Assembly: GCF_030285625.1 (NCBI RefSeq)
Contig: NZ_CP127294.1
Location: forward strand, 1,808,001-1,872,000
Length of the DNA stretch: 64,000 nt
DNA from: Amycolatopsis sp. 2-15
Lineage (GTDB): Bacteria; Actinomycetota; Actinomycetes; Mycobacteriales; Pseudonocardiaceae
Reading direction: 5' to 3'
In this document: positions 1-64,000 of the stretch, in pieces
Numbering within the stretch: position 1 is the stretch's first letter
Layout of the letters: every line of letters begins with the position of its first letter
The notes under the pieces: generated by a model
Told to the model about the DNA's origin: nothing
The model's database searches: none
What the model saw: the letters and a program-made list of their open reading frames with translations, nothing else
Made by a program: the position numbers and the translations under genes

Positions 1-305
1 AGATCGCCGACAACGACGACACGGGCTTCGCGATCCAGGCCAGCGTCAGCGGGGATTCCGTGACCGTGCGGATCTGGGGCACGAAGCACTACGTCATCGA
101 GGGCCGCACCGGGGGCACGTCGGACGAGGTCTCACCGACCGTCCAGTTCGGACCCGGGTCCGACGGCGCGTGCCAGCCGTCGATCGGCGCGCCGGGCTTC
201 AGCGTGTCCGACACGCGCGTGTTCCACGATCTGGCCACGGGCAACGAGGTCCGCGAGGAAACGCGCAACACCACCTACTCGCCGCAGCCGATCGTGATCT
301 GCTGA
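1..305 (+). CDS. VanW family protein, C-terminal fragment
   Basis: This is the 3' end of a gene that begins upstream of the window; it reads in frame from base 3 to TGA at 303-305. The visible 100 residues contain the DDTGFAIQASVSGDSVTVRI stretch followed by WGTKHY, then a tail with two cysteines (ACQPS and the last residue). In actinobacterial VanW-like (YoaR/VanW, often G5/PG-binding) secreted proteins the C-terminus ends in this way, with conserved D-D-T-G, W-G-T-K and a terminal I-V-I-C. The role of VanW proteins is unsettled: they are cell-wall associated and named after a glycopeptide-resistance accessory gene. Domain order upstream cannot be seen. Confidence 0.75.
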   Translation, partial: IADNDDTGFAIQASVSGDSVTVRIWGTKHYVIEGRTGGTSDEVSPTVQFGPGSDGACQPSIGAPGFSVSDTRVFHDLATGNEVREETRNTTYSPQPIVIC

Positions 306-331
306 CCGATTACGTGGGCAGTACACAAACA

Positions 332-356
332 ACGGCCCGGCGCGGGGCCGGGCCGT
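332..356. terminator. hairpin between convergent VanW-like and GlsB genes
   Basis: A perfect 10-bp GC stem (ACGGCCCGGC at 332-341 with its complement at 347-356) around a 5-base loop lies between two converging genes. Read on the minus strand it is followed by TTGTTTGTG, so it best serves the GlsB gene; there is no T-run on the plus side. Confidence 0.55.
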
Positions 357-372
357 CCAAAGTGGATCAAGG

Positions 373-654
373 CTACCTGTTGACGCTGCGCCTGCCGTAA
401 AGGTTCGCGGCCAACGTCACGCCGATCGCGGCGAGCACCACCTGGGTGATGATCTCGAGCCAGTCGATGCCGTCCGTGTCGGCGTACCCGATTCCGCGGG
501 CGATCGCGGTGCCGATGAAGGCCGCGATGATACCCACGATGATGGTCAGCCAGAGCGGGATCGCTTGCTTGCCGGGCACGACCAGTCGGCCCAGCAGGCC
601 GAGGACCAAGCCGATCACGATGGCGCTGATGATCCCTGCAACAGTCATCGTCAC
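373..654 (-). CDS. GlsB/YeaQ/YmgE family stress-response membrane protein
   Basis: A 93-residue protein with three predicted membrane helices: residues about 4-22 (VAGIISAIVIGLVLGLLGRL), 33-52 (PLWLTIIVGIIAAFIGTAIA) and 66-85 (LEIITQVVLAAIGVTLAANL). The G-x-x-x-G-rich first helix followed by GRLVVPGKQ and a GIIAAFIGT second helix is the signature of the transglycosylase-associated (GlsB/YeaQ/YmgE) family. These are small inner-membrane proteins linked to general stress; no enzymatic role is proven. The gene stands alone, converging on the VanW-like gene with a hairpin between them. Confidence 0.85.
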   Translation of the reverse strand: MTMTVAGIISAIVIGLVLGLLGRLVVPGKQAIPLWLTIIVGIIAAFIGTAIARGIGYADTDGIDWLEIITQVVLAAIGVTLAANLYGRRSVNR

Positions 655-807
655 TCCTCATGCCTGATGGATCCGCGGCCCTACCGCGGACTCGGTCTCG
701 GAGTGCCCGTGCTGTGGCACGCCGAAACCCGCGGCCGTCCTGATTACACCCCCCGCGCGCCCGGTTGCGACCACTCGCAGCAGGTGAAGTCACCCGAAAG
801 AAACACA

Positions 808-840
808 GATGCCCCCGGCCCGAGATGGGCCGAGGGCATC
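808..840 (-). terminator. Rho-independent terminator of the acyl-CoA dehydrogenase gene
   Basis: Arms of 14 bp at 808-821 and 827-840, one mismatch, 5-base loop. On the minus strand the stem is followed by TGTGTTTCTTTC, a T-rich tract, and it sits 20 bp after the dehydrogenase stop codon. Confidence 0.75.
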
Positions 841-860
841 CGCAGGGGAACGGGAAGGGC

Positions 861-2705
861 TCAGAAAGCCGCTTCGTCCAGCTCCATCAGCGCGTTGTCG
901 GCGCCTTCGACGATCGTGCGGCGCGAGGACAGCTCCGGCAGCACGGACTTGGCGAAGAACGACGCCACGGCCACCTTGCCCTCGTAGAAGGCCACGTCCT
1001 TGGCCGCCGCGCCCGCGTCGAGCTTGGCGATGGCGACCTCGGCCTGCTTGAGCAGCTGCCAGCCCACCAGCAGGTCGCCCATCGACATCAGCAGCCGCAC
1101 GGTGTGCTGGCCGACCTTGTTGATGCTCTGCGGGTCTTCCTGCGAAGCGGTGAGGAAGCCGATCATCGCGCCGAGCATGCCCTGCGCGTCCTCGAGGGCC
1201 TGCTTGAGCAGGGCGCGCTCGTTCTTGAGCCGGCCGTTGCCCGCCTCGGACGCGATGAAGTTCGTGATCTCACCGGCGAGGAACGCGAGCGCCTGGCCCT
1301 TGTCGCGCACGATCTTCCGGAAGAAGAAGTCGAGCGACTGGATGGCCGTGGTGCCCTCGTAGAGCGAGTCGATCTTCGCGTCGCGGATGTACTGCTCGAT
1401 GGGGTAGTCCTGCAGGAAGCCGGACCCGCCGAGCGTCTGCAGCGACTGCACGAGCTGCTCGGTGGCACGCTCGGAGCCGACACCCTTGACGACCGGCAGC
1501 AGCAGGTCATTGATGCCGTGCGCGAGCTTCAGCGCCGCCTCGTCGCCGTCCTGCGTCCACAGCTGGTCCTGGAACGACGCCGTGTACAGGTAGACGGCGC
1601 GCAGACCCTCCGCGTACGCCTTCTGCAGCATCAGCGAACGGCGCACGTCGGGGTGGTGCGTGATGGTGACGCGCGGCGCGGTCTTGTTGAGCATGTTCGG
1701 CAGGTCGGCACCCTGCACGCGCTCCTTGGCGTAGTCGCGCGCGTTGAGGTAACCGGTCGACAGCGTGGCGATGGCCTTGGTCCCCACCATCATCCGGGCG
1801 TATTCGATGACCTGGAACATCTGCGCGATGCCGTTGTGCACCTCGCCGAGCAGCCAGCCCTTGGCCGGGGTGCCGTGCTGGCCGAAGGTCAGCTCGCACG
1901 TGGTGGACGCCTTGATGCCCATCTTGTGCTCGACGTTCGTCACGAAGGCGCCGTTGCGCTCGCCCAGCTCACCGGTCTCGGAGTCGAAGTGGAACTTCGG
2001 CACGAGGAACAGCGACAGGCCCTTGGTGCCCGGCTTGGTCTCGATGCCGGGACCCTCGGGGCGCGCCAGCACGAGGTGCATGATGTTTTCGCTCATGTCG
2101 TGCTCGGCGGAGGTGATGAACCGCTTCACACCGTCGATGTGCCAGGAGCCGTCCTCCTGCTTGACGGCCTTGGTGCGGCCGGCGCCGACGTCGGAGCCCG
2201 CGTCGGGCTCGGTCAGCACCATCGTGGCGCCCCACTGGCGGTCGATCATGAGCTGCGCCCAGCGCTGCTGCTCTTCGGTGCCGTTGTTGTTCACGATCAT
2301 GGCGAAGTTCGGGCCCGCCATGTACATGAACAGCGGCGCGTTGGCGCCCAGGATCAGCTCGGACGCGGCCCACTGCACCGTGGGGGGCAGGCCGAAGCCG
2401 CCGAGGTCGTTGGTGAGGCCGAGGCGCCACCACTCGCCGTCCAGGAGCTGCTTGTAGCTCTTCTTGAACGACTCGGGGATCTTCACGCTGAAGGTCTTGG
2501 GGTCGTACACCGGCGGGTTGCGGTCCGCGTCGGCGTAGGACTCGGCGAGCGGGCCGGTGGCGAGCTTGTTCAGCTCCGAGAGCACGCCGCGCGCGGTCTC
2601 CTCGTCCGACTCGGCCAGCACGCCCTTGCCAAGGCGGTCCTGCACGCCGAGTACCTCGAAGAGGTTGAACTCCAGGTCTCGGACGTTGCTCTTGTAGTGG
2701 CCCAT
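861..2705 (-). CDS. fadE5: long-chain acyl-CoA dehydrogenase, FadE5-like
   Basis: A 614-residue FAD enzyme that introduces the C2=C3 double bond in acyl-CoA, the first step of beta-oxidation, passing electrons to ETF. It is longer than ordinary 380-residue acyl-CoA dehydrogenases and matches the FadE5 type: it opens with [10 protein letters not shown], has the FAD/substrate segment [16 protein letters not shown] near residue 180, [36 protein letters not shown], and the catalytic-base region [10 protein letters not shown] near residue 449 with the expected glutamate, ending in MELDEAAF as mycobacterial FadE5 does. The start at 2705 is chosen because GGAG lies at proper distance and the homologues start here, although the frame is open 14 codons further upstream. 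A double operator lies 49-86 bp upstream. The EtfD-like gene at 26 kb may be its electron-chain partner. Confidence 0.95.
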
Positions 2706-2753
2706 GTCGTCACTCCGTGTCGTGTTCGGCTTTCCGGCCGGGCACATGTTCCC

Positions 2754-2791
2754 TTACTCGCCGGTAACTTCAGGATATTACCTACGAGTAA
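2754..2791. promoter_or_regulatory. double TTAC-N6-GTAA operator upstream of fadE5
   Basis: Two 14-bp sites in inverted orientation: TTACTCGCCGGTAA at 2754-2767 and TTACCTACGAGTAA at 2778-2791, whose reverse complement is TTACTCGTAGGTAA. Both fit TTACTNNNNGGTAA, and the whole block is symmetric about 2772.5. It lies where the fadE5 promoter is expected. A third copy, TTACTGATGGGTAA, precedes the EtfD-like gene at 28395. The form suits a TetR-type repressor dimer; which regulator binds is not known from this window. Confidence 0.7.
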
Positions 2792-2864
2792 CTGGAGCAA
2801 GCGATTCCGCTCTTCCAGGGGTGTGGATTCAGCCGAAAAACCGACATCGACCAGGAAGGCGACG

Positions 2865-3653
2865 TCAGGTAGTGCCGCGCACCACGGCGCGATCCGCGGG
2901 CACCGGGTTGTGGGCGTCGTCGGCGTGGGGCACGAGGATGCCGCTGCGGAACGCGATGGTCACAGCGTGCGTGCGATCGCGCGCGGACAGCTTGCGCAGG
3001 ATGCTCTTCACGTGCGTCCGGACGGTTTCGACGGAGAGGAACAACAGCTTCGCGATCGCCGAGTTCTCCAGGCCTTCGGCCACGAGCTGCAGCACCTGGT
3101 ACTCGCGGCGCGACAGCGGCATGGCGCCCTTCGGCTGGGTCAGGTGCTCCTCGGCCGGCGCCGCTCTGGGGGACGGCTGCCGTTTGGGTCGCGCGGTGAG
3201 CGCGGCCAGCGCCGGGTCGATGTAGCGCCGGTCGGTGTGCGCGCGCCGCACGGCTTCCGCCAGCCGCCGCGGGTCCACCGCCCGCGGCACGATCGCGTGC
3301 GCGCCCGCAGCGATGGCCGTGGCCAGGTACTGCTGCGTGCGGTTGACGTCGCGCACCAGCGTCACCAGCACCACGGCGGGGTCGCCGGAGTTGAGCAGCT
3401 TCGTGAGGTGGCAATGGGGGTCCAGCGCCGAATCGAGGATCACGACGTCGGGACGCACCTGCTCGCACAGCTGCATCGCGGCGTGGTGGCTCGCCGCCTG
3501 GCCCGCCCAGTGCAGTCCCGGCGTCCGGTGGACCATCGACGCGAGGCCCTCGCGGAAGATCGGGATGGGATCGACGACGGCCACCCCCAGGCTGCGGTTC
3601 GCGGTCGGTTGTCCGGGCACAGCCGGCGTTCGGTGGGGCTCGATGCCGCGCAT
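2865..3653 (-). CDS. LuxR-family response regulator with a degenerate receiver domain
   Basis: A 262-residue protein. Residues about 25-140 form a receiver-like domain: VAVVDPIPIFREGLASM, DVVILDS where phosphoacceptor Asp would sit, and AAGAHAIVPRAVDPRRLAEAV at the end. The C-terminal 65 residues are a LuxR/NarL HTH: LSRREYQVLQLVAEGLENSA followed by IAKLLFLSVETVRTHVKSIL. The acidic pocket is reduced (one D in VVDP instead of DD) and the usual Lys is not obvious, so phosphorylation is uncertain. No sensor kinase gene is adjacent. The start at 3653 is preceded by GGAGG; an upstream in-frame extension exists but is arginine-rich and unlikely. Target genes are unknown. Confidence 0.8.
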   Translation of the reverse strand: MRGIEPHRTPAVPGQPTANRSLGVAVVDPIPIFREGLASMVHRTPGLHWAGQAASHHAAMQLCEQVRPDVVILDSALDPHCHLTKLLNSGDPAVVLVTLVRDVNRTQQYLATAIAAGAHAIVPRAVDPRRLAEAVRRAHTDRRYIDPALAALTARPKRQPSPRAAPAEEHLTQPKGAMPLSRREYQVLQLVAEGLENSAIAKLLFLSVETVRTHVKSILRKLSARDRTHAVTIAFRSGILVPHADDAHNPVPADRAVVRGTT

Positions 3654-3947
3654 CTCGGGCCTCCGTCTTCCAGGTCGTTCCCGGGTCGCCGGACGTCCGC
3701 GCACGCCCCCCGGCGTGCCGTCCTGGCACCACCCGATCCCCCCTGCTGGGACCGGACAGGAATGACACCTTGTCCTTGATTCGACTCCTCCGGAAGGCGC
3801 TTGTGACGCGGTTTCCCCCTCATGGCCGTATCGGCCGGTTGCAGCAAACTCTCCGTAGAAAATCATCGTTGATCTGCAGCTTTTTGGCCCTGTACGACAG
3901 CGGGGGCTCGTCCGTTTGCTACTGAGGGTGTAGCCGAAAGATGGCCG

Positions 3948-4496
3948 CTACGTGACAACCCGTGCACGCAGCGCGGCGAACTCACTTGCCAGACCGGCGG
4001 GCGTCCAGTGGGCGTTGAGGCCGCTCGGGTTGGGCAGCACCCAGACGCCGGTCCCGCCGATCACGCGGTCCTGGGGGCCGACTTTCGCCTTCTTTTCGCC
4101 GAACGCGGTCCGGTACGCGGTGATGCCCAGCACAGCGAGCCAGCGAGGTTGGGCGTGAAGGACCTTCTCGACGAGCGTCTTGCCGCCTTCGCGCAGCTCG
4201 TCGTCCGTCAGCTCGTCCGCCCGGGCGGTGGTCCGCGCGACGACGTTGGTGATCCCGAGGCGCAGATCGAGGAGCTCGTGCTGCTCACTCGGGTCCAACA
4301 GCCGCGGCGTGAAGCCCCCGGCATGCAGCGCCGGCCAGAAGCGGTTGCCGGGCCTCGCGAAGTGCAGCCCCAGCGCGCCCGAGTAGAGCCCGGGGTTGAT
4401 CCCGCAGAACAGCACGTCCAACCCGGGCGCGATGACGTCGGGAATGACCTTGTCCTGCGCGGCGGCGAGCTGGTCTTTGGTGGGTCGGATGGGCAT
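3948..4496 (-). CDS. mug: G/U mismatch-specific DNA glycosylase (Mug)
   Basis: A 182-residue uracil/thymine DNA glycosylase of family 2, which removes U or T opposite G and ethenocytosine to start base-excision repair. Motif A is LFCGINPGLYSG near residue 30, with the GINPG containing the catalytic-site Asn, and motif B is NPSGLNAHW near residue 157. HFARPGNRFWPALHAGGFTP is the typical linker segment. The first ATG with family-like spacing is at 4496; a start at 4532 would overlap the divergent methyltransferase gene. Divergent promoters must lie in the 28 bp between the two genes or inside their starts. Confidence 0.92.
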   Translation of the reverse strand: MPIRPTKDQLAAAQDKVIPDVIAPGLDVLFCGINPGLYSGALGLHFARPGNRFWPALHAGGFTPRLLDPSEQHELLDLRLGITNVVARTTARADELTDDELREGGKTLVEKVLHAQPRWLAVLGITAYRTAFGEKKAKVGPQDRVIGGTGVWVLPNPSGLNAHWTPAGLASEFAALRARVVT

Positions 4497-4524
4497 GGGT
4501 CCAGTTTCGGGCACGCTGTCAGGC

Positions 4525-5190
4525 ATGACCACGACGCCCGACGGTTGCTCCGTGGACCTCTACCTGCGGCTGCCCGCGGCCGGCGAACCGGAGATCGTCC
4601 ACGGCGCCGGGCCCGCCGCCGCATCGATCCTGGAGCTGGGCAGCGGCTGCGGGCGCGTGACGCACCCGTTGCTGGAGCTCGGCCACGCCGTAGTCGCCGT
4701 CGACGAATCGCCGGAGATGCTCGCCCACGTCCGCGGTGCCGAAACGGTGTCCGCGCGCATCGGCGACCTGCGGCTGGACCGCGAGTTCGACGTCGTCCTG
4801 CTCGGCAGCCACCTGGTCAACACGGCCGATCCGGCGGAGTGCCACGCGCTGCTCGCGGCGGCTCGGCGCCACCTCGCGCCCGGGGGCCGGCTGCTCGTCG
4901 AATGGCACCCGCCGGAGTGGTTCGACCACGTGACCGACGGGCCGGGCGGGCTCCTCGGTGACATCGCCGTTTCGCTGCACGACGTCGTCCGCGAGGGCGA
5001 TCTGCTGTCCGCGACGGTGCGCTACCGAGCCGCCGAACGGGTGTGGCACCAAGAATTCACCTGTCGCCGGCTGGGTTTTCCGGAGCTGTCCGAGGCGCTG
5101 ACCTCGGCCGATCTGACCTTCGGCGAGTGGCTGACCGTTGACCGGGATTGGTTCTCGGCACGCGGGGTAGCGGATCAGGTACCGATCTAG
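4525..5190 (+). CDS. class I SAM-dependent methyltransferase
   Basis: A 221-residue Rossmann methyltransferase. Motif I is ILELGSGCGRVTHPLLELG near residues 34-52, motif II contains VVAVDESPEML with the acidic residue that binds the ribose, and a motif IV equivalent is FDVVLLGSHLVN. The C-terminal half is beta-rich (VWHQEFTCRRLGFPELSEAL) and probably covers the substrate. The substrate cannot be read from the sequence. The gene is divergent from mug with only 28 bp between the start codons. Confidence 0.8.
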   Translation: MTTTPDGCSVDLYLRLPAAGEPEIVHGAGPAAASILELGSGCGRVTHPLLELGHAVVAVDESPEMLAHVRGAETVSARIGDLRLDREFDVVLLGSHLVNTADPAECHALLAAARRHLAPGGRLLVEWHPPEWFDHVTDGPGGLLGDIAVSLHDVVREGDLLSATVRYRAAERVWHQEFTCRRLGFPELSEALTSADLTFGEWLTVDRDWFSARGVADQVPI

Positions 5191-5235
5191 GTAGCCTGTG
5201 TGATCTCTCGCACAACGTCGTAGGGAGGAGCCCGC

Positions 5236-5412
5236 GTGCAGCTTTGGGTTGTCCTCGCACTGGTGGCCCTCATTCTGGCAGCCGCCTCGCTGATCGTGGT
5301 TCTGGAAGACCGGCGCGCCGCCAAGCGGGCGGCGCTGAGGCGCAAGGCGCGGCTAGCGCGTCTGGGCGAAGTCGATCCGCTCGCGCCCGGCCGGCTGAGC
5401 GTGGATCGCTGA
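5236..5412 (+). CDS. small single-pass membrane protein (58 aa)
   Basis: A GTG-started frame behind an excellent GGGAGGAG site. It encodes MQLWVVLALVALILAAASLI, a hydrophobic helix, then a strongly basic tail (VVLEDRRAAKRAALRRKARL) and ends GRLSVDR. The layout predicts an N-out/C-in membrane peptide with a cytoplasmic basic helix. Its last 60 bases overlap the 3' end of the convergent VanZ gene, which argues for caution, but the ribosome site and helix/basic pattern support translation. Function unknown. Confidence 0.6.
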   Translation: MQLWVVLALVALILAAASLIVVLEDRRAAKRAALRRKARLARLGEVDPLAPGRLSVDR

Positions 5413-5994
5413 AGGGATTCCGCGCAGGGCGAGCAGCAGGGCGCCGAAGAGCCAGCCGAGGCCGGCGCCGAAGGTGTTGGTCATGAGGTCGTCGACGTCG
5501 AAGATGCGGTAGACGAACGGCGCCGTCCCGAAGTTTGCGGTGAGCTGCGTGATCTCGATGGCCAGTGACACCGTCGCGCCCACGGCCAGCGCGCCGACGA
5601 GGCCGCGGCGCCACAGGATGCGGGCGAAGATCCCGAGCGGCACGAAGAGCAGCACGTTGAGCGCGGCCTGCTGGAACGTCTGCGTGCTGAACCAGTGCGC
5701 CGCCGAAAGTCCGTGCTTCACCAGCTCGGTGTGGATGTCGGCGATCCACTGGAACGGCCGCAGCTGCACCGTCTGCTCGAGGCGCCGGCCGTTCGCGCTC
5801 GGCAGCGGCAGGAAGACGACCGCGAGCGCCATGCACGCGTAGAAGACGACCGCCGCCGAGGTCACCAGGCCGCGCAGCCGCGGGCGGCCGTAGCGCGCCA
5901 GCTGCAGCACCAGCTGCGGGACGAGCAGCGTGCCCCACACCGCGAGGAATCCGATGAGCCCGTACTGCAGGGCCGTGACCTGTGCGTTCGTCAT
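5353..5994 (-). CDS. VanZ family membrane protein
   Basis: A 213-residue membrane protein with about five helices. The VanZ core is visible: FQWIADIHTELVKHGLSAAH, then NVLLFVPLGIFARIL, ISLAIEITQLTANF and the acidic segment FDVDDLMTNTFGAGLGWLFG. The pattern N-x-x-x-F-x-P-x-G, S-x-x-x-E-x-x-Q and D-x-x-D-x-x-x-N-x-x-G defines the family. VanZ proteins are associated with teicoplanin resistance in some Gram-positives, but most chromosomal copies are of unknown role. The start at ATG 5994 is preferred because the upstream extension is basic and non-hydrophobic. Confidence 0.88.
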   Translation of the reverse strand: MTNAQVTALQYGLIGFLAVWGTLLVPQLVLQLARYGRPRLRGLVTSAAVVFYACMALAVVFLPLPSANGRRLEQTVQLRPFQWIADIHTELVKHGLSAAHWFSTQTFQQAALNVLLFVPLGIFARILWRRGLVGALAVGATVSLAIEITQLTANFGTAPFVYRIFDVDDLMTNTFGAGLGWLFGALLLALRGIPSAIHAQPAGRERIDFAQTR

Positions 5995-6085
5995 GCCGAG
6001 AACGTTATGGATCTTGGGGGTCACGCCACTTCGGTCGAAGAGCCGGACGGAATCCGGCCGGGTCGGCCATCTGGCCGAGGGCCGC

Positions 6086-6217
6086 TTAAGCCGATCGGTC
6101 AGGCTTCTCGTCGCGCTTCTCATCCTCGGCGCGCTCCGACCGCCACGCCGCGAAGACCGTGCCGCCGACGAGCAGGGCGACGACCACGATCACGGTCAGG
6201 ACGATCTGCAGTTCCAC
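6086..6217 (-). CDS. small single-pass membrane protein (43 aa)
   Basis: A GTG start follows GGGGAGCC. The peptide begins MELQIVLTVIVVVALLVGGT and continues VFAAWRSERAEDEKRDEKPD, i.e. one hydrophobic helix followed by a highly charged cytoplasmic tail. It resembles the many unnamed 40-60 residue membrane peptides of actinomycetes. The longer in-frame extension upstream reads through serine/proline-rich, non-conserved sequence and is not believed. Function unknown. Confidence 0.5.
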   Translation of the reverse strand: MELQIVLTVIVVVALLVGGTVFAAWRSERAEDEKRDEKPDRSA

Positions 6218-6437
6218 AGTGGCTCCCCGGGGTCCGGCCGGTTGGTCGCTGCCTGAAGGCTGCGCGTTACGCCGAACGGCGCGCTGGGCGCGCGGGTGCT
6301 GCTGGGCCGCAGCGAAAACGCCGGATGACATTTGCCCATCACCATCCTTTTTCCTCTGGTGAGGTCCGTCGGCGTTGGGCAGACTGCACCGCCGTGTGCC
6401 CGTTCCAGGGGACGGCGGGCGCGAAATCGGAGGAAAC

Positions 6438-8126
6438 ATGAGGCTCTTCACCCGGCTCGCGGTCACCGCCGCGGCCGCACTGGCCACTGTGGCCGTTACG
6501 AGCGTGCCGGCGTCGGCCGCGCAGACCACGGACGTTCGGATCATCACGCTGAACGACCTGCACGGCAACCTCGAGCCGCCGGCGGGTTCGGCCGGCAAGG
6601 TGTTCATGTCCGACGGGACCAGTGTGGACGCGGGCGGCGCGGCGTACGTGGCGACGCACGTGAAGCAGCTCGAGTCGCAGGTGCGCAACTCGATGGTGCT
6701 CTCGGCGGGCGACAACGTGGGCGCGTCGCCGGTGATCTCGGCGCTGTTCCACGACGAGCCGACCATCGATTTCCTCAACGAGCTGGGTGTGAAGGCCTCC
6801 GTGGTCGGCAACCACGAGCTCGACGAGGGTTACCAGGAACTGCTGCGCATGCAGTTCGGCGGCTGCAACAAGACCGACGGCTGCCAGTTCCGCCCGACGT
6901 ACCAGGGCGCGAACTTCCCGATCCTCGGGTCCAATGTGTACTTCACGAACGGTCTGCCCGCGCTGCTGCCGTTCTCGGTGCAGTTCTCCGGCGGCGTGCC
7001 GATCGGCATCATCGGCGCCACGCTGAAGGACCTGCCCTCGGTCGTCACGCCCGACGCCATCAAGGGCCTCAAGTTCGGCGACGAGGCGCAGGCCATCAAC
7101 CGCACCGCGAACCTGCTCGACCTGCTGGGCATCAAGGCCCAGGTCGTGCTGCTGCACCAGGGCGACGAGACGCTGCCCGGCTCCGGTCCGAACGACTGCA
7201 AGGTGGCGCCGGGCGGCGAGGCCGACGTCATCGCAAAGAACGTGAGCCCGAAGGTCGACGCGATCTTCACCGGCCACAGCCACCAGCAGTACAACTGCGT
7301 GATCAACGACCCCGCGGGCCAGCCGCGGCCGGTGATCCAGGGCGCGTCGTTCGGCCGGCTGCTGTCGGTAGTGGACCTGAAGGTCGACCTGCGCACGCGC
7401 GACGTCATCCGGGCGCAGACCAAGGCGCACAACGAGATCGTGACCCGCGACGTGACGCCGGACCCGGCCGTCACCAAGCTGGTGGACGAGGCCAAGACCA
7501 AGTCGGGCCCGATCGCCAACAAGCAGGTCGGCACCATCACCGCGGACCTCACCGCGGCCGGCGCGCCCTCGGGTGAGTCGACGATGGGCGACGTGATCGC
7601 CGACGCGCAGCTCGAAGGCACCAAGTCCAACAACGCGGTCGTCGCCATCACCAACCCCGGCGGCATCCGCGCGGACCTGAACTACGCGTCTTCGCCCAAC
7701 GGCGAGGGCGACGGCGTGGTCACCTACGGCGAAGCGTTCACCGTGCAGCCGTTCGCGAACATCATGCAGACGATCACGCTCACCGGCGCGAACCTGAAGA
7801 ACGTGCTGGAGCAGCAATGGGGCCAGCCGGGCGGCACCAAGATCCTGCAGATCTCGAGCAGCCTGCACTACACCTACTCGGCCTCGGCGCCGATCGGCTC
7901 GCGCATCTCGAACATCACCGTGAACGGCACGCCGGTCGACCCGGCCGCGACGTTCCGCGTGTCGGTGAACAACTTCCTCGCCGCGGGCGGCGACGGCTTC
8001 ACCGAATTCACGAAGGGCACCGACCTCGCGGGCGGTCCCGTGGACCTCGACGCGCTGATCGCCTACCTCGGCGCGCACCCGGGCGTCACCCCGCCGCCGG
8101 CGGACCGGATCACGATGGTTCCGTAG
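6438..8126 (+). CDS. secreted 5'-nucleotidase / 2',3'-cyclic phosphodiesterase family metallophosphatase
   Basis: A 562-residue exported enzyme. Signal peptide residues 1-29 (MRLFTRLAVTAAAALATVAV, then ASAAQ). The metallophosphatase domain, residues about 33-330, has the two-metal ligands NDLHGN, SAGDNVGAS, GNHELDEG and GHSHQQYN. The C-terminal 5'-nucleotidase domain, about 370-530, contains NPGGIRADLNYA, YGEAFTVQPFANIMQTITLT and NNFLAAGGDGF, which form the nucleoside pocket. There is no LPXTG or membrane anchor, so it should be free outside the cell, where it would scavenge phosphate or nucleosides. CGGAGGAAAC precedes the ATG, and a strong terminator follows. Confidence 0.93.
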   Translation: MRLFTRLAVTAAAALATVAVTSVPASAAQTTDVRIITLNDLHGNLEPPAGSAGKVFMSDGTSVDAGGAAYVATHVKQLESQVRNSMVLSAGDNVGASPVISALFHDEPTIDFLNELGVKASVVGNHELDEGYQELLRMQFGGCNKTDGCQFRPTYQGANFPILGSNVYFTNGLPALLPFSVQFSGGVPIGIIGATLKDLPSVVTPDAIKGLKFGDEAQAINRTANLLDLLGIKAQVVLLHQGDETLPGSGPNDCKVAPGGEADVIAKNVSPKVDAIFTGHSHQQYNCVINDPAGQPRPVIQGASFGRLLSVVDLKVDLRTRDVIRAQTKAHNEIVTRDVTPDPAVTKLVDEAKTKSGPIANKQVGTITADLTAAGAPSGESTMGDVIADAQLEGTKSNNAVVAITNPGGIRADLNYASSPNGEGDGVVTYGEAFTVQPFANIMQTITLTGANLKNVLEQQWGQPGGTKILQISSSLHYTYSASAPIGSRISNITVNGTPVDPAATFRVSVNNFLAAGGDGFTEFTKGTDLAGGPVDLDALIAYLGAHPGVTPPPADRITMVP

Positions 8127-8140
8127 CACGGCCTCGACGG

Positions 8141-8186
8141 AGCCCCGCCCCTCGCTCATTCGCCGAGGGGCGGGGCTCTCGTTTTT
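8141..8186 (+). terminator. Rho-independent terminator of the 5'-nucleotidase gene
   Basis: A perfect 14-bp stem (arms 8141-8154 and 8164-8177, 9-base loop) is followed by five T at 8182-8186. Confidence 0.9.
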
Positions 8187-8224
8187 CCAAGCTTTCGACG
8201 GGCCGCCGGTGCACCATGGGACCC

Positions 8225-8548
8225 ATGACGACCTGGGAAGACGTGGTGGCACTCGCGGCGGAGCTGCCGGAGACCGAGGAGTCCACCTGGTACCGCACAC
8301 CCGCGCTGAAGGTCGCGGGCAAGGGCTTCGCCCGCCTGCGCAGCGAAGCCGAGGGCGGCGTGGTCCTGTTCTGCGGCCTGGACGAGAAAGAAGCCCTCCT
8401 CGCGTCCGGCGACCCGGCGTACTTCACCACGCCGCACTACGACGGCCACGGCTCGATCCTGGTCGACCTGGAGCGGGCGGATCCGGTGCAGCTGAAGGAA
8501 CTTCTGCTGGAATCGTGGCGGCGCAAGGCCCCGCGCAAACTGCTGTGA
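8225..8548 (+). CDS. MmcQ/YjbR family protein
   Basis: A 107-residue protein: MTTWEDVVALAAELPETEES, WYRTPALKVAGKGFARLRSE, VVLFCGLDEKEALLASGDPA and LLLESWRRKAPRKLL. The pattern E-x-P-x-x-x-x-x, P-x-(F/L)-K-V-x-G-K-x-F and a terminal (S/A)-W-x-x-x-A-P-x-x-L defines the MmcQ/YjbR (CyaY-like fold) family, annotated as DNA-binding but without a proven task. An alternative ATG lies three codons upstream. The end abuts the convergent GNAT gene by one base. Confidence 0.85.
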   Translation: MTTWEDVVALAAELPETEESTWYRTPALKVAGKGFARLRSEAEGGVVLFCGLDEKEALLASGDPAYFTTPHYDGHGSILVDLERADPVQLKELLLESWRRKAPRKLL

Positions 8549-8549
8549 C

Positions 8550-9080
8550 TCAGTCGACGAGTTCGGGTTCCAGCAGGCTCATCAGGTACATGTCGTAATA
8601 CTTCCCGTCACTGCCGCGGAAGCATTCGCGGTGCCGGCCGTCCTCGACGAAGCCGACCTTGCGATAGACGTGGCGCGCGCGTTCGTTGTCGGCGACGACC
8701 CACAGGGCGATGAGGTGCAGGCGCATCACGTTGAAGCCGTAGCGGCACATCAGCCGCATGGCCTCGGTGCCGTAACCGCCGTTCCAGTGGTCCTTCTCGC
8801 CGATGTAGATGTCCAGCTCGGCGCGGCCCGTCTCGGGTTCGGCGTCGCGCAGGTCGATGACGCCGATCAGCTCGCCCGACGTCACCGACTCGATGCCCAG
8901 GACCACGTGCGAGTACGTGTTGACCGTGCGTTCCTCGCAGCGCTTGCGCACCTGGTCCAGCGAACGCGGGTGCGAGTTGTTCATCCACTGCCCGACCTCC
9001 GGGTCGTGGATCCACCGGTACAGCGACTCCGCGTCCGACGTCTCCAGTGCCCGCAGCCGCACCAGCTTGCCCGTGAGCAT
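8550..9080 (-). CDS. GNAT N-acetyltransferase, RimJ/RimL type
   Basis: A 176-residue acetyltransferase. It opens with LTGKLVRLRALETSDAESLY, the usual RimJ/RimL start, followed by IGVIDLRDAEPETGRAELDI and the acetyl-CoA loop YIGEKDHWNGGYGTEAMRLM, in which the Q/R-x-x-G-x-G/A motif appears as W-N-G-G-Y-G-T. ALWVVADNERARHVYRKVGF is motif B with the conserved N-x-x-(A/S)-x-x-x-Y-x-K-x-G-F. The target (protein N-terminus, antibiotic or metabolite) cannot be told. It is 9 bp downstream of a co-directional deazaflavin oxidoreductase gene and probably co-transcribed with it. Confidence 0.85.
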   Translation of the reverse strand: MLTGKLVRLRALETSDAESLYRWIHDPEVGQWMNNSHPRSLDQVRKRCEERTVNTYSHVVLGIESVTSGELIGVIDLRDAEPETGRAELDIYIGEKDHWNGGYGTEAMRLMCRYGFNVMRLHLIALWVVADNERARHVYRKVGFVEDGRHRECFRGSDGKYYDMYLMSLLEPELVD

Positions 9081-9089
9081 CGCTCCCCC

Positions 9090-9467
9090 TCACTCCCGCC
9101 GCAGCAGCAGGAAGTCCTCGACCCCGACGAGCCCGAGGAACTGGCGCACCCCGGGCGGCATCGGACGGCGGGACCCATCATGCATGAGCCGTGGATCACT
9201 GACGCGCCATTTTCGCCCGCGCGTGACGAGGTCCGCATGGCCCGCGGCCAGCACGTTCTTGACCCAGTCGGTGTCCGGGCCGTAGGTGAGGGCGACAACG
9301 AAGCCTTCGTCGGTGCGGAAGACGTTCAGCGGAGTGCGGAACTCTTTGCCGGACCGGCGGCCCTTGTGCACGACGACGCCGAAGCCGGGCAGCCACCCGG
9401 CGAACGGTCCCGTGACGCGGTTGGTCACCACGCGGTTGAAGTGGGCGAGGCGTTCTGGCAGCACCAT
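9090..9467 (-). CDS. F420-dependent (Ddn-like) nitroreductase family protein
   Basis: A 125-residue split-barrel protein: FNRVVTNRVTGPFAGWLPGF, GVVVHKGRRSGKEFRTPLNV, FVVALTYGPDTDWVKNVLAA and GHADLVTRGRKWRVSDPRL. The G-R-(R/K)-S-G-x-x-x-x-T-P-(L/V) motif and the YG-x-x-x-x-W-V-x-N-(V/L)-x-A segment are diagnostic of the deazaflavin-dependent nitroreductase (Ddn/DUF385) family of actinobacteria. These bind F420 and reduce quinones or other hydrophobic compounds. ATG at 9467 fits the family start. Confidence 0.88.
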   Translation of the reverse strand: MVLPERLAHFNRVVTNRVTGPFAGWLPGFGVVVHKGRRSGKEFRTPLNVFRTDEGFVVALTYGPDTDWVKNVLAAGHADLVTRGRKWRVSDPRLMHDGSRRPMPPGVRQFLGLVGVEDFLLLRRE

Positions 9468-9581
9468 CCGGCCAGGGTAATCCAACGTCCGTGGAATTAG
9501 CGCGTTTTCGGCCCGGTGCGAGGCCGGTTCGCACGTCTGGTGGGATGTTCGCGAACGCCGGCACGACGCGGGGAGAAGAAC

Positions 9582-10232
9582 ATGTCGAACGACTGGCCGC
9601 TGCGACAGGACCCGGAGTCGCCCGTGATCTTCGCGCGGGCGTTGCTCGAGGACCCCTCGCAGCTCGCGTTCGTGGTCCTCGACGATGACGACGACTGGTT
9701 CATCAGCGACGGCGCCGAGTTCGACGAGGACATGGACGTCAACCGCGAGCAGTTCGGCGCGGTCTCGCTGCGCGAAGCCGTCGAGCTCATCCCGCAGCTC
9801 ACGGCGCTGGCGTCGCTGCCCACCGGCATGGCGGCCGACTGGGACCCGGACCGCGAGGCGTGGCTGCTGAGCTCCGTCGCCGACTCGGACGACGAGGCCG
9901 AGGACCGCGAGATCCGCGACGCTCGCATCGCCGCGTGGCAGCACTCGGGCTCGCCGGTAGACGAGGTGCAACTTTCGACCGGGCTCACCGAGATCGTGGC
10001 CGGCGGCGACGCGCCCGTTCGCGCGGTGCGCCAGGTCGTGCGCGAGGGTGACGGCACGTGGCTCTTCGTGGGCTTCGAGGTGCCCGAAGCCGAGGACTTC
10101 GAGGTCGAGGGCCTGGAGCTGGAGCACGTGGTGAGCCTGTACCCGGACGTCGTGACGGTGCTGCAGGCCGCGCCCGGCCAGGTCTTCGACCGCGCGGAGC
10201 CGGGTGCCGAGTGGGAGCTCGTCGAGGGCTGA
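9582..10232 (+). CDS. conserved hypothetical acidic protein
   Basis: A 216-residue, strongly acidic soluble protein behind GGGGAGAAGAAC. The first half contains QLAFVVLDDDDDWFISDGAE and LREAVELIPQLTALASLPTG; the second half begins after the acidic linker SSVADSDDEAEDREIRDARI and ends VFDRAEPGAEWELVEG. No catalytic motif or membrane segment is evident. The DDDDDWFISDG segment suggests an SMI1/KNR4- or immunity-like beta fold, but this is only an impression. It is followed by a separate unit encoding a YCII protein and an ECF sigma factor. Confidence 0.7.
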   Translation: MSNDWPLRQDPESPVIFARALLEDPSQLAFVVLDDDDDWFISDGAEFDEDMDVNREQFGAVSLREAVELIPQLTALASLPTGMAADWDPDREAWLLSSVADSDDEAEDREIRDARIAAWQHSGSPVDEVQLSTGLTEIVAGGDAPVRAVRQVVREGDGTWLFVGFEVPEAEDFEVEGLELEHVVSLYPDVVTVLQAAPGQVFDRAEPGAEWELVEG

Positions 10233-10333
10233 AAGTTTTTCCGCGGCGATTGTCCTGGCGCGGTAGGGCCTGTTCGTCCTTAGAGTGTTAGCCGGCGAAC
10301 GGCGCCGGTCCGGACACACTTGCAGGAGCAGCC

Positions 10334-10681
10334 ATGCCTACCTATGCCGCGATCATCTACTCCGCCGACGTGGACCCGACGCAGCCCGAAGCCGCCGCGA
10401 TGATGAAGGACTACAACGAGTTCGGCGCGGCCGCGGCCGCCGTCATCCGTGGTGGCAGGGCGCTGTACCCGACGGCGACCGCCACCACCGTCCGCGTGAC
10501 CGGCGGCAAGGGCGGCGACATCGTGACCAGCGACGGCCCGTACGCCGAGACGAAGGAAGCCCTCACCGGCTTCTACCTCATCGAATGCGCCGACCTCGAC
10601 GAAGCCGTGAAGGTCGCCGCGCAGATCCCGGGCGCGTGGGACGGCGCCGTCGAGGTGCGCCCGGTCGTCGAGTTCTCGTGA
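10334..10681 (+). CDS. YCII-related (DGPF-type) protein paired with an ECF42 sigma factor
   Basis: A 115-residue ferredoxin-like alpha/beta protein. It starts MPTYAAIIYSAD, has the hallmark VTSDGPYAETKEALTGFYLI (D-G-P-(F/Y)-x-E-(S/T)-K-E) and ends IPGAWDGAVEVRPVVEF. DGPF proteins sit next to ECF42 sigma factors across actinobacteria and are thought to be part of the regulon or the signal path. Its TGA overlaps the GTG of the following sigma gene (GTGA), so the two are translationally coupled. Confidence 0.92.
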   Translation: MPTYAAIIYSADVDPTQPEAAAMMKDYNEFGAAAAAVIRGGRALYPTATATTVRVTGGKGGDIVTSDGPYAETKEALTGFYLIECADLDEAVKVAAQIPGAWDGAVEVRPVVEFS

Positions 10682-11871
10682 CGGTCGCCGGTGACACGCT
10701 GGCGCGGCTCATCCGGGACGAGGGGACCCGGGTGCTCGCCACGCTCGTGCGGGTCATCGGCAGCGTGGACCTGGCCGAGGACGCGGTGCAGGACGCCGTC
10801 GTGCGGGCGCTCGAAACGTGGCCGCGCGACGGCGTCCCGGACAATCCGCGGGCCTGGCTGCTCGTGACGGCGCGGCGGCGCGCCGTCGACGTGCTGCGCC
10901 GTGAGGCCAAGCGCGTCGGGAAGGAGGCGGACGCGATGCCGCTCGCCGACGACGACCCGCCTCCCTCGGTGATTCGCGATGACCTGTTGCGCCTCGTGTT
11001 CACCTGCTGCCACCCGTGTCTGTCGGTGGACGCGCAGGTCGCCTTGTCGTTGCGGACACTCGGCGGTTTGTCCACCGCCGAGGTCGCGCGCGGCCTGCGC
11101 CTGCCCGAGGCAACGGCGGCGAAGCGGCTGACGCGGGCGAAGCAGAAGATCGCGACGGCGGGGATCCCGTACCGCGTGCCGGCGGCCGACGAGCTGCCCG
11201 AGCGGCTTTCCGGCGTGGCGGCGACGGTGTACCTGATCTTCAACGAGGGCTACGCGGGCGCGCGCGCTCCGCTGGTCGACGAAGCCGTGCGGCTGGCTCG
11301 GCTGCTCGCGTCGCTGATGCCGGACGAGCCGACGGTGCTGGGGCTGCTGGCGTTGCTGCTGCTGCACGACGCGCGCCGCTGCACACGCGTCGCCGACGAC
11401 GGATTGCCCGCGTTGCTGGCCGATCAGGACCGTTCACTGTGGGACGCGGTGCTGATCCAGGAGGGCGTTTTGCTGGTGGGGCGCGCTTTGCGGCGCACGC
11501 CTTCCGCGCCCAACCCTTATGTGGTCGAAGCGGCGATCGCGGCCTGTCACGCCTTGGCGCCGACGTACGCGTCGACCAACTGGGACGCCGTGATCTCTTG
11601 GTACGACGTGCTTTTCACCGTCCGCCCGAGCCCGGTGGTGTCACTCAACCGCGCCGCCGCGATCGCCGAACGTGACGGCGCCGCGGTGGCCTTGCCGCTC
11701 GTGGACGCGTTGGAGGCGCTGGCGGACTACCCCTGGTGGCACGCGACGCGCGCGGAACTGTTGCACCGCTTGGGTAATCCCTGTGAGGCTCGCGCTGCTC
11801 TCGAGCTCGCCGAGGCGACGGGCCTTGGTGGCGGCCACGCCGCCCTACTGCGGCGGCGAGTAGGTGAATAG
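10678..11871 (+). CDS. ECF42-type RNA polymerase sigma factor with long C-terminal domain
   Basis: A 397-residue sigma factor, twice the length of ordinary ECF proteins. Sigma-2 covers residues about 8-80 (VIGSVDLAEDAVQDAVVRAL, NPRAWLLVTARRRAVDVLRR), sigma-4 about 110-165 (LRTLGGLSTAEVARGLRLPE, then KRLTRAKQKI). The remaining 230 residues are helical, TPR-like: IFNEGYAGAR, VLGLLALLLLHDARR, YASTNWDAVISWYDVLFTVR and SPVVSLNRAAAIAERDG, typical of ECF42 (SigJ-like) proteins. The extension probably replaces an anti-sigma factor; none is encoded nearby. It starts at the GTG overlapping the YCII stop. Confidence 0.92.
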   Translation: MTVAGDTLARLIRDEGTRVLATLVRVIGSVDLAEDAVQDAVVRALETWPRDGVPDNPRAWLLVTARRRAVDVLRREAKRVGKEADAMPLADDDPPPSVIRDDLLRLVFTCCHPCLSVDAQVALSLRTLGGLSTAEVARGLRLPEATAAKRLTRAKQKIATAGIPYRVPAADELPERLSGVAATVYLIFNEGYAGARAPLVDEAVRLARLLASLMPDEPTVLGLLALLLLHDARRCTRVADDGLPALLADQDRSLWDAVLIQEGVLLVGRALRRTPSAPNPYVVEAAIAACHALAPTYASTNWDAVISWYDVLFTVRPSPVVSLNRAAAIAERDGAAVALPLVDALEALADYPWWHATRAELLHRLGNPCEARAALELAEATGLGGGHAALLRRRVGE

Positions 11872-11984
11872 GGCGGTCTTGACACGTTCGCGGCCCAGCG
11901 CGTTCGATGGTGACACGCCCTGCGGCCGGTGAGCGCGCCCGCGCCCAGGGCGCCCAAACTTCCCGCCCGCAGAGGGGGCCCACG

Positions 11985-12377
11985 ATGGCCGAACACCCCA
12001 ACGCGACAATCATCCGCCGCGGCTACGCGGCCTTCTCCGCCGGCGACGTCGAGGCCTTGACGGAACTGCTCGCGGCCGACGCCGTCCAGCACATGCCGGG
12101 CCACAACGTCTTCTCCGGCGACCACCATGGCCGCGACGCGATCCTCTCGATGTACGGACAACTCGCCGCCCGCAGCGATGGCACCCTCCGCGTGACCCTC
12201 GAGGAGGTCTACGCGAACGACGACGAGGTCGTCACGGTCTACCACTCCACCGGCACCCACGGCGACAAACACCTCGACACCCGCCACGCCCTGGTCTTCC
12301 GCATGCGCGACGGCAAAGCGGTGGATCTCTTGGACGTCTCCCAGGACGAGGCCTCTGACGACGCCTTCTGGGCCTGA
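11985..12377 (+). CDS. SnoaL-like / NTF2-like protein
   Basis: A 130-residue cone-shaped alpha+beta barrel protein: IIRRGYAAFSAGDVEALTEL, LAADAVQHMPGHNVFSGDHH, GRDAILSMYGQLAARSDGTL and LVFRMRDGKAVDLLDVSQDE. The order helix - F-x-x-G-D-x-x-x-L - beta - G-x-x-x-I - F-R-x-x-D-G-K is typical of the SnoaL/NTF2 superfamily, which includes small isomerases, cyclases and non-enzymatic ligand binders. The substrate is not predictable. ATG at 11985 follows AGAGGGGGCC. Confidence 0.82.
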   Translation: MAEHPNATIIRRGYAAFSAGDVEALTELLAADAVQHMPGHNVFSGDHHGRDAILSMYGQLAARSDGTLRVTLEEVYANDDEVVTVYHSTGTHGDKHLDTRHALVFRMRDGKAVDLLDVSQDEASDDAFWA

Positions 12378-12381
12378 GTGT

Positions 12382-12657
12382 CTATTGTGGATCGATTCTC
12401 CTGGTGAGCTCGACCCACGCCAGACCCCACCCACTGGACACGGCGATTTCCTCGAGCGCTCCGGTGGGGAGGCAGAGTTCGGCGAACCGTTGCTCTGCCT
12501 GGGCGTCGCCCCTCTTGATGCGTCGCTTGAGCTCTTCCAGCTCGGCGGCGGCGTCGTCCGTGGAGCGGTAGCTGCTCCAGGTGACGTCGTGCTCGCCGGT
12601 GCGGAGGATGTTCAGCAGGCCGGTGATGACTTCGCAGAGCTGCTCGCCACGCGTCAT
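12382..12657 (-). CDS. hypothetical protein (91 aa)
   Basis: A small soluble protein, MTRGEQLCEVITGLLNILRT, with a helical acidic/basic centre (TDDAAAELEELKRRIKRGDA) and a C-terminus GWGLAWVELTRRIDPQ. I do not recognise a family. It lies 8 bp from the end of the MFS gene behind it on the same strand and could be the distal gene of that unit. It converges on the SnoaL-like gene with only 4 bp between stops. Confidence 0.55.
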   Translation of the reverse strand: MTRGEQLCEVITGLLNILRTGEHDVTWSSYRSTDDAAAELEELKRRIKRGDAQAEQRFAELCLPTGALEEIAVSSGWGLAWVELTRRIDPQ

Positions 12658-12665
12658 GGGTGGGA

Positions 12666-13910
12666 TTATCGCCGGTAATGGCCGAGGGAAACACCCTCAC
12701 CGCTCGTCGGCGGTCGACGATGCCTGTCGAGGATGAGCGCGGCACCCACCGCGACGATGAAGGCGCCACCGAGCGCCAAGAAGATGCCGGCGGTGTCGAA
12801 GCCGATGAGGCCGGCGACTGCGGCACCTGCGGCCGACAATGTGATTTTCAGGGCGCCCATGGCAACGAAGACCTGTGCTCTGCCTCTGTCCGGAGAGTAC
12901 GCGGTCCGGGCGGCCAGGGTGGCCACGAAGAAGGGCCCGCTCAAGAATCCGGCTATCACGAACGCGACGAGTGCTGTTGCGAAGTTCGGCGCCAAGCCGC
13001 CCAGTACAAACGTGGTACCGATGGATATCGAGTAGCAAATGGTCGTTCTATCCGCTTCTCCCTTGAGCGGCACGACGCTGGTGAAGATCGACCCCAGCAG
13101 ACTCCCTGCTCCGTAGAGAGCTGCGAGCAGCGCGCCGCTGTCCGGGTCTCCCCGCAGCTGGATTCCGCGACCGACGGCGAGGATCGCCATCGAACCCGCG
13201 ACGAAAGACGTCACCATCATGGCCACGGTGGCCCGGCGCAGACCGCTCGCATGCACGATGTGGCTGATGACTCGTCGCATCCCGAGCGCCGTCTCGGCTT
13301 CCGGGCCGTCCTGTGTCGGCACCGCGGGTAGCGTCATCATGAGCGCCCCGGCGACGGCAGCGGTGCCTGAGAGTGCCAGCACGGCGGTGAGCGGTGTGCT
13401 GGCGGTCGCGATGCTCGCGACGATGGCCGGCCCGGCACTCCCGGCCACCCCGTAGGTGAGAGCGTCCAGGCCTTGGGCTCGACGCTGAATGGCCTTGCTC
13501 GGGGGCACCATCAGGCTGAGTTGGCTGCTCAAGCCTGCCGTGAGGACGGGGCCGCAGACGCCCGCCACCACGACAAAGGCCAGGGAGACGACGAGTGGGG
13601 CACGGCCGATGGACAGCGCCGCGGCGGCCAGAGCGACGCCGTACAGGACACAACAGGTCGCGATGAACGGCCGTCCGTCGCCGACGCGATCCAGCCGGCG
13701 TGCGAGGAGCGGGCCGAGAAGATGCGGCAGGTTGAGGCACACAGCGAAAAGGCCGGCGTCCATACCACCACCGCCCGGCTCGGCGACAAGCAGAATCAAG
13801 CCGACAGTGGCCCCGGCGTCCGGGACGCGAGCAGACGCCGCGGCTCCGACGTAGTGAAGGAGCCGCCTCGCGGTCCCCGACGAGTGAGACAGGTTGCACC
13901 CCCAGTTCAC
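12666..13910 (-). CDS. MFS transporter
   Basis: A 414-residue major facilitator with 11-12 predicted helices, for example FIATCCVLYGVALAAAALSI, VVSLAFVVVAGVCGPVLTAG, AVLALSGTAAVAGALMMTLP and GGAFIVAVGAALILDRHRRP. RRLDRVGDGRPF is the loop 2-3 motif. The long polar loop TQDGPEAETALGMRRV sits in the centre. The substrate is unknown. Its codon choice is visibly less GC3-biased than that of its neighbours (many T- and A-ending codons), and it lies beside tRNA-Gly, so it may have been acquired. GTG at 13910 is the first plausible start. Confidence 0.82.
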   Translation of the reverse strand: MNWGCNLSHSSGTARRLLHYVGAAASARVPDAGATVGLILLVAEPGGGGMDAGLFAVCLNLPHLLGPLLARRLDRVGDGRPFIATCCVLYGVALAAAALSIGRAPLVVSLAFVVVAGVCGPVLTAGLSSQLSLMVPPSKAIQRRAQGLDALTYGVAGSAGPAIVASIATASTPLTAVLALSGTAAVAGALMMTLPAVPTQDGPEAETALGMRRVISHIVHASGLRRATVAMMVTSFVAGSMAILAVGRGIQLRGDPDSGALLAALYGAGSLLGSIFTSVVPLKGEADRTTICYSISIGTTFVLGGLAPNFATALVAFVIAGFLSGPFFVATLAARTAYSPDRGRAQVFVAMGALKITLSAAGAAVAGLIGFDTAGIFLALGGAFIVAVGAALILDRHRRPPTSGEGVSLGHYRR

Positions 13911-14114
13911 AGATCGTGTGCCAGGTTCTCACGTCTCCGGCGGCATGGTGTGCAGTTCGGATCGTCCAGCCAGTTGTCCCACGGCACGTTGGACAAGACG
14001 CGCGGAGAAGATGGGTCCCACTTCCACGACTTCCGGCGGACAAAGCGTCCGAAGGGAAAACGCGAAAATGGAGCCGCCGAGTGATATTGCTGGGGATGTT
14101 GTTCGAACAGTACG

Positions 14115-14164
14115 TAGAAAATCAGAAAGGGTTCTTCCCCAAGTCGGGAAGAACCCTTTCTGAT
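14115..14164 (-). terminator. Rho-independent terminator of the tRNA-Gly gene
   Basis: A perfect 19-bp stem (14121-14139 with 14146-14164) and a 6-base loop lie 16 bp after the tRNA 3' end. Read on the minus strand it is followed by TTTTC. It is one of the strongest hairpins in the window. Confidence 0.88.
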
Positions 14165-14180
14165 CTGCAAGAACAGTTCT

Positions 14181-14254
14181 TGGAGCGGATGACGGGAATC
14201 GAACCCGCGTATTCAGCTTGGGAAGCTGATGTTCTACCATTGAACTACATCCGC
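14181..14254 (-). tRNA. tRNA-Gly (anticodon CCC), CCA encoded
   Basis: The minus strand folds as a complete cloverleaf: acceptor arms GCGGATG (14254-14248) and CATCCGC, D-loop with AATGGTAGA, anticodon stem TCAGC/GCTGA around loop TTCCCAA giving anticodon CCC, and T-arm CGGGTTCGATTCCCG. Discriminator T is followed by an encoded CCA at 14183-14181. It reads GGG codons. Confidence 0.96.
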
Positions 14255-14327
14255 AGTGCCTGGTCAGCTTACACGGACGCGTGGTCGGTGTGTCCAGTGG
14301 GGCGTGGGTTGACGGCGCCGGGGGCAA

Positions 14328-15569
14328 GTGACAACACTTGTTGTCGACGGGGTTGCGGCGCCGGAGGTGGATGTGGTGGACGACCCGGTGTTGTTCCGGC
14401 AGGGCGGGTTTCGGCTGGTCGCGCGGTTGCGCGGGGTCGAGGGGCTGCGCGCCGGGGATGAGCAGGTGTGGCGGCTGAGGGAGTTCGCGCAGCGGCAGGA
14501 CGCGCCGGCGGATGCGTTGGTGGAGTGGTTCGGGCGGGATGCCGGGAATCGGGCGCGGTTCGAGCGGGCGTTGGTGCGTGGGGTCGGCCCGGAAAGTGGC
14601 GCTGAGCTGCGGGAGTTCATGGCGGGCGTTGAGGCGACGCCGTATTGGGTGGATCGTGCGCGTCTGGAGCGTGGGGCGCGGGCGATCACGCGCGCGGGGT
14701 TGCTGGGGTTGTTTCCGCTGGGCGACATGTCCTTGATGGGCGGATATCTGGCGTCGCGGGCGACGAAGTCGTTGGTGGGGACCGGGGAGATCGAGCACCG
14801 GGCCACGAAGCGGCTGGTGGAGACGGCCGCGTGGTGGATCGATGTGACGACGCCCGGCGCGATGGGTCGCGCCGAGGCGGGGTTTCGGGCCGTGGTGCGG
14901 ATCCGGGTGGTGCACGCCCACGTGCGGCGCGCGATGAACAGCCGCGAGGACTGGGACTACGAGCATTGGGACCGGCCGGTCAACCAGGTCCAGACCGCAG
15001 GCACGCTGCTGCTGTTTTCGCTGGTCTACGTCTTCGGCACGCAGCTGCTCGGCGTGCGCTACACCGAACGCGAGCGCGCCGACATCCTGCACCTGTGGCG
15101 CTACATCGGCTGGCTGATGGGCGTCGACGAGGAACTGCTGCCCGCCGACGAGGACGACGCCTGGCGGCTGCTCTGGCTCCTGGCCGCCACGGAATTCATC
15201 CCCGACGACGACTCGAAACGCCTGGCCAAGGCCCTCGTCGAGAGCCACGCCGCCATCGGTGAGGGCCGCGGCACCGCGGGCAAGGTGCTGGCGCACGTGA
15301 ACGTCCAGGTTCACTCCGCGATCAGCCGCCTGGTGCTGGGCAAGGAGAACGCCGATTTCCTCGAGCTGCCGGACGACCCGGTCGCGCGGGCCGCGGTTGT
15401 GGCGGTCGCCGGGGTGAACTTCGCGGCGGAGACGGCCCGGCGGCTCATTCCGGGGGCGACGGCGCTGCAGGAGTTGCTCGGTGGGATGGGGCGCCGGAGG
15501 TACCTGAAGCGGCTGCACGAGGTGTTCAAGCCGGATACGTCGTACGGGCAGGACACGCGCGCCGCCTGA
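14328..15569 (+). CDS. oxygenase MpaB/Lcp-like DUF2236 family protein
   Basis: A 413-residue helical protein. The DUF2236 core is visible: LLGLFPLGDMSLMGGYLASR, TKRLVETAAWWIDVTTPGAM and the heme-binding-type segment FRAVVRIRVVHAHVRRAMNS, followed by NQVQTAGTLLLFSLVYVFG and DILHLWRYIGWLMGVDEELL. Members include rubber oxygenase Lcp and fungal MpaB, b-type heme proteins that cleave C=C bonds; HAHVRR provides the putative axial His and adjacent Arg. There is no signal peptide, so unlike Lcp it should be cytoplasmic. The substrate is unknown. It stands alone, divergent from tRNA-Gly. Confidence 0.85.
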   Translation: MTTLVVDGVAAPEVDVVDDPVLFRQGGFRLVARLRGVEGLRAGDEQVWRLREFAQRQDAPADALVEWFGRDAGNRARFERALVRGVGPESGAELREFMAGVEATPYWVDRARLERGARAITRAGLLGLFPLGDMSLMGGYLASRATKSLVGTGEIEHRATKRLVETAAWWIDVTTPGAMGRAEAGFRAVVRIRVVHAHVRRAMNSREDWDYEHWDRPVNQVQTAGTLLLFSLVYVFGTQLLGVRYTERERADILHLWRYIGWLMGVDEELLPADEDDAWRLLWLLAATEFIPDDDSKRLAKALVESHAAIGEGRGTAGKVLAHVNVQVHSAISRLVLGKENADFLELPDDPVARAAVVAVAGVNFAAETARRLIPGATALQELLGGMGRRRYLKRLHEVFKPDTSYGQDTRAA

Positions 15570-15870
15570 GCGGCAGAGGCGTGGGCACCGCGCCTGGACG
15601 GGTGCTCGCAGTGAGAGAGGTGTGGTCTGCGCGCCCGGGTTGGCAGGTGCCGCTTCAGGATGCCGGGTTGGCCGAAGCGCAGCGTCGGCCCAGGTCGGAC
15701 CGGGCGGCACGCCCCGGGGCGTGTTCGGGTCGCCTGGGCGGTGGAGAGTGTGTGGCGTGGCAGAAATCGTCCGGAGCGGGCGGCGCCTGTGGGCGCTGGG
15801 CAGGCGGCGCGGAGATCGTCGGGAATGGGCGGATGGTGGGGCGGGCCCCTGGTGACGTTAGGCTGCGTCC
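15570..15870. other. intergenic region without recognised gene
   Basis: About 300 bp of GC-rich sequence between the DUF2236 gene and dcd. Several frames are open but none has a convincing ribosome site, family match or codon bias. It presumably holds the dcd promoter; no clear -10/-35 pair was found. Confidence 0.5.
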
Positions 15871-16452
15871 GTGCTGCTCAGTGACCGTGACCTCCGCAAA
15901 GAGCTCGATGCCGACCGGCTCGGGATTGATCCGTTCGATCCCGCGATGGTCCAGCCGTCGAGCATCGATGTGCGGTTGGACCGGTTCTTCCGGGTGTTCG
16001 ACAACAGCAAGTACACGCACATCGACCCGCAGCTGCAGCAGGACGAGCTGACCTCGCTGGTGGAGAAGGAGGGCGAAGAGCCCTTCGTGCTGCACCCGGG
16101 CGAGTTCGTGCTCGGGTCGACCTACGAGATGGTCACGTTGGCCGACGACCTCGCCGGGCGGCTCGAAGGCAAGTCCTCGCTGGGGCGGCTGGGGTTGCTG
16201 ACGCACTCCACCGCGGGTTTCATCGACCCGGGCTTCTCGGGGCACATCACGCTCGAGCTGTCGAACGTCGCGAACCTGCCGATCACACTGTGGCCCGGCA
16301 TGAAGATCGGCCAGCTGTGCATCTTCCGCCTGTCCAGCTCGGCGGAGTTCCCGTACGGCTCGAAGGAGGCCGGCTCCCGCTACCAGGGCCAGCGCGGCCC
16401 GACTCCGAGCCGGGCGTACAAGAACTTCCACCGTGTGAACACCTGGCGCTAG
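15871..16452 (+). CDS. dcd: dCTP deaminase (probably bifunctional dCTP deaminase/dUTPase)
   Basis: A 193-residue trimeric enzyme that deaminates dCTP to dUTP; in the mycobacterial type it also hydrolyses dUTP to dUMP. Motifs in order: [94 protein letters not shown] with the catalytic Glu in HITLE, and the C-terminal lid [16 protein letters not shown]. It resembles the Mycobacterium tuberculosis bifunctional enzyme closely in motif and length. It starts with GTG and stands as a single gene. Confidence 0.96.
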
Positions 16453-16692
16453 CCCGGCACGGTGCCGGGCCGGGGTGCGACAACTTCGAGGGCACGTGGC
16501 ATCGGGTCCGCAGGGGCGCCGCCTGGCCGGGGCGTGTGAACGTCCGCTTCGACGCTGGGCGGGTGTGTCAGGAGGTCCCTCAGGTGAGTGCCCGGCGTTC
16601 GGCCGAGGTGGGTGCCCGCCCGGCTCCAGGCCGGGTCGGGCCTACAGGAACGGCCATCGCGTGGACACCGGGCGCCAGTCCGACACCACTCG

Positions 16693-16815
16693 ACGCGCGA
16701 GCTCGCGAACGACTACTCCGAAGGTGAACTCCGAACGGTGATCGGGTTCCTCGAAAGAGCCGCGGCGGTCACCCACGAGTCGACCGTGCGCATCACCAGT
16801 CGCTCGCTGGAGTGA
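16693..16815 (+). pseudogene. remnant of a MarR-family regulator C-terminus
   Basis: In the 380-bp gap after dcd one frame ends with LANDYSEGELRTVIGFLERA and AAVTHESTVRITSRSLE before a stop. The D-Y-S-x-x-E-L-x-x-V-x-x-F-L-E-R pattern is what the last helices of actinobacterial MarR proteins look like. No winged-helix sequence precedes it in any frame, so it appears to be the tail of a lost gene. The rest of the gap shows nothing recognisable. Confidence 0.45.
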
Positions 16816-16878
16816 GTTGCGGCCACGGCCGGGTTGGAAAACGCGATTCGTTCACCGGTTCGTGGAAAGCTCGCGGAC

Positions 16879-19800
16879 ATGGGCTCGGCCGGGAAACGTC
16901 TGCTCGCGGTACTCGGCCTCCTGGCCACGTTCGTCGTGCCCGCGCACGCGGACGCCGTCAAGGGATTGCCGCAGAACTACCACCAAGTGGTGTACGGCGA
17001 TTTCCTCTACGCCGGCAACAGTGTGGTCGAGTGCACGCCGAGTGACGCCGACTGCGCGAAAGCCGCCGGTCGTGAGACGAAGAAGTCCGCCGGGGATTTC
17101 GCGCTGCGATGGTCCGATGTGGACTCCGATGCGAGCACATTCGACTCCTCCGCCGCGTCGGTCACGATTCCGCCCGGAGCGAAGGTCGCGTTCGCGCGGC
17201 TGAGCTGGGGCGGCACGAGAACGGCATGCGCGAGTCCCGCCGGCTCGCCGAGGACGCAGGCCGTGCGGTTTTCCGTCGGCGCAGCCCAATCCGACGTCGC
17301 GCCTGGGTCCTACGCCGAGGACGCCAAGTTCTACTCCGCCTACGCCGACGTGACCGGTCAGTTCGCGACAGCCCCGACCGGCGCGCCGCTCACCCTCACC
17401 GCGGCCGACGTCTGGACCACCGCCGGGCGCGGGTGCGGTGGGGGCTGGTCGGTCGCGATCGTCTTCTCCTACCCCACGCGCGATCCCCAGTACGCGCCGG
17501 TCAAGCGCGCGATTTACGTCTACGACGGCCACGTGCCGCAGGCCGCGAACGGTTCCGCCACGACCACCACCGTCACCGGTTTCCGTGCGGCCTCGGCCGA
17601 CGCCCACGTCGGTGTGACGGCCGAAGGCGGCGACTGGGGCACGACGGGTGACCGCTTCCTCATCAACGACAAACCCGTCGCCGAACCCGGCACCGGCGCG
17701 TCGGACAACTTCTTCGTCGCCAGCACCGACAATGCCGCGAAACCCGACGTCGAGAACACCTTCGGCATCGACGCGAAGGCGCTCAGCAGCGACGCCGTGC
17801 CCAGCGGCGCGACCAGCGCGAAGCTCGCGTTCAGCAGCACCGGCGACGATTTCGTCGCGCAGAGCCTGGTGTTCTCCGTGCCCGTGCCGGATCTGCAGCT
17901 CGTGACGCACACCGATCCGCCGCGCGCGCACGCCGGCGACCAGGTCACCGTGACCGTCGGCGTCACCAACCCGAACGACACCGCCGCCACCGGCGTCGAG
18001 GTGACCGACGACCGCTTTCCCGCCTGCGCCAAGAAGATCGGTGAGCTCGCCGCGGGCGCGACCACGGGTTACCAGTGCACGGTGACCGCGCCGGACGACG
18101 ACGTCACGAGCGCCGCGAAGGTCACCGGCACCAGCACGCTCGGTGACGCACTCGACGGCAGCGCGACCACTCGCGTCGACGTCGTGCACCCGGCGATCAC
18201 GCTCGCGCAGCAAGTCGACAAGGCGGCTTATCGCGCCGGCGACGTGGTTACGTTCACGGTCACCGCCACCAACACCGGTGACGTGCCGCTGCACGACGTG
18301 GCCATAACCGACGCGAAGGTCGGCGCGTGCGCGCGCACGATCGGGACGCTCGCGCCGGGCCAGCACACCACCGGAACCTGCACGGCGAAGGCGCCGGTGC
18401 CCGACACCAGCGCTTCCGTCGCCGGCACCGACCCGCTGGGCAAGACGGTGACAGCCAACGCGGACGTCAAGGTTCCCGGCATCGCGCCCGCGCTCGACGT
18501 CACCAAGACGGTGGACCCCGCCGTCGTCCACGCCGGTGACCCGGTGACCTGGACGATCACCGTGCGCAACGCCGGCGACAGCCCGCTGAACCCCGTGGTC
18601 GTCACCGACGCCACCACGCCGGAATGCTCGCGGACGTTCGGCGCGCTCGCCGCCGGCGCGCAGCAGAGCTTCCCATGCGGGGCGAACCCGGCGCTGACCA
18701 CGACGAACACGGTGACGGCGACCGGCACCGACCTGTCGGGGCAGCTCGTCACCGACACCGCGGCGGCCACCGCGAAGGTGATCCACCCGGCGTTGTCGCT
18801 CACGAAGACGGCGGCGCCGGCGCAGGTGCGCGAAGGGGACCGCGTGACCTTCACCGTCACGCTGAAGAACACCGGTGACGCGCCGCTCGACGACGTCGCG
18901 GTGACCGATGACCGCACACCCGGCTGCGTGCGGAAGTTCGGGAGGCTGGCACCGCAGGCCACGCAGACCTACCAGTGCGACTTGCTCGCGCCGGGCGCCG
19001 ACTTCACGGACCCCGTCGTCGCGACCGGCAAGGACGAGCTGGGCAAACAACTCAGCGTGACGGCCGACGCGCCGGTCGATGTCATCCACCCCGCGGTCGC
19101 GGTCACGGAATCCGCCGCGCCCGCGCAGGTGCGTGAGGGGGACCACGTGACCCTCAGTGTCACGGTGAGCAACACCGGTGACGTCCCGCTGGACGATCTC
19201 GCCGTGACCAGCACCAAGGTCCCCTGGTGCGCCAAGCAGCTGGGAATCCTGGCGTCGCAAGGGAAACAGACGTTCACCTGCACCACGGTGGCCGGAAAAG
19301 ATGGCTTCACCAACTCCGTGACAGCCACCGGAACCGACCCGACCGCCCGCACGGTCACCGCCTCGGCCGACGCGAAGTTCACCGTGCAGCACCCGGCCGT
19401 AACGCTCGCCACGACCGTCCAAGGTGGACCCTTCCGCGAGCACGACAGCGTGCCGCTCCAGGTCATCGTCACCAACACCGGCGACACCCCACTCACGAAG
19501 CTGCACGTCACCACCGCAGCTCGCGCCGAGACCTGCGCGCAGGACCACGACACCCTGGCGCCCGGCGCCACCTGGACCTTCACCTGCACCACCACGGCAC
19601 CGGCCGACGACGTCACGGAATCGCGCACCGTCACCGCCACCCCACCGGTGGGACCGGTCGTGACGGCAAGCGCCGAGACCGCCCTCGACGTGATCCACCC
19701 GGCCATCACCGTCACGCAGACGGTGGCGCCGACGGTCACCAGGCCCGGCGAACCCGCGACGTTCACCATCACCGCCACCAACACGGGCGACGCCGAACTG

Positions 19801-22236
19801 CACGACGTCGCCATCGAAGACCAAGCCGCACCCGAATGCGCCAACCGGCTCGGAACCCTGGCCCCACAAGCGAAACAGACCTACACCTGCACTCACTCCG
19901 CCGGCGACGACCTCACCAGCACCGCGAAAGCCACCGGCACTGACCCGTCGAACCGGCCGGTCACCGCGACCGCCGACGCGCACCTCGACGTGATCCACCC
20001 CGCCATCACGATTACCCAGTCGGCCAAGCCGCAGCAAGTGCGTGAAGGGGACCAAGTCACCTTCACGATCACGGTGCGCAACACCGGCGACGTCCCGCTC
20101 ACCAAAGTGTCCATTATGGACGAAAAGGCCCCAGTCTGCGCCCGACCCGACGGCGGCACGACCCTCGCCCCCGGCGCCACCGACCACTACACCTGCACCA
20201 CCCAAGCCGGCCCCGACGGCTACACCAACACCGCGAAGGTCACCGCCGCCGACCCACTCGGCGGCACCGTCACCGCGACAGCCGACGCCGCGTTCACCGT
20301 CGTCCACCCCGGCCTCTCACTCACCCGCACCGTGCACGGCGGTCCCTTCCGTGCCGGCGACGCCGTGACCACGACACTCACCGTGACCAACACCGGTGAC
20401 TCACCCGTCACCGCCGTGCAAGTCACCGACGACCAGACGCCCGCGTGCGCCAAGATCTTCGACACCCTCGCCCCCGGCGCGAAGCAGTCCTACGACTGCA
20501 CCTCACCCGCCCCCGCGGACGACTCCGTGCTCACCGCGCACGCCACCGGGATCCCCGCCACCGGCCCGCCCCTGACCGCGGCCGCCGACGCGAAGATCGA
20601 CGTGATCCACCCGGCGATCACCGTGAAACCCGTTGCCGCACAACACCAAGCCCGGCCCGGCGACGACGTCACGATCACCGTCACCGTCACCAACACCGGC
20701 GACACCCCGCTGACGAACATCACCCTCACCGGCTGCCCCCACACCGAGAACCAACTGGCCACCGGCGCCGCCGCCACCTACACCTGCACCGTCAAAGCCG
20801 CGCCCGACGACTTCACCACCACCGTCAACGCCACCGCCAACGACCCGACGACCCGTCCGGTGACCGCGTCCGGCGCCACGGACGTCGACGTGATCCACCC
20901 CGAGATCGCGATCATGACCGACGCCGAGCCGTATCAGGTCCGCGAAGGCGACACCGTCACGTTCTCCGTGCTGGTGAAGAACGTCGGCGACGTCCCGCTC
21001 ACCAAGGTGTCCGTTGTGGACGATCACACCGCCGCCTGCGCCCACGACGTCGCCACCCTCGCGCCCGACGCCGAAGACACCCACACCTGCACCACCGTCG
21101 CGGGCAAAACCGGCTTCACCAGCACCACCAAGGCCGCCGGCACCGACCCGACCCAACGCACGGTGACGGCGTCATCGCAAGCGTCGTTCGAGGTGCTGCA
21201 GCCGAAACTCACGGTCACGAAAACCAGCGCCGAAGGTCCCTTCGCCCCGGACGACTCCGTGCGCTTCGACCTCGTCCTCACCAACACCGGCGACACCGAA
21301 CTGCACGACGTTCACGTCACGGACCCGCAGGCCCCCGAATGCGCGCGGACCTTCTCGACGCTGCCCGTCAACGGCATCCAGCGCTACCCGTGCACCACTA
21401 CCGCGACCGGCTGGACCACCGACACCACTCAGGCCACCGCCACCCCGACCCGCGGCGCACCCATCACCACGACGGCAAGCAACCCCGTACCCGTGATCCA
21501 CCCCGGACTCACCGTCACAACCGATCACCTCAACCAGCCCATCCGCCCCGGTGACCCCGTCACCTACCTGACCACCGTCCGCAACACCGGAGACGCCGAG
21601 CTGCACGACGTGACCGTTCGCGCCACCGACCCGGCCTGCGCGTTCACCGTGCCCCACCTCGAACCCGGCACCCAAACCCGCCGTGCCTGCACCCGCACGG
21701 CCGAAACGACGGCCGTCACCGACACCACCGCCACCGCCCAAGACCCCGCCGGCCACCAGCTCACGGCGACCACCACCACGACCACCGACGTCCTCGGCTC
21801 GAACGCCGCACCCGCGCAGCCGGTCAAGGTCATCCCCCGCCCGGCCCTGCACGTCACCGAACGAGCCGACCCGATCGCGAGCCCGGGCGACACCGTCACG
21901 TTCCTGGTCACCGCCGCCAACGCCGGCGACACACCCCTCACGGTCGACGGCCACCACCTCGACCCCGGCCGCCGGCGCGAATGGACCCGCACCGCCATCG
22001 CACCCCGCGGCGGCACGCTCACGGACGCCGTCGAAGTCACCGCCCAACGCGAAGGCGCACAGCCGCTCACCGTCCGCGCCGCCGCCACCGTCCGGATCCT
22101 CGACTCCCACGCGCGAACGGCCGCACAAAAGCAGCCGATCCCCGGCTCCGATCCCGACTTCACCTTCTACGTCCTGCTCGGCCTCGCCCTCCTCGGCTCA
22201 GGTGCCCTCCTCCTGCGCATCACCCGCGTGAGTTGA
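16879..22236 (+). CDS. giant membrane-anchored DUF11-repeat surface protein
   Basis: A 1,785-residue exported protein. It has a signal peptide (MGSAGKRLLAVLGLLATFVV, cleavage after PAHADA), then an N-terminal beta domain of about 300 residues (NYHQVVYGDFLYAGNSVVEC, VAFARLSWGG, GGGWSVAIVFSYP, LINDKPVAEPGTGASDNFFV) of the type that precedes DUF11 modules, then 14 Ig-like DUF11/DUF7507 repeats of about 100 residues. Each has the core VTFTVTxxNTGDxPLxxVxV and ends with (V/I)HP. Repeats 1-13 each hold two cysteines; repeat 14 has none. The C-terminus is one membrane helix (FTFYVLLGLALLGSGALLL) and a short basic tail RITRVS, with no LPXTG. Such proteins form stalks at the cell surface; the ligand is unknown. 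ATG 16879 is chosen because it places the signal peptide at the start; a TTG 15 codons upstream is also open. Confidence 0.85.
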   Translation: MGSAGKRLLAVLGLLATFVVPAHADAVKGLPQNYHQVVYGDFLYAGNSVVECTPSDADCAKAAGRETKKSAGDFALRWSDVDSDASTFDSSAASVTIPPGAKVAFARLSWGGTRTACASPAGSPRTQAVRFSVGAAQSDVAPGSYAEDAKFYSAYADVTGQFATAPTGAPLTLTAADVWTTAGRGCGGGWSVAIVFSYPTRDPQYAPVKRAIYVYDGHVPQAANGSATTTTVTGFRAASADAHVGVTAEGGDWGTTGDRFLINDKPVAEPGTGASDNFFVASTDNAAKPDVENTFGIDAKALSSDAVPSGATSAKLAFSSTGDDFVAQSLVFSVPVPDLQLVTHTDPPRAHAGDQVTVTVGVTNPNDTAATGVEVTDDRFPACAKKIGELAAGATTGYQCTVTAPDDDVTSAAKVTGTSTLGDALDGSATTRVDVVHPAITLAQQVDKAAYRAGDVVTFTVTATNTGDVPLHDVAITDAKVGACARTIGTLAPGQHTTGTCTAKAPVPDTSASVAGTDPLGKTVTANADVKVPGIAPALDVTKTVDPAVVHAGDPVTWTITVRNAGDSPLNPVVVTDATTPECSRTFGALAAGAQQSFPCGANPALTTTNTVTATGTDLSGQLVTDTAAATAKVIHPALSLTKTAAPAQVREGDRVTFTVTLKNTGDAPLDDVAVTDDRTPGCVRKFGRLAPQATQTYQCDLLAPGADFTDPVVATGKDELGKQLSVTADAPVDVIHPAVAVTESAAPAQVREGDHVTLSVTVSNTGDVPLDDLAVTSTKVPWCAKQLGILASQGKQTFTCTTVAGKDGFTNSVTATGTDPTARTVTASADAKFTVQHPAVTLATTVQGGPFREHDSVPLQVIVTNTGDTPLTKLHVTTAARAETCAQDHDTLAPGATWTFTCTTTAPADDVTESRTVTATPPVGPVVTASAETALDVIHPAITVTQTVAPTVTRPGEPATFTITATNTGDAELHDVAIEDQAAPECANRLGTLAPQAKQTYTCTHSAGDDLTSTAKATGTDPSNRPVTATADAHLDVIHPAITITQSAKPQQVREGDQVTFTITVRNTGDVPLTKVSIMDEKAPVCARPDGGTTLAPGATDHYTCTTQAGPDGYTNTAKVTAADPLGGTVTATADAAFTVVHPGLSLTRTVHGGPFRAGDAVTTTLTVTNTGDSPVTAVQVTDDQTPACAKIFDTLAPGAKQSYDCTSPAPADDSVLTAHATGIPATGPPLTAAADAKIDVIHPAITVKPVAAQHQARPGDDVTITVTVTNTGDTPLTNITLTGCPHTENQLATGAAATYTCTVKAAPDDFTTTVNATANDPTTRPVTASGATDVDVIHPEIAIMTDAEPYQVREGDTVTFSVLVKNVGDVPLTKVSVVDDHTAACAHDVATLAPDAEDTHTCTTVAGKTGFTSTTKAAGTDPTQRTVTASSQASFEVLQPKLTVTKTSAEGPFAPDDSVRFDLVLTNTGDTELHDVHVTDPQAPECARTFSTLPVNGIQRYPCTTTATGWTTDTTQATATPTRGAPITTTASNPVPVIHPGLTVTTDHLNQPIRPGDPVTYLTTVRNTGDAELHDVTVRATDPACAFTVPHLEPGTQTRRACTRTAETTAVTDTTATAQDPAGHQLTATTTTTTDVLGSNAAPAQPVKVIPRPALHVTERADPIASPGDTVTFLVTAANAGDTPLTVDGHHLDPGRRREWTRTAIAPRGGTLTDAVEVTAQREGAQPLTVRAAATVRILDSHARTAAQKQPIPGSDPDFTFYVLLGLALLGSGALLLRITRVS
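17886..22090 (+). repeat. 14 tandem DUF11 repeats, with a three-repeat higher-order unit
   Basis: Fourteen repeats of 91-113 codons. Repeats 5-13 form three triplets with the same internal order. First members (starting 19093, 20002, 20902) carry QVREGD and an (A/T)GxxGFT/YT segment. Second members (19396, 20311, 21205) carry GPF(R/A) and a longer loop. Third members (19702, 20614, 21505) carry RPG(E/D). Equivalent positions are 891-915 bp apart. Confidence 0.85.
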
Positions 22237-22379
22237 GTCTCCCGGCCTGCGCGGACGCATCACCGCACGCCGAGATCAGCTTGCGCCTGCACCAGGAAAA
22301 CGCCGTCGGCCAAAGATCTTTCCCAGGCTTGATCAAATAAAGCGCTGGGCCTTTCGGGGGTAACGGTCGTAATCGGTTC

Positions 22380-23174
22380 GTGATAGTTTCCTCGCCCGTG
22401 TCCCCCATTGGTGCGCGTGGTCGAGTGGTTTTGGTGTCACTGAGTGTTCTTCTCGGCGGTTTCTCCGCCGCTGGAGGGACAGTGTGGCTCCACGACAGAC
22501 CCAGCGTGGCGACGCTCGGTAGCACCGCCGCAGGTCAGTCCGATCCGCTGTCCGGCGTGCCGCCGGTCGATCCGTACGCGAAGCAGCCGTCGTCGTCCAC
22601 TCCCGGCGGCATCCCGGCCCCGGACACGGGCGGCACGAGTGGCACCCCGACGCCCGACTCGACCGCCCCCACGACATCGACTTCAGCCGGCCCCGACGCG
22701 ACGTCGACCACCGCGTCTGGCACCCCGAGCTCCGGCACCCCCGCGCCGCCCAAGCCGGATCCGAAGACCACCCCGGCGAAGACCACCCCGGCCCGCACCA
22801 CGAACCCGTCGATGGCCGGCCAGGTCGTGGACCTCGTGAACGACGAGCGCGCCAAGGCCGGCTGCGATCCCGTCGCCGAGGAGCCGCACCTCGACCAGGC
22901 CGCGCAGGACCACAGCGACGACATGTCGGCCCGCAACTACTTCTCGCACGACACGCCCGAAGGCAAGCACTTCGACGAGCGCATCCGCGACGCCGGCTAC
23001 AGCAAGCCGGGCGCCGAGAACATCGCGAAGGGCGCGACGAGCGCGAAGCAGGTGATGCAGCTGTGGATGAACTCCAGCGGCCACCGCGCGAACATCCTCA
23101 ACTGCTCGCTGACCAAGCTCGGCGTCGGCGTGACCACCGCCGGCTGGTACTGGACGCAGGACTTCGGGTACTGA
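22380..23174 (+). CDS. secreted/membrane-anchored CAP (SCP-like) domain protein
   Basis: A 264-residue protein with an N-terminal hydrophobic segment (VVLVSLSVLLGGFSAAGGTV), then a 100-residue Pro/Thr/Ser-rich linker (PDSTAPTTSTSAGPDATSTT and similar) and a C-terminal CAP domain from about residue 145: MAGQVVDLVNDERAKAGCDP, HSDDMSARNYFSHDTPEGK, AGAENIAKGATSAKQVM-type segment and SSGHRANILNCSLTKLGVGV. The CAP cavity residues His (HSDDM), Glu (ENIAKG) and His (GHR) are present. Bacterial CAP proteins act in the envelope or outside; the ligand is unknown. GTG 22380 or GTG 22398 could be the start. It follows the DUF11 gene and may share its surface location. Confidence 0.85.
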   Translation: MIVSSPVSPIGARGRVVLVSLSVLLGGFSAAGGTVWLHDRPSVATLGSTAAGQSDPLSGVPPVDPYAKQPSSSTPGGIPAPDTGGTSGTPTPDSTAPTTSTSAGPDATSTTASGTPSSGTPAPPKPDPKTTPAKTTPARTTNPSMAGQVVDLVNDERAKAGCDPVAEEPHLDQAAQDHSDDMSARNYFSHDTPEGKHFDERIRDAGYSKPGAENIAKGATSAKQVMQLWMNSSGHRANILNCSLTKLGVGVTTAGWYWTQDFGY

Positions 23175-23183
23175 GCCGAAAAC

Positions 23184-24188
23184 CTACAGCGAATCCTCGA
23201 TCGGCCGCGTGCTCAAGTCGCCGTAGCGCGCCAGCACCGCGGCCCGCAGGTTCGGATCCGACCGCGGCACCGGCTCGATGAAGACCTCGGTGATGTCGTT
23301 GAACCCCTCGGTCAGCTCCCCCGCGATCCGCACGCAGGCGAACTCGACGTCGGCCGCCCCCAGCGAATCGTCGAAGTCCACGCGGGCGCACACGAGCACC
23401 TGGTCGGTGCCCATGAGCATCGTCTGCAGGTCCACCACCGCCTCGATTTCCGGGGCCGCCACGAGGTGGTCACGCACCCCGCGCACGATCCGCGGATCCG
23501 CCTGCCGGCCCACGAGCAGGCCCCGGTTGGTACGGCCCAGCAGGTACGCGACGCACGCGAGCAGCAGGCCGATGAGGATCGACGCGATGCCGTCCCACAC
23601 CGACGAGCCCGTGAGCTGGTGCAACCCGATGCCGGCGAACGCGAGCAGCAGACCGATCAACGCGGCCGAGTCCTCGAACAGCACGGTCTTCGGCGCGGGG
23701 TCGTCGATCATGCGCAGGTAGGTGAAGAACGAACGCCGCTCCTGCCGGGCCTCCTTGCGCACCTGCCGGATCGCCTGCAGCCACGAAGTGCCTTCGAGGA
23801 GGAAGGCGATCCCCAGCACGGCGTAACCGACGATCGGGCTCGTCTGGTCCGTGCTCTCGCCGAACACGGTGGTGAAGCCCTCGTACAGCGCGAACATCGC
23901 GCCCGAGGCGAAGATCGAGACGGCCGCCAGCAGCGACCAGAAGTAGCGCTCCTTGCCGTAGCCGAACGGGTGGAGCCGGTCGGCCGGGCGCTCCGAACGT
24001 TTCAAGGCCGTGAGGAGCAGGACCTCGGTGATGGTGTCGGCGAAGGAGTGCGCCGCCTCCGACAGCATCGCGCCCGAGCCGGTGATGATCCCGGCGATCA
24101 GCTTCAGGATGGCGATGGCCAGGTTCACGCCGCCGGCCAGCAGCACCGTGAGGGTGCTCTCGCCGCCCGATTCTTCTTGCTCGCTCAC
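23184..24188 (-). CDS. cation diffusion facilitator (CDF) transporter
   Basis: A 334-residue divalent-metal/proton antiporter with six helices. Helix II holds the metal site GAMLSEAAHSFADTITEVLL (H-x-x-x-D) and helix V holds LFEDSAALIGLLLAFAGIGL (D-x-x-x), giving a His-Asp/Asp site as in zinc-selective members. RLHPFGYGKERYFWSLLAAV after helix II is typical of the ZnT9-like branch. The cytoplasmic C-terminal domain, from residue 215, is the ferredoxin-like dimer domain (IVRGVRDHLVAAPEIEAVVD). Substrate is probably Zn or Mn/Fe. It converges on the CAP gene with 9 bp between stops. Confidence 0.92.
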   Translation of the reverse strand: MSEQEESGGESTLTVLLAGGVNLAIAILKLIAGIITGSGAMLSEAAHSFADTITEVLLLTALKRSERPADRLHPFGYGKERYFWSLLAAVSIFASGAMFALYEGFTTVFGESTDQTSPIVGYAVLGIAFLLEGTSWLQAIRQVRKEARQERRSFFTYLRMIDDPAPKTVLFEDSAALIGLLLAFAGIGLHQLTGSSVWDGIASILIGLLLACVAYLLGRTNRGLLVGRQADPRIVRGVRDHLVAAPEIEAVVDLQTMLMGTDQVLVCARVDFDDSLGAADVEFACVRIAGELTEGFNDITEVFIEPVPRSDPNLRAAVLARYGDLSTRPIEDSL

Positions 24189-24216
24189 GCGCAGAAGACT
24201 AGCCGCGCGGACGGGG

Positions 24217-24747
24217 TCAGAGTCGGTTGAGACCCGAAAGAACGCGCTCCATCAGCGCGATCGCCGGGCGGCCGTCCTCTTTGCGTTGCGGCGCGTGGAT
24301 CGTCACGAGGCCGAGCTCGGCCAGGTCGTCGAGCAGGACCCGCGCGACGCCGAGCGGAACGCTCAGCGTCGCGGCCACCTCGGCCACCGACCGCGGGTAC
24401 AGGCACAGCGACCGCACGATCCGGAACTCGCCCTTCACCTGCGGCGAGTTCCACCGCGGGTCGCCGGCGTTGGCCTTCACGAGCGCTTCGACGGCGAGGT
24501 TGCGGCGGGAGTGCGTGCGGCCGCGGGTGAGGACGTACGGCCGGACGAGCGTTCGCGGGCCGGGGACCGGCGACGGATCGGAGACCCAGCCGTCGCCCAC
24601 CACGGGCTCGCCCGCGAACTCCTCGGGCACCTCGTTCGGCCAAACGGGTTCGGGGGTCCGGCCCCGTGCAACGCTTACTCGCCCGGAAGGCGGAAAGGGT
24701 GTGCCCGAGTGGCCGGTGTAACCAGGTCCGCTGTACCCGTTCACCAC
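24217..24747 (-). CDS. DUF742 family protein
   Basis: A 176-residue protein with a Gly/Pro-rich first half and a C-terminal DUF742 winged-helix-like domain: TLVRPYVLTRGRTHSRRNLA, RSLCLYPRSVAEVAATLSVP, LGVARVLLDDLAELGLVTIH. DUF742 proteins usually sit in conservons with a nitrate/sensor kinase, a Roadblock/LC7 protein and a small GTPase. None of these is present here, so this is an orphan copy. GTG 24747 is preceded by AGGGGG; further upstream codons are open but lack such a site. Confidence 0.85.
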   Translation of the reverse strand: MVNGYSGPGYTGHSGTPFPPSGRVSVARGRTPEPVWPNEVPEEFAGEPVVGDGWVSDPSPVPGPRTLVRPYVLTRGRTHSRRNLAVEALVKANAGDPRWNSPQVKGEFRIVRSLCLYPRSVAEVAATLSVPLGVARVLLDDLAELGLVTIHAPQRKEDGRPAIALMERVLSGLNRL

Positions 24748-24930
24748 GTCGCGCCCCCTTATATCGGTAGCCGAATTCGCCTCCCGCAAGCGGCGTCGGT
24801 CGCGAGGAACCGTAGATTACGCCCGTTGTCCTGTCTGTCATCGGCAATGTGACGAAGCCGGACCAGAGGTGCAGAAAATGTGCACGGTAAACGTTTTCGC
24901 GACCATTCCGGTACGCTCGTACCTCTTGTG

Positions 24931-25895
24931 TCAAACGGTTACCGGAATTCGCCGACGGGCCGTGATCGTGAGTACCGAAAGCGTCGCGGCCACGAGGACC
25001 ACCTGTTCGATGAGCGCCACCGGGTTGCCCGCCGTCACTAGACCGACCCAGCAGTACGTGACAATCGCGCCTGCTGCCAGGGAAAACGTGGGCGGACGGT
25101 AGTGCACGGCGTAGGCGACCACGGCCGCTTCGAGCGCCAGCATCAACACAACTGTGCCCCACGAATGGAGCAGCGCGGTCTTGTCCACCAGGTGGAACAG
25201 CGTGCTCGCCCCCAGCCCGACGGCGAACCCGGCCCACGCGTTGCCCCCGGCGACCGGCGGACGGACGGGCAGCCGAAAGGCGAACACGACCAGCACGACG
25301 GCCACCACGGCGGCGCCGAGCAGCTGTCCGGGCGCGGCGAGGAATGCCGGCGTTCCCATCATGCGAGACACCAGGAACGTGCCCGTCGCACCGACGAGCA
25401 GCGCCCCGGTCCACGCCACCGTGCCCGGCCGGCGCAGCCACGGCTCGCGCCCGAAGAACGCCTCCGCGATCGCGATCGGCGCCGCGATGCTCCAGACCAC
25501 GTGCAGCGTCAGCACGAAAACCGTCCACTGGCCACCGATGCCGAGCCCGGCCCGTGCGCGGGGCTCAGCAGGTCGAGGCCGAGGTAGTGCGGGTTGAACA
25601 ACGTTTGCGTGAGCAGGCCTTCTTCGACGACGCCGAAGGCCAGCGCGAGCGTGAGGATCGTCGGCCAGCCACGGCCGTGGCGGCGCGCGAGCTCACGGAC
25701 CAACACCGCGGCCGAGCCGTAGAACGCGACGAACATCGCGAACATGCCGAGCTGTTGCCCGGGCTCGGGCGGCCCCGCGAGGTACTGGTCACCGAGGAGG
25801 AACTCGGCGACGAACGGGAAGACCAAGGCGAGTGCGGCGACCGCGGACTTGCGAAATGGCATGAAGTGATCGTGTCGCTGTGCGAGCATTCGCAC
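24931..25895 (-). pseudogene. frameshifted polytopic membrane protein gene
   Basis: Two abutting frames look like one protein. The first part (25895 to about 25540) reads VAALALVFPFVAEFLLGDQY, GVVEEGLLTQTLFNPHYLG and LDLLSPAHGPG, then runs into a stop in unrelated sequence. The second part, in another frame, reads LGIGGQWTVFVLTLHVVWSI, AAPIAIAEAFFGREPWLRRP and continues through several membrane helices to 24931. The splice PAHGPG/LGIGGQW is seamless after a one-base deletion (or two-base insertion) near 25545 in the GC-rich tract. The intact product would have about 320 residues and 8 helices. Family function unknown; it could be a sequencing error as well as real decay. Confidence 0.7.
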
Positions 25896-25947
25896 ACGGG
25901 CCGTAAATCACGACTGTCCCCATGACAAATGTCGGGGCCGGGAACGA

Positions 25948-25995
25948 CTGAACGCCCCTTTCGCGACCGTTGTTGATCGTGAAAGGGGCGTTCAG
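25948..25995. terminator. long hairpin downstream of the Fe-S oxidoreductase gene
   Basis: Perfect 15-bp arms CTGAACGCCCCTTTC (25948-25962) and complement (25981-25995) flank an 18-base loop, 16 bp after the oxidoreductase stop. There is no T-run on either side, so it may be a terminator, an RNA-stabilising hairpin, or a copy of a dispersed palindromic element. Confidence 0.5.
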
Positions 25996-26011
25996 CGCAG
26001 TTTGATACGGG

Positions 26012-28312
26012 CTATTTGTCCTCGTCCGGCAACGGGGTGCCGGTCGCCGTCTCGTCGGTCGGCACGTCGGGCTTGCTCGTGAGGTCGGCGTCCGACTCGC
26101 CCTCGAGCGAAGGCGCGCCCGCCGCCACCAGCGCCGGCTCCGGCTTGCGCTTCACGGCCGTGAGCAGCAGCTGAGCGACGTCCACGACCTCGACGCGCTC
26201 GCTCGCGAGGCCGTCGCTCTGCCGCGCGGTGACGCCGTCGGTGAGCATCACGCGGCAGAACGGGCAGCCCGTCGCGATCTTCGACGGCGCGGTGCCGAGC
26301 GCCTCGTCCACGCGCTCGACGTTGATCCGCTTGCCGATCTTCTCCTCCATCCACATCCGCGCACCGCCGGCACCGCAGCACATGGACCGGTCGCCGTGAC
26401 GCGGCATCTCGCGCAGCTTCGCGCCCGAAGCGCCGACGAGCTCACGCGGAGCGTCGTAGACCTTGTTGTGGCGGCCCAGGTAGCACGGGTCGTGGTAGGT
26501 GACGTCCTCCGCGACGGGCGCGACCGGCGTCAGGTACTTCTCGCGCACCAGGCGGTTGAGCAGCTGCGTGTGGTGCACGACGTCGAACTGGCCGCCCAGC
26601 TCCGGGTACTCGTTGGCCAGCGTGTTGAAGCAGTGGGCGCAGGTCACCACGACCTTGCGCGCCTTGCGCTCGCGGCCCTCGAACACCGAGTTCAGGACCT
26701 CGACGTTCTGCTGCGCCAGCATCTGGAACAGGAACTCGTTGCCCGCGCGGCGCGCCGGGTCACCGGTGCACGACTCCTCCGAGCCGAGCACGGTGTACTT
26801 CACGCCCGCGATGTGCAGCAGCTCGGCCACGGCGCGCGTGGTCTTCTTCGCGCGGTCCTCGAACGCGCCGGCGCAGCCGACCCAGAACAGGTACTCCGCG
26901 TCGCCCAGATCGCCGTCGAAGACGGGCACCTCGAAGTCGAGGTCCTCCGTCCACTGCAGACGGTCCTTGGCGTTCTGGCCCCACGGGTTGCCCTTGTTCT
27001 CCAGGTTCTTGAACATGCCGTTCAGCTCCGTGGGGAACGACGACTCGATCATCACCTGGTAGCGGCGCATGTCCACGATGTGATCCACGTGCTCGATGTC
27101 CACCGGGCACTGCTCGACGCAGGCACCGCAGCTGGTGCAGGACCACAGCATGTCCGGGTCGATCACGCCGCCGTCGTCGGCGCCGCCGATCAGCGGCCGC
27201 TCGGACTCGGCCAGCGCCAGCACGTCGATGCCCGCGTGGGGGTTGTCCCCGGTCAAGCCGATCTCGTCGCCGGCCATGTCGCGCTTGCCGCCGGCCAGCA
27301 GGTAGGGCGCCTTCGCGTACGCGTGGTCGCGCAGCTGTGTGATCAGCAGCTTCGGCGACAGCGGCTTGCCCGTGTTCCACGCGGGGCACTGCGACTGGCA
27401 GCGGCCGCACTCGGTGCAGGTGGAGAAGTCGAGCCAGCCCTTCCAGCTGAAGTCCTCGACCTTGCCGACGCCGAACGTGTCCTCGTCCGGATCGGCTTCC
27501 TCGAGGTCGAGCACCTTGCCCTTGCTCATCATCGGCTTCACCGCGCCGAGCGCGACGCCGCCGTCGTCCTCGCGCTTGAAGTAGATGTTGAAGAACGCGC
27601 TGAAGCGGTGCCACGCGATACCCATGGTCATCGTGCGGGCCACCACGATCAGCCACACCGTGGCGCTCATCAGCTTGACGAACGCGAACACCGACACGAG
27701 CGCGGCGCTCGACGGCAGCGCGTGCGACAGCGGGTTGGACACGAAGGCGGCCCAGGTCGGCGTCTCGTGCACGCCCATCGCGGCCTTCGCCGCGCGCACG
27801 CCGATGATGCCGATGCCCTCGATGATCACCACGGCCTCGACGAAGTAGGCCCACTTGAAGTTCGAGCCCGCGAAGCGCGACTGCCGGTCGGCGCGGCGCG
27901 GGTGGTTGGCCTGGCGGATGAGCACCAGGCCGATGCCGCCGACGATCGTGGCCACGCCGAGCAGCTCCATGAGCAGGCTCCACAGCGACCAGTCCTCGAG
28001 GACCGGCCAGCCCCACGTCGGCACGAACACCTCGCCGTAGGCCTCGAACAGCGCGAGCGACCCGATGAGGAAGCCCCACATCACCATCCAGTGCCAGGGC
28101 GCGACCTGCCGGAACTTCGCCATGCGCGTGTGCGCGGCGAACTCCTTGATCAACGTGCCGAGCCGCGGCATGAACGGTCCGTTGCGCGTCGGGTCGGGCT
28201 GGCCCAGCCGGATCACCCGCACGAAGCGGGCGATGGTGGCGATGAACAATCCCCAGGCGACGATGCCCAGGAGGACCGAGATCCCCCCGAGCGTCAGCTC
28301 TACAGCGCCCAT
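26012..28312 (-). CDS. membrane Fe-S oxidoreductase, EtfD-like (ETF:quinone electron transfer)
   Basis: A 766-residue protein. The N-terminal 280 residues hold about five helices (GGISVLLGIVAWGLFIATIA, VMWGFLIGSLALFEAYGEVF, ELLGVATIVGGIGLVLIRQA), a HdrE/NarI-like membrane domain. Then come two [4Fe-4S] motifs, CTECGRCQSQCPAWNTGK and CTSCGACVEQCPVDIEHVDH, and two CCG domains (CAHCFNTLANEYPELGG; CCGAGGARMWMEEK). Rv0338c of M. tuberculosis has this architecture; it is known as EtfD, which carries electrons from FadE-reduced ETF to menaquinone. By that comparison this gene should serve beta-oxidation. ATG 28312 follows GAAAGG. Its upstream operator matches that of fadE5 in this window. The Pro/Asp-rich C-tail is probably disordered. 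Confidence 0.88.
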   Translation of the reverse strand: MGAVELTLGGISVLLGIVAWGLFIATIARFVRVIRLGQPDPTRNGPFMPRLGTLIKEFAAHTRMAKFRQVAPWHWMVMWGFLIGSLALFEAYGEVFVPTWGWPVLEDWSLWSLLMELLGVATIVGGIGLVLIRQANHPRRADRQSRFAGSNFKWAYFVEAVVIIEGIGIIGVRAAKAAMGVHETPTWAAFVSNPLSHALPSSAALVSVFAFVKLMSATVWLIVVARTMTMGIAWHRFSAFFNIYFKREDDGGVALGAVKPMMSKGKVLDLEEADPDEDTFGVGKVEDFSWKGWLDFSTCTECGRCQSQCPAWNTGKPLSPKLLITQLRDHAYAKAPYLLAGGKRDMAGDEIGLTGDNPHAGIDVLALAESERPLIGGADDGGVIDPDMLWSCTSCGACVEQCPVDIEHVDHIVDMRRYQVMIESSFPTELNGMFKNLENKGNPWGQNAKDRLQWTEDLDFEVPVFDGDLGDAEYLFWVGCAGAFEDRAKKTTRAVAELLHIAGVKYTVLGSEESCTGDPARRAGNEFLFQMLAQQNVEVLNSVFEGRERKARKVVVTCAHCFNTLANEYPELGGQFDVVHHTQLLNRLVREKYLTPVAPVAEDVTYHDPCYLGRHNKVYDAPRELVGASGAKLREMPRHGDRSMCCGAGGARMWMEEKIGKRINVERVDEALGTAPSKIATGCPFCRVMLTDGVTARQSDGLASERVEVVDVAQLLLTAVKRKPEPALVAAGAPSLEGESDADLTSKPDVPTDETATGTPLPDEDK

Positions 28313-28394
28313 CGTCGGGTGCCTTTCGTCCGGTGTGGTGGTGCCGGTGCCTGTGCGCGGGTCACAGCCCCGGTGCCGAGCAGGGTAACGCTTC

Positions 28395-28408
28395 TTACTG
28401 ATGGGTAA
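28395..28408. promoter_or_regulatory. TTAC-N6-GTAA operator upstream of the EtfD-like gene
   Basis: TTACTGATGGGTAA lies 83-96 bp upstream of the ATG. It matches TTACTNNNNGGTAA exactly as do both sites before fadE5 (2754-2791), and the following base is C here and after both fadE5 sites read on the plus strand. Confidence 0.65.
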
Positions 28409-28465
28409 CTGGTTGGCAGCACCCAAGTCCCACCGATGTGGTGCACGCCTCGCTGGCTAAGTGAG

Positions 28466-28473
28466 ACGATCGT
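28466..28473. promoter_or_regulatory. short palindrome before the SMR-TetR operon
   Basis: ACGATCGT, a perfect 8-bp palindrome, lies 18 bp upstream of the SMR start codon, within the likely promoter. It is a candidate site for the TetR protein encoded by the second gene. The symmetry does not extend into the flanks, so support is weak. Confidence 0.3.
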
Positions 28474-28491
28474 TCAGGTAGTTTCGTACTC

Positions 28492-28818
28492 ATGGGTGCT
28501 TACTTGTACCTCGCTTTGGCGATCGCCGCAGAAGTGACGGCCACTGTTTCCCTGAAGCTCTCCGAGGGCTTCACCAAAGTCGGGCCGTCCGCGCTGGTTG
28601 CCATCGGGTACGGCGTAGCGTTCTTCGCACTTTCCCGCGTGCTGAAGTCGGGGTTGCCGCTCGGCATCGCGTACGCGGTGTGGGCCGCCGTCGGCGTGGC
28701 GCTCGTGGCGATCATCGGGGTGCTGTTCCTCAAGGAGCCGATCAACCTGGTGATGGCCGGCGGGATCGTGCTGGTGATCGGCGGGGTGGTGTTGATCGAG
28801 GTCGGGAGCAACCAGTGA
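28492..28818 (+). CDS. SMR-family multidrug efflux / guanidinium exporter
   Basis: A 108-residue, four-helix dual-topology-type transporter: MGAYLYLALAIAAEVTATVS contains the essential membrane Glu (A-A-E-V) of helix 1, then LKLSEGFTKVGPSALVAIGY, LPLGIAYAVWAAVGVALVAI and FLKEPINLVMAGGIVLVIGG. SMR proteins exchange protons for quaternary cations or guanidinium. The next gene, overlapping by 4 bases (GTGA), encodes a TetR regulator, so the pair is a drug- or ligand-responsive efflux unit. Confidence 0.93.
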   Translation: MGAYLYLALAIAAEVTATVSLKLSEGFTKVGPSALVAIGYGVAFFALSRVLKSGLPLGIAYAVWAAVGVALVAIIGVLFLKEPINLVMAGGIVLVIGGVVLIEVGSNQ

Positions 28819-29375
28819 AGATCCAGGTCGACGGCCGCAAGGCGCGCGGCGAGAAGCGGCGCGCGGAGATCATCGCGGCCACCCTGCGGGTGATCGAACG
28901 CGACGGCGTCGCCGGCGCCACGCACCGCACGGTGGCCGTGGAGGCCGACGTGCCCACCGCCTCGACCACGTATCACTTCGCCTCACTCGACGACCTGCTC
29001 GTGGCCACGCTCATCTCCTGCGCGCGCGACATGGCCACCGAGGTCTACTGGATGATCGACCGCGCCCGTTCGCGCGGCAGCCGCGGCGCCGAAGAGGTGG
29101 CCGGCCTGCTCGCGGAGGCGCTCGGGCCGCGCCGCGGGCGCACGATGGCCGAGTACGAGCTGTACCTGCTCGCCGCGCGCAAACCCGAGCTGCGCCCGGC
29201 CGCCCGGCGCTGGCTCGACGTGCTCACGTCCATGGTCCGCCACGACGACGAGGTCGCGTTCCGCGTGTTCCTCGCCGGCATCGACGGCCTGCTGATCCAG
29301 GGCCTGATCGACGACGAGCCGCCCTCGGCCGACGAACTGCGGCCCGTAGTCGATTACCTCCTCAAGCCGCGCTGA
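28815..29375 (+). CDS. TetR-family regulator of the SMR pump
   Basis: A 186-residue regulator. The HTH is at residues 12-58: RAEIIAATLRVIERDGVAGA, THRTVAVEADVPTASTTYHF, ASLDDLLVATL. The C-terminal ligand-binding half is helical (RTMAEYELYLLAARKPELRP, FRVFLAGIDGLLIQGLIDDE). It starts at GTG overlapping the SMR stop, so the two are co-translated. Autoregulation of the operon is likely by analogy with QacR/EmrR-type pairs. Confidence 0.9.
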   Translation: MKIQVDGRKARGEKRRAEIIAATLRVIERDGVAGATHRTVAVEADVPTASTTYHFASLDDLLVATLISCARDMATEVYWMIDRARSRGSRGAEEVAGLLAEALGPRRGRTMAEYELYLLAARKPELRPAARRWLDVLTSMVRHDDEVAFRVFLAGIDGLLIQGLIDDEPPSADELRPVVDYLLKPR

Positions 29376-29539
29376 ACCGGACCTGAAAATCACGGAGCGC
29401 AACTCGCGGGCGGGTGGTAAAAACCGACTTCAGGCTGGGTATTGTCGTTTCCCGATCGGGCTGCGCCGAAGGGTTGATCGGACACCGATGATCGCTCACC
29501 GTGACGGTTCGTGTTTCTTGTCGGCTAGCGTTTTTCGGC

Positions 29540-30062
29540 ATGCTTTCTTCCATTCCGGACCGGCCGACACTTCTGGCCGAGAGCGGGTCGATCACGGCCT
29601 TGCCGGACACTGCGACCAGCGCCCCGGATGACTACGAGTTCGACGACAACCCCCGCCGGCTCGACCACGACGTGGTGTGGGAGTTCCTCTCGACCGAGGC
29701 CAACTGGGGCCGCTGGCGCACGCGTGCGCAGGTCGAGGCGGCGATCGCCGGGTCGCGGCGGGTCGTGGGGGCCTACGAGCGAGCGATCCGGAAAGCAAGT
29801 CGGCTTCGTCCGCGCCATCTCCGACGGGGTGACCTCGGCCTACAGCACCGACTTGTTCGTGGTCGGAAGCGCTCGCGGGAGAGGGGTGGGCACGCGGCTC
29901 ATGCACGAGATGATCGAGAACGGTTGCGGTGCCGACCTCCGCTGGATCGGGATCGCGCTCCCGGCCGTCGCACACGGGTTCCTCCGGTCGTTCGGGTTCA
30001 GTCAACCCGACGAGAATCACTACATCGAACGCCCCGGAGCCAACCGGAAGGTGCTCCCCTGA
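29540..30062 (+). pseudogene. frameshifted GNAT acetyltransferase, tandem copy of the next gene
   Basis: The frame from 29540 reads DDYEFDDNPRRLDHDVVWEF, LSTEANWGRWRTRAQVEAAI and VVGAYERA, which aligns residue by residue with the next gene. At 29784-29790 one extra base moves the homology to another frame: SGKQVGFVRAISDGVTSAYS, ARGRGVGTRLMHEMIENG, and ends ERPGANRKVLP at 30062. The acetyl-CoA motif R-G-R-G-V-G-T is thus cut from the N-terminal half. Joined, it would be a normal 145-165 residue GNAT. Either a recent null mutation or a sequencing error. Confidence 0.8.
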
Positions 30063-30118
30063 ACGGATCCGCTGAAAGTCCGGTGCGGACCCGGGCGCCG
30101 CTCGGCTAGCTTGCGGGC

Positions 30119-30559
30119 ATGCGGATCGCAGGCGACTACGAACTCGACGACGACCCCGGCCGGCTCGACCTCGACGTGCTGTGGAAGTTCCTCTCCACCG
30201 AGGCCTACTGGGGCCGCTGGCGCACCCGTGATCAGGTCGAGGCGGCCATCGCCGGGTCCTGGCGCGTGGTCGGCGCGTACGAGCGCGCCACCGGCCGCCA
30301 GGTCGGCTTCGCGCGGGCGATCTCCGACGGCGTGACGTCGGCCTACCTCGCCGACGTGTTCGTGCTCGAGGACGCGCGTGGTTCGGGGCTGGGCAAGGAA
30401 ATCGTGCGCGAGATGATCGACAACGGCCCGGGCGCGGGCATGCGCTGGATGCTGCACACGGCCGACGCACACGGGTTGTACCGGCAGTTCGGGTTCGGCG
30501 AGCACACCAAGGGCCGGTTCCTCGAACGCGAGGGTGCCAACCGCGAGGCGCTGCGGTAG
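30119..30559 (+). CDS. GNAT N-acetyltransferase
   Basis: A 146-residue acetyltransferase: YELDDDPGRLDLDVLWKFLS, TEAYWGRWRTRDQVEAAIAG, QVGFARAISDGVTSAYLADV, the acetyl-CoA loop DARGSGLGKEIVREMIDN and GLYRQFGFGEHTKGRFLERE. Such short GNATs are close to the YhhY/PA4866-like proteins of unknown substrate. The preceding gene is a frameshifted paralogue; the two arose by tandem duplication. Confidence 0.87.
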   Translation: MRIAGDYELDDDPGRLDLDVLWKFLSTEAYWGRWRTRDQVEAAIAGSWRVVGAYERATGRQVGFARAISDGVTSAYLADVFVLEDARGSGLGKEIVREMIDNGPGAGMRWMLHTADAHGLYRQFGFGEHTKGRFLEREGANREALR

Positions 30560-30576
30560 ACCGACCGGTCGAATTT

Positions 30577-31392
30577 TCAGTTGTCCTTGGCGGACAACAA
30601 CTTCGAGAAGTGCGCCGCCCCGGCGCGGGCGGCGCGTTCGAGGTCCGAGCGGCGGTCGGCGAACTGGTGTACCGGCACGGAGAAGGCGACTGCGCCCGTC
30701 ACGCGCTGCTCGGTGTCGAGCACCGGCGCGGACAAGCACGCGAGCTGGGGCTGGAACTCCTCGATCTCCAGCGCGATTCCCGAGCGCGCCACGGTTTCGA
30801 GCTCCGTCTCGAGGTCGCGGGCCGTCACGCGGGTGCGGTCGGTGAGGCGGGGCATGCCGGCGCCGGCGAGGTAGTCGCGGCGCTCGCGCGCGGGCAGCGA
30901 CGCCAGCATCACCTTGCCGAACGCGGTGGCGTGCGCGGCTTCGTGGAAGCCGAAGTCGAGCGGCTGGGCGCGCGGGAACTCCGGCGAGTCGGCGACGGCC
31001 GCGACGACGACGTCGGTGTCGCGGAAGACCGTGTAGTACGCGGGCGCGCTCACGCGCAAGTGCAGCTGGTGCAGGCCGTCGCGCAGCTGGTGGTCGACGT
31101 CGAGCTCGCCGAGCAGGCTGTGGTAGAGACCGCCGACCTTGTAACCGAGGCCGAAGCCGCGGCCGTGGCCGAGGCGGATCAAATAGCCTTCGTGGACCAG
31201 CGTGTTGAGCAGGTGGTAGGTGGTCGAGAGCTTGTAACCGGCGCGCCGGGCCACGGCCTTGGCCGCGATGCCGTCACCGGCGCCGGCCACGATCTCGAGC
31301 ACGCGCAGCGCCCGCTGCGCCGAACCGATCAGCCCGCTGGGTTCCTTCTCGGTGGTGTCGTCGTCGGAAAGCGGCAGGGCGGGTTCGGACAC
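30577..31392 (-). CDS. IclR-family transcriptional regulator
   Basis: A 271-residue regulator. The winged helix covers residues about 22-85 (SAQRALRVLEIVAGAGDGIA, ARRAGYKLSTTYHLLNTLVH) and the IclR effector domain follows: YYTVFRDTDVVVAAVADSPE, HATAFGKVMLASLPARERRD, EIEEFQPQLACLSAPVLDTE, VTGAVAFSVPVHQFADRR. GGAGGTG precedes GTG 31392. The upstream amidohydrolase gene on the same strand is the nearest candidate target. Two inverted repeats just upstream may be operators. Confidence 0.9.
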   Translation of the reverse strand: MSEPALPLSDDDTTEKEPSGLIGSAQRALRVLEIVAGAGDGIAAKAVARRAGYKLSTTYHLLNTLVHEGYLIRLGHGRGFGLGYKVGGLYHSLLGELDVDHQLRDGLHQLHLRVSAPAYYTVFRDTDVVVAAVADSPEFPRAQPLDFGFHEAAHATAFGKVMLASLPARERRDYLAGAGMPRLTDRTRVTARDLETELETVARSGIALEIEEFQPQLACLSAPVLDTEQRVTGAVAFSVPVHQFADRRSDLERAARAGAAHFSKLLSAKDN

Positions 31393-31410
31393 AGCGGCAC
31401 CTCCGTGAAA

Positions 31411-31480
31411 CCGTTCGGCAGTGAACGGGCGATCACATGCGCCCCCCACCATACGTGCTCCGAACGGCCCAAGCGGAGCA
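31411..31480. promoter_or_regulatory. two inverted repeats upstream of the IclR gene
   Basis: CCGTTC (31411-31416), 6 bases, GAACGG (31423-31428); and TGCTCCG (31456-31462), 11 bases, CGGAGCA (31474-31480). Both are perfect and lie 19-88 bp before the GTG start, where an autoregulatory IclR dimer or tetramer would bind. Confidence 0.45.
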
Positions 31481-31637
31481 CCCGGTCGGCAACGATTCCG
31501 ACGCCGTCTTCGGCGCTCACACCGATCGTCATCCGGCTTCACCCGGTGAGATCAGTGCAGGTCGCCCGCCGACGGGCCGTGGTGACTCCGGCATACCGAT
31601 ATCTCGGCCCACTGGACCGAACGGGTGAGTCCCGGCG

Positions 31638-32543
31638 TCACACCGGTACTTTCGAGTTCGCGCCGATCTCGTCGCTTTCGGCCGCCGCTTCGCTGGTTCC
31701 GCACCCGTCCGGCACCTCGAGGTCGTACAGGCGCGCCGCGTTGAGGCCGAGGATCTTCTTCTTCACGTCCGTGGTGAGCTCGCCGTATTCGTCCTGGAAG
31801 TCCTCCGGCATCTCGAAGTCCACAAAGGACTCGATCAGCCACTTCGGGTGCTGGAGCCCGTAGTCGCTGGCGAAGGTGATCCGGTTCTCGTCCATCCAGT
31901 AGAGCAGTTCGCCGATGATCTCGGCGAACTGGCGGGGCCGGGTGAGGATGGCCGGCAACGCGAGGGCGAGGCCGGCGTACACGTTCGGCTCCTGCGTGGC
32001 GATCCAGCAGAAGTCCTGCAGCCGCGCCAAGCCCACGTGCTCGACGATGAACCGCAAGTCCGGGAATGCCGCGGCGACCTCGTCGAGACCGGCGGCGTCG
32101 AAGGCCGCGGACGCGTCGGCGCCGTCCGCGCCCTCGGTGCCGTCGCGGTCGAGCGGGCGGAGTGAGGGGTCGGTGTGGAGGTGGATGTTGCGGATGCCGA
32201 ACTCCTGGCACTTCTCCAGAAAGCGGTAGGAGCACGGGTCCGACAGCTGCCGCCCCGCCAGTTCGGTGGTGACGAGCTTGACGCCCTTGAGGTTCCCGGC
32301 GACCGGCTCGAGCCCGGCGACGGTGAACCGGCCGGGGTACCGCTCGGTCAGCGCGCTCCCGGGCGCCACGCCCTCGGGGTCGGCGGTGGCGGGCTGGAAG
32401 ATCGCGTGGTCCACGTAGCCGGTTTCGAACAGGTCGTGGACGATCGTTTCCTCGTTCTGGCGGCGAAACCCGTCTTCGGTCGGCTTCCAGAAGTGCACGT
32501 GACCGTCGACGATGAAGTAGCGCTCGCCGTCCTTTTCGTACAT
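31638..32543 (-). CDS. amidohydrolase-family protein, propane-monooxygenase-operon type
   Basis: A 301-residue TIM-barrel hydrolase. MYEKDGERYFIVDGHVHFWK carries the H-x-H metal motif; later LEKCQEFGIRNIHLHTDPSL, LRFIVEHVGLARLQDFCWIA, IIGELLYWMDENRITFASDY and VKKKILGLNAARLYDLEVP supply the remaining His and the Asp (FASD). It strongly recalls the amidohydrolases encoded beside soluble propane/acetone monooxygenases (mim/prm operons), but is shorter: segments after VHFWK and before LKGVKL are missing compared with my memory of those proteins. No monooxygenase gene is in the window. Substrate unknown. Confidence 0.82.
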   Translation of the reverse strand: MYEKDGERYFIVDGHVHFWKPTEDGFRRQNEETIVHDLFETGYVDHAIFQPATADPEGVAPGSALTERYPGRFTVAGLEPVAGNLKGVKLVTTELAGRQLSDPCSYRFLEKCQEFGIRNIHLHTDPSLRPLDRDGTEGADGADASAAFDAAGLDEVAAAFPDLRFIVEHVGLARLQDFCWIATQEPNVYAGLALALPAILTRPRQFAEIIGELLYWMDENRITFASDYGLQHPKWLIESFVDFEMPEDFQDEYGELTTDVKKKILGLNAARLYDLEVPDGCGTSEAAAESDEIGANSKVPV

Positions 32544-32645
32544 CGGTGCCGGCTCCCTTGCGGTACGAGGTACGTGCTGATGTGCAGCTTCCGATCGTCT
32601 TCCCCGGCGAGGGAGCAGGTCAACGGCAGTGATTCCACCTGTCGG

Positions 32646-32690
32646 AAAAACGCCACAGGGCCACCGCGGGCGAACCCGCGGTGGCCCTGT
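32646..32690 (-). terminator. Rho-independent terminator of the PEBP gene
   Basis: A perfect 16-bp stem (32655-32670 with 32675-32690) and CGAA loop, followed on the minus strand by GGCGTTTTT; 12 bp after the PEBP stop. Confidence 0.93.
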
Positions 32691-32702
32691 CGTCGGCCGA
32701 AC

Positions 32703-33242
32703 TCAGCCCTTGTTCTCGTAGACAGCCATGATCGTGGCGCGAGCCAGGGTGTGGCTGAACAGGTTGAAGCCGAGGAACGCGGGCGTGGCGTCGCCGTCGA
32801 TCTCCAGGGAGTCGACGTCGAGCGCGTGCACCACGAAGTAGTAGCGGTGCGGGCCGTGCCCGGGCGGCGGGGCGGCGCCGAGGAACTGCTTCACGCCGCC
32901 GTCACCCTTAAGAGTGACAGCGCCCTCGGGTAGGCCGGAGCCGTTCGCGTCGCCGGCGTTGGCGGCCAGCTCGGTGACCGACGCAGGGACGTTGAACACG
33001 GCCCAGTGCCAGAACCCGCTAGCGGTCGGGGCGTCGGGGTCGTACATCGTGACCGCGAAGCTGCGGGTGTCCTCGGGGAAGCCCTCCCAGGACAGCTGCG
33101 GCGACCGGTCTTCGCCACCGGCGCCGAAGATGCCGGACAGGTGCGGCGTCGCGAGCGTCTCGCCCTCGGCGATGTCCGTGCTGCGCAGCGTGAACGACGG
33201 CACGGAAGGCAGGAAGTCGTAGGGATTGGGCGATTGGGGCAT
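32703..33242 (-). CDS. YbhB/YbcL family PEBP-like protein
   Basis: A 179-residue soluble protein of the Raf-kinase-inhibitor/phosphatidylethanolamine-binding fold. Signature motifs: [40 protein letters not shown] (D-P-D-A-P...F-W-H-W) and [19 protein letters not shown] (G-x-H-R-Y-x-F). These make the anion-binding pocket. The bacterial proteins' ligand is not established. AGGAGG lies five bases before ATG 33242. Confidence 0.93.
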
Positions 33243-33414
33243 CAATCCTCCTGAACGCGTTGATCTTGGAAGTCCAGTCGGGACCCAGGCTATGACCCTG
33301 ACCCGGACCCCGGCACCTCAGGGATGTTTCGGGGGGTTTACCGGATGCCGCCGCACCCGTGGCCCTCCTACGGTTTGCGGAAGACGGATGAGCGGTACTG
33401 AGGGGATGGACACC

Positions 33415-34188
33415 ATGGCACGCCCGCTTCTGGCACTGGGTGGCGTAGTTCTGATCGGCGTGGGGGTGGCCATCGCGCTCGGCTGGGGCCTGGGCAACAC
33501 GGTGGAGCGCAGCGCGACGGTCTCGCAGCAGATCCGCGGCGTGAAGCTCGACGCGAACTCCGGCGACATCCGGATTCGCACCGGCTCCGGCGCGATCTCG
33601 GTGCACCAGAAGCTGCACTACAACTTCCGCGGCGAGCCGGGCGACGCCTTCCGGGTGGAGGGCGACCAGCTCGTGCTCGGCGACTGCGGCCGCAACTGCA
33701 CCGCCGACTTCGACGTCGTCGTGCCGGCCGGGGTGCCCGTGACGGGTCAGTCCGATTCGGGTGAGGTAGATCTCACGGGCGTCGAGAGCGTCGACGTCAC
33801 CGCTGACTCCGGTCACGCGCACGTGGCCAACGTCGCGGGGCTGGTGAACCTGCGGCTCGACAGCGGGTCGATCGACCTGCTGAACGTCGGGCCGGTGCAG
33901 CTGCACAGCGACTCCGGCCACGTGCGGGCCGAAGGGGTGCGCGGCCCCGCCGACGTCTCCGCCGACAGCGGCAGCGTCGAGCTGGCCCTGGCCACGCCCA
34001 ACGATGTGAAGGTGCACGCCGACTCCGGCAGCGTCGACGTGCGGGTGCCGGACGGGGCGTACCGGGTGATCGGTGACACCGACAGCGGGGCCCGGACCGT
34101 GCAGATCCCCACGACCAACATCGCCGGCCCGACGAAGACGCTCGACCTCAACACCTCCAGCGGCAGCGTCACCGTCAAGGCCGCCTGA
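33415..34188 (+). CDS. DUF4097-family (adhesin-like beta-solenoid) membrane protein
   Basis: A 257-residue protein with one N-terminal helix (LLALGGVVLIGVGVAIALGW) and an exported-type body made of repeating beta segments: DANSGDIRIRTGSGAISVHQ, TGQSDSGEVDLTGVESVDVT, ADSGHAHVANVAGLVNLRLD, SGSIDLLNVGPVQLHSDSGH. The repeated (A/D)DSG(S/H) turn every 18-20 residues is the DUF4097 beta-helix pattern. Such proteins are probably surface or periplasm-facing; no ligand is known. GAGGGG lies before ATG 33415; ATGs at 33388 and 33406 are alternatives. It is followed by two genes on the same strand. Confidence 0.8.
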   Translation: MARPLLALGGVVLIGVGVAIALGWGLGNTVERSATVSQQIRGVKLDANSGDIRIRTGSGAISVHQKLHYNFRGEPGDAFRVEGDQLVLGDCGRNCTADFDVVVPAGVPVTGQSDSGEVDLTGVESVDVTADSGHAHVANVAGLVNLRLDSGSIDLLNVGPVQLHSDSGHVRAEGVRGPADVSADSGSVELALATPNDVKVHADSGSVDVRVPDGAYRVIGDTDSGARTVQIPTTNIAGPTKTLDLNTSSGSVTVKAA

Positions 34189-34216
34189 ACCACGACACTT
34201 TCGGGGGAACATTCAC

Positions 34217-34459
34217 ATGCGCAAGATCGAGAACCGGGTGCTGGCGGCCGTGCTGGCCGGGGCGGTGGGGGCGTTCGTCGTGACGGCGAGCCTCGGCCTG
34301 GCCGCCAAGCCCGAGGCCACGACGCCGGCGCCCACGCCCGTCGCCGTGGTCCAGGTGACGGCGCCGACCGGCGACGTGCGGCTGGCGGAGACGGTGATCG
34401 TGCGGGACGAGGGGTCCCACCGCGCTCTCCGTCCGGCGGTCCCGGTCCGTCCGGCATGA
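34217..34459 (+). CDS. small signal-peptide/membrane protein
   Basis: An 80-residue protein: MRKIENRVLAAVLAGAVGAF, VVTASLGLAAKPEATTPAPT, then a short tail ending RPAVPVRPA. It has a signal-like or anchor helix and an Ala/Thr/Pro extracytoplasmic part. CGGGGGAAC is the ribosome site. The TGA overlaps the ATG of the peptidase gene (ATGA), so it is probably co-translated with it and with the DUF4097 gene 28 bp upstream. No family recognised. Confidence 0.6.
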   Translation: MRKIENRVLAAVLAGAVGAFVVTASLGLAAKPEATTPAPTPVAVVQVTAPTGDVRLAETVIVRDEGSHRALRPAVPVRPA

Positions 34460-35853
34460 GGCTGGTCGCTGCCGCTGCCCTGCTCTTCCTGCCGCTGCTC
34501 GCGGTGCCGGCTTCGGCGTCGACCACGTGGACGCCGTGCCCGACCTCGCAGGAACCGACCGCTGAATGCGGGTTCGTCGACGTGCCGATCGACCGCGCCG
34601 ACCCCGGCTCGGGGACCACCCGGCTCGCGTTGGTGCGGCTGCCGGCGACCCATCCGGCGCAGCGGATCGGGTCGCTGCTGATCAACCCGGGCGGGCCAGG
34701 GGGCTCCGGCGTCGGGTACACGCAGTTCGGCGCGATCACCGATCCGGTGCTGCGGCAGCGGTTCGACATCGTGGGCTTCGACCCGCGCGGGGTGTGGTTC
34801 AGCAAGCCGGCGATCACGTGCGATCCGGCGCAGCTGGCCGACCCGAGCGTGAGCCGTTTTCCTTCTACTGCAACGAAATTCGCCGCGTTGGTCGAGCACA
34901 ACCGGGCCGTGGGCGAGACCTGTCTGGCGAAGACGGGGCCGCTGCTCGGGCACGTCGACACGCGCAGCGCGGCCGAGGACGTGGACGCGATCCGCGTCGC
35001 GCTGGGCGAGCAGCGGATTTCGTGGCTCGGCGTCTCCTACGGCACCGAGCTCGGCGCCGCGTATGCCGAGGCGCACCCGGACCGCGTGCGCGCGATGGTT
35101 TTGGACGGAGCCATCGACCACGGCCGGCCGCCACGGCAGTCGATCGTGGAGGAGGCCGCGGCGACGGAGGACTCGCTCGTGCGGTTCGCGTCGTGGTGCT
35201 CTGCCGACGACGGGTGCGCTTTGCATGGTCAGGACGTGCTGGCCGACTACGACAACCTGGTCGCCCACGGCGCCTGGTCGAGCGGGCTCGGCCGCGTCGC
35301 CACCGGTGAGGAGCTGGCCTCGGGCGTCTACGGCTACCTCTACATCAGAGACCAGTGGCCCGATCTCGGCCGGGCGCTGGCCGCCGCGAGCACCGACGCG
35401 GCCCAGCTGACCTCGGCCGCCCAGTTCTTCTCCCCGAGCTACGGCATGTACCGCGCGATCGGCTGCCAGGACTTCCCGTCGCCGTTCACGGGCGTCGCGG
35501 ACTTGCGCGCGACGGCCGCCGTCGTCAAGACGGTCGCCCCGCACAGCTGGCGCTATTCGGAGTGGTGGGACTTCGCGAGCGGGTGCGCGGGCTGGCCGCT
35601 GCCGGCGCGGAACCCGCCGCACCCCGATCGGGTGCACGGCGTTCCGCCGATCCTCGTCGTCGGCGGCGCCCACGACCCGGCGACGCCGCTGGCGTGGGCG
35701 CGGGGGCTCGCGGCGGACCTCGAGGGCGCCGTCCTGCTGACGCGTCTCGACGACGGCCACACCGGCCTGCTGAACTCCGCGTGCGCGCGAGCGGCCGAGA
35801 CGAAGTACCTGGTGAGCGGCCTCACACCCCCTCGCGGCACGATCTGCCGGTAG
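34456..35853 (+). CDS. secreted alpha/beta-hydrolase, tripeptidyl-aminopeptidase-like
   Basis: A 465-residue exported serine hydrolase. Signal peptide MRLVAAAALLFLPLLAVPAS (A-S-A cleavage), then TAECGFVDVPIDRADPGSGT, the oxyanion segment LLINPGGPGGSGVGYTQFG, FDIVGFDPRGVWFSKPAITC, the nucleophile elbow WLGVSYGTELGAAYAEAHPD, and C-terminally PPILVVGGAHDPATPLAWAR (catalytic Asp) and RLDDGHTGLLNSACA (catalytic His). It matches the SlpD/SlpE/Tap family of mycelial tripeptidyl aminopeptidases; six or more Cys suggest extracellular disulfides. Confidence 0.9.
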   Translation: MRLVAAAALLFLPLLAVPASASTTWTPCPTSQEPTAECGFVDVPIDRADPGSGTTRLALVRLPATHPAQRIGSLLINPGGPGGSGVGYTQFGAITDPVLRQRFDIVGFDPRGVWFSKPAITCDPAQLADPSVSRFPSTATKFAALVEHNRAVGETCLAKTGPLLGHVDTRSAAEDVDAIRVALGEQRISWLGVSYGTELGAAYAEAHPDRVRAMVLDGAIDHGRPPRQSIVEEAAATEDSLVRFASWCSADDGCALHGQDVLADYDNLVAHGAWSSGLGRVATGEELASGVYGYLYIRDQWPDLGRALAAASTDAAQLTSAAQFFSPSYGMYRAIGCQDFPSPFTGVADLRATAAVVKTVAPHSWRYSEWWDFASGCAGWPLPARNPPHPDRVHGVPPILVVGGAHDPATPLAWARGLAADLEGAVLLTRLDDGHTGLLNSACARAAETKYLVSGLTPPRGTICR

Positions 35854-35898
35854 GCCCGGGAACAAGAGCCACTACCCCTTCGTTAGCCTGATACGAAG

Positions 35899-35919
35899 GT
35901 TGAGTGCAGCTGACTCAAG
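35899..35919. promoter_or_regulatory. HAIR operator 1 (HspR binding site) of the dnaK operon
   Basis: GTTGAGT, seven bases, ACTCAAG: 13 of 14 positions of the HspR inverted-repeat consensus CTTGAGT-N7-ACTCAAG. It lies 120 bp upstream of dnaK. A possible -35 (TTGACG, 35926-35931) follows directly. Confidence 0.9.
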
Positions 35920-35954
35920 TCTGGCTTGACGAAGCTCACGAGGGACCGATAGAA

Positions 35955-35975
35955 CTTGCCAGGGGTCCGCTCAAG
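35955..35975. promoter_or_regulatory. HAIR operator 2 of the dnaK operon
   Basis: CTTGCCA, seven bases, GCTCAAG: the same 7-7-7 geometry with a conserved outer CTTG/CAAG and weaker inner positions (10 of 14). Its centre is 56 bp from that of site 1, so the core promoter would be bracketed by two HspR sites. Confidence 0.7.
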
Positions 35976-36038
35976 GCGGACCCGAAACGTGCAGGTCAAG
36001 AACATAGCAGTAGAGCTGCCAACACAGGAGGAAGCACC

Positions 36039-37882
<1,844 letters not shown>

Positions 37883-37886
<4 letters not shown>

Positions 37887-38578
37887 CCCCACGACACTCC
37901 GAAGCCGAGGGCCGGGGCCCCGAGGAACCGGTGGTCGTGCGTGACCGGCGGCGGGTCGACCCGCAGACCGGTGAGGTCCGTCCTCCTGCCCCGGAAGAAG
38001 TCAGGGTCGACGAGGCGCCCGCGCAGCACGCGGGCCCCTCGCTCGGCGACTCGGTGGACGACGCGGTCACGGTCGCGTCCGACGTCGAGAAGCAGCTGGC
38101 CGAGCGCACAGCCGACCTGCAGCGACTGCAGGCGGAGTACGCCAACTACCGCAAACGTGTGGACCGCGACCGCGAGGGCGTGGTGCTGCAGGCGAAGGCG
38201 TCGGTGGTCGGCGACCTGCTCCCCCTGCTCGACGACCTCGAGCGGGCCGAGCAGCACGGTGATCTCACCGGTGCGTTCAAGGCGGTCGGCGACAAGCTGG
38301 TGAGCGGCTTGCAGCGAGCCGGTCTCGAGTCGTTCGGCGCCGAGGGCGAAGCCTTCGACCCGAGCGTGCACGAGGCCGTGCAGCACAACACCTCGCCGGA
38401 CGTGGCGGGTCCGACGGTCACCGTGGTCATGCGCCGCGGTTACCGCTTCGGCGACCGGGTCCTGCGGGCGGCGCTGGTCGGGGTCACCGACCACGAGCCG
38501 GCCGCGGCACCGGTCGACCCGCCCGTCGGCGGCGAGCTGCCGCTGGACGGGTCGATCGATGAGCCGAACCAGCAGTAA
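37883..38578 (+). CDS. grpE: nucleotide exchange factor GrpE
   Basis: A 231-residue dimeric exchange factor for DnaK. The first 60 residues are variable and charged. A long coiled coil follows ([40 protein letters not shown]), then the four-helix and beta-wing regions [40 protein letters not shown] and the signature [23 protein letters not shown] overlaps the dnaK stop by four bases (GTGA). Confidence 0.98.
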
Positions 38579-38611
38579 CAACCGTTTCGTAGCGAAAGGA
38601 GGAGGCACCCG

Positions 38612-39790
38612 ATGAGTGCTCGGGAGTGGATGGGCAAGGACTTCTACAAAGAGCTGGGTGTCTCCTCCGACGCCACTGCGGACGAGATCAAGAAGGCCTA
38701 TCGCAAGCTGGCCAAGGAGAACCACCCGGACGCCAACGCGGGCAACACCGCGGCCGAGAACAAGTTCAAGGCCGTGTCCGAGGCCTACGGCGTGCTGTCC
38801 GACGCGGCCAAGCGCAAGGAGTACGACGAGGCCCAGCGCCTCTTCGGCTCCGGCGGCTTCGGCGGCGGGTTCCCGGGCGGTGCCGGCGGCGCGGGCGGCT
38901 TCGACATGGGCGACATCTTCGGCCAGGCCGGCGCTGCCCAGCAGGGCGGTTTCGGCGGGCTCGGCGACATCCTTGGCGGCATCTTCGGCCGACAGGGCCG
39001 GGCCGGCGGGGCCGCCACGGCCAACCGGCCGCAGCGCGGTGCCGACGTCGAGACCGATGTGCGGATCGACTTCACCGAGGCGGTCAAGGGCGCGACCCTG
39101 CCGCTGCGGCTGTCGAGCCCCGCGACGTGTTCGACGTGCGGCGGCAACGGCGCGAAGCCGGGCACGTCGCCGCGCCAGTGCCCGACGTGTGGCGGTTCGG
39201 GTCTCGTCAGCCGCAGCCAGGGTGCGTTCGCGTTCTCCGAGCCGTGCCGCGACTGCCGCGGCCGCGGCCAGATCATCGACGACCCGTGCCCCGAATGCGG
39301 CGGCGAGGGCATCAGCACCCGCACCCGCACGCTGACCGTGCGCATCCCGCCGGGCGTCGACGACGACCAGCGGATCCGGCTGGCGGGCCAGGGCGAGCCC
39401 GGCCGCGGTGGCGCGCAGGCCGGTGACCTGTACGTGCGCGTGCACGTGGCGCCGCACAAGCTGTTCGGGCGCAAGGACCTGGATTTGACGTTGACCGTGC
39501 CGGTCGACTTCACCGAGCTCGCGCTGGGCACCACGATCACGGTGCCGACGCTCGAGGGCAAGGTGTCGCTGAAGGTGCCCGCGGGGACCGCGAGTGGCCG
39601 AGTGTTGCGCGTGCGCGGAAAGGGCATTCAGAAGCGGGACGGTTCACAGGGTGATCTGCTCGTGACCCTGCAGGCGTCGGTCCCCGCGAAACTGGACGAC
39701 AAGGCGCGCGAGGCCCTCGAGGCCTACGCGGAGGCGATGAAGGGCCACGACCCGCGGCCTGAGGTGACCGAGATGCTCGAAGGCAGGTGA
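38612..39790 (+). CDS. dnaJ: co-chaperone DnaJ
   Basis: A 392-residue Hsp40. The J domain (residues 9-75) has KDFYKELGVSSDATADEIKK and NHPDANAGN with the HPD that stimulates DnaK ATPase. Next is a Gly/Phe-rich region, then a zinc domain with four C-x-x-C-x-G-x-G motifs: CSTCGGNGAKPG, CPTCGGSGLV, CRDCRGRGQI and CPECGGEGIS. Then come the two client-binding beta domains (RIPPGVDDDQRIRLAGQGEP, LDLTLTVPVDFTELALGTTI). The start MSAREWMGKDFY behind AGGAGG is typical of actinobacterial DnaJ1. Confidence 0.98.
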   Translation: MSAREWMGKDFYKELGVSSDATADEIKKAYRKLAKENHPDANAGNTAAENKFKAVSEAYGVLSDAAKRKEYDEAQRLFGSGGFGGGFPGGAGGAGGFDMGDIFGQAGAAQQGGFGGLGDILGGIFGRQGRAGGAATANRPQRGADVETDVRIDFTEAVKGATLPLRLSSPATCSTCGGNGAKPGTSPRQCPTCGGSGLVSRSQGAFAFSEPCRDCRGRGQIIDDPCPECGGEGISTRTRTLTVRIPPGVDDDQRIRLAGQGEPGRGGAQAGDLYVRVHVAPHKLFGRKDLDLTLTVPVDFTELALGTTITVPTLEGKVSLKVPAGTASGRVLRVRGKGIQKRDGSQGDLLVTLQASVPAKLDDKAREALEAYAEAMKGHDPRPEVTEMLEGR

Positions 39791-40230
39791 GGGTCATGTT
39801 CGGCGGAATCCCGGGGCTCCCGCACGGCGCGGACGAGGACACCCCCGTGTTCGTGATCTCCGTGGCAGCCCAGCTCTCGGGCCTCCACGCGCAAACCCTG
39901 CGCTCCTACGACCGCCAGGGCCTGGTCTCCCCGGGCCGCACCTCCGGCGGTGGCCGCCGCTACTCCATGCGCGACATCGCCCTGCTGCGCGAGGTCCAGC
40001 GCCTCTCGCAGGAGGACGGCGTCAACCTGGCGGGCGTCAAGCGGATCATCGAGCTGGAAAACCAGGTCGACGCCCTGCGGGCGCGGGTACACGAGCTGAC
40101 CGAGGAACTGGCGTCCGCGTACGCCGCCGCCGAACAAGCCGCTGCGGCGGTGCACGCTTCGTACCGAAAGGACCTGGTGCCGATGCGGCAGCAGACGTCT
40201 CTGGTGGTGTGGAAGCCCAAGCGCCGCTGA
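39787..40230 (+). CDS. hspR: heat-shock repressor HspR (MerR family)
   Basis: A 147-residue repressor: VFVISVAAQLSGLHAQTLRS, YDRQGLVSPGRTSGGGRRYS and MRDIALLREVQRLSQEDGVN form the MerR winged helix, followed by a coiled-coil dimer helix (VKRIIELENQVDALRARVHE) and a basic tail ending VVWKPKRR. HspR represses its own operon and clpB by binding HAIR sites, with DnaK as co-repressor, in Streptomyces and mycobacteria. Three HAIR sites lie in this window. GTG overlaps the dnaJ stop; ATG three codons later is an alternative. Confidence 0.97.
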   Translation: MRVMFGGIPGLPHGADEDTPVFVISVAAQLSGLHAQTLRSYDRQGLVSPGRTSGGGRRYSMRDIALLREVQRLSQEDGVNLAGVKRIIELENQVDALRARVHELTEELASAYAAAEQAAAAVHASYRKDLVPMRQQTSLVVWKPKRR

Positions 40231-40242
40231 GGTTCTTGTGGG

Positions 40243-40281
40243 ACAGCCCCTTTGCCGCCGGGTCGGTGGCGGAGGGGCTGT
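40243..40281 (+). terminator. imperfect terminator hairpin after hspR
   Basis: ACAGCCCC (40243-40250) pairs with GGGGCTGT (40274-40281), and inner GCCGCC/GGCGG extends the stem with a small bulge; TTTCG follows. It lies 12 bp after the hspR stop. Confidence 0.6.
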
Positions 40282-40285
40282 TTCG

Positions 40286-40418
40286 CGTTCTGGCGTGGGT
40301 GGTCCTTTCGCGCGCTGTCTGCAGCGCGAGCGGTCCCGTCGCGCGCGGTCTGCGGCGCGAGTGGTCCCCTCGCCGGGGTGTGGATTCGAGTGGACCGTTG
40401 GCGCTCGCGGTGAAGTAG
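40286..40418. repeat. intergenic repeat family (GCGAGYGGTCC type)
   Basis: Three imperfect units contain GGTCCTTTCGCGCGCTG, GCGCGAGCGGTCCCGTCGCG and GCGCGAGTGGTCCCCTCGCC, and a fourth ends CGAGTGGACCGTTGGCGCTC. The same words recur at 51.3-51.9 kb. No coding potential is convincing here. Confidence 0.6.
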
Positions 40419-40428
40419 CGAAGCAGCG

Positions 40429-41136
40429 TCAGCCTTTCGAAGGCGTCTTCAGATACTCCCCGAAGAACGTCATCACCCGCTGCCAGGCATCCCGATCCGA
40501 AGGCTCGTGGTACCCGAACCCCACCACCTTCGCAAACGCCTGCACCGGCGCCGGGCCCATCTTGTTCGCGAAGCTGTGCCCCGCGTCCGGGTACTCCTTC
40601 ACGTCGTGTGGCACGTTGCATTCCGTCAGGGCCGCCGAGAGCTTCGTGGCGGCGCCGCGCAAAGACGGGTCGCGGCGGCCGAAGCTGGCGACCACCGGGC
40701 AGGCATCGTCCAGGACGGACAAGTCGCGCGGGAGCTGGCCGTAGTAGGGGGCCGACACGTCGAACGATCGCGAAGCCGCCACGAGCGCGAAGCCGCCGCC
40801 CATGCAGTAGCCCGCGATGCCGATCTTGCCGCTGCAATCCTCACGGGCGGAGAGCAGGACCCGCGAAGCCTCGATGTCGTCGAAAGCGCGGCCGCTGCGC
40901 GCGAACATGTCCTTGAACACCTGCCGCACGCAGCGGAACCTGCCGCCGCGCGAGTACAGGTTGGGGCTGAGCGCCAGGTATCCCTCGGAGGCGAACCGGT
41001 CGGTGATCTCGCGCGCGTCGTTGGACAGGCCGATGGCGTCGTGGACGATCACGACGGCCGGAAAGGGGCCGGGGCCGGTCGGCGTTGCCAGGTAACCGTC
41101 GATGTCACCGGCCGGGGTGGGGATCGTGATCTCCAT
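40429..41136 (-). CDS. dienelactone hydrolase family protein
   Basis: A 235-residue alpha/beta hydrolase: VVIVHDAIGLSNDAREITDR, FASEGYLALSPNLYSRGGRF, the nucleophile elbow IGIAGYCMGGGFALVAASRS with Cys as nucleophile, VASFGRRDPSLRG (Asp) and VKEYPDAGHSFANKMGPAPV (His). The C-H-D triad and G-Y-C-M-G-G are diagnostic. Classical members open dienelactone in the modified ortho-cleavage of chloroaromatics; most chromosomal copies have unknown esters as substrates. ATG 41136 fits the family start. Confidence 0.92.
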   Translation of the reverse strand: MEITIPTPAGDIDGYLATPTGPGPFPAVVIVHDAIGLSNDAREITDRFASEGYLALSPNLYSRGGRFRCVRQVFKDMFARSGRAFDDIEASRVLLSAREDCSGKIGIAGYCMGGGFALVAASRSFDVSAPYYGQLPRDLSVLDDACPVVASFGRRDPSLRGAATKLSAALTECNVPHDVKEYPDAGHSFANKMGPAPVQAFAKVVGFGYHEPSDRDAWQRVMTFFGEYLKTPSKG

Positions 41137-41147
41137 GGACCCGCACA

Positions 41148-42320
41148 CTAGTCCAAAGTGAACGGGTCATACCGGATCCGCTCGAGGTCCACGCCCGCGG
41201 CGAGCAGCTTCGCGATCGTGCCGCGGATCATGTCCGGCGAGCCCGCCACGAGGACCTCGTGGTCCTTCCAGGCGCCACGCTGCGTCACCGCGGTGGCCAG
41301 AGTGCCCCGGTCGCCGCCGGGGACCGCGCCTTCCTCGGTCACCGGGGTGACCGTGAGCCACGGCGAGGTGATGGCCAGGCGGCGCAGCTCGTCGAGCGCG
41401 TACAGGTCACCCGGCTTGCGGCCGCCGAAGAACAGGTGCACGGGCGGGTTGCGCTTCCAGCGGGACAAGTCGTCGAGGATCGCCATCAGCGGCGCGACAC
41501 CGGTGCCACCCGCGATCATGAGCAGCGGCCGCTGGTCGGCGGTCGGCACGACGGACAGCGCGCCCAGCGAAGGCCCCAGCCGCCAGACGTCGCCGGCGTG
41601 CGTGTGGTTCACGATCGCCCGTGAGACCCAGCCGCCCACCACCGCGCGCACGTGGAAGGTGAGCAAGCCGTCGTCGCGCGGTGCCGTCGCCATGGACAGG
41701 TACCGCCACAGCCGCGGCCGCTGCGGCACCTCGACGCTCACGTAGCCGCCGGAGCGATACGGCAGCAGCTGCTCCGTGCGCACCCGCACCAACGCGACGT
41801 CGGCCGAGAGTTTCCGGTGCTCCAGCACCGTCCCGCTCCACGACGCGGGCCCTGTCTCCTCCGCCGCGGCTTTGCGCATCGTCTCGGAGATCAACTGGTA
41901 CGCCGACGTCCACGCCGTTTCCACCTCGGGCGTCCATGCTTTGCCGAGAAATCGTTTCATCGCGCTGATCAACGCGGTTCCGACGGCGTCGTAGTGGCGC
42001 GTCACCACGTCGAACTTCCGGTGGTCGCGGCCCAGTTGGCCGAGGAACGTGGTGAGTTCGTCGGGCCGGTCCACCATCTGCACCACGTACACGAGCGCCC
42101 GCAACAATCTGCTCCGTTGTGTGGCCATCGTCACCGGGAACAGATCGCGGGCATCCGGCGCGATCACGAACAGCGCCCCGTAGAAGTACTGCGCCAGCTC
42201 CTCGGCTTTCGGCTCCACCAGTGCGAAACTCTCGCGGATCACCCGCGCGGTCTCGGAACCGGGCAGCGGTCTGCGCAACGCCGCGGGAGCAAGGTCGATC
42301 TTCACGGATTCAGCACTCAT
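41148..42320 (-). CDS. flavohemoprotein (globin + FAD/NAD reductase), copy 2
   Basis: A 390-residue fusion. The globin domain (residues 20-145) keeps a B10-type Tyr (AQYFYGALFVIAPDARDLFP), the E-helix Gln-Arg (MATQRSRLLRALVYVVQMVD) and proximal His (LGRDHRKFDVVTRHYDAVGT). The reductase part has RLWRYLSMATAPRDDGL (FAD), AGGTGVAPLMAILDDLSRWK (NAD) and VLVAGSPDMI, ending IRYDPFTLD. Such proteins oxidise NO to nitrate or act as NAD(P)H reductases. It is 250 bp downstream of a close paralogue on the same strand. ATG 42320 is preferred; an upstream GTG at 42365 is open. Confidence 0.88.
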   Translation of the reverse strand: MSAESVKIDLAPAALRRPLPGSETARVIRESFALVEPKAEELAQYFYGALFVIAPDARDLFPVTMATQRSRLLRALVYVVQMVDRPDELTTFLGQLGRDHRKFDVVTRHYDAVGTALISAMKRFLGKAWTPEVETAWTSAYQLISETMRKAAAEETGPASWSGTVLEHRKLSADVALVRVRTEQLLPYRSGGYVSVEVPQRPRLWRYLSMATAPRDDGLLTFHVRAVVGGWVSRAIVNHTHAGDVWRLGPSLGALSVVPTADQRPLLMIAGGTGVAPLMAILDDLSRWKRNPPVHLFFGGRKPGDLYALDELRRLAITSPWLTVTPVTEEGAVPGGDRGTLATAVTQRGAWKDHEVLVAGSPDMIRGTIAKLLAAGVDLERIRYDPFTLD

Positions 42321-42572
42321 CGGGAACGGTTTTCTCCAGTCATGCCAAGCAGTTTCAGTCTTCACGCGGCTTTGCGTACGCGTGCCGCCCCCGAGGAATC
42401 CCGACTGTAGGCGCCACTGGAGAAAAACGGGTGTAGTTAACGCCGTTCCCGCTCGAACGGAGCAATTATCGACACGGCTGGTAAACCTGATCTGGCGCTC
42501 AGTGAAAATGATCTTCCGCGGTTTCCCTTGGCAGGGAACGCTTTTCGTGGGCCGATAACCGCCCAGCGCGGA

Positions 42573-43748
42573 TCAATCGATGGTGAACGGGTCGTACTGG
42601 ATCTGGCCCAGCACGCTGCCGGCGACCAGCATGCGGGAAACCGTCGCGCGGATCATCGAAGGAGAACCTGACACGAGAATGTCGTGGTCGGGCCAGGCGC
42701 CGTAGCGCGTAACCGCTTCCGCCAAGGTCCCCTGCTCGCAACCGGGCAGGTGGTCGCCGCGTTCGACGACCGGGGTCACGGTCAGCCACGGGTTCGTGGA
42801 CGACAGCGCGCGCAGCTCCTCGAGGTCGTAGAGGTCCTCTCGCGCCGGCCCGCCGTAGAACAGGCGCGTCTTGGGGTTGTCGCCCCACATCGCCAGGTGG
42901 TCGAGGATCGAGCGCAGCGGCGCGACACCGGTTCCGCCCGCGACCATCACGACGCCACGGGACCGTTCACGGTCCACGGCCATGCGTCCCAGCGGCGGAC
43001 CGAGCCGCCAGACGTCGCCGGGCTGCGTGTGGCTCACGATCGCGCGCGAGACCCAGCCGCCGTCGACGGCACGCACGTGGAACTCGATGCCGCCGTCTTC
43101 GCGCGGCGCGTTGGCCGGCGAGAGGTAGCGCCACAGCCGCGGCCGTTGCGGTACCTCCACGCTCATGTACTGCCCCGGCAGGTACGGCACGGGCTGCTCC
43201 GGCAGCAGCCGCACCAGCGCCAGGTCCCACGTCAGCCGCCGGTGCTCGACGACCGTCGCGTGCCACGACGCCGGGTTCACGTCCGCGGCCGCCGCTTCCT
43301 GCATGGCGCGCGCGACGATGGTGAACGCCTCCGCCCACGCCCGCTCCACGGCGACAGTCCATTCAGGCCCCAGGTGGTTCTTCAACGCGGCCAGCAGCGC
43401 CGTGCCCACGGCCTCGTAGTGCCGCGGGATCACGCCGAACTTGCGGTGGTCGCGCCCGAGCTGCCGCAGGAACGGCACGAGGTCGTCGGGCCGGTCCACC
43501 ATCTGCACGATGTGCACCAGCGCGCGCACGAGCCGCCCGCGCTGCACTTCCATGTTGATGGGGAAGAAGTCGCGCGTGACCGGGGCGAGCGTGAACAGCA
43601 TCCCGTAGAAGAACTGCGAGATCTCCGGGATGAAGGGCTCGGACATCGCCCAGGTGTCACGGATCAGCCGCACCATCGCGGCGACGGCGGCAGGCGTCTC
43701 GCGGGGCGCCGCCGAGCGGGGGATCGGGCTGATCGAATCGGCTGTCAT
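42573..43748 (-). CDS. flavohemoprotein (globin + FAD/NAD reductase), copy 1
   Basis: A 391-residue paralogue of the next gene, identical in layout: ISQFFYGMLFTLAPVTRDFF, NMEVQRGRLVRALVHIVQMV, LRQLGRDHRKFGVIPRHYEA in the globin; PYLPGQYMSVEVPQRPRLWR, YLSPANAPREDG, AGGTGVAPLRSILDHLAMWG and SGSPSMIRATVSRML in the reductase; ending IQYDPFTID. The two differ at many positions, so the duplication is not recent. NO dioxygenase activity is likely but not certain. Confidence 0.88.
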   Translation of the reverse strand: MTADSISPIPRSAAPRETPAAVAAMVRLIRDTWAMSEPFIPEISQFFYGMLFTLAPVTRDFFPINMEVQRGRLVRALVHIVQMVDRPDDLVPFLRQLGRDHRKFGVIPRHYEAVGTALLAALKNHLGPEWTVAVERAWAEAFTIVARAMQEAAAADVNPASWHATVVEHRRLTWDLALVRLLPEQPVPYLPGQYMSVEVPQRPRLWRYLSPANAPREDGGIEFHVRAVDGGWVSRAIVSHTQPGDVWRLGPPLGRMAVDRERSRGVVMVAGGTGVAPLRSILDHLAMWGDNPKTRLFYGGPAREDLYDLEELRALSSTNPWLTVTPVVERGDHLPGCEQGTLAEAVTRYGAWPDHDILVSGSPSMIRATVSRMLVAGSVLGQIQYDPFTID

Positions 43749-44125
43749 CGAGTGTCGTTCGCAGGTCGGGGGCGGTTCGGGGACGCGGGTGGAGCGATCA
43801 CGGGCGGGTGGTGGACCCGTGGCGGCACTCCGGCTCAGGCCGACCTCTGTGGTCGGTGCCGAGGGAATTCACCACTGTCCCACCTCGTTCCCCTCAATAG
43901 TCTTCGCAGACGCTGTCGTCGCGTCCCCTGACTGCGGCTCGTCCGCAGAGTAGCCGCCCTGCGGCCCTTTGCCAGCAACGTTGCTCCGGTCGGGTTACCG
44001 ATTACTGAACGCCGCGTGGGGTATATCACCGGTTAGATAGTTGCCCTACGCAACCATCAGGACATAAACTTGTATGGCACAACCAAGTGGGCGCTCGAAC
44101 AGTGTCCGGCCCGGGAGGAAAGTCC
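43749..44125. other. intergenic region between flavohemoprotein and MarR genes
   Basis: About 377 bp holding the divergent promoters of the flavohemoprotein gene and the marR-MFS unit. The right part (43985-44090) is distinctly AT-richer and contains two inverted repeats described separately. No open frame with a ribosome site was found. Confidence 0.6.
44040..44088. promoter_or_regulatory. candidate MarR operators
   Basis: GTTGC (44040-44044), 5 bases, GCAAC (44050-44054); and TTGT (44070-44073), 5 bases, ACAA (44079-44082), the latter nested in ACTTG...CAAGT. Both share TTG(C/T)-N5-(G/A)CAA and have centres 29 bp apart, 50-80 bp before the marR start. Confidence 0.55.
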
Positions 44126-44611
44126 ATGAGCTCTGCCGACGACGTCAGGGTCGAACTGATGCGCGAGCTCCGGTCCGCTTCGCAGCTGCAGCACCTGTGG
44201 ATCATGCAGGCCTGGGAAGCCGAACCCGGCCTCCACCCGGCCGCCGGGATGTTGCTGTCGGACCTCGCGAAGCACGGTGAAGCCCGGCCCTCCGAGCTGG
44301 CCAAGCGCAAGCTCGTGGACCTCTCGGTGGTCAGCCGCCAGATCTCGCAGCTGCAGGCCGCCGGCCTGGTCGACCGCCGCCCCGCCCCGGAGGACGGGCG
44401 CGCGTCGCTGATCAGCATCTCCGAGAAGGGGCTCGCCGAGGTCGAGAAGTGGCGGGATCGCTACATCGCCTTCTTCGAGAAGGCCCTCGGTGGTTGGGAC
44501 GAAGAGCGGATCGCCGACCTGACGACCCGGCTCGCGGATTTGAACAACGGTCTCCGCACCGTGCTCGGGCCCCCTGAGTGCGCCGTGGACCAAGCGGAAG
44601 TCGGGAAGTGA
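44126..44611 (+). CDS. MarR-family regulator
   Basis: A 161-residue winged-helix dimer: LLSDLAKHGEARPSELAKRK, LVDLSVVSRQISQLQAAGLV, DRRPAPEDGRASLISISEKG, with the D-x-R of the wing (EDGRAS). Flanking helices form the dimer interface. GGGAGGAAAG lies before ATG 44126. The following MFS gene starts 10 bp after the stop, so MarR most likely represses this exporter unit through the inverted repeats upstream. Confidence 0.92.
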   Translation: MSSADDVRVELMRELRSASQLQHLWIMQAWEAEPGLHPAAGMLLSDLAKHGEARPSELAKRKLVDLSVVSRQISQLQAAGLVDRRPAPEDGRASLISISEKGLAEVEKWRDRYIAFFEKALGGWDEERIADLTTRLADLNNGLRTVLGPPECAVDQAEVGK

Positions 44612-44621
44612 CCAAACGCAA

Positions 44622-46733
44622 GTGAGTACCGTCCTCGCCGGCGAGCAGATGAGCCACCGGCAGATCATGAAGGCCTTCTCGGGCCTGCTGCTCGCCCTGC
44701 TCGTGGCGATGCTGTCGTCGACGATCGTGTCCAACGCGCTGCCGACCATCCTTGCCGATCTGCACGGCTCGCAGAGCCAGTACACGTGGGTGGTCACCGC
44801 GACGCTGCTGACCTCGACCGCGACCACCCCGATCTGGGGCAAGCTCTCCGACCTGTTCAGCAAGAAGCTGCTGTACCAGGTCGCCATCGTGATCTTCACG
44901 ATCGGCTCGGCGCTGGGCGGCATCTCTCAGTCGATGCCGGAGCTCATCGCGTTCCGCGCGCTGCAGGGTGTGGGCCTCGGTGGCCTGCAGGCGCTGATCC
45001 AGGTCGTGATCGCCGCGATGATCGCCCCGCGCGACCGCGGCCGCTACTCCGGCTACACGGGCGCGGTGTTCGCCGTCGCCACCGTTTCCGGGCCGCTGAT
45101 CGGCGGCCTGATCGTGGACTCGCCGCTGGGCTGGCGCTGGTGCTTCTGGGTCTGTGTGCCGATCGCGGTGATCGCGTTCGTGGTGCTCGGCCGCACGCTG
45201 CACCTGCCGGTGCTCAAGCGCAAGGTCCGCATCGACTGGCTGGGCGCGACCCTGCTCGTCGGTGGCGTCGCCCTGCTGCTGATCTGGGTTTCGCTGGCCG
45301 GCGCCACCTTCGCGTGGGCCTCGTGGACGAGCGTGGCGTACGTCGGCGGCGCGGTGATCGCGCTGGCGCTGGCGGTGCTCGTTGAATCGCGCGTCGCCGA
45401 GCCGGTGGTGCCGTTGCGCCTGTTCCGCAACCGCACCTTCACACTGGCGGTGCTCGGTTCGCTGGCCGTCGGGACCGCGATGTTCGGCGGTTCGGTCTTC
45501 CTCGGGCAGTACTACCAGATCTCGCGCGGCTTCTCGCCGACGCACGCGGGCCTGATGACACTGCCGCTGGTGCTCGGCCTGGCGCTGGCGTCGACGAGCG
45601 CCGGACAGGTCATCTCGCGCACGGGCCGCACGAAGCCGTTCATGGTCGCCGGCGGGATCTCGCTGCTGGCCGGGCTCTTCCTGCTCAGCACGGTCGACCA
45701 CGCGACGGACCTGACGCTGATGGGCGTTTACCTCGGCCTGGTCGGCATCGGGCTCGGGTTCCTGATGCAGAACCTGGTGCTGGTCGTGCAGAACACCGTG
45801 GCCATGAAGGACATGGGTTCCTCGTCTTCCGTGGTCACGTTCTTCCGCTCGCTCGGCGGCGCCGCCGGTGTTTCGGCGCTGGGCGCGGTGCTCTCGACGA
45901 AGGTGGCCTCGAACATCACGTCGTCGCTGACCCGCCTCGGCCTCCCGGCCGGTGACGCGGTGCACGGCGGTGGCGGCACGTTCGACATCGACGGCCTGCC
46001 CGCCGCGCTGCAGCCGATCGTCCGCGCGGCGTTCGGCGACGCGACCGGCACGGTGTTTCTGTTCGCCGGCTTCATCGCCGTGGTGACGCTGCTGGCGGTG
46101 GTTTTCATGAAGGAGGTCCCCTTGCGCCGGACTCTCGACGCCGACACCACTCCCACCGTGGCGCCCGCGCTCACGGCCGAGGTCACGACGGCCCTGCGTG
46201 GCCGCGTCCTCGACTCCGACGGCCGCCCCGTCTCGGGTGTCGTGCTCACGCTCACGGACGCGTCGGGCCGTCAGGTCGACGTCGGCCGCAGCGCCCGCAA
46301 CGGCGAGTTCGCCCTGGTGGCGGGCTCGACGGGCGAGCATGTGCTGCTCGCGACGGTGGGCTCGCTCCCACCGGCCGTGTCCACGGTGCGCCTCACCGGT
46401 ACACCGGCGTGGCACGACCTGCTCCTCGGCGGCACGGGCGGCGTGACCGGTCGCGTCCGCACGGCCGGGCGCCACGCCGCGGTCGCCGGCGCGGCCTTGA
46501 CGCTCACTGACAGCGCCGGCACCGTCAGCGCTTCCCACCTCACGGGCGGCGACGGCGGCTATGCCCTCGACGGCGTCCCCGCGGGCTCGTACACGCTCAC
46601 CGTGACTGCGTACGGCCACGCGCCGCACGCCGAGCCCGTCACCGTCAGCACCGGCGCGCCGGCCCACCACGACGTGGTGCTGGAAGCCGAGCCGGAGTTC
46701 GCGCGCCACAGCGGCACGCTGAACCTCGGCTGA
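44622..46733 (+). CDS. DHA2-type MFS exporter fused to two carboxypeptidase-regulatory-like domains
   Basis: A 703-residue protein. Residues 1-505 are a 14-helix drug:proton antiporter: LLLALLVAMLSSTIVSNALP (motif D1), PIWGKLSDLFSKKLLYQVAI (motif A), LIAFRALQGVGLGGLQALIQ (motif B), AVFAVATVSGPLIGGLIVDS (motif C). From about 520 two Ig-like modules follow: LRGRVLDSDGRPVSGVVLTL with GEFALVAGSTGEHVLLATVG, and VTGRVRTAGRHAAVAGAALT with GGYALDGVPAGSYTLTVTAY. Ordinary DHA2 proteins end near residue 500. Co-directional with marR; GTG start. The substrate is unknown. Confidence 0.9.
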   Translation: MSTVLAGEQMSHRQIMKAFSGLLLALLVAMLSSTIVSNALPTILADLHGSQSQYTWVVTATLLTSTATTPIWGKLSDLFSKKLLYQVAIVIFTIGSALGGISQSMPELIAFRALQGVGLGGLQALIQVVIAAMIAPRDRGRYSGYTGAVFAVATVSGPLIGGLIVDSPLGWRWCFWVCVPIAVIAFVVLGRTLHLPVLKRKVRIDWLGATLLVGGVALLLIWVSLAGATFAWASWTSVAYVGGAVIALALAVLVESRVAEPVVPLRLFRNRTFTLAVLGSLAVGTAMFGGSVFLGQYYQISRGFSPTHAGLMTLPLVLGLALASTSAGQVISRTGRTKPFMVAGGISLLAGLFLLSTVDHATDLTLMGVYLGLVGIGLGFLMQNLVLVVQNTVAMKDMGSSSSVVTFFRSLGGAAGVSALGAVLSTKVASNITSSLTRLGLPAGDAVHGGGGTFDIDGLPAALQPIVRAAFGDATGTVFLFAGFIAVVTLLAVVFMKEVPLRRTLDADTTPTVAPALTAEVTTALRGRVLDSDGRPVSGVVLTLTDASGRQVDVGRSARNGEFALVAGSTGEHVLLATVGSLPPAVSTVRLTGTPAWHDLLLGGTGGVTGRVRTAGRHAAVAGAALTLTDSAGTVSASHLTGGDGGYALDGVPAGSYTLTVTAYGHAPHAEPVTVSTGAPAHHDVVLEAEPEFARHSGTLNLG

Positions 46734-46738
46734 TCACG

Positions 46739-46783
46739 GAAACTGCTGAGCCCCGGCCCCCTACGCCGGGGCTCAGCAGTTTC
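46739..46783. terminator. bidirectional terminator between convergent genes
   Basis: A perfect 19-bp stem (46739-46757 with 46765-46783) and 7-base loop immediately after the MFS stop and 17 bp after the stop of the convergent secreted-protein gene. The arms themselves end in GAAA/TTTC, giving short T-tracts both ways. Confidence 0.9.
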
Positions 46784-46800
46784 TCGTTTCCACGAGCGGC

Positions 46801-47109
46801 TCAGGCGTCCGGCGTGGTCTGCGAGCAGTTCAGCGTCACGGTCGCGGTGTAGCTCGGGGACTGATCCGGCAGTGTCTGCTCCACGTTCTGGCCGGACACC
46901 GAGCAGTCGTTGTAGCCGTTGAGTCCCGCCTGGTTGCGCGCGTCCAGCTCGGCGCTCTGCACGGCGGCGGGTGCGTATGTCCCGTAGCCCGTGCCAGTGA
47001 AGGTGTTCCATCGGAAGCCGGCCGGGGCGGCGGAAGCGGCGGGCGCCACGACGGCGAGAACAGCGGCCGCGACGAACGTTCCGGCGATCGTCTCGCGAAG
47101 AGTTCCCAT
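46801..47109 (-). CDS. small secreted protein with one probable disulfide
   Basis: A 102-residue exported protein: signal peptide MGTLRETIAGTFVAAAVLAV then VAPAASAAPAGF. The mature part has WNTFTGTGYGTYAPAAVQSA, ELDARNQAGLNGYNDCSVSG and SPSYTATVTLNCSQTTPDA, with exactly two cysteines. I do not recognise a named family; similar short secreted proteins are common in Pseudonocardiaceae. The gene is alone, ending at the shared terminator. Confidence 0.72.
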   Translation of the reverse strand: MGTLRETIAGTFVAAAVLAVVAPAASAAPAGFRWNTFTGTGYGTYAPAAVQSAELDARNQAGLNGYNDCSVSGQNVEQTLPDQSPSYTATVTLNCSQTTPDA

Positions 47110-47264
47110 GCCCCGCAACGTAGATCCACCGCCCGGGACCCCTCCCGGTCAACCGGACGGACGTGGCCGGGCGAGCCCGCTCTACCGCCAGTGGCATTCG
47201 GCGGCTCGTGAAGTCTCCTTCCGGCCCTGACCTCGGGTCCTGCCCCGGCGGTAGCGTCCAGGAC

Positions 47265-48452
47265 GTGACGCGGAGCCGGGTCGCGTTGTTGTGCGCGCTG
47301 GGGATCGACAACTTCGGCTCCGGCCTGTTCCTGCCGCTGGCGCTGGTCTACGTGACGCGCGTGGTCGGCGTCCCGCTCGCGCTGGCGGGCACGGCCGTGA
47401 CGCTCGGGACAGTGGCGGGGCTGGTCGTGCCGCCACTCGCGGGCCGGCTGGTGGACCGGACGGGGCCGCGTGCGGTGATCGTCGGCGCGCAGCTGCTGCA
47501 GGCAGCGGGGGCGGCGGCGTACCTGATCGCCGACGGCGTCACCGCGGTCGTGGTGGCGGCGGTCCTGCTGGCGGCCGGACAACAGCTGTTCTACAGCTCG
47601 CTTTACGCGCTGATCGCCGACGTCGCCGGCGACGTGCCGAAGGACCGGCCGTTCGCGGAGGTCGGCATGGTGCGGGCGGGCGGTTTCGGGCTTGGCGGGC
47701 TGACGTCGTCCGGGATCCTGATGTGGATCGGCGACGGTGGGTACAGCGTGGCGCTGGCGGTGGACGTCGTGACGTTCGTCGTGGCGGCCGTACTCATCGC
47801 GGGGGTTGTGCGGCCGCAGCGGCGAAGCACGTCGTACCCGAAGGCGCGCAGCGGCGTGCTGCGCAACCGGCCGTACCTGGCGTTGATCCTGTTCAGCGGA
47901 ATGTTCGGGCTGTCGCTGGACTTCTTTCTCATCGGCACGCCGGTGTTCGTGCTCGACCTGCTCCACGGCCCGCGCTGGCTGCCGGGCGCGATCCTGTTCC
48001 TGCTCACGGTGGTCACCAGCGTCGGCGGCACGGTCGCGTTGCGGCTCACGCGCCGGCTCAACCGAATCGCGGCGATGCGCGGCGGCTCGGCGCTCTTCGC
48101 CGCGTGGTGTGCGGTCAGCCTCGGCGTGCTGGTCGTGCCGCGCGGCTGGCAGGTCGTTTACCTGCTGGCCGCGACGCTCGTCTACGCCGCGGGCGACCTG
48201 GTCTTCGGGCCGCGTTCGGGCGCGCTCGCCGAGGCCGCGGCCCCGCCGGAAGCGAAGGGCCGGTACCTGGCAGCGTTCCAGTACGCGTTCACTGTCGCGC
48301 AGGTGCTGGCGCCGGCGGTGGTGGCGTTGTTCTCCGTGTCGGCGTGGTTACCTTGGGTGCTGGTCGGTAGTTGCGCTTGCTTCGCCGTGGCGGGCCTGGG
48401 CAGGCTGGGACCGAGGCTTCCGGCGGACGCGGTGACGCCGGTTCAGAGTTGA
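47265..48452 (+). CDS. MFS transporter
   Basis: A 395-residue, 12-helix transporter: ALLCALGIDNFGSGLFLPLA, LVVPPLAGRLVDRTGPRAVI (motif A, G-R-L-V-D-R-x-G-P-R), FYSSLYALIADVAGDVPKDR, ALILFSGMFGLSLDFFLIGT, and RNRPYLALI in the second half. It belongs to the drug/efflux-like MFS proteins of unknown substrate. GTG 47265 gives a short cytoplasmic N-terminus; the upstream frame is open but polar. The HAIR site of clpB overlaps its last codons and stop. Confidence 0.85.
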   Translation: MTRSRVALLCALGIDNFGSGLFLPLALVYVTRVVGVPLALAGTAVTLGTVAGLVVPPLAGRLVDRTGPRAVIVGAQLLQAAGAAAYLIADGVTAVVVAAVLLAAGQQLFYSSLYALIADVAGDVPKDRPFAEVGMVRAGGFGLGGLTSSGILMWIGDGGYSVALAVDVVTFVVAAVLIAGVVRPQRRSTSYPKARSGVLRNRPYLALILFSGMFGLSLDFFLIGTPVFVLDLLHGPRWLPGAILFLLTVVTSVGGTVALRLTRRLNRIAAMRGGSALFAAWCAVSLGVLVVPRGWQVVYLLAATLVYAAGDLVFGPRSGALAEAAAPPEAKGRYLAAFQYAFTVAQVLAPAVVALFSVSAWLPWVLVGSCACFAVAGLGRLGPRLPADAVTPVQS

Positions 48453-48468
48453 GCGGAACAGACTCAAG
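48448..48468. promoter_or_regulatory. HAIR operator (HspR site) of clpB
   Basis: GTTGAGC, seven bases, ACTCAAG: 12 of 14 matches to the HspR consensus, and the same left half (GTTGAG) as HAIR 1 of dnaK. It overlaps the stop codon of the preceding gene and lies 78 bp before clpB. Confidence 0.9.
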
Positions 48469-48545
48469 TTTTCTGACGTTGTACAAGTCGATGGTCCTTG
48501 GTCAGGGCTGTCACCTGGACTTTCACAGAGCGCATGAGGTGAGGG

Positions 48546-51120
<2,575 letters not shown>

Positions 51121-51140
<20 letters not shown>

Positions 51141-51177
51141 CGGTTGAGCTGGTCTGACGGCTGACGGTTGTCGGTTC
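51121..51177. repeat. 17-bp tandem repeat across the clpB stop codon
   Basis: TGACGGTTGAGCGGGTC (51121-51137) is followed directly by TGACGGTTGAGCTGGTC (51138-51154) and by shorter TGACGG copies at 51155 and 51162. The stop codon of clpB is the first TGA of the second unit, so the last codons of the gene have been duplicated downstream. Confidence 0.75.
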
Positions 51178-51180
51178 TGG

Positions 51181-51210
51181 ACGGCCCTTCCACTTCGGTG
51201 GGAGGGCCGT
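51181..51210 (+). terminator. clpB terminator hairpin
   Basis: Arms of 13 bp (51181-51193 and 51198-51210) with one G-T wobble and a TTCG tetraloop. TCCGCGTTT follows; the T-tract is weak. Confidence 0.7.
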
Positions 51211-51300
51211 TCCGCGTTTGCGGGCTTGTCCCGCTGGGCTGCCCCACGGCGGTCCGCTTTCGCCCGGGTACGCGAGTGGACCGGTGGTACCGCGGCTCTG

Positions 51301-51889
51301 GCGGCGAACGGACCGTTCATGCTCGGCAGCAGGCGCGAGTGGACCCATAGTGCCGTGGTTCGGCGGCGAGCGGTCCTTTCGCGCCGTCTTTGCGGCGCGT
51401 GTGGTCAGCCGGTACCTCGGCCGCCGCCCGAGTGGGCCGCTCGCGTGAACTCGATGTCTTGTTTCTTGCTGGGACCGATCGCGCTGCGCGAGTCGGCGAG
51501 TGGACTGTTTGTGCGCATTGGTGCTGTGTGAGTGGACCGTTTGTGCGCATTGGTGCTGTGTGAGTGGACCGTTTGTGCGCACTGGTGCTGCGCGAGTGGA
51601 CCGTTCGTGCGCACTGGCGTTTCGCGAGTGGACCGTTTGTCCCGCGGCGGCGGGCGCGAGTGGACCCACAGTGCCGTGGTTCGCCGGCGACCGGTCCTTT
51701 CCCGCGGACGTGCCGTCATGAACGGCCCGCCCGTGCCGGAGTTACCGCGCAACCGGACAGCTCGAAGTAAGTCGAGGATGTGTACGCCGGGACCGATCAC
51801 GCCGCGCGGCGAACGGACCGTTCGTACTCGGCAGCCGACGCGAGTGGACCCATAGTGCCGTGCTTCGGCGGCGAGCGGTCCTTTCGCGC
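51301..51889. repeat. 84-bp direct repeat pair and related fragments
   Basis: Positions 51301-51384 and 51806-51889 are ungapped copies that differ at 5 of 84 bases. They contain GCGGCGAACGGACCGTTC, GCGAGTGGACCCATAGTGCC and GGCGAGCGGTCCTTTCGCGC. A third, partial copy (GCGAGTGGACCCACAGTGCC onward) is at 51656-51702. Between them lies the 32-bp tandem block. The whole 51.2-51.9 kb gap has no credible gene. Confidence 0.85.
51498..51657. repeat. 32-bp tandem repeat (five units)
   Basis: Five head-to-tail units of exactly 32 bp start at 51498, 51530, 51562, 51594 and 51626, each beginning GAGTGGAC(C/T)GTT(T/C)GT. Units 1-3 are nearly identical, units 4-5 diverge, and the next GAGTGGACC at 51658 belongs to the larger repeat. 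No spacers separate the units. Confidence 0.92.
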
Positions 51890-51919
51890 GGGCTCGCCGG
51901 CGTGCCCGGTCCGATCCCG

Positions 51920-52606
51920 TCACCAGGCGAGTTCGCGCCCGTCCTGGAAGGACTTGCCCGTCGGGCCGTCGGGGCCCAACGTGGCGAGCCGGATGGCTTC
52001 CGCGGCGCCCTCTTCGGGCGTGCGCGTGCCGCGGAAGGCGTTGAAGTCCGTGGCCACGTGGCCGGGGCAGGCGGAGTTGACCTTGATCGCCGTGTCGGCC
52101 AGTTCGTGGGCGTAGTGGGCGGTCAGGGCGTTGAGCGCGGTTTTCGAGCTCGAATACGGCATCGACGGCCGCCCGGCCCAGGCGCCCGGCTCGGCGAGGG
52201 AGCCGCGCATGCTCGAGACCATGACGATGCGGCCGGCGGCCGATTCGCGCAGCAGCGGCAGGAACGCGTTCGTCACGCGGACGACGCCGAACACGTTGGT
52301 CTCGTAGACCTGCCGCATCGAGGCGACGTCTTCCCGGGAGGGCAGGCCGTAGCCGCCGGTGTTGGTGCCGGCGTTGTTGACCAGCACGTCGAGGCGGCCG
52401 ATCGTGCGCACGGCGGCGGCGACCTCCTCGTCCGAAGTCACGTCGAGCCGCACGAACCGGCCGCCGACTTCGGCCGCGGCCGCGGTGCCGCGGGACCGGT
52501 CGCGGGCGCCGAGCCACACGTCGAAGCCGCGGGCGGCCAGGCCGGCCGCGATCGCCTTGCCGATGCCTTTGCCGGCGCCGGTCACGAGAGCAACAGGTGT
52601 TGTCAT
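51920..52606 (-). CDS. short-chain dehydrogenase/reductase
   Basis: A 228-residue NAD(P)-dependent SDR: VALVTGAGKGIGKAIAAGLA (T-G-x-x-x-G-x-G), FDVWLGARDRSRG with Arg after beta 2 suggesting NADP, LDVLVNNAGTNTGGY, GRIVMVSSMRGS, the catalytic PYSSSKTALNALT (Y-x-x-x-K) and VNSACPGHVATDFNAF. It resembles the carbonyl-reductase-like SDRs; substrate unknown. Its start codon lies inside a 14-bp palindrome shared with the divergent MarR gene, so it is probably repressed by that protein. Confidence 0.9.
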   Translation of the reverse strand: MTTPVALVTGAGKGIGKAIAAGLAARGFDVWLGARDRSRGTAAAAEVGGRFVRLDVTSDEEVAAAVRTIGRLDVLVNNAGTNTGGYGLPSREDVASMRQVYETNVFGVVRVTNAFLPLLRESAAGRIVMVSSMRGSLAEPGAWAGRPSMPYSSSKTALNALTAHYAHELADTAIKVNSACPGHVATDFNAFRGTRTPEEGAAEAIRLATLGPDGPTGKSFQDGRELAW

Positions 52607-52643
52607 GACAACATCATATTTCGAAGGGTGTTGTCATGACAAC
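52599..52643. promoter_or_regulatory. twin palindromic operators between SDR and marR
   Basis: Two identical perfect palindromes, GTTGTCATGACAAC at 52599-52612 and 52630-52643, have centres 31 bp apart (three helical turns). The first contains the ATG of the SDR gene; the second is 21 bp before the marR GTG. The AT-rich CATCATATTTCGAAG between them is the likely promoter. A dimeric MarR protein bound to both would shut off the two genes. Confidence 0.88.
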
Positions 52644-52664
52644 GTGGCAGTACAGTGACCCGCT

Positions 52665-53105
52665 GTGGATCGGCTGGCCGGCGACGAGCTGGAGTTCTGG
52701 CACGCGTTCAAGCACGCGGCGGAATCGGTGCGCGCCCGCGTCGCGGAGGACATCGTGGCGGCGACGGGACTGTCCGATCCGGACTTCGGCGTGCTCACGC
52801 GCCTGGCGGACCACGCGGGGCGGCTGCGGCAGAACCAGCTCGCCGAGTCGATGGGCTGGCACCGCAGCCGGCTGTCTCACCACCTGACGCGCATGGAGCA
52901 GCGCGGGCTCGTCGAGCGGCAGCCCGTGGACGACGGCGTCGAGGTCCTGCTCACGGAGTTCGGCCGGGCGGAAGCGGAGCGGGCGCGGCCCGTGCACGCC
53001 GCCGCCGTGCGGGAGCACCTGCTCGAGCCGCTGGGCGAGAACGACGTCGCGACGGTGAAAGCGGCGCTCGACCGCCTGCGAACCGTGAAAAAGCCCAGAG
53101 ATTAA
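52665..53105 (+). CDS. MarR-family regulator divergent from the SDR gene
   Basis: A 146-residue regulator: VAEDIVAATGLSDPDFGVLT, RLADHAGRLRQNQLAESMGW, HRSRLSHHLTRMEQRGLVER and QPVDDGVEVLLTEFGRAEAE. It has the winged helix with a shortened wing (the usual D-x-R is D-D-G-V). Helix 3 (HRSRLSHHLTRM) would read the GTTGTC half-sites upstream. GTG start at 52665. The ligand is probably a substrate or product of the divergent SDR. Confidence 0.9.
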   Translation: MDRLAGDELEFWHAFKHAAESVRARVAEDIVAATGLSDPDFGVLTRLADHAGRLRQNQLAESMGWHRSRLSHHLTRMEQRGLVERQPVDDGVEVLLTEFGRAEAERARPVHAAAVREHLLEPLGENDVATVKAALDRLRTVKKPRD

Positions 53106-53205
53106 CCGATTTGTCGACCCGGGACGGGGAGCTGTCCCGAAAGGGGCACGCCGACACGGTGCGGGCGTTCGGGTGTGGAGGGCGAGCAGCGATACCCTCA
53201 CCGTC

Positions 53206-54120
53206 GTGGGTATCTCGGCGTGGATCTGGTTCGTCATCGCCGCCGTCGCGCTGGTGGCGGGGCTCGGCCTGCTCGCGGCCGACCGGGCCAAGGAAGGCTC
53301 GCGCAATCGCGAGCGCATGCGCTGGGCCCAGTTGCGCGGCTGGCAGTTCGTGGAGGAGGACGAGCGGCTGCCCCGGCAGTGGTCGGGCGGCGCGATCGGC
53401 TACTTCGGTGCCGACGCGGCCGTGAACGTCGTCGCGGGCTCCACCTTCACCTCCGACGGCCGCCGCCCGGTCTTCATCTTCGACATCGAGTCCGAAGGCC
53501 AGATCCCGGCGACGGTCGTGGCCGTGCGCTGCAACAAGACGCACCGCGTGCCGGTGGAGATGTGGCTGTCGAGCGTGCCGTTCCAGCGCGAGAACATGCC
53601 CGAGATGCTCGGCCCGATCGGCCAGCGCTACGCCTTCGCCGACGACTCCGAAGGCGCCCGCGCCGTCATCACCCAGGAGCTCGTGGACGCGGCCGACCAG
53701 CTCGGCGGCGACGTCGGCGTCGCCTGGCTCGAGAACGAGTGGGTCCTGGCGAGCGTCGTGCCGAACGCCGGGCCGTCGCGCCTCGAGCGCCTGCTGCGCG
53801 ACCTCGGCGAGATCGCCGACATCGTCGACCCCTTCGACGAGGACTACGACACCGGCCGCACCTGGACCCCCGCCGCCGGCACCCTCGCGCCCGGGGCCGC
53901 AGCTGCCTCGGAGCCCCGCTCGGCCACCCGCGCCCCGTCGCCGGCGGACACCCGCGCGACCACCCCGGTCGACACCCGCGCGACGACCCCCGTCGAAACC
54001 CGCCCGGCCGGCGCCCCGACCCCGCCCGAGCCCCGCACCCCGTCGAGCGGCCCGAGCACCTACGGCTCCGTCCCAGCCGCCCCACCGGCGAAGCCAGACC
54101 CGGACGCCGACGAAGACTGA
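53206..54120 (+). CDS. single-pass membrane protein with Pro/Thr-rich tail
   Basis: A 304-residue protein: one N-terminal helix (GISAWIWFVIAAVALVAGLG), then a cytoplasmic domain RMRWAQLRGWQFVEEDERLP, RRPVFIFDIESEGQIPATVV, VAVRCNKTHRVPVEMWLSSV, GGDVGVAWLENEWVLASVVP and LERLLRDLGEIADIVDPFD. From residue 225 the tail is low-complexity with an imperfect repeat (PADTRATTPVDTRATTPVET). The domain looks like the secreted/regulatory DUF3137-type beta domains seen in many Pseudonocardiaceae proteins, but I cannot name it. Its last 25 codons and terminator are the source of the repeat array that follows. Confidence 0.75.
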   Translation: MGISAWIWFVIAAVALVAGLGLLAADRAKEGSRNRERMRWAQLRGWQFVEEDERLPRQWSGGAIGYFGADAAVNVVAGSTFTSDGRRPVFIFDIESEGQIPATVVAVRCNKTHRVPVEMWLSSVPFQRENMPEMLGPIGQRYAFADDSEGARAVITQELVDAADQLGGDVGVAWLENEWVLASVVPNAGPSRLERLLRDLGEIADIVDPFDEDYDTGRTWTPAAGTLAPGAAAASEPRSATRAPSPADTRATTPVDTRATTPVETRPAGAPTPPEPRTPSSGPSTYGSVPAAPPAKPDPDADED

Positions 54121-54136
54121 CCCCGCACGCGAAAAT

Positions 54137-54162
54137 GGCCGCCCCGCAAGGCGGCCGTTTTT
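54137..54162 (+). terminator. Rho-independent terminator, first of the hairpin array
   Basis: GGCCGCC (54137-54143), loop CCGCAA, GGCGGCC (54150-54156), then GTTTTT. It lies 16 bp after the stop and is the only copy in the array with a T-run. Confidence 0.9.
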
Positions 54163-54990
54163 CATGTCCAGCTCAACCCGGCACCTTCAGGCTCCGCCAC
54201 ACCTCACCGACGGCGGCGCGGATCGCATCCGCTCCCTGCAGCGGCCCGAGCACTCACGGCGCCGTCTCGGCCGCCCCGCCGGCGAAACCGGACCTGTCGA
54301 CGAAGACTGCTCCCGCACGCGAGAACTGCCGCCCCGCAAGGCGGCCGCGCCAACATTTCAACCCAGCGGTGGCGTGGAAGACACCACTTCGGCCCACCCG
54401 CGGCGCGAGCTTTATGGGCCCCTGCCGCCCCGCCCGGACTCGGGCTTCGACGAAGTCCGGTCCCGTATGCGAGAACGACCGCCTCGCAAGGCGGCCGTTC
54501 CAATACCTCAACCCGACGGTGGTGTGGAAGACACCACTTCCGTCCCGCCAGCGGCCCGAGCTCTATGGGGCTGCTGCCGGCCCGCCCCGACACGGGCTTC
54601 GACGAAGACCGATCCCGCACGCCAGAACGGCTGCCCGCAAGGTGGCCGCGCCAACACCTCAACCCAACAGCGGTGTGGAACCACGTCAGCCCCACCGGCG
54701 GCGCGAGCTCTATGGGCTGCGGACGCGCCCCGCCTGGACTCGGGCTTCGACGAAGGCTGCTCCCGTACGCGAGAACGACCGCCCCGCAAGGCGGCCGCGC
54801 CAACATCTCCACTCAGCGGCGGCGTGGAAGACACCACTTCGGCCCGTCAGTGGCCCGAGCTTCATGCCGCCGCCGCGGCCGCCCCGCCGGCGAAACCGGA
54901 CTTGTCGAGGAAGCCTGTTCCCGCACGCGATAACGGCCGCCCCCGACAGGCCAGCCGCCCCGGCATCTCAACCCAGTGGCGGCGTCGAAA
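54163..54990. repeat. ~150-bp tandem array made of two converging gene ends
   Basis: The CGCAA loop of the hairpin recurs at 54145, 54335, 54485, 54636, 54785 and (decayed) 54944, i.e. steps of 190, 150, 151, 149 and about 159 bp. Each unit joins a segment like the 3' end of the upstream gene (GGCCCGAGC... GACGAAG... CCCGCACGCGA), the hairpin, and a segment like the reversed 3' end of the downstream minus-strand gene (CAACCCAGCGG... GGAAGACACCACTT). Units after the first lack the T-run. The 850-bp gap has no credible gene of its own. Confidence 0.85.
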
Positions 54991-55855
54991 ACACCACATC
55001 CGGCACCACCGGAGCCCCGAACGCCGTCACGCCCACCGACTGTGTCTGGCCGACCCGGGGCGAAACCGAAGTCCGCGTCGAAACCCGCGTCGAGACGGCG
55101 TCGGACGCCGCGAGTTCGCCGCGGAAGTCGTTGTCCGACAACGACTGCGTGGTCAGCAGGAAGCCCGAGACCGGGCCGACGTCTGCCGTGGCGATGTGGC
55201 GTTGGCCGAGGTCGGAGGCGTCCAGCGAGCCGGCGAACTGGCCCGTCCCGTGTTGCTCCGAGTTGGCCACCACCGAGCCCAGCCCACCGAGATCCACGGC
55301 GTGGCCGGACGTCCGGTGCACCCCCACGCCACCGCCGAGGTCGCCGGCGAAGTGCCCGGCGCCGGAGGAATCCGTGAGGACGTCGATGCCGTAGGGCAGC
55401 CAGACGCCCTCCGCCGTAGAAGAAGCGACACTGGAGCCCGGCGGGGAAGCCGTGACCCGCGACGAGTTGCCCGCCGACAGCCGGACCGGCGAGCCCGCGC
55501 GCACTTCGTGGCGCTGTGACTGCGAAAAGCCGTTCGTCGTTTTCACCGCTGTGAGTGAATCCGAAAGGCCGTAACCGGTGTTGTCGGACACTGCCTGCGT
55601 CACGGAAGAAGCCGCCGACACCGGCAACCCCCGCGTCGCCACGGAGGTGTCGCGCGTGGCCCCCACCGACGCCGCGGAGGAGTGCACGGAGTGGTCGAGA
55701 TTGCCGTGCTGCTGCAGGTCCAGCGGCAGGCCGTCGAGGGGAAGAGTGGGATCGGCCAGCGCGGACGCGGGGCCGGCGAGCAGCAGTGCGAGGGGTGCCG
55801 CACCGGCGGTCACCTTCGGGAGGTAGCCGGGCTTTCGCTGGGTGTGCTTGCCCAT
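54968..55855 (-). CDS. secreted protein of unknown function
   Basis: A 295-residue exported protein. MGKHTQRKPGYLPKVTAGAA and PLALLLAGPASALADPTLPL form the signal peptide and cleavage site. The mature part is rich in Ser, Thr, Gly and Val with loosely repeated TQ(S/A)(L/V)SDN words (VTQAVSDNTGYGLSDSLTAV; LLTTQSLSDNDFRGELAASD) and contains no cysteine. Pseudonocardiaceae have many such 250-300 residue secreted proteins beginning with K-x-x-G-Y-(L/V)-(P/A)-K. No enzymatic motif. Its last codons (VVFSTPPLG stop) are copied several times downstream in the repeat array. Confidence 0.7.
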   Translation of the reverse strand: MGKHTQRKPGYLPKVTAGAAPLALLLAGPASALADPTLPLDGLPLDLQQHGNLDHSVHSSAASVGATRDTSVATRGLPVSAASSVTQAVSDNTGYGLSDSLTAVKTTNGFSQSQRHEVRAGSPVRLSAGNSSRVTASPPGSSVASSTAEGVWLPYGIDVLTDSSGAGHFAGDLGGGVGVHRTSGHAVDLGGLGSVVANSEQHGTGQFAGSLDASDLGQRHIATADVGPVSGFLLTTQSLSDNDFRGELAASDAVSTRVSTRTSVSPRVGQTQSVGVTAFGAPVVPDVVFSTPPLG

Positions 55856-55910
55856 GGGCCGGACCATACTTCGCCACTGGGACAAACGCGACTGCAGGTA
55901 AGTTCGCCCC

Positions 55911-56678
55911 ATGACCGCCACCGCCGTGATCACCGGAGCCACCGCGGGCATCGGAGCGCAGTTCGCGCGCACCCTCGCCGCCGAGAAACACGACCTCGTG
56001 CTCGTCGCCCGCGACCAGGCGCGCCTCGAGGCGTTCGCCCAGCAATTGGCAGAACGCCATCAAGTGAACACGGAGGTTCTCCCCGCTGATCTGTCCGAAG
56101 TAGACGGACGCGCGAAGGTCGAGGAACGCCTCGCCGCGAGTCCCATCGACCTGCTGATCAACAACGCTGGATTCGGCCTCTCCGGCGACTTCTGGAAGAT
56201 CTCCCCCGACGCGCTGCAGCGCCAGCTCGACGTGAACGTCACCGCCGTCCTGCGCCTCACCCGCGCCGCGCTGCCCGGCATGGTCGAGCGCGGCCACGGC
56301 GACATCATCAACGTCTCCAGCGTCGCCGGCTTCTTCTCCGGCCGCGGCTCGACCTACACCGCCAGCAAGAACTGGGTCACCTCGTTCACCGAAGGCATCG
56401 CGACGTCGCTGCCGCCCGGCGTACGCATGATGGCGCTCTGCCCCGGCTTCACCACCACGGAGTTCCACGAACGCGCCGGCCTGGAGAAGGAAGGCCCGCA
56501 GGCCTTCTGGCTCGGCGTCGAGCAGGTCGTGGACGAAGCGCTCACGGACCTGCGTCGCGGCAAGGTCATCTCGGTGCCGAGCCTGCAGTACAAGGCGCTC
56601 GTCGCCGTCACCGGCCTGCTGCCGCGCGGGGTGCTGCGCCGGCTGTCGGCCGGGTTCGGCAACCGGAGCCGCACGTGA
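55911..56678 (+). CDS. short-chain dehydrogenase/reductase
   Basis: A 255-residue [43 protein letters not shown] (Arg after beta 2, NADP-type), [33 protein letters not shown], the catalytic [20 protein letters not shown] (Y-x-x-x-K) and [18 protein letters not shown]. The C-terminus ([19 protein letters not shown]) resembles the DltE/17beta-HSD12-like SDRs. Substrate unknown. It is divergent from the secreted protein with 55 bp between starts. Confidence 0.9.
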
Positions 56679-56754
56679 GGTAGGGCTGCCCCCACCCTTG
56701 CCCGGCGAGCTGGCACCAGGGTGCGAACCGCCTTCGCTGCCTAGCGTTTTCCCC

Positions 56755-57498
56755 ATGACGGATGAGGCGGTGCGGCTCGCGGCCGTGCGGAAGGACTACG
56801 GGCGGGTCACCGCGCTGGCGGGTGTCGACCTGGTGTTCCCGCGGGGCGGGTTCACCGCCGTGATGGGGCCTTCGGGCTCGGGCAAGAGCACGTTCCTGCA
56901 CTGCGCCGCGGGCCTCGACCGCCCGACGGCCGGCTCGGTGCACCTCGACGGCCAGGACCTCGCGAAGCTGTCGGAGACGCAGCTGACGAAGCTGCGCCGC
57001 GACCGGATCGGCTTCGTGTTCCAAGCCTTCAACCTCCTGCCCGCGCTGACGGTCGAGCAGAACGTGGTGCTCCCGCTGCGCCTGGCCGGCCGCCGCGTCG
57101 ACCGCAAGTTGGTGACGCGGATGCTCACGCACGTCGGCCTCGCCGACCGGCGGCGGCACCATCCGGGCGAGCTGTCCGGTGGCCAGCAGCAGCGAGTGGC
57201 CATCGCGCGGGCGCTCGTGGCGCGCCCGGCCGTGCTCTTCGCCGACGAGCCCACCGGTGCGCTCGACACCCGCACCGCGGCCGAAGTCCTTGCCCTGCTG
57301 CGGGATTCCGTGCGCGGCGGGCTCACCGTCGTGATGGTGACGCACGACCCGGTCGCCGCCGCGCACGCCGACCGCGTGGTCTTCCTCGCTGACGGTCGCG
57401 TCGCCGGCGAGCTCATCCACCCGACGCCCGAAGCCGTCGCCGCGCGGATGACGCACCTGGGCGCGTGGGGCGGCGCCGTCGCGGTCGGTGGTGCGTGA
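56755..57498 (+). CDS. ABC transporter ATPase, MacB/LolD type
   Basis: A 247-residue ATPase: VMGPSGSGKSTFLHCAAGLD (Walker A), FVFQAFNLLPALTVEQNVVL (Q-loop), ELSGGQQQRVAIARALVARP (signature) and AVLFADEPTGALDTRTAAEV (Walker B, D-loop), VVMVTHDPVAAAHADRVVFL (H-loop). The type energises FtsX/MacB-like permeases. The permease gene starts within its stop codon (TGATG overlap). Confidence 0.95.
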   Translation: MTDEAVRLAAVRKDYGRVTALAGVDLVFPRGGFTAVMGPSGSGKSTFLHCAAGLDRPTAGSVHLDGQDLAKLSETQLTKLRRDRIGFVFQAFNLLPALTVEQNVVLPLRLAGRRVDRKLVTRMLTHVGLADRRRHHPGELSGGQQQRVAIARALVARPAVLFADEPTGALDTRTAAEVLALLRDSVRGGLTVVMVTHDPVAAAHADRVVFLADGRVAGELIHPTPEAVAARMTHLGAWGGAVAVGGA

Positions 57499-59996
57499 TG
57501 TTCCGGCTCGCGTTGCGCACGCTTCGGTTACGCAAAGGCGGTTTCCTCGCGACGTTCGTGGCCGCGTTCCTCGGCGCGGTGATCGTGTCGGCGTGCGGTG
57601 GCCTGATGGAGACGGGCATCCGCGCCGACGCGCCCCCGCAGCGGCTGGCGGCCGCGCCGATCGTCGTGGCGGGGCAGCAGGAGATCCGGCTGCCCAAACG
57701 CGATCCGGGCGAGGGCAAGCTCAAGACCGAAGGGGTCGCGCTGCCGGAAACCGTGCGCCTGGATCCGGCGCTGGCCGACAAGATCCGTGCGACGCCCGGA
57801 GTGTCCACTGTGGTCAGTGAGGTGAATATCCCCGTGGCGCTGGCCGGAAGTGCGGCGACAGGCCACGCTTGGGATTCGGCCGTACTGACGCCGTTCACGC
57901 TCACGGCCGGCCATGCGCCCGGCGATGGTGAGGTAGTGGTCTCCGCCGTGAACGCGAAGCCGGGCGACACCATTCAGCTCGCCGCCCGCGGCACCACCGG
58001 CGCCTACCGCGTCGCCGGCATCGCCACCGCGCCGACGACCGAGCCCACGATCTTCTTCACCGCCACCGAAGCTGCCCGTCTGTCCGGCAACCAGATCGAC
58101 GACTTCGGTGTGTTCACGAGCGAAGACCCCGCCACCGTCGCCGCGCGCCTGAATCTCGGCGACGGGATCGTCGCCCTCACCGGCGACGACCGCGGCCACG
58201 CGGAGTTCCCGCAGGCCGACGCCAGCGGCACCAACCTCGTCGTGCTCTCCGCCGTCTCGGGTGGGCTTTCCGTGCTCGTCGCGTTGTTCGTCGTGGCCAG
58301 CACCCTGGGCCTCGCGACGCAGCAGCGCCGCCGGGAGTTGGCTCTGCTGCGCGCGATCGGCACCACCCCGCGTCAGCTGCGCCGGATGGTGCTCGGCGAG
58401 GCTGTCGCGATCGGCCTGCTGGCCATCGCCGCGGCCGCCGCGCTCGGCCCGCTGCTCGGCCGCTGGCTCTTCGGCCGCCTGACGAACGCCGGCGTGGTGC
58501 CCGACGTCGTGCGCTTCCACCAGGGCTGGCTGCCGATGGTCGTGGCCGCCGGTGCGACGCTGCTCGCCGTGGTGCTCGCGGCTGTGGTCGCGGCCCGGCG
58601 CGTGAGCCGGATCCGGCCGACGGAGGCGCTGGCCGAGGCGGCCGTCGAACGCCGGTGGCTCACGCCGTTGCGGCTGATCGTCGCCGTGCTCTGCTTCGGC
58701 GGCGGGACGGCGCTCGGGATCGTGACGCTCGCGGTGATGACCGGTCCCATCGCCGCGAGCACGGCGGGACCCGCGGTGATGCTGTGGGCGATCGGCGTTG
58801 CCGCGATCAGCCCCGGCGTCACGAAAGTCATGGCGATGCTGCTGCACGCGCCGGTCCGCCTGCTCGGCGGCGTCACCGGCTGGCTCGCGCTGGCCAACAC
58901 ACGGGCCGCGGCGACGAAGGTGTCGGGCGCGGTCACGCCGATCATGCTGGCCGTGGGCATCGCGACCGCCAACATCTACCTGCAGACGACCACACAAGCC
59001 GTGTCGCAGCAGGCCTTCACCGAAGACCTGCGCGCCGACGCCGTGGTCGCCGCTCCGGCCGGGGCCAGCCCCGAGCTGCTCCGGCGCGTGCAGGACGCAC
59101 CGGGCGTCGCCGCCGCGTCGGAGTACGTGACCAGCACCGTCTTCGTCACCGCGCCCTACGACGACAGCCAGGACGACGACGGCCACGCGGCCCTCGGCCT
59201 CACCGCCGGCAGCGCCGCGCAGACGACGTCGGCGAAGGTCACCGCGGGCAGCCTCGACGCGCTCACCGGCGACGCCGTCGCGTTGCCCGTTAGCGTGGCC
59301 ACGGAGCTGCACCGCCGTGTCGGCGACGTCGTCACGCTCCGGCTCGGGGACGGGTACGAGGTGACCGTTCGTGTCGTCGCGCTCGTGGAGCAGCGCACCG
59401 GGTTCGAGACGTTGCTGTTCCCCGCCGGCCTGCTCGCCGCCCACACCACCGCGGGCCTCGCGCCGCAGGTGGTGCTGCGCGCCGCGCCCGGGGTCGACCA
59501 GGCGCGGCTCACGGCGAGCCTCACCACGGCCACCGCCGGCCAGCCCGTGTCCGTCGGTGACCGCGAGTCGCTGCTCGCCGCGCACGCGAGCGGCGACGCC
59601 GTAGGCGCGTGGGTCAACTACCTGATGATCGGGATGATCATCGGTTACACCGTGATTTCCGTCGTGAACACGCTCGTGATGGCCACCGCGCGCCGGCGTC
59701 GCGAGTTCGGCCTGCAGCGTCTCGGCGGCTTCACGCGGACGCAGGTGCTGCGCATGGCGGGCGTCGAAGGCGGCCTGATCGCGACGATCGGTGTCGTGCT
59801 CGGCACAGCCGTCTCCGCGGGCGCGATCGTGCCGTTCTGCCTGGTGGCCACGGGTTCGCCGCTGCCGACCGGACCGATCGGGATCTACCTCACCGTGGTC
59901 GCGACCGCCGCCGTGCTCGCACTGGTGGCGTCGCTGGTGCCTGCCTGGGTGGCCACGCGGGCGCGGCCCGTGACGGCCGTCGCGCTCGGCGAGTGA
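57498..59996 (+). CDS. ABC transporter permease with two FtsX domains
   Basis: An 832-residue permease. Helix 1 (FLATFVAAFLGAVIVSACGG) is followed by a large extracytoplasmic MacB-like domain, an FtsX core about residues 250-390 (LSVLVALFVVASTLGLATQQ, RRRELALLRAIGTTPRQLRR, VARRVSRIRPTEALAEAAV-type end), a second extracytoplasmic domain and a second FtsX core near the end (GMIIGYTVISVVNTLVMATA, RRRREFGLQRLGGFTRTQVL). With the ATPase it forms an exporter or mechanotransmission machine; substrates of this class in actinomycetes include peptides, lipids or drugs. No regulator gene is attached. Confidence 0.93.
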   Translation: MFRLALRTLRLRKGGFLATFVAAFLGAVIVSACGGLMETGIRADAPPQRLAAAPIVVAGQQEIRLPKRDPGEGKLKTEGVALPETVRLDPALADKIRATPGVSTVVSEVNIPVALAGSAATGHAWDSAVLTPFTLTAGHAPGDGEVVVSAVNAKPGDTIQLAARGTTGAYRVAGIATAPTTEPTIFFTATEAARLSGNQIDDFGVFTSEDPATVAARLNLGDGIVALTGDDRGHAEFPQADASGTNLVVLSAVSGGLSVLVALFVVASTLGLATQQRRRELALLRAIGTTPRQLRRMVLGEAVAIGLLAIAAAAALGPLLGRWLFGRLTNAGVVPDVVRFHQGWLPMVVAAGATLLAVVLAAVVAARRVSRIRPTEALAEAAVERRWLTPLRLIVAVLCFGGGTALGIVTLAVMTGPIAASTAGPAVMLWAIGVAAISPGVTKVMAMLLHAPVRLLGGVTGWLALANTRAAATKVSGAVTPIMLAVGIATANIYLQTTTQAVSQQAFTEDLRADAVVAAPAGASPELLRRVQDAPGVAAASEYVTSTVFVTAPYDDSQDDDGHAALGLTAGSAAQTTSAKVTAGSLDALTGDAVALPVSVATELHRRVGDVVTLRLGDGYEVTVRVVALVEQRTGFETLLFPAGLLAAHTTAGLAPQVVLRAAPGVDQARLTASLTTATAGQPVSVGDRESLLAAHASGDAVGAWVNYLMIGMIIGYTVISVVNTLVMATARRRREFGLQRLGGFTRTQVLRMAGVEGGLIATIGVVLGTAVSAGAIVPFCLVATGSPLPTGPIGIYLTVVATAAVLALVASLVPAWVATRARPVTAVALGE

Positions 59997-60035
59997 CGAG
60001 CGGGCTTGTCGGTGGCGTGTGTAAGACTCTCGGCC

Positions 60036-60599
60036 GTGGCGTACCCCGGGTTGGATCAAAGTGCGAAGCTCGAACTGGCCAGGCTGGTCACCGAACTGGC
60101 TGTGGTGCACGGCAAGGTGACTCTCTCGTCCGGCAAGGAAGCCGACTACTACGTCGATCTCCGCCGGGCGACCCTGCACCACGCGGCGGCGCCGCTCATC
60201 GGGAAGCTGCTGCGGCAGCTCACGGCCGATTGGGACTACGTCGCCGCCGGCGGCCTCACCCTCGGCGCCGACCCGGTCGCGCTGGCGATGCTGCACTCCG
60301 CCGCGAGCGACGGGATGGTGCTCGACGCCTTCGTCGTCCGCAAGGCGGTGAAGGAGCACGGCATGCAGCGCCGCATCGAGGGCGTCGAGGTGCGGGGGCA
60401 GCGCGTGCTGGCCGTCGAGGACACCTCGACCACGGGCGGCAGCGTGCTCACGGCCGTCGAGGCGCTGCGCGAGGCCGGGGCGGTCGTCGCCGGCGTCGCC
60501 ACGGTGGTCGACCGCGACACGGGCGCGCGCGAGGCCATCGAGAAGGAAGGCCTCGAGTACCGCTACCTGCTGAACAAGGACGACCTCGGCCTGAGCTGA
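60036..60599 (+). CDS. pyrE: orotate phosphoribosyltransferase
   Basis: A 187-residue enzyme for the fifth step of pyrimidine synthesis, orotate plus PRPP to OMP. KVTLSSGKEADYYVDLRRAT is the catalytic lysine/ligand segment, YVAAGGLTLGADPVALAMLH the hood, VVRKAVKEHGMQRRIEG the flexible loop with Lys, and RVLAVEDTSTTGGSVLTAVE the PRPP loop. The actinobacterial form lacks the longer C-terminus of enteric PyrE. GTG 60036 (MAYPGLDQSAK) is the usual start in this group. It follows the ABC permease gene by 40 bp. Confidence 0.96.
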   Translation: MAYPGLDQSAKLELARLVTELAVVHGKVTLSSGKEADYYVDLRRATLHHAAAPLIGKLLRQLTADWDYVAAGGLTLGADPVALAMLHSAASDGMVLDAFVVRKAVKEHGMQRRIEGVEVRGQRVLAVEDTSTTGGSVLTAVEALREAGAVVAGVATVVDRDTGAREAIEKEGLEYRYLLNKDDLGLS

Positions 60600-60679
60600 G
60601 CGCGATTCTCGAAGATCACCGAGAATGCGTGCGTGACGAACACCCCCTCGCCGGTGTCCCCCTGGTGGAAGGGGGTGCT

Positions 60680-61228
60680 GTGACCACGACGGAGCTCGAC
60701 GACGCGACGCTGGTCGGCCGCGCCCGCGAAGGTGACGTGCGGGCGTACGAACAGCTCGTGCTGCGCTACCAGGCGCCCATGTTCCGGCTTGCGGTGAAGA
60801 TGCTGAATCACCGCGGCGACGCCGAGGACGTGGCGCAGGAGGTGTTCCTCGGCGCCTGGCGCAAGCTCGCGCAGCTGCAGGACGACAGCGCGTTCGTCGG
60901 CTGGCTCTACCGCAGCACCGCGAACCGCTGCCTCAACGTGATCCGCGCGCGCCGTCCGCAGGCCGACGTCGACCTGGAGCTGGCGGAGTCGCCGCGCACC
61001 GACGGGCAGCCGGAGCACGCGGCGCAGGTCAACGGGCAGCTCGAGGCGCTCAATGCGGCGTTGCAGCAGCTCACGCCGCCGCAACGCGTGTGCTGGCTCC
61101 TGCGTGAGGTCCACGGCCGCTCCTACGACGAGATGGCCGAAGTCGTCGGGGTGAACCCGGCGGCTGTCCGGGGCCGCATCGCCCGGGCTCGCGCGCAGCT
61201 GGCGGAGGTGATGAAGCCGTGGCGGTGA
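60680..61228 (+). CDS. ECF sigma factor of an Asp23 operon
   Basis: A 182-residue extracytoplasmic-function sigma factor. Sigma-2: VRAYEQLVLRYQAPMFRLAV, DAEDVAQEVFLGAWRKLAQL, FVGWLYRSTANRCLNVIRAR. Sigma-4: LNAALQQLTPPQRVCWLLRE, HGRSYDEMAEVVGVNPAAVR, IARARAQLAEVM. GTG at 60680 follows GGAAGGGGGTG. The next gene overlaps its 3' end by 10 bases and carries a ZAS-type zinc motif, so it should be the anti-sigma factor. Confidence 0.93.
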   Translation: MTTTELDDATLVGRAREGDVRAYEQLVLRYQAPMFRLAVKMLNHRGDAEDVAQEVFLGAWRKLAQLQDDSAFVGWLYRSTANRCLNVIRARRPQADVDLELAESPRTDGQPEHAAQVNGQLEALNAALQQLTPPQRVCWLLREVHGRSYDEMAEVVGVNPAAVRGRIARARAQLAEVMKPWR

Positions 61229-61776
61229 ACCAGGGGTACGAACTTCCGTGCGGCCGGGACCTGGACGCGCTCTGGGACCGGCTCGACTCGGTCGACGAGC
61301 ACGAGGCGACCTGCCCGCACTGCGGCACCGCGCGCGAGAGCCTGCTGGCGCTGCGTGAAGCGACGGCCGAGCTGGTCGCCGAGCCCGATCCGGTGCCGCC
61401 GGGCCTGGTGGGACGCATCATGTCGGCCGTGCGCGCCGAGGCGCGGCGCGGGCAGATGCTCGACCTGCCGACGCCGGAGCCGGGCCGCGTGGAAGTGAGC
61501 GAGGCGGCCGTGGCCGTCGTGCTGCGTTACGCCGCCGACTCCGCGGGCGACGTCCGGGCTCGCCGGTGCCGCGTCCGCACGGTCGGGGTGGCTTCCGACG
61601 GCGGCGGGATCGTCGAGGTCGAGCTCACTCTCGCGGTGCGGCTGGGGAACGTCGCCGGTGCCGAGACGTTGGCCCGGGTGCGCGAACGCGTCACGGCGGC
61701 GGCCGCGGCGCGCGTCGGGCTGACGCTCGCGAAGCTGGACCTGCTGGTCGAAGACGTGTACGAGGACGGGGAATGA
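61219..61776 (+). CDS. putative ZAS anti-sigma factor fused to an Asp23/Gls24 domain
   Basis: A 185-residue protein. The first 45 residues (YELPCGRDLDALWDRLDSVD, EHEATCPHCGTARESLLALR) hold C11, H28, C32 and C35, the C...H-x3-C-x2-C ligand set of zinc anti-sigma factors such as RsrA. From about residue 85 comes an Asp23-like domain: VEVSEAAVAVVLRYAADSAG, VASDGGGIVEVELTLAVRLG, RERVTAAAAARVGLTLAKLD and LLVEDVYEDGE. There is no membrane helix. It overlaps the sigma gene by 10 bases behind GGAGGTG. The fusion suggests that sigma release is tied to the assembly of Asp23 proteins or to a thiol/zinc signal. Confidence 0.85.
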   Translation: MAVNQGYELPCGRDLDALWDRLDSVDEHEATCPHCGTARESLLALREATAELVAEPDPVPPGLVGRIMSAVRAEARRGQMLDLPTPEPGRVEVSEAAVAVVLRYAADSAGDVRARRCRVRTVGVASDGGGIVEVELTLAVRLGNVAGAETLARVRERVTAAAAARVGLTLAKLDLLVEDVYEDGE

Positions 61777-62141
61777 CGGGCGAGGCCGAGTACGTGATCG
61801 CGGATCCCGTGGTCGCGAGCGTCGCGGCCCGGGCCGCGCTCGACACCCCCGGCGTAGTGCGGCTGGAGCCGGGCTTGCGTGGTCTCGTCACGGCGTGGAC
61901 GCGCGCGGCGCGCGGGCGGTGGCTGGGGCTGGATCCGGCGCCGATCGACGGGGTGCGCGTGCGCAGCGCCGAGGGCGGGCTGTCGGTGGAGGTCGACGTG
62001 GTGACGTCGGCGTTCGACCAGGCCGCGGCCGTGGGACGGGCGGTGCAGCGGTCGGTGACTCGTGTGGTGGCCGAGCAGACGGGGTTGGCGGTCGACGCGG
62101 TGGTGGTGTCCATTGTGGATATCGAGCTGGAGCGCCGGTGA
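61773..62141 (+). CDS. Asp23/Gls24-like envelope stress protein
   Basis: A 122-residue protein: VIADPVVASVAARAALDTPG, VVRLEPGLRGLVTAWTRAAR, VRSAEGGLSVEVDVVTSAFD, AVGRAVQRSVTRVVAEQTGL and VVVSIVDIELERR. The order I-A-D-x-V-(V/I)-x-x-I-A-x-x-A-(A/L)-x-x-x-P-G-V, then beta strands and a final V-D-I-x-V strand, is the Asp23 fold. ATGA overlap with the preceding gene. Confidence 0.8.
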   Translation: MTGEAEYVIADPVVASVAARAALDTPGVVRLEPGLRGLVTAWTRAARGRWLGLDPAPIDGVRVRSAEGGLSVEVDVVTSAFDQAAAVGRAVQRSVTRVVAEQTGLAVDAVVVSIVDIELERR

Positions 62142-62395
62142 GCGTCGCCGAGGCTATCGCCGCGGCGCTCGCCGACGTGGAGGGGCTGCGGCCGGCGGTG
62201 GAGCGGACTTGGGGTTCTGCGGTGGATCTGACGCCGGAGGCGGTGCAGGTCCGGCTGATCGCCACGCTCCTGCCGCTGCCACCGTTGCTTGCGCGCGCGG
62301 CGGCCGTGGTGCGGCCCGTGCTGGCGGACACGGAGTGGGTGAGCGCGACGCTGCGGTTGATCGTCACCGACGTCGACGCCGGCGCGTTCACCTGA
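62138..62395 (+). CDS. small operon protein, possibly a reduced Asp23-type domain
   Basis: An 85-residue protein: MSVAEAIAAALADVEGLRPA, VERTWGSAVDLTPEAVQVRL, IATLLPLPPLLARAAAVVRP and WVSATLRLIVTDVDAGAFT. The first helix and the last beta strand (LRLIVTDVD) resemble the ends of its neighbours, so it may be a shrunken member. GTG overlaps the stop of the preceding gene (GTGA). Function unknown. Confidence 0.65.
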   Translation: MSVAEAIAAALADVEGLRPAVERTWGSAVDLTPEAVQVRLIATLLPLPPLLARAAAVVRPVLADTEWVSATLRLIVTDVDAGAFT

Positions 62396-62500
62396 GCCTG
62401 GCGTCACACGATCGGGTCGTGCCGATCACCGGGCCGTTGTGTCGAAGAGGCGATGGGGCAGGAAAGCCTTGTCTCCACTGCCGATCGAGGGAGAAATCCG

Positions 62501-62938
62501 ATGACCGTCGCTGAGAAGACCGTTGACCTCGTGGTGACTCCTGGCCTCGTGACCGACCAGGGCACCACGACGATCGCCGACGTGGTCGTGCAGAAAATCG
62601 CCGGCCTCGCCACGCGCGAGGTGCCGGGCGTCCACGCGCTGGGCGGCGGCGCGGCGCGGGCACTGGGTGCGCTGCGCGACCGTATTCCGGGCGCGTCGGC
62701 GAGTGCCGGCCAGGGTGTGGCCGTGGAGGTCGGGGAGAAGCAGGCGGCGGTGGATCTGGAGATCGTCGTCGAGTACGGCGTGCCCATCGCGGACCTCTCG
62801 CGCCAGGTGCGGCGCAGCGTGGTCGACGCGATCGAGCGCATGACGGGGCTGGAGGTCGTCGAGGTGAACATCAACGTCGGCGACGTCTACATCCCGAGTG
62901 CGGACGAAGAGCCCACCACGAGTGATCGGGTGCGGTGA
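62501..62938 (+). CDS. Asp23/Gls24 family envelope stress protein
   Basis: A 145-residue typical Asp23 protein: QGTTTIADVVVQKIAGLATR, EVPGVHALGGGAARALGALR, GVAVEVGEKQAAVDLEIVVE, YGVPIADLSRQVRRSVVDAI and ERMTGLEVVEVNINVGDVYI. In staphylococci Asp23 coats the inner membrane face via AmaP; no AmaP-like gene is in the window. GAGGGAGAAAT precedes ATG 62501. It follows the sigma/anti-sigma unit by 105 bp and may have its own promoter from that sigma factor. Confidence 0.93.
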   Translation: MTVAEKTVDLVVTPGLVTDQGTTTIADVVVQKIAGLATREVPGVHALGGGAARALGALRDRIPGASASAGQGVAVEVGEKQAAVDLEIVVEYGVPIADLSRQVRRSVVDAIERMTGLEVVEVNINVGDVYIPSADEEPTTSDRVR

Positions 62939-63107
62939 GGGATCTTTCCGGCGCCGGCTTCGCACCCGGAGTGACCACTCCGTTACCCCTCGGGTGAACG
63001 CGTTGCTCCCCTGGGTTGAACATCACAGCGAGTGAGGAATTTTCGCCCGCCCGGGCGCGGTTACCGGAGTAACGTCGCTGGTAGAAGCCGTGGGGAAGGG
63101 GGCGGTG

Positions 63108-63506
63108 ATGAACGCTTCGGTGGCGCATTTCCTCGCCGACGTGACGGTGGCGGTGCACATCCTCGCCCTCTTGTTCATCGGGCTCGGCGGTTTCCTCGCG
63201 TGGCGCTGGCCGCGCGTCGCTCTCGTGCACGTGTTCTTCGCGGCCTGGGGCGTGCTGGTGAACGTCACCCCGATCCCGTGCCCGCTGACCGCGGCGGAGA
63301 ACTTCTTCCGTCACCAGCAAGGACTTGGTGACCTGCCGGGTGGGTTCAACGCGTACTACTTGTACGACACGGTCGTGCCGAGCTCGCTGCTGCCGGCCGT
63401 CGCGGTGATCGCCCTTTCGCTGGTCATCTTGTCCTACGTCGGCGCCTACCAGCGCTGGCGCCACCGCCACGACGACACTCCGGCTCACCGCGTCCGCCTG
63501 GGCTGA
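63108..63506 (+). CDS. DUF2784 family membrane protein
   Basis: A 132-residue protein with four predicted helices: VAVHILALLFIGLGGFLAWR, VHVFFAAWGVLVNVTPIPCP, LLPAVAVIALSLVILSYVGA and one more. P-C-P-L-T-x-x-E-N-x-(F/L)-R is the family motif (IPCPLTAAENFFRHQQGL), typical of DUF2784. Function unknown. The ATG lies 6 codons inside an open frame and behind GGGAAGGGGGC. Confidence 0.85.
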   Translation: MNASVAHFLADVTVAVHILALLFIGLGGFLAWRWPRVALVHVFFAAWGVLVNVTPIPCPLTAAENFFRHQQGLGDLPGGFNAYYLYDTVVPSSLLPAVAVIALSLVILSYVGAYQRWRHRHDDTPAHRVRLG

Positions 63507-63522
63507 GCGAGAATCGTCCCTC

Positions 63523-64000
63523 GTGACGGAAGATCCCGAGGCCGGGCCCACCGAGTGGGTCGGTCGTGAGCCGGTTGGCGTGGGGCCGTGGGTGGGCTCG
63601 TGGCCCACGGACCCGAAGTACGACCCCGAGCTGTTGGAGCACGGCGATCGTCGGAACGTGGTGGACGCGTACCGGTATTGGCGCCGTTCGGCCATCGTGT
63701 CCGATGTGGATGCTCGGCGGCATCCGTTCCACGTGGCCATCGAGAACTTCCAGCATGACCACAACATCGGAACGGTCGTTCGGACGGCCAACGCCTTCGC
63801 CGCCGCCGAGGTGCACATCGTGGGGCGCCGGCGCTGGAACCGCCGTGGGGCGATGGTGACGGATCGGTACCAGCATTTGCGGCATCACGAGGATGTTGCG
63901 GGGCTGGTGTCTTTTGCTTCGTCGGCCGGGCTGACCGTGGTGGCGGTGGACAACACGCCCGGTTCGGTGCCGGTGGAGGTGGCCTCGTTGCCGCGGGAGT
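63523..64000 (+). CDS. TrmH/SpoU-family RNA 2'-O-methyltransferase (N-terminal part)
   Basis: The gene starts at GTG 63523 and runs past the window end; 159 residues are visible. After a polar N-terminus (TEWVGREPVGVGPWVGSWPT) comes PFHVAIENFQHDHNIGTVVR, TANAFAAAEVHIVGRRRWNR and GAMVTDRYQHLRHHEDVAGL. The N-x-x-N/(H)-x-G-x-x-x-R-T-A-x-A-F motif 1 and the R-x-W-N-R-R-G segment mark the SPOUT (SpoU) fold. It should 2'-O-methylate a tRNA or rRNA ribose; the SAM-binding motifs 2 and 3 lie beyond the window. Confidence 0.9.
   Translation, partial: MTEDPEAGPTEWVGREPVGVGPWVGSWPTDPKYDPELLEHGDRRNVVDAYRYWRRSAIVSDVDARRHPFHVAIENFQHDHNIGTVVRTANAFAAAEVHIVGRRRWNRRGAMVTDRYQHLRHHEDVAGLVSFASSAGLTVVAVDNTPGSVPVEVASLPRE

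Follow-up and report, generated by a model that had tools for sequence, protein, structure and literature searches.

EtfD and EtfBA are described as the electron outlet for many redundant acyl-CoA dehydrogenases (PMC8593149). In a 64 kb stretch of DNA from Amycolatopsis sp. 2-15 (NZ_CP127294.1, 1,808,001-1,872,000; genome G000, 10.05 Mb), which was analysed as a whole and is termed the window below, the acyl-CoA dehydrogenase gene fadE5 and a gene for an EtfD-like protein are preceded by copies of the same short palindromic sequence. Are these genes switched together and, if so, which regulator reads the sites? On sequence grounds, the three sites in the window appear to belong to a fatty-acid oxidation regulon. 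As the site is kept in many relatives as well as in mycobacteria, the fatty-acid genes it precedes are probably switched together by one fatty-acid sensor; this sensor, of a partly known kind, would act jointly on the entry enzyme and the electron-carrying proteins.

Predicted operators of fadE5 and the EtfD-like gene

The fadE5 gene encodes an acyl-CoA dehydrogenase of 614 aa (861..2705, minus strand). Its longer open reading frame (861-2747) matches PDB FadE5 6kse over the full length (E 5.8e-271, residues 15-628), and the ATG at 2705 is the likely start since alignment of the solved FadE5 chains begins at residue 15 of this longer frame. The second gene encodes an EtfD-like membrane iron-sulfur oxidoreductase of 766 aa (26012..28312, minus strand). 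Its longer frame (26012-28426) matches chain 9ojn, an EtfD entry (PMC13083937), over most of its length (E 1.6e-229, residues 64-785), and relatives align from about residue 30-40, in line with a likely start at ATG 28312. These matches bear out the gene identities proposed by an earlier, sequence-only reading of this DNA. The match to EtfD need not mean strict orthology, because identity to Mycobacterium-like genomes is only 52-54 % and several of the other Pseudonocardiaceae genomes (hereafter the family, as against the order, by which we mean Mycobacteriales genomes outside it) have a second paralogue of 53-57 % identity.

The exact site, TTACTNNNNGGTAA, occurs in the window at 2754-2767 (+), 2778-2791 (-) and 28395-28408 (+), exactly the three copies reported by that reading, whereas shuffled sequences held 0.01 copies on average and 0 of 100 reached three. 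The looser core, TACYNNNNRGTA, is found at the same three places only. The sites lie 49 and 73 nt upstream of the likely start codon of fadE5 and 83 nt upstream of that of the EtfD-like gene. At fadE5, predicted operator 1 (TTACTCGTAGGTAA, 2778..2791, minus strand) fits wholly inside the 17-nt spacer between a putative -35 element, TTGCTC (2795..2800, minus strand; consensus of relatives TTGCC), and a putative -10 element, TATCCT (2772..2777, minus strand), both recognized by their conserved positions in 71 loci; a generic sigma-70 consensus scan returned no promoter at these elements. Predicted operator 2 (TTACTCGCCGGTAA, 2754..2767, plus strand) is 24 bp from operator 1 and is expected to cover the transcription start, as placed from the -10 position. 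The predicted operator of the EtfD-like gene, TTACTGATGGGTAA (28395..28408, plus strand), emerged from the window scan and from conservation. A single fixed orientation, TTACT...GGTAA, had been taken as the rule, and this had to be abandoned because the palindromic core is wider, TTACTNNNNGGTAA being one of its variants.

The complete genome was scanned with a strict pattern, TTACYNNNNRGTAA, and a looser one, YTACYNNNNRGTAR; in these and in the locus counts the reversed pattern served as control, and the bases Y and R beside the TAC/GTA core are imposed by the search pattern. The strict pattern occurs at 12 places versus 5 reversed and the looser one at 39 versus 19, an excess so limited that several genomic places must be background. 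The expectation of a genome-wide set rich in fad and etf genes thus held in part: of the 12 strict sites, two are at fadE5 and four precede, one each, fadAB, the EtfD-like gene, a gene for an acyl-CoA-reductase-like protein and a further acyl-CoA dehydrogenase gene; a core-pattern site lies upstream of etfB (etfBA). The genes at the remaining six strict sites have no clear connection with fatty acids. Across the genome, two acyl-CoA dehydrogenases besides fadE5 are preceded by a site, as is a thiolase/fabG4/TetR cluster. The etfBA places were found via the motif itself and are not an independent sample. A site is also present at aceE. Genomic places beyond the fatty-acid gene set look like background; a random spread across coding DNA, which would have spoken against the proposal, was not seen.

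Conservation across the family and the order

Conservation at fadE5 was assessed in 71 loci from 71 other genomes, with 270 kb searched; of the 58 other family genomes in which fadE5 was matched, 9 were left uncounted, and from the order the best 30 loci of 113 genomes with a match were taken, 23 of them new. As in all locus counts given here, the loci are related and the counts hence not independent. The pattern [CT]TACYNNNNRGTA[AG] is present at the promoter in 71/71 loci, with 133 matches inside the promoter window, none elsewhere in the 270 kb and none reversed. One site fills the -35/-10 spacer, and a second follows 24-25 bp further on in 61 of the 71. The conserved island comprises the -35 element, the operator, the -10 element and the second operator, with little information beyond these across the 71 loci.

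At the EtfD-like promoter, the count covers 48 of the 57 other family genomes that gave a match, the matches in G002, G031 and G036 being 54-55 % paralogues; G037 was left out here because of an incomplete etfD stretch, and is among those uncounted for fadE5 because a contig ends at its match. The core was found in 45/48 family loci, and the three missed have it with a different outer base. Among more distant order loci it was found in 20/30 and is absent from 10 (9 by the looser TAC-N6-GTA), including 4/9 Mycobacterium-like ones. Counting the genome's own loci, the site is likewise present at fadAB in 27/27, at fabG4 in 30/30 and at the promoter of an FdmR-like TetR gene in 24/30 loci; in one fabG4 locus (L131) the positions -676/-660 are due to a contig end upstream and by length correspond to about -68/-52. 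A strict 16-base pattern, scanned in six genomes, occurs at 1-5 places in each, with no reversed match in five and one in G002; in a Mycobacterium-like genome its five places are at etfBA, a GMC-type oxidoreductase, etfD (2) and fadE5. In 80 named mycobacterial loci around the FdmR-type TetR, the best 80 of at least 572, there are 122 matches in 1.51 Mb, every one within 150 bp of the start of the thiolase gene (fadA2), fabG4, fadE5 or fdmR, versus 6 reversed. The sites at fadE5, etfD and fadAB favour G before TTAC and those at fabG4 and fdmR favour C, a difference that may mean two readers.

Candidate readers of the operator

The sequence-only reading held that a common repressor would control entry (FadE5) and exit (EtfD) and that no regulator is encoded nearby. 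The shared operator is strongly supported by its conservation and promoter geometry, whereas the repressor is a proposal drawn from these; the second statement is incorrect, as one TetR gene starts about 0.4 kb away from the operator of etfD, and another, 37 kb outside the window, encodes an FdmR-like TetR. The latter (G000:1770404-1771075), which is separated from the operators of fadE5 by about 40 kb, shares TetR_N and TetR_C_46 domains with a mycobacterial protein, is the best of that protein's 37 matches in this genome (40 % identity) and is preferred by it over the four own paralogues compared (112 versus at most 83 bits). Its thiolase, fabG4, MaoC (htdX) and TetR genes stand in the order seen in mycobacteria, with order and strands identical in loci L117 and L096. 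From gene order, we take the mycobacterial TetR gene to be Rv0238 and its neighbours to be fadA2, fabG4 and htdX. FdmR (Rv0238) is described as a long-chain acyl-CoA-responsive repressor (PMC12403877) and reported as a key regulator of mycobacterial fadE5 (PMC9262360).

From the sites, their conservation, the promoter geometry, the gene set and the synteny we infer binding, repression and an acyl-CoA signal, and we lean towards the view that the sites are operators of an order-old acyl-CoA oxidation regulon with a dimeric TetR repressor; the likeliest reader is the FdmR orthologue, whose gene, to the left of the window, has operators of its own alongside. The dimer would recognize TAC-Y-N4-R-GTA as a palindrome. 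Two dimers would bind at fadE5, one between -35 and -10 and the other across the transcription start, thereby blocking RNA polymerase; the EtfD-like gene would have a single dimer immediately upstream. A build-up of long-chain acyl-CoA would detach the repressor from the DNA, with a joint increase in expression of acyl-CoA dehydrogenase, ETF (etfBA), EtfD, fadAB and related genes. However, FdmR does not accompany the operator everywhere: at E 1e-25 no FdmR match was found in G002 (97 % complete) or G023 (99 % complete), where TetR matches around fadE5 are weak (50 bits in 120 kb and 13 bits in 140 kb, respectively, versus 353 for the own protein), yet both keep the two fadE5 sites and G023 also the etfD site. 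Similarly, a fabG4 site is retained in G005, where the flank searched gave no FdmR-type match. FdmR therefore cannot be the only reader everywhere, and a second reader should exist. A tentative extension is that TAC-Y-N4-R-GTA is read by two acyl-CoA-sensing sisters, FdmR and a FasR-type repressor, which have held fadE5, etfBA, etfD and beta-oxidation genes together since before the order split into its families, the sister keeping the circuit where FdmR was lost. In that event, one shared acyl-CoA signal would set both fatty-acid synthesis and the disposal of electrons from fatty-acid burning.

That the FasR orthologue (G000:439575), an acyl-CoA-sensing paralogue, reads the fadE5, etfD and etfBA sites by itself, with FdmR confined to the sites beside its own gene, seems unlikely, even if it would couple fatty-acid synthesis and oxidation through one protein. 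This protein is the strongest NCBIfam FasR match of five own paralogues tested, though its 285.9 bits, scored on a matched stretch of only 190 aa, fall below the equivalog cut-off of 330. FasR-type orthologues (55-73 % identity) exist in 5/5 genomes tested, including G002 and G023. The oligonucleotide co-crystallized with M. tuberculosis FasR contains TAC-N6-GTA (PMC7382501), such sites are predicted upstream of fas (McGuire 2012, PMC3388012), and core sites precede the FasR-type gene in G023 and G004, but none is present at that gene in the own genome, G002 or G168, nor adjoining it in G028. FasR is reported to activate fas-acpS, and the regulator named for fadE5 is FdmR, not FasR (PMC9262360).

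It is less probable still that the reader is the TetR_C_31-type regulator encoded beside etfD (28815..29375, plus strand), which would then be a local regulator with sites that had spread to fadE5 and further fatty-acid genes. Starting about 0.4 kb from the operator and divergent from etfD, it is conserved here in much of the family, at the same place in 20/29 other family etfD loci (62-96 % identical), with a 42 % relative in one more and a 49 % relative in G023, which lacks a detected FdmR. Among the 120 relatives listed, of 400 in total, nearly all the organism-named ones are from genera that we take to be Pseudonocardiaceae, and two are Pendulispora. Against this, the 1.5-kb flanks searched at 30 etfD loci from other families gave no match, and 20 of these loci have the operator; the core is kept at etfD in 8 family loci with no match to this TetR in the flank searched. 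The protein also falls outside the FdmR/FasR group (5.2 bits to the FdmR profile) and adjoins the gene for a small multidrug resistance (SMR) type protein (28492..28818, plus strand), located between the etfD operator and the TetR gene, such pump genes being a more usual kind of target.

Finally, that short palindromes merely happen to precede these genes is very improbable: the limited genomic excess over reversed patterns would agree with it, but the site at every fadE5 locus, with none elsewhere in those loci or reversed, and the conserved promoter geometry do not. Three other regulators were considered and rejected on their reported sites, namely MadR (consensus TCTGTGxxxxxxxGT; PMC8872791), Rv0158 (YGGCGGBGMCGGCGG) and Streptomyces SCO3201.

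Relation to known regulatory systems

The literal motif strings had no match in the literature searched, and among the papers listed in searches on the subject no fatty-acid regulator of etfD or etfBA stood out. The window sites, being palindromes with 6 bp between the half-sites at fatty-acid genes, belong to the TAC-N6-GTA operator family, predicted in mycobacteria as clustered sites at such genes (McGuire 2012, PMC3388012). The relevant section of that paper names Rv3229c, Rv3230c and fas (Rv2524c), and not fadE5, etfD or etfBA; the sites described here further differ in the Y/R beside the core, which our pattern imposed, and in the 24-25 bp spacing at fadE5. FasR of M. tuberculosis (PMC7382501) is alike as an acyl-CoA-sensing TetR with this motif in its co-crystal DNA, but the portion of the paper considered presents it as an activator and names no fatty-acid oxidation target. 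The EtfBA-EtfD system of M. tuberculosis (Beites 2021, PMC8593149) provides the same path, from acyl-CoA dehydrogenase to ETF to EtfD, required for beta-oxidation; in contrast, etfD regulation is linked to IdeR/iron and peroxide in the sections considered, which mention no fatty-acid repressor.

A further close counterpart is the mycobacterial FdmR regulon, as represented in citing papers, in which a TetR repressor of fatty-acid degradation has reported control of fadE5 (PMC12403877, PMC9262360). Its gene neighbourhood is the same, and in named mycobacteria the promoters of fadE5 and of thiolase/fabG4 have the same operator core; the present set differs in belonging to another family and in having additional operators at etfD, etfBA and fadAB. 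An FdmR-type regulon is of an already known kind, and the extension here is to the whole path from acyl-CoA dehydrogenase through ETF to EtfD. Across the order, acyl-CoA is predicted from the conserved operator to switch the entry enzyme, the carrier and the outlet jointly, and the operator furnishes a short testable motif, a target list and candidate regulators in harmless soil actinobacteria.

Predicted operators at fadE5 and the EtfD-like gene

The sequence-only reading had linked fadE5 to an EtfD-like oxidoreductase gene through a shared operator. The three copies of TTACTNNNNGGTAA were recovered at the places and on the strands claimed (2754-2767, plus; 2778-2791, minus; 28395-28408, plus; shuffle expectation 0.01), and a pattern scan found the looser core, TACYNNNNRGTA, nowhere else in the window. 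Its gene identities also stand: a solved FadE5 is matched over its full length, and the EtfD-like oxidoreductase matches 9ojn.

Named relatives of one window protein, among them Amycolatopsis, Saccharomonospora and Prauserella, indicate Pseudonocardiaceae as the family to which the counts below refer. We collected 71 fadE5 loci, each from a different genome other than the window's own; the family search contributed 29 and 19 of them and the order search 23. All 71 have the core in the interval from -250 to +60 relative to the match start, with the form TTACYNNNNRGTAA in 68; across the 269,727 bases of these loci there are 133 core matches inside this interval, none outside it and none to the reversed pattern. 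Alignment on the operator revealed a conserved order of TTGCC, operator, TATCCT and second operator, with little information at positions beyond this stretch of putative -35, operator, putative -10 and second operator. A spacing of 24 or 25 bp separates the operators in 61 of the 71 loci; nine have a single operator by pattern and one has a different spacing. In the window, the promoter comprises TTGCTC, 17 nt enclosing the first operator, TATCCT, and the second operator over the expected start; a generic promoter scan found no promoter at fadE5. This geometry suggests that two dimers bound to the operators would exclude RNA polymerase.

At the EtfD-like gene the core is found in 28/29 and 17/19 family loci and in 20/30 loci of other families, with neither core matches elsewhere nor reversed matches in 329,894 bases. 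TACYNNNNRGTA with a different outer base occurs in all three family loci that lack the core and in one of the ten such loci from the order. Among nine Mycobacterium-like EtfD loci, five have a doublet spaced by 25 bp and four nothing recognisable. The core also lies upstream of the thiolase gene of the thiolase-FadB pair (fadAB) in 27/27 loci and at fabG4 in 30/30, the window's own genome included in both; searches of 40 genomes located fadAB in 27 and fabG4 in 37, 30 of the fabG4 loci being examined. Several family genomes (e.g. G015, G008 and G003) encode a second EtfD-like paralogue, 53-57 % identical to the protein of the window, a level close to that of the Mycobacterium-like EtfD; either may be the true orthologue. 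In one family genome, G005 (97 % complete), neither fadE5 nor the EtfD-like gene reached the thresholds applied, and fabG4 is kept with its site, a possible case of joint loss.

The motif across the genome and the electron path

The window (1,808,001-1,872,000) belongs to a 10.05 Mb genome on a single contig, in which TTACYNNNNRGTAA occurs at 12 places versus 5 for the reversed pattern. The expected genome-wide enrichment at fad and etf genes holds in part. Fatty-acid oxidation and acyl-CoA genes account for six of the 12: fadE5 (two), the EtfD-like gene, fadAB, one acyl-CoA dehydrogenase and an SDR protein of two domains, read here as acyl-CoA-reductase-like. Of the other six, some of them surely background, three lie upstream of phosphoglycerate mutase, aceE and a methyltransferase, one falls at the 5' end of a LacI/periplasmic-binding-type gene, one at an unrelated TetR/beta-lactamase pair, and one in the gap from a GNAT gene to an unidentified ORF. 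At G000:C1:9054829 (L010), two abutting palindromes (GTTACTCTGGGTAATTACCGGCGGGTAAC) separate an unidentified 160-aa ORF from a GNAT acetyltransferase gene.

The looser YTACYNNNNRGTAR occurs at 39 places versus 19 reversed, adding 27 to the TTACYNNNNRGTAA set. These include etfB (ETF domain), where the site lies about 54 nt upstream of the likely start, and two promoters, the divergent one of thiolase and fabG4 and that of the TetR gene next to it, together with a further acyl-CoA dehydrogenase, an AMP-binding (acyl-CoA-synthetase-like) enzyme, a DUF4442 protein, an SDR and a 3-oxoacyl-ACP-synthase-III-like gene; no comparable fatty-acid link was seen at the remaining added places. Three near-alike stretches with a palindromic core (GGGCTTTTT/GGCTTTTTTGCTACC..GTAGGG..CGATTTA; L391, L392 and L393 at G000:C1:4684634, 4692363 and 6018103) have no gene called near the site and no sign of a regulon link, and are perhaps a small repeat family.

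A stricter pattern, GTTACYNNNNRGTAAY, occurs at one to five places in each of six genomes, its reverse being absent from five and found once in G002. In one Mycobacterium-like genome the five places are at etfBA, a GMC-type oxidoreductase, the EtfD gene (two) and fadE5, and etfBA is again one of the places in two more genomes of that family; the etfBA places were located by the motif itself rather than by an independent gene sample. Taken with the etfB site in the window's genome, these places mean that the dehydrogenase, the electron carrier and the membrane outlet are all marked. In the Mycobacterium-like genome G168, the strict operator stands upstream of a GMC-type FAD oxidoreductase gene (L374, 2235496).

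Candidate readers of the operator

Among the TetR proteins of the window's genome, the one encoded at 1,770,404-1,771,075, lying 37 kb to the left of the window, is the best match to a mycobacterial TetR beside fabG4 that, by gene order, is probably Rv0238. For this own-genome TetR the closest solved structure is 3f1b (E 2.9e-39), ahead of FasR 6o6p (E 2.1e-18). The locus has the mycobacterial thiolase/fabG4/MaoC/TetR arrangement, and core sites mark both the fabG4 promoter and the region upstream of the TetR gene itself; TetR promoters of the family carry the core in 24/30 cases. Rv0238 is described as FdmR, a repressor responsive to long-chain acyl-CoA (PMC12403877), and FdmR is named a key regulator of fadE5 (PMC9262360). 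In 80 named mycobacterial loci around this TetR (1.51 Mb), the best 80 from a set of at least 572, all 122 core matches lie within 150 bp of the starts of fadE5 (44/50), fadA2 (66/66), fabG4 (68/71) or fdmR (10/80), fadA2 and fabG4 having one site in common, against six reversed matches.

Several observations count against FdmR as the sole reader. In G002 and G023 no FdmR match was found, and TetR matches within regions of 120 and 140 kb surrounding fadE5 were only weak, yet each genome retains the two fadE5 sites and G023 also its etfD site. G005 has no FdmR-type match in the flank examined beside fabG4, though that site is kept. G028 and G004, where no close FdmR was found either, are less clear cases, the former being 86 % complete and the latter having a weak TetR some 1.4 kb away from fabG4. 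On this evidence the FdmR orthologue is, with moderate confidence, our predicted reader. Recognition by a FasR-type paralogue appears unlikely, though it has points in its favour: such a protein was found in 5/5 genomes checked, TAC-N6-GTA is contained in the FasR co-crystal DNA, and this spaced palindrome has been predicted at fas and Rv3229c/Rv3230c (McGuire 2012, PMC3388012). The flanks differ between sites, G being preferred at fadE5, etfD and fadAB and C at fabG4 and fdmR. Still less probable is the TetR beside etfD, which is conserved in this position (62-96 % identity) in 20 of the 29 other loci from the family; the flanks of 30 non-family etfD loci, 20 of them with the operator, showed no copy of it. 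An SMR-type pump gene and then this TetR_C_31 regulator, whose conservation is unusually high, occupy 28492-29375, divergent from etfD.

Relation to known systems

Three elements are already known: the operator family, an FdmR regulon that includes fadE5, and the EtfBA-EtfD pathway. Added here are the two-operator promoter geometry at fadE5, the genomes that retain sites without a detected FdmR, and a predicted extension of the regulon to another family. Beyond fadE5, the FdmR target named in PMC9262360, etfBA and etfD are added as genes marked together with it by the predicted operator.
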